Positions 1-31,221 of a stretch of DNA of 31,221 nt are shown in pieces; position 1 is the stretch's first letter; each line of letters starts with the position of its first letter. This DNA comes from Utricularia gibba. Taxonomy: Eukaryota > Streptophyta > Magnoliopsida > Lamiales > Lentibulariaceae. Location: the NCBI GenBank assembly GCA_002189035.1, contig NEEC01000172.1:1-31221 (forward strand), written 5' to 3'. The position numbers were made by a program, and so were the translations under genes. Under the pieces are notes generated by a model. It searched no databases and was not told the DNA's origin. It saw only the letters and a program-made list of their open reading frames with translations.

Positions 1-3000
1 AAGCATGTTTCCAGATTACTAACATTCATAAAGGAATTATTAAGTGCAAATGAGTGGCTCTCCACCATGTTTCTGAATCAAGAAAGCATAAGACTCTATT
101 GTCATATTCAATGCATGTAAATCACCATTACAAAATATATGAAGTCCTTACGTGTTCCCTTGTTGGCATTGTTCAGGAGATGAATTTGTCAAGGCAAAAT
201 TGTTGAATGAAACATCGCTACAAGTATTATACGAAAGAAAAAATATTGAAGGTTGCAAGTGGTGACTGAAAGAAAAGTAACTGTAAAATGTTATATGACT
301 TACATAACGTTGTCACTAGCTGAAATCCTTCTTGGTATTTTTCCTGTTAATTTGTTACCAGTTAAATACCTATTAGCACAAAACATGAAGGTTTAGAATC
401 ATAGTTCTTGAGAAAATATGATCTCAATTAAAATGGCCTGAGGGAGGCAAAGAACACTTACATGTTTTTAATTTTCTTGGGAGGAAGAGAGTCAGGGATT
501 ACACCAGTCAAATTATTAAAGCTAAGGTCCCTATGTTGATGAGCTTATACCGTGAAGATTTGAGCTAAAATGCATACTAAGGACAACATCTATCGAACGA
601 TAAGTGTTTTCACTTACAATGTTTCTAACTTGGAAAGATTTCCAATATACTCTGGGATACTGCCTTGAATAGAGCAACGCCTTAGTATCCTGTGAAAGAG
701 ATGTGGATTCAACATGAACAATTTTGGCCAGAGAGTTAAAAGAAACCAAGGACTCACAGGTGTTTGAACTCTCCCCAATTGCTTATTAAGGGAAAATCTG
801 ATACCCCTCCAACCAGATCACTGATTCGTCTGCATGGTAAACGACCGTTAAACCTATATTCACAAGTAATAATGCTCAGTAAAAACATTTGCAAGCCACC
901 TACAAGTCCTTTAATTTTTTCAGGGAAGAAAACGATGAGGGAATCGGGCCACTCAGACGGAACCTTGCAGGTACCTGTATGGTGAATGAAAGTTGCTCAA
1001 GAAGGAGCCAATCACATTCAACAGAATCAAACATGCATACAACAGGGTGATGAAAAAGCTTACAGTTTCTCAAGTTTGGTTATTCTGCCGATAAAATCTG
1101 GAACCATTCCCGTGAAATTATTGTCATTAGCCTCCTAAAATATTAAAGGGTTGCAGCTAAGTCAGAGTAAAGAAGCTTCCAATCTCGGAGGAAGAATACT
1201 AAAACCAGCAACAGAAAGACAAATCATCTGTAATCCCTGTTACATTAGTTTTTCCACGATAGTGTTGAGATGGGGGCAAGCAAAATGTACTCACAAGTCA
1301 GCCAGGGATGTCATGTTGGTTAACTCCACTGGTAGTGTCCCCGTGAAAAAATTCGATGACAGGATGCTGGAAAAGCAGGGGAAAATCAATACCTTAAGAA
1401 CCATTTACACACAGGAAGTGACATATAGCAGAACATACAGATTTTCTACGTGAACAAGAGTCCAATCTGAGGAGGAATGGATCCATGAAACTGGTTCCCC
1501 TCAAGACTCCTTCATACAAGAGGTCAGTATAAACGTATTATACCTCGGAGCAGCCTAAAAGTCTCAGCATGATGATTCACATATGAGTTTGCCCTAGCCA
1601 TGATAACAAATAAAACAATGATCACTGAAGTCTAATCATACAGGTTAAGGAGGCTGGTCATTCTTGTGAGAAACGTGGGAAACGGACCAGACAAACGGTT
1701 TCCCATGAAAGACCTGCACATAAACAAAAGGGAAATTAAATTTGGTGCTGACTTCAAAATGGGGTAGAAAGGCAGGTTGAACAAAGGGATTACAGGTTTT
1801 CCAATTTCAGTTTCCCCAATTCAAGGGTATGTTCCCACGAAAGTAGTTTCGACTAAGATCCCTGAAAGAAAAAAAAACGCAAATAAGACGATACACTTGA
1901 ATGTTTGAACAGAGTTCAAAGTCATTTGGGATGTGCCAAAATTTCAAACAGCATCATAAACAATAATTTTTAATGAAGAAGACTTACAATACTTTAAGAT
2001 AGGGCAACTTAGCAAACTCTGGTGGAACATTACCAGTCAGATTTTGTGATTTCAAAGCTCTACATCAATTCAATATGACACAGTTAGCAACTGGAATATC
2101 ATTATCATTTATGGTATAGCAGCAATATATGTGAGTCAAGTCCCACTTCCCAGTACAGTATTAGCACAAATACGCTTCTACTTCACGTAGACATTGTAAA
2201 CCTACATGAATGTTGAAGCTCATGATTCATCAACTAAAAATCCAATCTTTTAACACGGAACATGTATCTTAAACAAGAAGACTCAATTAGTCATCAGAAA
2301 GGACTAAAAGAACAAGTAGAATGACTCAAGAAAAGGATATATCTCTTTCACCAGATAAAAGAAATCGACTGATTGACTTGACGACACATACGGCAAGGTC
2401 ATGATTGACTTGGCTCAGTCAACACTTGAGTCATTCTTCACACGTTTATTGAACGCTCAGTCAAATAAGCAGGGAGATCACACAAGGACTCTATTTCCTC
2501 TACTTCTCTGTCTACAACTCACTTTTTTCATTGTCTTCTTTTTCCCAATATATCTGATTGTGGGGCGAATTGAAATGGAAGATGAGAACATACGTGTAAT
2601 TAACGTGGCAGACAGTATTTATTGCTAAACGTGCAATCGCATCGAACTTGGCTTTGAATGCTTGCACGTTGAAAGGGTAAACTCCAATTCCCTTCCCCAC
2701 TGCATGGATCCTTGCTAAAGTCCCAGTCTTCTTCCCTATACGCTTCGCAATCGCCTTCAACGCTGCCACTATCACCGATGACAAAGCAAGCGAATCAAGC
2801 AAACAACACAATCTCATGCGTACACAGAAGGTGATATCTTACGCAACAGTTAACTCTAACCCAGAAACAGAACAGAAAAAAGAATGCAAGAAACGAGCCA
2901 GGGGAGTTGCAAACACCTGACCCATTTCAAAAACTAAGACTACTGATTACCTTCGCTTGGAACAAGTTTTCCGTGGTGGCCAAGTCAGCCGATGAAGCTA

Positions 3001-3049
3001 CAACTCCGCAGAGAATCAACATGAAGCACAAAATCTTGGCAAGTCCCAT
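1..3049 (-). CDS. LRR-VIII-2 receptor-like kinase, ectodomain part, truncated by window edge and frame-disrupted
   Basis: Related to the At1g53430/At1g07650 group of plasma-membrane LRR receptor kinases. Exon 1 (2951-3049) starts MGLAKILCFMLILCGVVASS, a signal peptide. Exon 2 (2594 to about 2777) has the ALKAIAKRIGKK segment typical just before the LRRs. A ladder of short LRR exons follows: 1988-2059, 1794-1861, 1642-1713, 1439-1509, 1295-1366, 1064-1134, 904-974, 758-829, 618-689, 462-530, 304-369, 152-217. Each encodes one repeat, for example NNFTGMVPDFIG and LSGPFPTFLT. Intact exons are 72, 69 or 66 nt; four are 71, 71, 71 and 68 nt, so each has lost one base. Exon 2 has a loss near 2725 and a gain near 2618, and exon 1 does not splice into it in frame. 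The malectin-like and kinase domains are not visible; exonic sequence left of 152 is unclear. Family assignment is firm; whether it is a pseudogene or mis-sequenced is open. Confidence 0.82.
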
Positions 3050-3116
3050 TCTTCTTGTGTTTTCCCCTTAACCCACGAAAGCTGGTTCACTTGGTGAGGA
3101 GCGAAGAGGAGACTGA

Positions 3117-3125
3117 CTATATATG
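3117..3125 (-). promoter_or_regulatory. Probable TATA box of the LRR receptor kinase gene
   Basis: On the minus strand the sequence reads CATATATAG, about 70 bases upstream of the signal-peptide ATG at 3049, which leaves a short 5' UTR. Position and sequence fit a plant TATA box. No start-site data are available. Confidence 0.45.
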
Positions 3126-3249
3126 GACTGGACGCATCAAGAGTTCGCTCCCTTGTCTAGTTTTCATGGGGAAACCTGTCTGAGACTCATTCGTGATTTG
3201 TAAGTTTGGTCCCATGGTCTCTGACTCCGCGTTCTTTTGCTATTTGAAC

Positions 3250-4262
3250 ATCGGAAATAATTAATTTATGCTATTCAAAAACTAAACAAATTTAATTAAA
3301 GATGAATTTTAAGAAATTTTAAATAATTGAATATTACTGATGTCAATCATTTTTATAATAATGGTTATTATATCAAAATATTTATGTAAATAATTGGTAT
3401 TAAGTTATTGAGCATCAATTTTTTTAAACAATAGTGATTAATTTTACCAATATTTTGAAACAATGAAAACTAATTATATCCAATTTGTAAACATTGAAGA
3501 TTGTTTTTGTAATTTTTACAAAGAGTAAGAATCAATGACGTGAAAGAGCACAAATTAGTACTCTGAAAACTCTATCCTATACAGTCATATGTTTAAATTT
3601 CGAGTTTTGGTCTCTTATTTCAAAATAAAATATTCTTGAAATTTCCTCAAATTTCTATTTTGAACCCAATTAAAAATTTTCTTAAATTTCAAGCGTTGCA
3701 TTAAGAAATGGTCGTAGATTGGGTTCGATCCGGTACCAACAAGAACTGAAACCAAACACATTTAAATATTGAATTATTCAGTTTTTATCCACATGATTAC
3801 TTTCGTTTATTAATTGATTTCGGTTTTAAATAGTAACCATTTATAAATTTTTTTATTTATATTTATATTTTAAATATTAATGATCTAAAATTTCAATTGT
3901 ATTTTATTTTTGTTGAGATATAAATGATAAATTTATATTATTAACTTTAAATAATCTATGTATTTATTTTAAAAATATAATATATAATATAATCAATTTT
4001 ATAAAAAAATAATCAATTCAATTTTAAATAAACATTCATAAAAATTTAAATCGAATCCAAATCATTTATTATCAGTTCCAATTTATCGATTTCAATCATA
4101 ATAATAATATCTTATCCATCCACATCCCTAATCGCACCCCACCCCGTCATCACTTCAAACCCTACACGGAAAATGCAATTATTGAACGGGCCCACTAAAA
4201 TGGCTGAATTGGTCAATGATTGGCTAATACAAAATTAAGATTATATACATATTACAAAACCA
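3250..4262. other. AT-rich intergenic DNA
   Basis: This stretch between the LRR gene promoter and the 3' flank of Elongin A is strongly AT-rich, with many runs of A, T and TATATA-like words. I see no long open frame with protein-like composition, no tRNA or rRNA, and no terminal inverted repeats that would define a transposon. Confidence 0.6.
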
Positions 4263-4822
4263 CTAGCTGTTATTTATTTGTGAAACAAATCTGAAACGGT
4301 TTACGAGAGACGTAGGCCATGGAATGCACCTATTCCTAAGACATGGAGCAGGCAGCATATGATCGATCGAGATGAAGCAATGCTCGCGCCTTCGCGAGGA
4401 CGAGGAAGGAGATTTGATGCATGATGGTCGTGATTCCAACTCTGGGACCAAAAGAAACCCGGGAGAAGATTCAGTTGCACGGCTTGGACAATGTTTGTGT
4501 CCCATTAGGGATGGAAACGAAACCCCACAACTGCTTAATTGCTTTTCATGCATCTGAACCGGTTGCTTTGCACCTGGTATGTGTATACACAGTGTGTTCC
4601 TTGTGTTTGAATCATCCATGGTATAAGCACCGATACAGAGAGAGAAATAGGGCTGAGCGTCAGTGGAATCTTCTCTGGGGCGGCTTGATATACTTGAATG
4701 ACGATGATGATGATGAAGACGGAGGGGGAGGCGGCTTCACACTTTTGAAGGAAAAGGGCAGCGTAAGAATGCGTTAACCAAGAATAAAATCATATGGGTG
4801 ACTGTACTTGAATTGAGGATGG
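4263..4822. other. 3' flank of Elongin A; no recognised gene
   Basis: Open frames of about 118 codons exist on both strands here. Neither has a recognisable domain, and the plus-strand frame ends in a low-complexity run of Asp, Glu and Gly (about 4698-4735) made by a GAT microsatellite and a G-rich stretch. The minus strand has AATAAA-like words (TTTATT on the plus strand near 4272) that could be a distal poly(A) signal for Elongin A. I do not call a gene. Confidence 0.4.
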
Positions 4823-6491
4823 CTAGTACCTGCTGCTGTTCCTGACCACCGGATTCTTCTTCAGACTGGCGAGATTTTTCACCTCACGGCTGTAAAAAAC
4901 CAGTTCCAAAGGGGTAAGGAGTCAGAGATACGCAAACCCTGTTGATTATCATTTATAAGAGTTTCTCAGGGATGCAATAAGTATCACAAACAAAAAAGAA
5001 AAACCAATGAATGCATGCACAGTTTTCAAGATGAGAAGTGAATAACATCATGACCGATCAATCAACAGTATCGCATCCACACGTGCAAGAAATTACTTAT
5101 TCCAACAAAAACAAACATCATAAGAAAAAGCAGGCGATGTCATCAAATTAAGTGATAAACTTATGGAGAATGGTCCATTTCCCAAGGAAAAAAACTCTGA
5201 TGGCAGGTGGGCACCGGAAAGTCAAGTGATGAATTGTTCTCTGTGGATCCTCTCCCCATGTCTGGGAAGAGAAACCATCAGTTGGTTGCAACAACCAATA
5301 AGAACATACGCAGACTTTTATTGGTTTTGACACCACTTTCACTATGTTAGTTAAGGTGTCTTCTGGTAGAAGGCAAAGCATCCACCACAACAGTACTCAA
5401 ACACGCTCGCATTTTTTATACCAACCCTTCTTATGTCTGATCAGTGCACCAGCATTCAATGCACGGACATGTAGTTTTAAAAGGTGAAATTTCAAGATTA
5501 AACATCAACGTAGAGAAACATCAAAAGAAAGGTAAATAGCTTCTAGATCTTACCAGTTGACAAATTCGCCTTGCTTTCTTCATCAGTGAACTTTTGGTAT
5601 CATATGGGCTGCCTATATAATTTGAAATCACATTTGAGTCAATCCAATACGTTTACTCAAGACATAAAATGACCCTTCAACAAGCCAAGTTACATAGGTA
5701 CCTCCAAAGTATCTTTTAGAGCCACTGGGAGGGACTTTGTTGCAAACCTGAACTTGTCGACTCATTTTCTCTGCAACAATACATCGTTAAAAAAACCTAT
5801 CTAATGTCTTAAAAACTTTTGCTTCATGCTTTGTCATTGGTGGCCACCTAAACAAAGTGAGCAAAGGTCTTGAACAACCTTTATCTTAATAAGCGACTGT
5901 TTCAAGAATTATGCGAAGATGAAATTGAGAGAGAAGAAGCAAGTGAATCACACTTACTAGCACGCTCTTGCTCATAATGTTGTTTTAAACGAGCAAGTGA
6001 ATCTTCTGTCATCTTCTCCCTCTCCTCCAATTTTGCCTGGGGCAATGCGAAGCCAACATGAACTACCAAGGAACATTCACAACTTGACTTGCAAACTGAC
6101 AAACGAACAAGTACCTCGTACAATTTCCGCCATTTAATGTTGACTCTTTTCTGCTTCATTCTCCCAACAACAGCATTCATGCTCTCCTTTCCAAACTGTG
6201 ACTCGTAAAATTTCTTCCACAACTTATCAGTAACAGGGCTAAGATCTCTACCCTGAAAATGGAACACACTTACTGACACAACAATGAAAAAGAACCCAAC
6301 AAAAATCAGATATTTCGAAACAAAAACCTCACCCTCGTACTGTCCTCGATATGCCTCAACTGATCGAGTGTACAATGGGACAGAAAGCGATCCAGGAGAT
6401 GATTTTCAGTTTCCCCAACATCTCCAAGAAACCTAACATTATCTATCGCCACCTGAACACAAAGGTCGACTAACGAAGGCAATTTCTGCAT
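4823..6491 (-). CDS. ELOA: Elongin A (transcription elongation factor SIII subunit A)
   Basis: Nuclear RNA polymerase II elongation factor subunit that binds Elongin B/C. Six exons: 6333-6491, 6115-6252, 5958-6036, 5702-5770, 5554-5612, 4823-4889. The start MQKLPSLVDLC carries a BC-box (S-L-x3-C-x3-A) in LPSLVDLCVQVAID, followed by the F-box-like Elongin A core with LGDVGETENHLLDRFL and RDLSPVTDKLWKKFYE. A charged helix (EEREKMTEDSLARL), the conserved SRQVQVCNKVPPSG and the tail REVKNLASLKKNP follow. An ATG two codons upstream (6497) is also possible. Phases agree at all junctions except exon 5: the conserved reading after KKAR (EFVNC) is in another frame and needs two more bases, or one fewer, near 5567-5575. 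The last exon joins in phase only in the corrected frame. The corrected protein is about 190 residues. Confidence 0.88.
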
Positions 6492-6499
6492 ATTCATTT

Positions 6500-7512
6500 C
6501 CGCTGTCGAAAAATCAGAATCCAACATCAACACACAACATTTACCCCTAAAAAATCGTAATTCGCCACACAAATCGTCAAAGTTCCCCAAGAAAAGAACT
6601 GAATAAGCGCTGGCACAATACCACTTGTAAGATCCAAGTTGCGGAAGGATCGATCGGAGGATGATTTCGATCCGAAGGGAGTGAAATCGAAATCAAGACT
6701 TGTCCTTGCCTAACCGGAATCAACACCTGTGCGGATATTTACCAAAAAGGCATTCACTTTAGATTTTTGTTCAAAACTTTGGAAATTTTTTATCCAAGTT
6801 ACTAAAGTTGAATAAAATCAAATATCACCCCATGGGAACAAAATAAAATATTTTTCTACCTCCTGCATAAATATAGTAAATTTAAATCAATATATTTTAT
6901 AGTATTTATATGGTAACAATTTAAAAAAATGGTTTCTCACGGTGTGAATCTTGATTGAACTAACAAATAAATCAAATCAATATTTATGTAGATATCATAA
7001 AATATATTTAATTGATAAATTATAAATATCATGAAAAATAATCTATTCATAAAAAATGATTATATCCCTACTATTTTATAATATAAAATAGCAAATGAAT
7101 CATGAAATATATAAATTTCACCATAAGACCTAAGAGATAATTCACATACACTAAAATTAAGAATATTAAATTTCAATATCAATTCTTTATAAATCTTAAC
7201 ATGGTATTTATTATCATTTACTACCAAACACATACTTATGTCATCCATTCTCTGTTAGTTTCAATTTCAAAAATTAGATAATTAGTTGCATTAATTAATT
7301 GATTAATAATGCAAAACATGGTACTAAAGAGACTGGTTAGTAAACAACTTTCTTTAGAAGTCCAGTGTCTCAGCTGCTGCTGCTCCTCCTCGCCTCACTT
7401 CTAAATCCAATCTGCTGAATTGCTCCTCCAGGAGCACTCAAGTTAGCACATGCATTGCATTCCGAGAGTCAAAAAACAAGTGTAGAATGCTGAGTACACA
7501 CTCCTCTGGTCA
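6500..7512. other. Intergenic: Elongin A 5' flank, AT-rich DNA, PRP4 3' UTR
   Basis: About 6500-6730 is the 5' flank and probable 5' UTR or promoter of Elongin A. About 6740-7330 is very AT-rich with no supported gene; the 62-codon minus-strand frame at 7060-7248 has only AT-driven composition. About 7340-7512 is the probable 3' UTR of PRP4. Confidence 0.5.
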
Positions 7513-9651
7513 TTAATCTACGTCCATTTCCTGCTCCTTCTCAGATTGCCTGCTGGTCCAGATCTTGATGGTCCGATCATGTGAGACGGATGCAATGAAT
7601 TGCCCATCTGTGGAAACATACAGAATCAGCGTATGAACAAGTTTTCAACCAGCAGTAGTTTAAGAGGATGAGTTTGGGAATCCTTGGGAGATTAGAGCGC
7701 ACCTCCCATTGCATCTATGGATGTAACTTTGGCCTCATGACCGGAGAGTGTCCTCACAGGCTTGAAATCTCTTGAAGACCAGATCTGGATATGAAAAGAG
7801 CAGCATGTTGGCAAGAGCATCGCCAAATGGATGTTGCGGCAAAAAAGCTATAAATGCACACCTTAACCGTCATGTCGTATGAAGATGTAATGAGAAAGTA
7901 CCCTTCCTGAGGTTCGTATTTGACCTGAGAGATGAGGTTGGAATGAGCAGGTATTATGGAGAGGCATTTTCTCTTCCTCAAGTCCCATATTCTGCAGGAA
8001 TTATCTTCGCCACCGGTAGCTAGATGATAACCGTTTGGAGAAAAGTCGAGACCAAGGACCTGAGAGCAAAGGGAGATATAAGCATTTCCCTACTAGAGTG
8101 TGGAGAACAGAAGCAACTAAAGAAAAGGGATTTTACAGGCTTGACATGGCCTTCCAGAACAAGAATACTTCTGCCGGATCTCAGATCCCAGACACGAGCG
8201 AGAGCGTCAAGCCCACAAGATGCAGCTAAGGAGCCATCCTGATGAAAACATATTCCATAGACACTCTACTATGACCTTCCTGGAGAAGCAACTCGTCACC
8301 TGTTTCTACATCCCATAATCTCCATGTTCTGTCAAAGCTTGCTGTGCCTAAATATTTCCCTGTAGGATGAAATGCAATACGAGCCAAGCGATCCAGATGC
8401 CCCTGAAATGTTCTCAAAGCTGATCCCTGGGTACTCCACAGTTTTGCACTTCTATCAGCAGAAGCAGTCGCCAGTTGGGTTCCCAGTGGAGAAAATGCAA
8501 CATCAGTAGCTCGTTCAGTATGCCCCTTCAACTCAGAAACTAGCTTTACCCCAGGCATGCTCCACAGCTTTGCAACCCCAGTTAAAGAGCTAGAAACAAG
8601 GGGATGATGAATCCCATCAGCTAATGAGAATAGCTCGTTACATACAGCAAATATGAAAACATAACACAGCTAAAACATTGCATCTCAAGTTAGTGGACAC
8701 ATACAATCACATCTATAAAAAGGTATCTGCCAATTTTAACAAAAAACTAAAAAAATACCAGGTTGCAAGAGTCTTTCCATCATGTGAAACTGAACATCCA
8801 GAGAGGGGCCGATCGTCACCGATCTCACTGCATTCCAGGGCAAGCGTTGAAGCATGTTTCAGAGCCCAGTCTATCTCTGCATCTAAATCCTCATCAGGAT
8901 CATCTACTCTACGCCTCGCACGATTAAGGCGCTTTGCAGCCTTTACAAGCGAATACTTTGCAATTTCTCTACGAGCCTCTAGTAGTGCTTGTGAACCTTC
9001 AGTGTAAAAGGGGTATTGTATATGTTCTTCAGGTTCTTCAGATAAAGCGGAAGCTGTCGTTTCTTCATCCTCATGTGCCTTCATAAGCTTTTCAAGCTGC
9101 CCTTCAGAATCGAGCTTTGCCATAAGGGCCCGCAACCGATCACGTCTCTCCATCTCCCTCTCCCCAAAGAGAGTGATAGGTTCACCAAGACGCCGAAGCC
9201 TAGCACAGACTGCACTATCATTGGTAGGAACAGCCAAAGCTGCTGCACGGCGCTTCATCATAAGCTCCTGCACAGCTTTCTCATTCCTCTCTCTAGCCTG
9301 TTTGCTCTCTTCAGAGATATGATATTCCTGCGTCGACCCTTTAGAAGCACGGCTTGGCACCGACTCTTCATGCTCAGAATTGAAGTCACTACTTCGAATA
9401 TCCCCATTCCGAACAAGAGGAGAATTGACCACCGGGTTCCGAAGAGGCAATGGTGCCAAAGGCCTTGGGACAGGAGGGGGAACACCTGGTATGGGAGCAA
9501 TGGGAGGAGGTACGGCAGGCGTTGGAGCAAAAGAAGCGACAACATCACTACTGGGCGCTGAGACTGCATCAATTTCAGTAGCGTCATCATCAACGGTTAC
9601 AGAGGTCTGCGCGGCTGAGCTAGCGACGGGAGTTTCCTCATCGACGCCCAT
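7513..9651 (-). CDS. PRP4: U4/U6 small nuclear ribonucleoprotein PRP4-like (LACHESIS-type) WD40 protein
   Basis: Spliceosomal U4/U6 snRNP component; the Arabidopsis orthologue LACHESIS also affects gamete cell fate. Exons: 8759-9651, 8137-8589, 7862-8059, 7703-7784, 7513-7607. Exon 1 encodes a Pro/Ala-rich N terminus, then the PRP4/SFM motif region ([20 protein letters not shown] and [19 protein letters not shown]). Seven WD40 repeats follow, for example [40 protein letters not shown] and [12 protein letters not shown], ending in MDVD. A probable 5'-UTR intron spans 9656-9886 (CACAG|gtacgg to ggtag|AAAAATG). Exon 2 is 453 nt where 454 is needed: one base is missing near 8261-8268, between GHSR and [11 protein letters not shown], and the raw frame then stops. 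Corrected length is about 573 residues, close to the family. A disabling mutation in this essential single-copy-type gene is unlikely, so a sequencing deletion is the better explanation. Confidence 0.93.
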
Positions 9652-9889
9652 TTTTCTACCAAGAACAACAAAAGCGAAAACCCATAAAAATCATTCTCTT
9701 AGTTCCAGAAATTCAGCATTCAAATGGATAAAAAATAACGTTTTCGCTGATTCTCAACAACCAAATCAAGCATCTCTCTCTCACTAGAAATGAAAAATTC
9801 ACAGAGAACTCCGAGCCAACTTCCAAAATTCATGGAGATTAACACCAAGCACTAAGAAAACTCGCGCGTGAACGCAAACACCGTACCTG

Positions 9890-10953
9890 TGCTTGCCGCC
9901 GTCGAGGACACGCAGCCGTGAAGCAAAGTCCACTACCCGGTAAGCAAGAACCGATTATTCTCCGTCTGGTTCCCTGCAAGTGCACAGAGTCATCTACCCA
10001 GAACCCCCACAATGCAAAAGCTAGCCCAAATAAAGCCCATCAAGCTTACCAGTTAAAATTCAAAGCATCGGCCCAAAAAATGTAAAAGATGGGCCTCAAA
10101 TAAGCCCATTAATCATACACATCTGATTATTGCCAAAAAGTGTATGACTGTAGAAGGGATGAATTTATTTTAAAATTGACTCGATTTTGAGCAGAATAAA
10201 AATTCATGATGAGGTGTTTTTTTAATATATATATTTTTTCGAAAAATTCATATATAAGAATGCTATAAAAGATAGTTTCGTTACTGAAATTGGTTACTGC
10301 TCTTACAGGTTAATTAATTAATTAAAGGGACTCTCTGGACTAGGACGACTCTTCGCCGTCCGTCGTGATTAGATTTCAGCGGCGACTTTTCGCCGCGGTA
10401 CGTCTTGCCCTGGTCGTCGATGGATTCTTCAACAGATCTTTAGGAGCGCGTCCGTAAAGACGACTTTTGTGCTTCCTATTTGAGGGGATTGCTCGATAGA
10501 ATCCAATTTAGGGTTCGTTAAAGCATACGATCATTCGCATTTAAGCTGTCCTCGTTGTTCAAATTTGCGGGGGAGGTATCTAGATGTTTTTGTTCTTGTA
10601 TTTTCATATCTTGATATATCCTGATTGATGCTCCAATTTTGACACTTGGATCGTAAACTTTTCAGATGATTGAGTAGAAAAATAAAGGAATTTGAAAGCG
10701 TAATATTCACTTATAGGTATTTTCTGTGGCTTTGAGGTGTCAAAGTTAAATTCTTTGTTAAACTACATTCATGTTTTTCCAGCGTATTTTGTCTGAGATC
10801 ACATTAGTCTAATTCTCTGATTGTTGTGAAGCCTACATTTTAAAATTACCTCTTGTCGCGCTCCAGTCAGTCAGCCGAGGCATTGAATATATGCTCGTTC
10901 TTGGGAACCATGGTTATTTACGTTGACTAAAAAGCTGTATGTTTTACAAGACA
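9890..10953. promoter_or_regulatory. Shared divergent promoter of PRP4 and SYP5, with GGCCCA/TGGGCC (Site II-like) elements, and SYP5 5' leader
   Basis: The two genes are transcribed away from each other. Between them, 10020-10112 holds a cluster of GCCCA words in both orientations: agcccaaata, aagcccatca, cggcccaaaa, gatgggcctc and aagcccatta. GGCCCA/TGGGCC are Site II/Up1-type elements bound by TCP factors and typical of plant housekeeping promoters. From about 10330 to 10953 lies the probable 5' leader of SYP5, GC-rich near 10340-10420 and likely containing a leader intron whose borders I cannot fix. Confidence 0.5.
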
Positions 10954-12322
10954 ATGGCAGCTTCGTCCGACTCATGGGTGAGGGAGTACAATGAGGCAGT
11001 CAAACTTGCAGATGATATCAGCAGTATGATAAGTGATAAAAGTACGTTGCAAGTGATGGGCCCAGAAGCACAGAGGCATTCTTCCGCAATGAGGAGGAAA
11101 ATAACTATACTAGGAACCAAGCTTGATGGCCTAGATGTGCTCTTGTCCAAGCTTCCAGGAAAGCAGTCTATGTAAGAATCCCGATTCTTGAGGAAGTCAT
11201 CTATCTCTACAATGTTGCACCTTCTCTCATTTGAATTTATAACCTGTAAATGCTCTAACTAACAGTACGGTGAGGGAAATGAACCGTCGCAAGGACATGA
11301 TGAATAACTTGAGATCAAAGGTAAACCAGATGGCATCCATGTTAAACATGTCCAGTTTTGGAGACCGAGATGGATTGCTTGGCCCAGAAGTAAAACCAAT
11401 TGATGCTGTTACTAGAACACAGGATCTTGACAACCAGGGAATTGTCGTTCTCCAAAGGCAAATCATGAGAGGCTAGTTTTATCTCCAACCTCCTCTGCAT
11501 TTTGCCGCCCTTTGTTGTCGTCTTGACAGTTCATTGTTGTTTCTTCAGAACAAGATGAGGATCTTGATAAATTAGAGGAGACAGTCATAAGCACAAAACA
11601 CATCGCTCTAGCCGTGAATGAAGAGCTTGATCTACACACCAGATTGATCGTATGAATGCTTTTCTGATGTTTATATTTCCTAGAAATTTTGAATTTGTTG
11701 TATCCATGAATTATATATCGTGTGATGCAGGAAAATCTGGATGAACATGTTGATGTCACTGACTCAAGACTGCAGGTTACTTTTCTCCCTATAGAAAACG
11801 CTTCTTTTTGTGTTCACGTGATCGAAAACTTTTTCCAAGCTGGAACTTGTATGCAGATTAACTCCTTTTGAAATTTCTATGATCCTAAGCTTTAACGTGC
11901 CAGTTATCATTCGTGTATAAGTGCAACTCCAGCCTCAAAGCAGTGGGTTCCCAATTTTTTTCGCACCATACACCAAGGGTGGTGTGTGGGAATCCATGCA
12001 GTTAAATCTCATCGTTCATTTCTGCCAAACCTTTCCATGTCGTTCGACTTATCTCCTGTTTCAGAACATACATATCTTCATGCTTAGACTAGAAGTCTCT
12101 AACTACAAAATGCATTGTTTCATAAATTTATCTCCATTCTGTTCGACCAACTGACTCCCTTCTTCCCAACTATTTCTGGCATTGTAACAGCGAGTGCAGA
12201 AAAGGCTTGCAGTATTAAACAATCGAGCAAAGAGCGGCTGCTCCTGCTTATCCCTGCTCCTCTCAGTCATCGGTATTGTCATTTTAGCCACGGTTATATA
12301 TTTTCTGGTCAGGTACCTGTAA
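10954..12322 (+). CDS. SYP5: Syntaxin of plants 51/52-type Qc-SNARE
   Basis: Qc-SNARE of trans-Golgi, prevacuolar and vacuolar membrane fusion. Five coding exons: 10954-11171, 11266-11471, 11549-11649, 11731-11775, 12191-12322; corrections are not needed and the product is 233 residues, the same as the Arabidopsis proteins. The N-terminal helical part (SWVREYNEAVKLADDISSMI) and EMNRRKDMMNNLRSK are typical. The Qc-SNARE motif runs from about residue 142 (EQDEDLDKLEETVISTKHIA) to about 200, then the tail anchor SGCSCLSLLLSVIGIVILAT. Two oddities: the residue at the ionic zero layer is His171 (ELDLHTRLI) where the family has Gln, and intron 2 has a GC donor (AGAG|gctagt at 11472). An in-frame ATG at 10939 would add five residues; 10954 fits the family start. 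Confidence 0.94.
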
Positions 12323-12737
12323 TTACCAGCAAAGAGAAGCAGCGTTGCTGGTGCTTCACTAACTCCATATTCGGAAATGACCTGTTTGTGTGTTTATAAA
12401 GCTGGTTTTTATGATCATGGTTTATACCTTGTCATATGTGAATGAGCGAGTAAATACAAAGAAACTTCATGGATGGTGTCTGGCCAAGCATTGATATACA
12501 CAGGATTGACCATTGGCCCTTCCCTTGTTGTATTTATTCCCTGGCACTACGTTGTTTTTTTTATTTATTTTTACACAAATCCCCCAAGTCCCAAAATACA
12601 AAAGATGCACGAAAATTGATGTGGCACGTGTTCATTACACGCTTCTAATGTTTATTAGGAAAAAAGATATACACAGAAATAAACACATGCAAACAATTTT
12701 TTTCCAAAAGATGCAGTAAAAAAAAAGTCTGCAAGCC
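12323..12737. other. SYP5 3' UTR and 3' flank of the HSP70 fragment
   Basis: No gene is seen. The first part is the probable 3' UTR of SYP5. From about 12502 the sequence matches 16250 onward (shared words such as cccttcccttgttgtattta), so it is the 3' flank of the duplicated HSP70 block. Confidence 0.55.
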
Positions 12738-13617
12738 CTAAAAAAATCCTGCGACCGCAGCTGCCACACTTGCTCCCCTCATCAAGAGGTTCAAGAGTTC
12801 GAGCAATTTGAGGCGACTTTTGTTGTCGGCCATGATGGGGCTGCATATTTTGAGAATCTGCTCCTTAAGCTCAGCCTTTTTGGAGTCGAATTCCTGTCGC
12901 GTACGAGCATGCTGGTTGTCGTCGATCCAGTTGATGGTGGAGGTAACAGCATCCTCGATCTTCTTCCTAGTGGCGGCGGGGAGCATGGCTACTATCTCAT
13001 TTTCCAGGAGAGCGTCTCTTAGTTTGTAAGCGTATGTCTCCAAATCGTTTTTCGCAGTTGCCCTCTTCCGGAACTCCTCATCTTCCAGCTTGAACCTTTC
13101 GGCCTCTTCTATCATCCTTTCGATCTCCGCCTTGGAGCGCCTTCCGTTGTCGTTGGTGATTGTGATTTGATTCCTCAAGCCGGTGGTTGTTTCCACGGCA
13201 GATACCTTGAGAATTCCATTAAAATCGATCTCAAAGCAGACCTTAAACTTTATTTTCTCACTTGGAGCCGGAGGAATTCCAAAGAGCGTGAATTCACCCA
13301 GCAAGTTGTTGTGTTTGGTGTTTGCGCGCTCACCTTCATAGATCGAAAAGTTGACTGTAGTTTGGTCATCTTTGCTTGTACAGTATGCACGCTCCTTCTT
13401 GGTGGGAATAGTGGTGTTCCTTGGAATCACCACACTCATGTAACAGTCCACGGTGTCCACACCAAGGGAAAGCGGAGTGACGTCTAGAAGTACGATATCC
13501 TTAATCTTCTTAGTAGCCTCGCCACTCAAGATGGCAGCCTGAACAGCAGCACCATATGCAACAGCTTCATCAGGGTGAATGCCTTTACTACAGAGCTCTT
13601 TCCTATTGAACAACCCG
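12502..13617 (-). repeat. Segmental duplication, copy 1 (HSP70 C-terminal part plus 3' flank)
   Basis: Aligns by eye with 16250-17378. The homology begins in the 3' flank (ttgcccttcccttgttgta-type sequence), runs through the 3' end of the HSP70 and stops abruptly in the codons for FNRKEL, where gag-like sequence begins. Copy 2 continues into a full HSP70. Confidence 0.8.
12738..13617 (-). pseudogene. HSP70 C-terminal fragment (3' half only)
   Basis: A 5'-truncated HSP70: an open frame of about 290 codons begins at [20 protein letters not shown], near the end of the nucleotide-binding domain, and reads through the substrate-binding domain ([19 protein letters not shown]) and lid to the tail LMRGASVAAAVAGFF. 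It lacks the ATPase core, a start codon and a promoter. It is a close paralogue of the gene at 16502-18532 with scattered substitutions, yet shows no stop or frameshift of its own. Its 5' edge abuts a Copia gag remnant at about 13605-13620. It could be transcribed as a chimera with the gag sequence but is not expected to make a working chaperone. Confidence 0.85.
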
Positions 13618-14078
13618 AGCTTTCAACTTACGTTCCTCTCGATCATCTACTTCTTCTCCAAGTCTCTTCAATTTTTCTAGATTTTTCAGTAGTTGTTCAG
13701 TATTGGCAGCCACTTCACCCTCCTTGATTTTGAAATTGTATACTTCATTCCACAGCTTTTGTGCTTCCCTTCGCTTGTCTTCCTTTGTTTCTTCAAACGT
13801 TTTTTTAGGGTAAGCCACGCTTCTCTGGGAGGTTTTCTGGTAATGCTACGGTAAGCATCCCCCACAACAGCTGAGGCTAGAACCACCGAGGCTTGGATTT
13901 CCTTTTCTCTGTGAATCTTCTCTGCAGCTGATTTCTCATCGGGTGTTCCCTCGAAGATAGGCTCCATGGCAATAATCTTCCAGAGACCATGCAGTTGGAG
14001 GTAAATCTCCATTTTGGGAGCCCATATGTCATATTCTTTTCCATCGAAGGTTGGTGGTGATATGTTTGTGATTGACAT
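13605..14078 (-). mobile_element. Ty1/Copia-type gag remnant (N-terminal and UBN2-like part)
   Basis: The frame from 14078 starts MSITNISPPTFDGKEYDIWA, the start typical of Copia gag polyproteins, and continues to KPPREAWLTLKK. The matching continuation (FEETKEDKRREAQKLWNEV to LGEEVDDREERK) is one base out of frame, at the A7 run near 13807-13813. The element then ends at the HSP70 fragment. No zinc knuckle, protease, integrase or reverse transcriptase follows, and I see no long terminal repeats or primer-binding site. It is a fragment about 475 bases long, not an autonomous element. Confidence 0.75.
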
Positions 14079-14432
14079 GATGGTTTGCTTCTTACAGGAC
14101 TGCAAAACAGAGCACAGCACTAACAGGTTTGTAAGAGAAGTTTTAGAGTTTCAAACCAGTTTTGAAGGTTGCCGATGTTGAGTAGTTGTCGTTCACGTCG
14201 GGTTCACCATGATAGCACTTGTTGATGTGTGTGTTTTTGGTGATGCTGAGCATAAAACGAATGATGTATATAGCCTTTTGTTCTTGGTATTGAGAAGATT
14301 TTTGTATTGAAAACAGGCTTCTTTTTTTGGAGTTGATTACAGGTATTTATACAGTCAGATTTACAACGACAGCCTATACACTAGGAATTAGCCGTTGTGG
14401 TTCCTCATCTTTAGTTGCTGTAGACATCAAGC

Positions 14433-14645
14433 TTAGGGCCTTGGATAATCATGTGACTTGGTTGCTGGATCAACCTTGAGAGCCCATTTACTTGATTTTC
14501 GGTCCAATATGATAAGTCCAAGTTCGTGTTGTACTCTTTTCTTCTTCTTGCCTCCTCCCGTCGTTCTCCTCATTTCAGCATCCGATTTTTCAGAGTTTCT
14601 TTCAGAATGCTGTTGACTCACCTTTTGTTCATCCTTAACCATCAT
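14433..14645 (-). CDS. Unassigned small basic ORF, 70 codons
   Basis: I do not recognise this frame. It starts at an ATG (14645) about 95 bases downstream of the nearer of two tandem TATA-like boxes, encodes a Lys/Arg/Glu-rich peptide with a KKKKR stretch, and ends at TAA 14433. There is no signal peptide or membrane segment. The TATA arrangement is the main reason to list it; composition alone would not justify a gene call. Confidence 0.2.
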   Translation of the reverse strand: MMVKDEQKVSQQHSERNSEKSDAEMRRTTGGGKKKKRVQHELGLIILDRKSSKWALKVDPATKSHDYPRP

Positions 14646-14738
14646 CAAAGATGTGAGAGTTTTGGAGTGGATGAATCTTTCTGAAACTCAAAATATTGTA
14701 TAGAACGTCAAGAGGAAGCACCTGCTTTTACAAATCCT

Positions 14739-14774
14739 GGTACCCTTTATATAGAAGGTACCCTTTATATAGAA
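14739..14774 (-). repeat. Perfect 18-bp tandem duplication carrying a TATA box
   Basis: Two adjacent identical copies of ggtaccctttatatagaa (14739-14756 and 14757-14774). Read on the minus strand each copy has CTATATAAAG, a strong plant TATA-box sequence, so the minus strand carries two TATA boxes 18 bases apart. Confidence 0.7.
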
Positions 14775-15549
14775 GGCGAAAAAACTAGCCGTTGCCTCTT
14801 GACCGTTGGATGTATTTGTCTGGTTCATAGCTACTTAGTCGTCGGATTTGCTTCTCCAAAGCATGTGAGGGACAGTGGGCCGTGAAGTGTTGCCTTTGGA
14901 CTGGACTTACCTCATATAATGGGCTGTAGCCCTTTGAGATGAGTAGGGCCCAGCATAATCAAGCTTACCCCTGCAGTGCGTTGCTTCTCCTTCATCGGGA
15001 TTTCCTCCTCACGACAGAACTTCTCCAGATCGCCGGACCTGTTCTTCCTCTCTTGTTGATCCTTGATATTCGCTGAAGTCTCAATTTTATCCTCACGATC
15101 TAACATAAATGTGCGACTCACTGCTGTGTTTTTGAGTGCGACTTGTGAACTCTTTCTTGCTTATTTGATTTCTGCTATTATCATCGAGGCTAGAAGCCCG
15201 ATCAGAATCACATGCCCTTCTCTGTTGAAGACTGCTGCTTGTGATGTCGAACAGGAAGGGTTCTGTCGTCGTCTCCCCAAATCAGCGGCTGTCGTGATAG
15301 AACATCTGCAAACAAAGTCAGTTACTGGGCCAATTAAACAACAAGGCCCAACACCAGCTATGGGAAAGCCCAAACCGAAGTTAATCACTCAGGCCCGCTG
15401 CTAGATGTATCAACGGTCGACTGCTGCTTTTACAATGCTTTAAATATCGCTCAAACCTGTTGTAAACGTTGCACTGTATTTTCAACTCTCTTGAGACATA
15501 CAAGCTGTTATGCTGCTCCAAAACTGCTACATAAACATTTTCATTCTCA

Positions 15550-16000
15550 AGCTCCACTTTCCTGCTTTTGAAGTCATGAACCCCAGCGTCTTGGTTCTCG
15601 TCGAGCCATGTTTTGTTTGGAGTCTAACAGCATCTCAAAACCCCCTTTCTGATCGCAGGCGGAAATTTGGAAGCCATCTCATCACTGATTTCGTTTAGTA
15701 GTTTACCAAAGTACACCAGCAAATCATTTCTGGCACCGTATCTGCTCTTATCATTCGCAATTGTGAGTCATTCTTCAGAATACCGTTTTCATCCATTTCA
15801 AAACATACACTACACTGGAGTTTTCCTTTGCGTGCAGGGGGGAGACCGCATTGAGTTCGAATTTACCCAAGTTTGTTATCTTTGGTATAAGAACTCTCGC
15901 CTTCATACACTGAATACATTATTCCAGTTTGGCTGCTTATGCCTGTTTCATATCTCTTCTCCTTCCTTGTGGGAATTCTTGGAAGACAGAAGAGCGTCGT
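15550..16000 (-). pseudogene. Decayed HSP70 substrate-binding-domain relic
   Basis: Shifting between frames on the minus strand gives pieces that follow HSP70 order: a GIMYSVYEGESSYTKDNK piece (YEGER region), GKFEL, VCFEMDENGILK (equivalent to VCFDIDANGIL), ARNDLLVYFGKLLNEI and TWLDENQDAGVHDFKSRKVE (lid). Several frameshifts and stops separate them. It is more diverged than the two neighbouring copies, so it is an older, separate copy lying between them. Confidence 0.65.
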
Positions 16001-16501
16001 CAGGAATTACCAGATCACTATTCCATTTGTAAGGTCTGGACAAGCATCAATACAACATGATGACATGCCAGTTGCCATTACTGAATGCTTGTTGACTGGT
16101 GGCCTTTTGGTCGATTAAGTAGAAAGAGACATCGTGACCCATTGGAAGGCCTGGTCAAAGCCGCCATCAATGCATACATCAATCATGTTGGGGATAACCC
16201 AAGATCTGAGTTTATCCAATTTATGATAAAGATTACATTTTTATTATTGGGATTGATCATTTGCCCTTCCCTTGTTGTATTTATTACTTGGCACTACGTT
16301 GTTTTTTTATTTATTTTTACACAAATCCCACAAGTCATACATAATATGTGGCTCTTGTTCATTACACGCTCCTAATGTTTATTAGGAAAAAAGCTATACA
16401 CAGAAATAAACACAAGCAAAAGGACATCACGTCGTGAGTGTCACACACAAATTTTTCCAAAACATGCAGTAAAAAAAAAAAAAAGCAAAGGTCTGAAAGC
16501 C
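16001..16501. other. Spacer and 3' flank of the full-length HSP70
   Basis: No gene is seen. From about 16250 the sequence is the second copy of the 3' flank also found at 12502. A poly-A tract lies near 16470-16484. Confidence 0.5.
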
Positions 16502-17378
16502 CTAAAAAAATCCTCCGATTGCAGCTGCCACACTCGCTCCACTCATCAAGAGTTTCAAGAGTCCGAGCAATTTGAGGCGACTTTTGTTGTCGGCCATGAT
16601 GGGGCTGCATATTTTGAGAATCTGCTCCTCCAGCTCAGCCCTTTTGGAGTCGAATTCCTGTCGCGTAAGAGCATGTTGGTTGTCGTCGATCCAGTCGATG
16701 GTGGAGGTAACAGCGTCCTCGATCTTCTTCCTAGTGGCGGCGGGGAGCATAGATACTATCTTATTTTCCATGAGAGCGTCTCTCAGTTTGTAAGCGTATG
16801 TCTCCAATTCGTTTCTCGCCTTAGCCCTCTTCCGGAACTCCTCATCTTCCAGCTTGAACCTTTCGGCCTCTTCTATCATCCTTTCGATCTCCGCATTGGA
16901 GTGTCTTTCGTTGTCGTTGGTGATTGTGATTTGATTCCTCAAGCCGGTGGTTGTTTCCACGGCAGATACCTTCAGAATTCCATTGAAATCGATCTCAAAG
17001 CACACGTCAAACTTTATTTTCTCTCTTGGAGCCCGTGGAACTCCAGAGATCCTGAACTGACCCAGCAAGTTGTTGTCTTTGGTGTTTGGGCGCTCACCTT
17101 CATAGATCGAAAACCTGGCTGCAGTTTGATCATCTTCGGTTGTACAGAAGACATCCTCCTTCTTTGTGGGAATAGTGGTGTTCCTTGGAATGACCACACT
17201 CATAGAATAGTCCTTAGTTTCCAAACCAAGGGAAAGCGGATTGACATCTAGAAGTACGATATCCTTCATCTCCTCAGTAGCCTCGTCGCTCAAGATGGCA
17301 GCCTGAACAGCAGCACCATATGCAACAGCTTCATCAGGGTGGATGCCTTCACTAGACAGCTCTTTCCTATTGAAAAAT
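16250..17378 (-). repeat. Segmental duplication, copy 2 (HSP70 C-terminal part plus 3' flank)
   Basis: Counterpart of 12502-13617. Here the homology lies inside an HSP70 that continues upstream without a break, so this is the parental arrangement and copy 1 is the truncated one. Confidence 0.8.
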
Positions 17379-18532
17379 TCCCGCATTAATTGCTTCACTT
17401 TGGGGATCCTGGTGGATCCTCCCACTAGAACCACATCATCCACACTCTTCTTGTCCATCTTCGCATCCTCCAAACACTCTTTTACTATCTGCACACACTT
17501 GTTGAACAAATCCTTGTTTAGCTCCTCGAACTTCGCACGAGTCAACCGTGCGTGGAAATCAACACCCTCGAACAGATTGTCAATCTCCATGTGGGTTTCA
17601 GCTGTGGATGACAACTCCTTCTTCGCTTTCTCACAAGCGGTCCTCAATTTCCTCAGAGACTTGAAATTTCCGCTCATATCTTTTTTGTGCTTTCTCATGA
17701 ACTCCGCAACGAAATGCTCAACCATTCTGTTGTTGAAGTCTTCGCCTCCAAGGTGAGTATCACCGGCGACAGCCTTAACCTCATGGTGCCCCCTCCATCG
17801 GTGGTAAGAATAGAGACATCAAAAGTGCCACCACCGAGGTCAAAAACCAGAATATTTCTTTCTTCGGCAGAATTTTGGTTCAAGGCGTAGGCAAAAGCAG
17901 CAGCTGTTGGCTCACTTATGATGCGCATGACATTTAGGCCGGCAATAGTACCAGCATCTATGGTTGCACGGCGTTGAGAGTCGTTGAAGTATGCCGGAAC
18001 AGTGATCACGGCCTGTTTCACAGCTGACCCAAGATATTTTTCAGCTGTCTCCTTCATCTTCGTCAACACCATGGAAGATATCTCCTCCGCCGAAAACAGC
18101 TTTTCCTCACCCTTGTAGTTCACAACAATCATAGGCCTGTCGTTGCTTCCTCGGATGACCTTGAAGGGCCATAGCTTGATATCTTTCTGAACAAGCTCAT
18201 CCGAGAACTTCCTTCCAATCAGCCTCTTTACATCTGTTTGTGAGCGGAGATTGTAGGGTAGAGAAATGAATCAAATGGGCTTTGATGAATGCAAGTTCTA
18301 ACCATCTGTATTACTCACCAAACACAGTGTTGGTTGGATTTGAGGACAGCTGATTGTGAGCAGCTTGACCAATGAGCCTTTCAGTTTGGGTGAAAGCAAC
18401 GGCAGACGGCGTCGTCCGGCTACCGTCCTGATGATTCGCGATGATCTCGATGCGACCCTTGTGCCAAGCGCCGACGACGGAGTAAGTAGTTCCAAGATCC
18501 ATGCCAATCACATGACCTTTTTCACCAGACAT
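16502..18532 (-). CDS. HSP70: Cytosolic-type HSP70, two exons, one frameshift, no EEVD tail
   Basis: ATP-driven chaperone of the HSP70 family. Exon 1 18319-18532, exon 2 16502-18233; the intron follows NTVF(D), a position common in plant cytosolic HSP70 genes. Start [18 protein letters not shown]; ATPase motifs are [26 protein letters not shown] and [17 protein letters not shown]; the hinge and substrate-binding part follow, then a lid from about residue 500. One base is missing in the G5 run at 17788-17795 (after TTDGGG, before [18 protein letters not shown]), splitting the raw frame into 18233-17795 and a 407-codon 3' part. Corrected length is about 648 residues. The C terminus is [19 protein letters not shown] instead of a Gly-rich EEVD tail, so it should not bind TPR co-chaperones such as HOP in the usual way. 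It represents a divergent HSP70 subgroup; expression is unknown. Confidence 0.9.
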
Positions 18533-18608
18533 CTTTCTCCACACGCTCACACAGATTTAGGGAACTTTTGATCGCAATGCACAGATGAATGAGAACCTCC
18601 ATGGCGCT

Positions 18609-18616
18609 AATTATAG
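18609..18616 (-). promoter_or_regulatory. Possible TATA box of HSP70
   Basis: Minus-strand CTATAATT, about 80 bases upstream of the ATG at 18532. I find no convincing array of nGAAn heat-shock elements next to it. Confidence 0.35.
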
Positions 18617-18668
18617 TCGCGTCCCAAGGCTTCCTCCTCCAAAAGAAAAAAACTCTTATCCAGAATGG

Positions 18669-18862
18669 TTGACTTGACTTGACTTGATTGTGTGGAGCAG
18701 CTTGAAGATGACGACGTTTGTGGGCCCTCTGTAGCAGACTTTTTCTTATTTTGGTATTTTTAATTTCAAAAAATATTTACATACAAACAAAAACTGTCCC
18801 ATAACCAGGCACAAGTCCGTAATTTGGGAGGGACCAGTCGAAGTCAACTCAGGTCAAGTCAA
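18669..18862. promoter_or_regulatory. Two opposed W-box clusters upstream of HSP70
   Basis: TTGAC occurs three times in direct tandem at 18669-18683 on the plus strand. GTCAA (TTGAC on the minus strand) occurs three times at 18843-18847, 18853-18857 and 18858-18862. TTGAC is the core of the W-box bound by WRKY factors. The clusters lie 137-330 bases upstream of the HSP70 start codon. Confidence 0.5.
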
Positions 18863-18869
18863 TATTTGG

Positions 18870-20102
18870 GTCCCACTATTAATAAATCTTTGACAAATCC
18901 GTCACAGTGACCTGGTCTTGCTTGTATTTTTAATGTTGAAAGATTATCTTTCCAGAAATATTCAAAATTAGGAAGGAACTTGGGCTACAGCCCAACAGTA
19001 CGAGTGCGACGCGAGGCCATTTTCCAAACCGAATAAGAAATCGGAAATAAAATACTAAGAAATGTGAAATAAAAACATCCTTTTTTGAACATTTCATTTT
19101 AGTTGGGGCCGGGTCTTTAGGAATCACCCTATCGACCGCTGAACACCCCCAACTCACAGTCTCGTCATGTCCGATCTAGTTGGATTGTGTGACAATCAAG
19201 CAATTAAAATAAACTAATTAAATATATAATAAATTATAAATTATTATAATTGATTGAAAATTTTTAATATAATTCACGTTTATTATATATTTAGATATCA
19301 TGTATGCTCACTATAACTATTGAACACTCAATTTCAACAAGTTTTAAAATAATAAAATAGAATCCAATAAATATAGAAACCAACTTAAAAAAATCAATAT
19401 TTAAAGGTGGGAATAAAAGCATATTATAATTAAACAAAAAGATTATGTTAAATGCTAATAGTTCGATATTAGATTAAATTTTAAAATAAATATATAATTC
19501 TTTAATAAATGATCTAGATGTTTATAAAATATAAATCGAAATATTAGAAATATAGTATAATATAAAAAATATTTATTTTATATTTTTTGACGTTTTACGT
19601 TTAGAGGTGTTTCTAATCGAAATATAAACAAGAATATTTTGATTTATTCCTATTTATTAAAAAATTATATAAAAAAAATTAATCTTTTTACATTATTTTT
19701 GTTTAAATTCAAACAAATTAAACTTTTTGCATTGTAATCACATAAAGCAAACACTACTCAAGAACAGAGGTAACAGATTATATGATGAGATAATACGTAT
19801 TTCATACCTATTAGAATTTTTATTTTATTTTAATTAAAATAATGTTTGATGGGAAAAAAAAAAGGTCCCATAGATGATAATGTTAGATGAAGGGCGAGGA
19901 TGCAGTCCCGGTGCACGCGTTCGAGGGAAGGTGAGACCACCGCCCTGTTCCACCATTGACAGCGAGGGCGGTATTTCAACAGTGGGCTTCAGTTGGTATC
20001 CATGGAACGGGGTGAAAGTTTGCCTTCCCCAGGCTTCTCTTTCTTTGCCCTTCGCTACTGTTGTCTTATTTCGGACACCGCGTCCGGGAGCAGCCACTCA
20101 CC
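18870..20102. other. AT-rich intergenic DNA and ABI4 upstream region
   Basis: 19180-19860 is extremely AT-rich with no gene. From 19870 to 20102 the composition turns GC-rich and forms the proximal promoter and 5' leader of the ABI4-type gene; it contains a CACCG word (in ccaccgccc near 19938), the core that ABI4 itself binds, so autoregulation is possible but unproven. Confidence 0.45.
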
Positions 20103-20876
20103 ATGAGCGGTGCTGATGCAGCAAACCCTAATAACTCTCCTCCCCCAGAGACTTCCCCTCCGCTCAACAAGAGGCCAAGCAAGGGAAAGGGAGGTCCCGA
20201 CAACGGGAAATTCAGGTACAGAGGGGTGCGCCAGAGGAGCTGGGGAAAATGGGTGGCGGAGATCCGCGAGCCCAGAAAGCGCACGCGCCGATGGCTCGGA
20301 ACCTTCGCGACGGCTGAGGAAGCGGCTCGAGCCTACGACCGTGCCGCGGTTGTGCTGTATGGGTCCAAGGCTCAATTGAATCTTCAGACATCTGTTGCTG
20401 GTACTGGCAGGAGCGGAGGCGGTGATGCCCGGGAACGCGCGTCAAGTTCCTCGTCCACGCAGAGACTACTGCGGCCCTTGCTCCCTCGGCCCTCGGGGTA
20501 CGGGCTTACGTTTCCGATGCCGACTCCGCCGTCTTCGTATCCTGCTGCGCCAGCTTCGCGGCCGTATGAAATGACACAAGGGGAAGCAGCGGCGATGAGG
20601 GAATGGTCAGAAACTGCTGTTCCGTTCCAAAACCCTAATTCCAGCTCCGGTTGGCAAGAAGAGAATCCTCAGCAATTCAGCAACTATCATGGTTATGATG
20701 AAATGAGCCCACTCGCTCCCCCCGATCCCACACAGGCGCCACCGCAGTCGGATCCCGCCGCGTTGTTGAACGGAGGATATACCAGTTGGCCGCCGTTCGG
20801 CAATGAACCCGACGATGGGTATCCATCAAATAGCATTTGGGACGACGGCGATCCATTCTTCTTCGACAACATCTGA
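20103..20876 (+). CDS. ABI4: ABI4-type AP2/ERF transcription factor (DREB A-3)
   Basis: Nuclear transcription factor of abscisic acid, sugar and seed signalling. One exon, 257 residues, typical of ABI4. The start at 20103 lies in caccATGAg and follows the family; no in-frame ATG lies upstream within the open frame. An S/P-rich N terminus leads to the [20 protein letters not shown] segment and an AP2 domain (about residues 37-95) with [20 protein letters not shown] and [20 protein letters not shown]. The Ser-rich stretch followed by [13 protein letters not shown] matches the motif behind the AP2 domain in ABI4. The C-terminal end is acidic and aromatic ([14 protein letters not shown]), as in the ABI4 activation region. 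GC content is well above the neighbours. The frame is clean. Confidence 0.92.
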
Positions 20877-22385
20877 ACATGGCCCAGCTTATTTGTAATT
20901 CTGCTTAGGCTTGCGAAGTTGCAGAAACCATTCAATTCGTGAGATCGATCGATCAATCAAGCCACCGTCGAGAATGCTTGCAGGGCCAGGCAAGGGAATG
21001 CTACTAAAACTTTCTGTTTCAGTTGCTTAATGAACAGTCAGTCATTTCAAGTTTTCCAGACAATCCCATTGAAAATTTCAAGTACGAGCTTATCTATACT
21101 TGATAGAGCGTGCGTTCTCGAACAAAGTATCCCCAGGGCATAGCTGAATCTGTTGCACGGCTCATCAATGCGAAGCCTAGTGCTAGTTTCCTTGTTCCAT
21201 CTTATTTCTTAGTCTCAAAGTTCACCTTCCCATTTGTATGAAAAAGATGCTTGTTTGAACTTGGAAGTGAATAGAGGTTAACGGCATAGCTTCTGGGTTC
21301 TTGTACAACAACAGCACAGCACTCAAGAAATTCTGTTGCTCTTCCGACGAGACATGGGAAGGCTCGAAGCACACAACGAACTTCTGCCGAGGATGCCATA
21401 TAGGATTTCCAACCTTACAATGGTTGAGTTGGGTTTTCCTGATGCAACGTTGATTGAATCGTCAATTGATATGCAACACTCAAAATATGACTACAACTTG
21501 ATTGTTTGTTGAAAAGTAGGATCATTTTTTCTAAAGATCACATTCTAAAATTCCATGAAATGAAAACACCCCGATTTGTTTTCTGCGTGCAATGAAAGAA
21601 CGCATAATAAGCTCAACACACCCCAATGCTCGCCTTCTTTGGTATGATTCTGAATTGAAGGACTGAAACATCCCTTCGTCTTCTTCGATCTGATGTGTAG
21701 TCCCCGTGATTCCTCGAGTAGCTCGTTGGAGGAACCGCGTCATGGCATTTGGCAGCAAACCCGGTGGCGGACGCTTCTTTGCAACAGGGTTGGTTAGCAC
21801 CGGCTCAGTGGAACACAAATCTGTTCATTGCAGAGGCAGCGGCTCTCAACTTTAATAAGCAAAAACCGTCACCTCCAGTCTCCGGTGCCGCCGGTGGTCT
21901 CATCGGAGTTTCTAGTGGTACTCAAGAAAAGCGCTGGAAAAAGGTTGCAGTTATGTAGGCATGAACAACATGGGCAAAACATTGCATGCACTTGAAATAA
22001 AAAAATATATTTAAAATATAGAATTTAATTATATAAGATTATAAATATTCCCAAATACGCCTCGAAATATCCTAAGTTTTTAAAGTGATAATATTTTGTT
22101 GCACGGACAAAGGGGTGGGTGAAGTTGGGACGGAGGAATGTGATGAGAAAAGACGATATTACCCTAACACGTGAAGATGTTGTGGCAGGTCAGGAGGGCA
22201 TTATTTATACAGACAGGGAAATTGACACTAATCATTTTGGCGTCGAGGGCTCCGCTCTGTGTTTCGATTGTTTATTCAATTCTTGATTTTCTTCTTTCAG
22301 CAGATTTGATTCGGAGATCCAGTTTGACTCTTCTTTTGGCCTCTTGGGATTGTGGTTTTTGAGAATTGGATCTGGGTTTGAGGTG
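20877..22385. other. ABI4 3' flank to DUF212 promoter; no recognised gene
   Basis: The ABI4 3' UTR follows 20877. A minus-strand open frame at 21531-21743 (MTRFLQRATRGITGTTHQIE, 70 codons) has protein-like composition but matches nothing I know. A plus-strand frame covers 21749-21958. About 22000-22080 is AT-rich. TATTTATA near 22203 could serve the DUF212 gene. None of this supports a confident gene call. Confidence 0.35.
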
Positions 22386-23977
22386 ATGGCCGGCGGTGAT
22401 GCGGCTGCGGCTCTCAGCGCTTCTGTTGCCCCGGCGAATCTGCCTCTCGTCTCCGCCTTGCTTGCCTGTGCTATTGCGCAGTTTCTGAAGCCTTTCACGA
22501 CTTGGTAATTTATTATGTACAATTTTGAATTTTTTTTGTTCCAGTGGAATGTCTGATGTTGATTGATGTGTTTCGTGGAGTATCTGGGCGCGCTTAGCGG
22601 TAGTTTAATGTCGTTGCATTCGCGTGATTTACGATAAAGATTGGTTTTTTATTATTGTGGGTGAATTGGAAGTAAGTTAATAGTTAATGTGTTGAATATC
22701 CTCGCATTGAATGGATTTGTGGACACTAGGGGAAGGTTGATACTTGATTGTTTTTTATTATTTATTTTTTCAACACCTATGGTGGATTGTTAACCGGAAA
22801 ATGGTTTTCTTTCGATATTCGTCTTTGCAGTTGGGAGTTCATTTCTCTTTATCGTATGATGTATCCCTCTTAGACTTGCAGGGTGAAGGATAAAAAATGG
22901 GACTCTAGAAAGATGGTCAGCTCAGGAGGTATGCCTTCTTCACACTCTGCGACTGTTATAGCTCTTGCAACGGCAATTGCCTTGGACGACGGAATTGGAG
23001 GAGCACCATTTGCCATTTCTGTTGTCTTGGCATGTATTGTACGTACTTTCTAAACCAGGTTCTCTCCATTCTTTAGCATTTCGAGTTTGCTTCTACCAAG
23101 GATGTTTCCTTAAGTTCTAGTCACAACACATGTGCTTCTTGTGTCGTGTGTTATTTTGTTTCTCCATTAGGATTTCATTGATGTTTGGGTTTTTTAATAC
23201 TTAATCAATTTGTACAAGAGTAGAGGGTTCGTGGTAATTTTCTCATAGAAAAACATGTTACATGGCAATAGTCTTTTCATATGCTTCCATACTATATTTG
23301 ACAAAACTGACTGTGAGAACCGCAGGTAATGTATGATGCTACCGGCATCAGACTCCATGCTGGTCGTCAAGCTGAGGTGAGGTCTCATGTAAACAGGATC
23401 CTTCATGTACCCCATGTTTTTTTTTTCTGTAGCCAGCGTTATTTTTGGATTGGTTGTTAATACAGTTGCTGAACCAAATTGTTTGTGAACTACCACCGGA
23501 GCACCCCGTTGCTCATGTAAGGCCTCTTCGTGATTCTCTTGGCCACACCCCACTTCAGGTACGCTTGTCAAATATTTCATCTTCAATCCTTTTTCATTGT
23601 TAAAAAAGCATGCTAGTATAACCCCTTTTGGTTATTTGATATGAACTGGTGTTTTCCCAAGGAAATGTTCTCAGGCCTGGTGTCAGAATGATGTGTATTA
23701 TGCTATCTCCCCAAGCACCTAGTATTTCAATTATTGTTAATACACACCTCTTTGTCAGCCAAACCTGAATATCTGTTAAAATGAATAGCTGCTCAGCATA
23801 TAAAGACATATTTTGATCTTCGGGTTTCTCCTATACCCATGCTTTCCTCTGCTAAATGGTAGAGTTCATACGAAAGCCTAGTTAGTAAAACACCGAACCT
23901 TTGTTTTGTTTCCACAGGTGGCAATGGGCGGGGTGCTTGGGTTTGTAGTTGCACTTCTCTTAAGAAGCACAGCATAG
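22386..23977 (+). CDS. DUF212 family membrane protein (acid phosphatase/vanadium-dependent haloperoxidase-related)
   Basis: Belongs to the small plant and bacterial DUF212 family (At1g67600/At3g21610 type), distantly related to PAP2 phosphatases. Exons: 22386-22504, 22882-23038, 23326-23376, 23466-23558, 23918-23977; all phases agree and give 159 residues. The N-terminal membrane segment is LPLVSALLACAIAQFLKPF. The signature SSGGMPSSHSATVIALATAI follows, then a second hydrophobic stretch (APFAISVVLACIVMYDATGI) with GIRLHAGRQAE, HTPLQVAMGGVLGFVVALLL and a short polar end. The conserved PSSH resembles the PAP2 phosphate-binding motif. The biochemical role of the plant proteins is not settled. 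No frame damage. Confidence 0.9.
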
Positions 23978-24430
23978 CATGAAGGATATGTCAACCTATA
24001 GGTCTTTGCCATCTTGATCTTCTATTTTTGTTGATCATCATCGTCATTAAGGATAAGTATTTTGAAGCACCAAGTATTTTGGAAGTCAGTGTATTAAAAA
24101 CCAACCTGATATTGTGGGCTTTTTTACATGCCAAAACAAGATTTTCTTATGTAACATAATATATTGGGTTTCCTCTTCCACTAATCTGAAACCATGAACT
24201 GACTGATTCGTGAGTTTGTTCGCTCAGTTACCTGAACGCCTTTTTCAAAACACTGGTTTGAACTACTTGCTTAAAGAAGAAACTGAGGCTGGTTATGATG
24301 CCGTGAAAGCCTTGAATGAGATGGGAAATAAACGAGTTTGAAGGCCATGGATTTTGCCATTTGCTGGATGGCCTAATTCGGCCAAATCAAGAGAAAAGAG
24401 AAACAAACAAACTACTTGGCGAATCTGTAG
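23978..24430. other. DUF212 3' UTR and intergenic spacer
   Basis: No gene is seen. The first 150-200 bases are the probable 3' UTR of the DUF212 gene; the rest is the upstream region of the next gene. Confidence 0.5.
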
Positions 24431-24438
24431 TATATAAA
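24431..24438 (+). promoter_or_regulatory. TATA box very close to the start codon of the DUF761-like gene
   Basis: tatataaa lies 26-33 bases upstream of the ATG at 24464. Transcription normally starts about 25-35 bases downstream of the box, so the leader would be nearly absent. Confidence 0.45.
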
Positions 24439-24463
24439 GCAGCTCTCATTGCATTCGGTTCTC

Positions 24464-25008
24464 ATGGAGAAGGTGAAGTTCACCCAGCTTTTGAGGCGTC
24501 TCCTGATGCCACTGCTTCTCATCCTCACACACGTAGTGCCAACATCAAGATTCAAGAATTCCCACTTCCTCCTCATCATGGCTCTCGGGGTAGACTCGTG
24601 CCTCATACCCTTCATTTGGTTCGGAGACGACAATGGCGGACATGCTGCAGATCATCAAGATGCACCATATGTTGGCGCTGGTGATGGTGATATCAAGAGC
24701 GATGCTCCAATAGAAGGGACCCAAGGACCCAAAACCAAAATGGGGTTGGGAACGGGTAAGTGTTCAAGGGATGACATTTTCATGCAACTGGAGGGGGAAA
24801 ATCTGCTCCAGCACCGGGAATCGTCATGGTAGAAGACTGTGAGAGCAGGCAAGAAGATGAAGAGGATGATGGTGATGATAACAAGCTTGACAGCGCCGGC
24901 GACCAAGAACTGTTTCAGAGAGCTGAGATGTTCATTGGGAATTTCTACAAGCAGCTGAAGATGGAGGAGAGAGCATTCGTTAGAGAAATCCATGACATGA
25001 GCTTCTAA
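24464..25008 (+). CDS. Small plant membrane protein with DUF761-like C-terminal motif, one frameshift
   Basis: Plant-specific protein of unknown function. It starts MEKVKFTQLLRRLLMPLLLI with a hydrophobic N-terminal segment, then SRFKN, a second hydrophobic stretch (LLIMALGVDSCLIPFIWF) and an acidic linker. The raw frame stops at 24830 (RESSW then TAG). The overlapping frame from 24826 carries the family signature ELFQRAEMFIGNFYKQLKM, which in related proteins forms the C-terminal end. One missing base near 24822-24826 restores a single protein of about 181 residues. Single exon. The hydrophobic start with an acidic linker and DUF761-like end fits a known uncharacterised plant family; the assignment is moderate. 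Confidence 0.7.
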
Positions 25009-25569
25009 GCACTTGTTACTTTACGACCAAAACCACCTACCTACATAACCTTGTACACAGTAAAATTAGTAGGACTTTTGAATGTCCCATGAACACAGAC
25101 AAAAATAAATTGAGCAAAAATTAGTCTAAATTTAAACTCTTGCTACTGATGTCTTACCTTTCTGTATAGGTTAGAATTGCGATGACACGATATATTATAA
25201 ATCGTGATGATTTTTACTGTTCATAATACATCATTTCGAAATTAGTTTCCAATGATCATTCTCATTGAGCCATGAATGATTAAATAATATTTTTAAATAT
25301 TTTTCAAAAAATGATTTCGAAAAAGTGATGCTCCATCACTCTCACGAGTTAATGATTAATTTAAAATTATATCAAACAAAGATTAGGATTTAATTATAAA
25401 AATTAAAGGTCATTAACTAGTACAGTACAATCTAATCTCACTTCCAAACTACCAAGTCCAACTCGTACGGAAACGAACGAAGCATCAGCAACACATCACC
25501 AGTACAACCCATTCCGGCACACTGGAAGTGGAAGGAAGCTCTGTTGTATTCACAAGCATCATCATCCCT
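25009..25569. other. Convergent intergenic spacer
   Basis: The 3' UTRs of two convergent genes, the DUF761-like gene (+) and RMR (-), flank AT-rich DNA. No gene or repeat is seen. Confidence 0.5.
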
Positions 25570-27613
25570 TCAGCCCTCGCAGCCCGGCAGCGAGTGCGCC
25601 GAGGTGTAGGGCGAGAACGTCCGGCGGACTCGCTGTAATGCAGAGGATTCGTTCGGGCCGACTCGCTGTACTGCAGAAGATTCGTCCTGACCGACTCGCT
25701 GTAATGCAGAGGATTTGGGACGTAGCTTGAGGACGCTACATAGCTGGATGATGCGTTGCCGACGCCCGGAGCATACGGGATAGGAATCTTGAGCTGGAGT
25801 TCAGTGGCGATGAGGAAGGATAGCCGAAGGACTGAGGTGAAGCTAGATAAGCACTGTTCAGTCTCTGAGAAGACATGTTCCTGAAGCTGGATGCAGAGGC
25901 AGAGGGATGAAGGGAGTGACCAGAGTGGCGGCTGTAAGATGCTCCGGTGATCGAAACAGAGCGGGAATGATGCGATGGCTGGTTGATACGGAGGGTTGCT
26001 GAAGATGCAACAGAAGATGGAAGTGAAGACAGAGAAGCTGCACTGGAGCATAGCAAAGGGGTGGATTCTGATGCTGCTGGTTCACCATCTCTACTTCTTG
26101 CATCGTGCTTGCAAACCGGACAAAATGTTCTCCATGAGGTGAGCCAATCATCAACACATACAGCGTGGAATTCTGGTACACAGGAAACTTTGTTAGACTA
26201 GGAAATGTAAGAGCACTGGGAAAGGTGAAGAAGGCTCACTGTGAAGGCATGGCAGAATTCTCAGCTTCTCCCCGACTGTATAATCCTCAAGGCATATAGC
26301 ACACGTTCTTGAGGTGCTTTTATCCTCCACAACAGCTGTAAATCTGAGACTTGGCATGGCCTTCACTAAGCGATGGCTCATCCCATGGAATTCTCGCACA
26401 TGCGAGGCTCGAGGTTGTTCTCTTCTTATTCTATGTCTTCGCACGAAGAAACACGTGGCTAAAACAGCAGACATGGCCAGTAAAGAAATGAAGGATATAG
26501 CCATAATAGACCATGCAGAATTATCAAATGTTGGGACTATCCATAGCACTGCATCTGCTGAGAGGGCATATTTTGCAAGTGTTTCGCCACAAGTTCTTGA
26601 AACAAATACAGCATTTATCCTAACACCAGCAGAACTTCCAGCCACTGCATTTAAATGTGAACTTCAATTGCACCCTTTAAGTAGATAGACATACAAAGAA
26701 TTAAAGCAATCAGCATTCTCTTGAAACCATGGTTTCTTGAAACATTTAACGTAGAATAGAAGCCAAAATATAGGTTTTAAATTTCTTCCATTCCCTAATT
26801 TCAAATAGCAGCACTCTTATTTTAAGATCATGCAAATCCATGTAAATCTATAGAGTCAACAACAAAGCTTCTAGACATCAGGATCGTAGGCTATGACAAG
26901 AATAATCATGGACAAATAAAGATAAACGTTTCTTAAGTTTCTACATATAAAAATCAACAGAAAACTAAATCTGAAAGAGTTCACAGTACAAGAATATTAC
27001 TTGCAACCAGGTCATCATTTTCGTTGTTGTAGATAATAGCAGCTTTGAATCCTGCAACTTGAGCATTTCGAACTTTATCCTCAAAGCTGCATCCTCCTCT
27101 AACAATCAACACGAAAGGGGATATTGAGATGTTCGTATTCAAAATATTTTTATTAGAAAGTGGTGAGCATGCATCTAAAGGTTCTGCCAAATGCACTGTT
27201 CCACATATTCCAGAACCTTTCGTCACTGGAGCTGCGAAGAGAGGAGCTTTCATCAGTTTTTTTTTGGCGATTATAAGCATTACAAGACCATTTTAATCCG
27301 CATCTTTCATCACTGCATATGCAAAAAGCCTTCCTATATAATGGGAAATTTGAAGTAATGCATGTAGAGAGGACATGTTTGGCGATGTAATGAAGTACTT
27401 TCAACAATCTAGACATGAATCAGAAAATATTTCAAAATTACTACATCAGGGAGAAAAATGAACAAAATAATAACGAGAACACTAACCAAAATTGGCTTCT
27501 ATATCACTGAAAGATAAATTAATGTTTTTTCCAACGAGGACCACATTAGCAGAGGCCTTGAATGAAGTTGCTAATGTGAAAAGGGATACATAAAATAGCC
27601 ACAGACTGAACAT
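25570..27613 (-). CDS. RMR: RMR-type vacuolar sorting receptor (PA domain, transmembrane, RING-H2)
   Basis: Receptor homology region-transmembrane-RING-H2 protein, a sorting receptor for protein storage vacuoles. Exons: 27487-27613, 27001-27231, 26240-26644, 25570-26172. The signal peptide is [20 protein letters not shown]. The lumenal PA domain includes [36 protein letters not shown] and [11 protein letters not shown]. The membrane segment is [21 protein letters not shown] basic cytosolic stretch leads to the RING-H2 finger CAICLEDY...[16 protein letters not shown]...CPVC and a Ser-rich tail. Two bases are missing in the tail, near 25785-25792 and 25613-25622; with both restored the tail ends [15 protein letters not shown] and the protein is about 455 residues, the family size. 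The upstream ATG at 27700 would precede the signal peptide with a charged leader, so 27613 is preferred. Confidence 0.9.
25627..25716 (-). repeat. 33-bp tandem repeat in the RMR tail
   Basis: Three consecutive units, the last partial (25627-25659, 25660-25692, 25693-25716), differ by a few bases and start gactcgctgta on the plus strand. On the coding strand they encode 11-residue units: [20 protein letters not shown] and LHYSESAG. Confidence 0.7.
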
Positions 27614-29541
27614 GGTGAAGAGTTCAACTTTCCAATAGCAGCCCCTTTTTTCCTGGAAACGATCTTGGGTGAATCTACAGTGCAACTGAAAACATCCCAA
27701 TGTACAATTCAGTTTCCTTTTGATTTAGGATTTTCTGAACCAAAAATTCCATGTCAAAAGAAAGAGAAATAAAGACATGGAATTCTCTCAGAAAAGACAA
27801 ACCATTCTCCGCGTATCCAGAAAACAAAAAAAGGGGAACGGAAAAAGAAAAGAAATAACCAAATTCATGGATGAATCAAATAGTAAGATAATGTGCTCCT
27901 AACTAAAGAAATAATTCATCTCTAAAAGGAGCTCCAGTAAATTACATAATTACATGCATGTGCCAGCATTCTTGCCTTTCAGTTCATAAGAACTCAAGAA
28001 TCGATTAAAAATCAATTCTGGGAAGAAGCAGGCGTCAACATTTTATGAAAATTTTACTCGAGGGCTCAAATTAGCAAGAACATGATGTGGAAGAACCAAA
28101 TAAGCAAAATCTATCTAGTATCTACTTAAAAGAACTGCAACAATCGAGATATCCTCATCTACAAAGTAAATGGAGCCCCTTTACTTGTATACGGAACCAG
28201 CAAGAAGTGAATCTTGGCCAAGTAAAAACGTTAAAATAAAAAAAATCCAACGTCATTTCCCCATCTCTGAAACCTCCAAAAAAATCCCACACAGGCCGGC
28301 CAGTCAAACTATAAAGCAGAAAAACATCATTTTGAGATGCTCAAGAAAATTACCTTCGCTCAACTTAATATCCAAACCAAAACGAGGGGTCGAAGACAAC
28401 AAAAACACTTTCCAGCCTACAAGACATAGCCCATTTCAGATCTTCCCGATAAGGCGTTGCTTCTCACAAAAATACGACGTAACCGACCGGAAACGGTCGC
28501 CTCAATCACTCGATCCATTGGTTAGTTTCCGCTTGGGCTCACAGGCTTGAAAGTTTCAGTAACTCGCATGAGGGCTCAGATGAGAGTGAAAAGAAATTGA
28601 AAATTAACTCAAAGGCTGTAATGGGTGGCTGTGGTTTTGGTTTTTGATTTGGGTTCCGTCTCTATAGGTTCAAGAAAACGAAAGCAAGCCAACTCAATAC
28701 CGGGATGACAGGCAATCCTTGTGCGGTTATAGGATCAAAACGTGCCTGAAGATCGAGACCAACCGAGAAGAGTTGCCGCTGTTGCGCCTACGCAGAGGAA
28801 AAGGAAAGATTTTGATTGATGGGGCCATTGTCTCTGATCTTATCACCTCCTCTCCACCATTCTCCTTCCTGCCACTTGAACGATGATTAAGAAAACCAAA
28901 AACATGGTACAGCCAGCACACCCACTCTTAATATTATTTCCATTTTTAACAAAATATTTTATAAACATAAGGCCATCAAATATTATATATAAAAATTTGA
29001 GATTGCATTAAGTTTAAATTCTTTTAAAATATAAATTCGTTATTTGAGTTAACTATTTTTTGTTTTTTTTTTTATAAAAATACCTCAAAACATATTTTTT
29101 TAAAAAATGAATGATTAAAATATAGTCAAATAATTACATATCTTAACAGAGAGAAGCATATTGTATTGGAAAATCTTTATTATGGAACTTATACTCAATT
29201 TTTATTCAAAATTATAATATTCCAGAGGATATCTTGATTAGTGTTGTCACCCAACACTAATCCTTATCTTAGAGAGGGGCATTTTGGGAAGTCGGTTCCA
29301 GGATATGTTCTACCAACAAAAAAAAAAAAAAAAAGAAAGAAAAAGAGGGAACCAGCGCATCTTGTAATGGGCATCACTGAAAAAGGAATATGCGATTTTA
29401 GGTTGAAACAGATACTATGAAAACGTGTGACTCGACAGTGGAAGGTGAGAAGAAAGCATGCAAACAGACTTCAATGAGAGACAAGGCATTCACTAGCAGG
29501 GGATTGGATGGTCCGGGGAGAAGGAAGCTCTGCTGTTGCCA
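27614..29541. other. RMR upstream region, AT-rich DNA and RGP1 3' flank
   Basis: About 27614-28900 holds the RMR 5' leader and promoter, probably with leader introns I cannot place. The open frames at 28170-28550 (+) and 28727-28921 (-) have no recognisable domains. 28930-29230 is AT-rich. A perfect hairpin lies at 29236-29262 and a poly-A/GAAA tract at 29319-29346. From about 29350 the sequence is the 3' flank of RGP1. Confidence 0.45.
29236..29262. repeat. Perfect 11-bp inverted repeat with 5-base loop
   Basis: gattagtgttg, loop tcacc, then caacactaatc. It lies in intergenic DNA between RMR and RGP1, and the arms are perfectly complementary. Confidence 0.6.
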
Positions 29542-31221
29542 CTACAAAAACAACCGTCTGTTCCGGGCTTGCGCCGCTCCTTTCACTGTAGAGGGTGCGT
29601 GGACGGTGATCGGGAGAACCCACTCGCTCCTGTCCCTCCCTTCTGTTAGCAGAGGGTGCTCCATCCTGCAAGTGGTCATCACGGCATCACACACGAATCA
29701 GAAGAAGGTTCAAACAATGGAGGAGACCCAAGCAACTTTGAAGAAGGGATACATGCCAAAGACAAAAGTTTCGAGGAGTTGCAATGAAAATAGTTCCAAC
29801 AGGACCCATGGAAAAGCATCACAACTTACCTTGAACTCTTTACATTCTTTGGGGTTGTCACGAACTCAAACCTAAGAGACCACTCCACAGCAACATAGCG
29901 GGTTGAAAATGTCGTAGGCCCATCCATTGGAATGGAAAATATGAAGCTAGTTTGCAGTAAATCCGCCACAATCTCGTGGTGATCACTATAAACCTACGAT
30001 CAGAAAGGTGCAAGTTAGCGAAGTACTATTGCTTTTGAGGAATCCAAATTTTCAATGCTCCATCCTGTACACGGCTTAAAAAAGGAATCTTGAAGTTGGA
30101 TATTAGTTCATTTTAACAGGAATTTTTAGGCAAACCCCAAGAAAAAAGCTACTAAAAGAAAAATATTTTAATACTCGCTAGCAGCCTGAGCTACTTGTTC
30201 AAATTATTGGAGAATCAGGATATTTGTGTTTTACATCTCGAATATCACGTAAATAAAAAATGGTAATCTGTTGTGAAAAGCAACGACATCAACATGTAAC
30301 TCGTAAATGAGTGATAGAGAGAACAAATTGTAAAAACCTTTGTAATAATTGGAGAATGCCTTCGAGATGGATGAACAAATTGCCTGTTTATAATCTCCTT
30401 TGACTCCAATGTTATAAACATCTAACAGAACCAAGAACCTCATCAACTCCCTGATATTCAAAAAAGAATTATTCAAATATAGGTTGCATGAACTGTACCT
30501 CAAGACACTGCCTAGCCCCTTCTTCATGGAAAAAGGTCAAGGTTCCACCTATCTATGAAAAGTGGAATTAGACTGAATCAGGTAGAGCAATGACTTCAGC
30601 AAATGGTAATGTATTATGAAGCTTTACCGTATCACTGAAATAGTATGTGGAATCTGGATTTTTAGGGGTAAACCTCAAAAGTACCCGATTATCAAGCCTG
30701 ATATTGTACGATCTTCCTCGAGCAATGACTTCTGCTGAAGAAATACTGAACGAAAATTAATATGAATCAATGGAAGCAACGAAATACGTGAGACTGTAAG
30801 AACAAAATTACATGTTCCGGAGGAAACAGATTCTGAAGGCGGGGGATATCTTGAGTCATCTTCAGCAAATGGGCTTTTCTTATATTCTTTCAAGGGTTGA
30901 CTTGCGAGAATTATATTGGCAGCCTTATCTGGAAGAAGCAAGAAGAAAAGAAGATAATCAGAAGAAATTTGCAATTGCTTCAGATGGCTCCAAGTAAATC
31001 AGACATTGAAGCCAAAGTTACAGTTCACCTGCACCAGAATCATCCAGGATCTCAGTCACGGACAGTCGGGGAAGAGCTACACTACCCCGGCCTTCTACAT
31101 ATAAACCTCCAGTTGAAGACCTTGCATTAAATGATTGTAACGACAGGAACTTCCAAATGCCCTATTTAGGTCATCCTTTGAAGGGTTGTAGGAAGAAACT
31201 GATGAGATCTCATCATGTGAA
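29542..31221 (-). CDS. RGP1: RGP1 homologue (RAB6A-GEF complex partner 2 family), C-terminal part
   Basis: Rgp1 family protein, partner of Ric1 in the exchange factor for Rab6/Ypt6 at the Golgi. Exons: 31029 to beyond 31221, 30812-30928, 30628-30745, 30499-30552, 30338-30421, 29830-29993, 29542-29665. In order they carry SSYNPSKDDLNRAFGSS and STGGLYVEGRGSVALPRLSV; ILASQPLKEYKKSPFAEDD; SSAEVIARGRSYNIRLDNRV; IGGTLTFFHEEGARQCLE; NRQFVHPSRRHSPIITK; DGPTTFSTRYVAVEWSLRFE; and MEHPLLTEGRDRSEWVLPIT. The protein ends NRRLFL. Two single-base losses are seen: near 31129-31134 in the first exon, and at the 30812/30745 junction, where phase 1 meets an exon needing phase 2. The remaining junctions agree. 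The N-terminal part lies beyond the right edge. Confidence 0.88.

Follow-up and report, generated by a model that had tools for sequence, protein, structure and literature searches.

Genes along one stretch of the Utricularia gibba genome, among them PRP4, a splicing factor gene that is expected to be essential, appear to be broken by single missing bases, and this raises the question of whether the genes have been lost from the plant or the bases from the assembly. The window, which is the whole stretch of 31,221 bases that we analyzed, is one complete contig, C241, from a plant assembly that totals 100 Mb in 516 contigs. The initial annotation had attributed its breaks to probable uncorrected long-read deletions. 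The U. gibba genome is given as about 82-100 Mb (PMC10663240), and a long-read assembly of it is described as having been produced with HGAP at 88x coverage, with a contig N50 of 3.4 Mb (PMC5793159).

We observed that 29,288 of the 31,221 window bases also align in C304, a 3.5 Mb contig. The alignment consists of two blocks that flank a segment of different structure:

1-13610, no strand assigned: left block, with a second copy in C304 (minus strand) at 99.6% identity.
13611-15543, no strand assigned: segment of 1,933 bp without a C304 counterpart at this place, where C304 has 5,487 bp instead.
15544-31221, no strand assigned: right block, with a second copy in C304 at 99.8% identity and 0 substitutions beyond 16,496.

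The middle segment is a composite whose pieces have matches at many dispersed places, and it contains a cut gag-like piece whose Pfam scores lie below the curated cut-offs. An Rfam search of the window at gathering thresholds returned no match, and a tRNA scan of the window found none. Haplotigs are described as secondary haplotype contigs (PMC5632298). Like the haplotigs or bubble contigs of primary assemblies, C241 is short, duplicates with near identity a part of the long C304, and differs in structure from it mid-contig. Unlike them, its right side is without any substitution far from the structural difference, and its alternative structure is only a putative haplotype. Over the aligned 29,288 bases, we counted 30 substitutions and 43 small indels between C241 and C304, so that the 73 differences comprise 41 single-base indels, 30 substitutions and 2 longer indels. 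Fourteen of the substitutions lie in 1-13,610 and 16 in 15,560-16,496, and there are none in 16,497-31,221. This last region of 14.7 kb holds 10 single-base indels, which is what would be expected if the same DNA had been consensus-called twice.

The gene breaks proposed in the initial annotation were counted as 15 sites (30812/30745 being taken as one), and each was compared with its copy in C304. At 10 of the 15 sites C304 differs from the window, and its frame is open in all ten cases; four sites are identical in C304, and the site in the gag-like piece is without a counterpart. The genes concerned are as follows:

904-974, minus strand: LRR exon, missing one base at 959; the C304 exon is 72 nt and open.
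1064-1134, minus strand: LRR exon, missing one base at 1127; the C304 exon is 72 nt and open.
1439-1509, minus strand: LRR exon of 71 nt in C241 and C304 alike, one base fewer than in a tandem paralogue.
1794-1861, minus strand: LRR exon, one base short at 1825; the C304 exon is 69 nt and open.
2594-2768, minus strand: second exon of the LRR kinase, lacking one base at 2729 and carrying one too many at 2618; C304 is open throughout.
2951-3049, minus strand: first exon of the LRR kinase, lacking one base at 2967; C304 is open into exon 2.
5554-5612, minus strand: Elongin A exon that lacks two bases at 5566; in C304 the frame stays open up to the stop codon.
8137-8589, minus strand: PRP4 WD40 exon, with one base missing at 8265; C304 is open.
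8759-9651, minus strand: PRP4 first exon, open in the window; C304 lacks one base at the position corresponding to 9402.
16502-18530, minus strand: HSP70 copy 2, lacking one base near 17,783 in C241 and C304 alike.
20103-20876, plus strand: ERF (AP2) gene, open in the window; C304 lacks one base at the position corresponding to 20142.
24464-25008, plus strand: DUF761 gene, with a candidate 56-nt GT..AG intron (24756-24811) that would keep the frame; C304 is identical.
25590-26172 (low end approximate), minus strand: RMR last exon, one base short at 25623 and 25777; C304 is open.
30645-30929 (outer ends approximate), minus strand: RGP1-like exons, with a candidate 77-nt GT..AG intron (30735-30811) that would keep the frame; C304 is identical.
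31029-31221, minus strand: RGP1-like exon at the end of the contig, with one base missing at 31146; C304 is open.

The window is thus one base short, as had been proposed, at 959, 1127, 1825, 2729, 8265, 25623, 25777 and 31146, where C304 has both the extra base and an open frame. Likewise, the proposed gain near 2618 is seen directly as one additional base relative to C304. For Elongin A, the alternatives put forward near 5570 were two missing bases or one fewer, and the comparison with C304 agrees with the former. The C304 reading of the PRP4 WD40 exon matches human PRP4 over equal lengths, and a Pfam WD40 scan gave 74.3 and 74.1 bits for the two PRP4 readings, as pieces of unequal length, and did not separate them. 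The names RMR and RGP1 are those of the initial annotation: the last exon of RMR is without a Pfam match, with a RING match in the preceding exon, and no Pfam family matched the RGP1-like piece. The shortfall at 2967 in LRR exon 1 was absent from the initial list of sites. Judged by comparison of the two sequences, five of the 15 sites have no bearing on the deletion interpretation or are left undecided by C304. We rejected the proposition that all 15 sites are errors, since introns can keep the frame at two of them, another two do not differ between C241 and C304, and one is without a counterpart.

We also rejected the proposition that C304 is simply correct, since at two coding sites, those matching 9402 in PRP4 and 20142 in the ERF gene, the break is in C304. 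Neither site was on the initial list. PRP4 is cut in each copy at a different site, near 8265 in the window and at the match of 9402 in C304; a third PRP4 place was not found, the window's PRP4 first exon occurring at two places only. C304 has errors like those of C241, so that neither contig is sufficient by itself for an intact version of every gene. Nor can C304 be taken as an independent reference, since some of its reads and errors may be common to C241.

The differences between the two contigs are those expected of residual indels, in that they are mainly single-base indels, enriched in runs, blind to coding sequence and mostly deletions where polarity can be read. Runs of at least two identical bases hold 36 of the 41 single-base differences, compared with 49% expected (p = 2e-7), which is more than chance; the initial annotation had placed several of its sites in homopolymers or doubled bases. 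Coding sequence makes up 34.7% of the aligned bases and contains 13 of the 43 indels (p = 0.33 for depletion) and 4 substitutions, these counts resting on an exon mask that is in part approximate. Polarity read from the open frame at the 13 coding indels gives 12 losses and 1 gain. The longer copy is the open copy at 12 of the 13 (10 in C304, 2 in the window), and the broken copy at the 12 losses is the window in 10 cases and C304 in 2. The deletion bias that had been claimed is therefore apparent at the coding sites, though two of its losses belong to C304; over all 43 indels the window is short at 27 and long at 16, which is not significant alone (p = 0.13), and the polarity of most of the 43 is not readable from an open frame. 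InDel errors are a listed error class of PacBio-based assemblies (PMC5632298). As with the residual indels of long-read-only assemblies, the C241/C304 differences are of single bases, those in coding sequence are mostly losses in runs, and frames are broken regardless of gene function. Unlike such residual indels, the errors of C241 are strongly concentrated at both ends of one small contig.

This concentration was evident when position was considered. The farther from the structural difference, the denser the window's shortfalls become, going from 0.2 to 2.15 per kb (rank test p = 8e-5), whereas the C304 shortfalls show no trend with that distance (p = 0.28). The outer 5.6 kb at each end of C241 hold 24 of the 27 window shortfalls (p = 7e-8, with limits chosen after viewing the list). 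As controls we considered four small contigs (C239, C240, C242 and C243), of which C242 alone was usable and was compared up to base 24,980; C239 and C240 had too many candidate matches to score. C243 is a tandem satellite that is also found in C222-C224, C227 and C229, and it is uninformative on consensus errors. C242 resembles C241: over about 25.1 kb it differs from C304 by 20 substitutions and 51 indels. Past its first 8.35 kb, a hand count gave 7 shortfalls, 16 gains and 19 substitutions. This reversed balance suggests that the shortfall marks the ends of small contigs and not small contigs generally.

Given the duplication, the differences, the open copy at each coding site and the clustering, we consider it highly probable (approximately 0.95) that C241 is a redundant side-path contig with thinly supported ends and uncorrected long-read deletions. 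C241 would be a second consensus of a region already present in C304, and the assembler may have retained it separately on account of the different structure at 13,611-15,543. Read support was probably thickest around the structural difference and thin at both ends of C241, such that the consensus there would retain the deletions of what were presumably raw long reads, mostly of one base in short same-base runs. The frames of the LRR kinase, Elongin A, PRP4, RMR and RGP1-like genes would then be broken on paper only, by retained deletions. As far as the sequences themselves can tell, the broken genes of the window are probably mostly intact in the plant, and the breaks an ordinary assembly artefact. 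The initial preference for uncorrected deletions over gene loss is supported by the open C304 frame at 10 of the 15 sites and by indels without substitutions over 16,497-31,221.

The lesions in HSP70 copy 2 and in LRR exon 1439-1509 are identical in both contigs, a counterpoint to the error reading, since this would seldom arise from independent random error. A loss in the HSP70 gene had been proposed at the G5 run near 17791. Copy 2 is indeed one base short relative to copy 1, but C304 is identical to the window here and the lesion is not within the run, which is common to both copies, with the difference just after it. Likewise, the proposed loss in the LRR exon is seen relative to the tandem paralogue (68% DNA identity) but not relative to C304. 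The chance that these two lesions are real mutations, a proposal limited to these two sites and compatible with the side-path reading, is in our estimation a little short of even. Their presence in both contigs favors it, as do the weak constraint between the HSP70 copies downstream of the break (dN 0.067, dS 0.118) and the adjoining copy 1 in C304, which is open at the place of the break. Against it, copy 2 stays open for 426 codons after the break, and its best score against solved HSP70s equals that of copy 1 (484.6 and 485.0 bits), though it scores 1.3 to 11.1 bits below copy 1 on the remaining five chains listed. Long open stretches are also seen in C304 in the kinase part of the LRR gene, and both lesions could be consensus errors common to the two contigs.

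The structure at 13,611-15,543 and the 16 substitutions at 15,560-16,496 indicate that part of C241 may be a real allelic or paralogous difference. We regard it as possible but rather unlikely that a real alternative haplotype lies under the error layer, in which HSP70 copy 1 of the tandem pair is cut where 1.9 kb has replaced 5.5 kb in a mobile-element-linked exchange; if the copy 2 break were also real, no intact HSP70 of the pair would remain. These same features, together with the 14 substitutions in 1-13,610, are what might be put forward for C241 as a real decaying haplotype, i.e. one chromosome copy with frameshifts in several genes and the other intact. This is very improbable, because no single copy has all the lesions (the window is open where C304 is broken at 9402 and 20142), indels outnumber substitutions and are equally frequent in coding and non-coding sequence, no substitution accompanies the 10 indels in 16,497-31,221, and the shortfalls are concentrated at the contig ends. 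The idea that most breaks come from misreading introns or frames, with no base lost, we essentially dismiss: introns are likely for DUF761 24824 and RGP1 30812/30745, where the lost bases initially proposed are not needed because the 56 and 77 nt GT..AG introns keep the frame, but a direct base difference with an open C304 frame refutes the idea for the ten differing sites.

With C241 read as a redundant side-path contig, a gene in this assembly that lies on a small redundant contig can appear lost or pseudogenised, as with PRP4, which appears broken at both places found, at different positions, despite its expected essentiality. Counts of gene loss or duplication that take in such contigs will be wrong. 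Mining this assembly for gene loss should therefore begin by removing duplicate contigs, and single-base indels should be checked against accurate reads.

The window corresponds to one complete contig, C241 (31,221 bases), of a Utricularia gibba assembly that comprises 100,091,633 bases in 516 contigs. For this plant, a review (PMC5793159) cites an HGAP assembly at 88x coverage with a contig N50 of 3.4 Mb. A search of the assembly with the PRP4 region as the query returned a single further hit, on C304, a contig of 3.55 Mb. Likewise, queries covering 850-3060 and 25,600-28,600 have a near-identical second place in C304 only. C241 is a redundant contig, and its alignment to C304 is laid out as follows.

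1-13,610: left block, matching the opposite strand of C304 at 99.6% identity
13,611-15,543: middle segment, in place of which C304 has 5,487 bases
15,544-31,221: right block, matching the opposite strand of C304 at 99.8% identity

On the window side (13611-15543), this structural difference is 1.9 kb built from pieces of dispersed repeats, one of them gag-like. On the C304 side (about 2238515-2244001) it is 5.5 kb holding the remainder of HSP70 copy 1, the tandem neighbor of the window's HSP70 gene (copy 2), together with a fragment that has approximately 90% similarity to a portion of the ERF gene.

The two copies differ by 43 indels and 30 substitutions across an alignment of 29,288 bases. 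In 27 of the indels the window is the shorter copy, by two bases in one case and by a single base in the other 26; in the remaining 16 it is the longer, by three bases once and by one base 15 times. This imbalance is not significant across all 43 (p = 0.13). Homopolymer runs of two or more bases hold 36 of the 41 single-base differences (expected fraction 49%), and runs of four or more hold 16 of them (expected fraction 9%). Coding sequence holds four substitutions and 13 indels (959, 1127, 1825, 2618, 2729, 2967, 5566, 8265, 9402, 20142, 25623, 25777 and 31146), and no depletion of indels in coding sequence was found (13 of 43; p = 0.33). The exon mask behind these counts covers 34.7% of aligned bases and is approximate for RMR, parts of HSP70 and two genes that we take to be syntaxin-like and DUF212-like. 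At 12 of the 13 coding indels the open copy is the longer one, the exception being the gain at 2618. The initial annotation had claimed frame breaks at 15 sites, most of them single-base losses, and ascribed them to probable uncorrected long-read deletions. The breaks hold at most of these sites, with five to be struck or left open, and the proposed cause is supported, as the second copy points against the window reading at ten named sites.

The LRR receptor kinase of C304 reads open over exons 1-5, beginning at its start codon, and likewise over exons 7-11, and its LRR exons are 69 or 72 nt except that at 1439-1509. The window gene is broken at 2967 (exon 1), at 2729 (short) and 2618 (long) in exon 2, and at 1825, 1127 and 959. 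As read in C304, exon 2 resembles exon 2 of a tandem paralog farther along that contig; this paralog lies beyond the window's kinase gene, at C304:2261273-2262618. The spliced C304 model of Elongin A is free of internal stops and matches the Pfam family Elongin_A at 82.4 bits (cut-off 29.8), whereas the window model has one stop; the site falls outside the Pfam match, and what speaks for C304 there is its open frame together with the splice sites. RMR and RGP1-like exons are likewise open in C304 and broken in the window, under names taken from the initial annotation whose sole support here is a RING match (zf-RING_11, 29.2 bits; cut-off 27) in the exon preceding the RMR site.

At two of the proposed sites a lost base is probably not needed. 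In the DUF761-like gene, a likely intron of 56 nt (24756-24811, with GTAAGT and CAG ends) joins both frames, and C304 is identical; such a length is at the low end for introns in plants. At 30812/30745 in RGP1, a 77-nt GT..AG intron would preserve the frame, and C304 is again identical. The gag site says nothing about errors, because it lies in a segment without a counterpart in C304 here, and the closest relative that this part has matches it at 82% identity. Two further sites, in HSP70 copy 2 and in LRR exon 1439-1509, do lack one base relative to their paralogs, but equally so in C241 and C304, and each lesion may be a recent real mutation or a consensus error common to both contigs. For HSP70 the evidence is mixed. 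The divergence of the two copies downstream of the break (dN 0.067, dS 0.118) suggests weak constraint. On the other side, the copy 2 frame past the break is open for 426 codons, and in its best score against solved HSP70s copy 2 (484.6 bits) is on a par with copy 1 (485.0 bits), although it is lower by 1.3 to 11.1 bits against the other five solved chains listed. At 17800-18240 the tandem copies differ at 3 of 438 bases, versus 94 of 1,278 downstream of the break, a pattern of sequence identity that suggests recent gene conversion.

Places where the window has fewer bases than C304 rise in density with distance from the structural difference, from 0.2/kb within 5 kb to 0.5/kb at 5-10 kb and 2.15/kb beyond 10 kb (rank test, p = 8e-5). 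Of the 27 such places, 24 fall within 5.6 kb of one or the other contig end (p = 7e-8, with limits picked after the list was seen). The places where C304 is the shorter show no distance trend (p = 0.28), with 6 of 16 at the ends. The crowding of window shortfalls at the ends fits a side-path contig that is thinly read there; C241 would have been joined by reads spanning the structural difference, presumably with sparse coverage toward either end. Of the 30 substitutions, sixteen are packed into 15560-16496, adjoining the structural difference, and may reflect genuine allelic divergence or conversion by a paralogous sequence; the 14.7 kb downstream of 16,496 contains 0 substitutions and 10 single-base indels.

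As a control, albeit a small sample of one contig out of four tried (C239, C240, C242 and C243), C242 (29,727 bases) likewise matches C304. The comparison, which spans about 25.1 kb in three aligned pieces (78 bases enter the count twice), gives 51 indels (C242 shorter at 31, longer at 20) and 20 substitutions. By hand count, shortfalls number 24 in the first 8.35 kb and 7 in the remainder, gains four and 16, and substitutions one and 19. In C242 too, then, the shortfalls are concentrated toward one end of the contig and not along the rest of it. Positions 1-10000 of another contig, C243, are a tandem satellite, stretches of which (~160 bases) match many places in C222-C224, C227 and C229.

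Errors of this type also affect the large contig, at two further coding sites, 9402 in PRP4 and 20142 in ERF, where C304 is one base short and the window is open. Across 8265 in PRP4, the C304 reading aligns to human PRP4 over equal spans (residues 5-102 with 318-415, and in a shorter piece residues 2-56 with 353-407), indicating that there is no net gap; the Pfam WD40 score does not separate the window and C304 readings. In a protein search with the window's first PRP4 exon, the C241 match is one piece and the C304 match is two pieces in different frames, with no third place at E 0.001 or better among the contigs searched. PRP4 is therefore cut at different positions in its two found places, each open where the other is cut. 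That both are broken is hard to square with the plant being alive, unless one or both of the breaks are errors.
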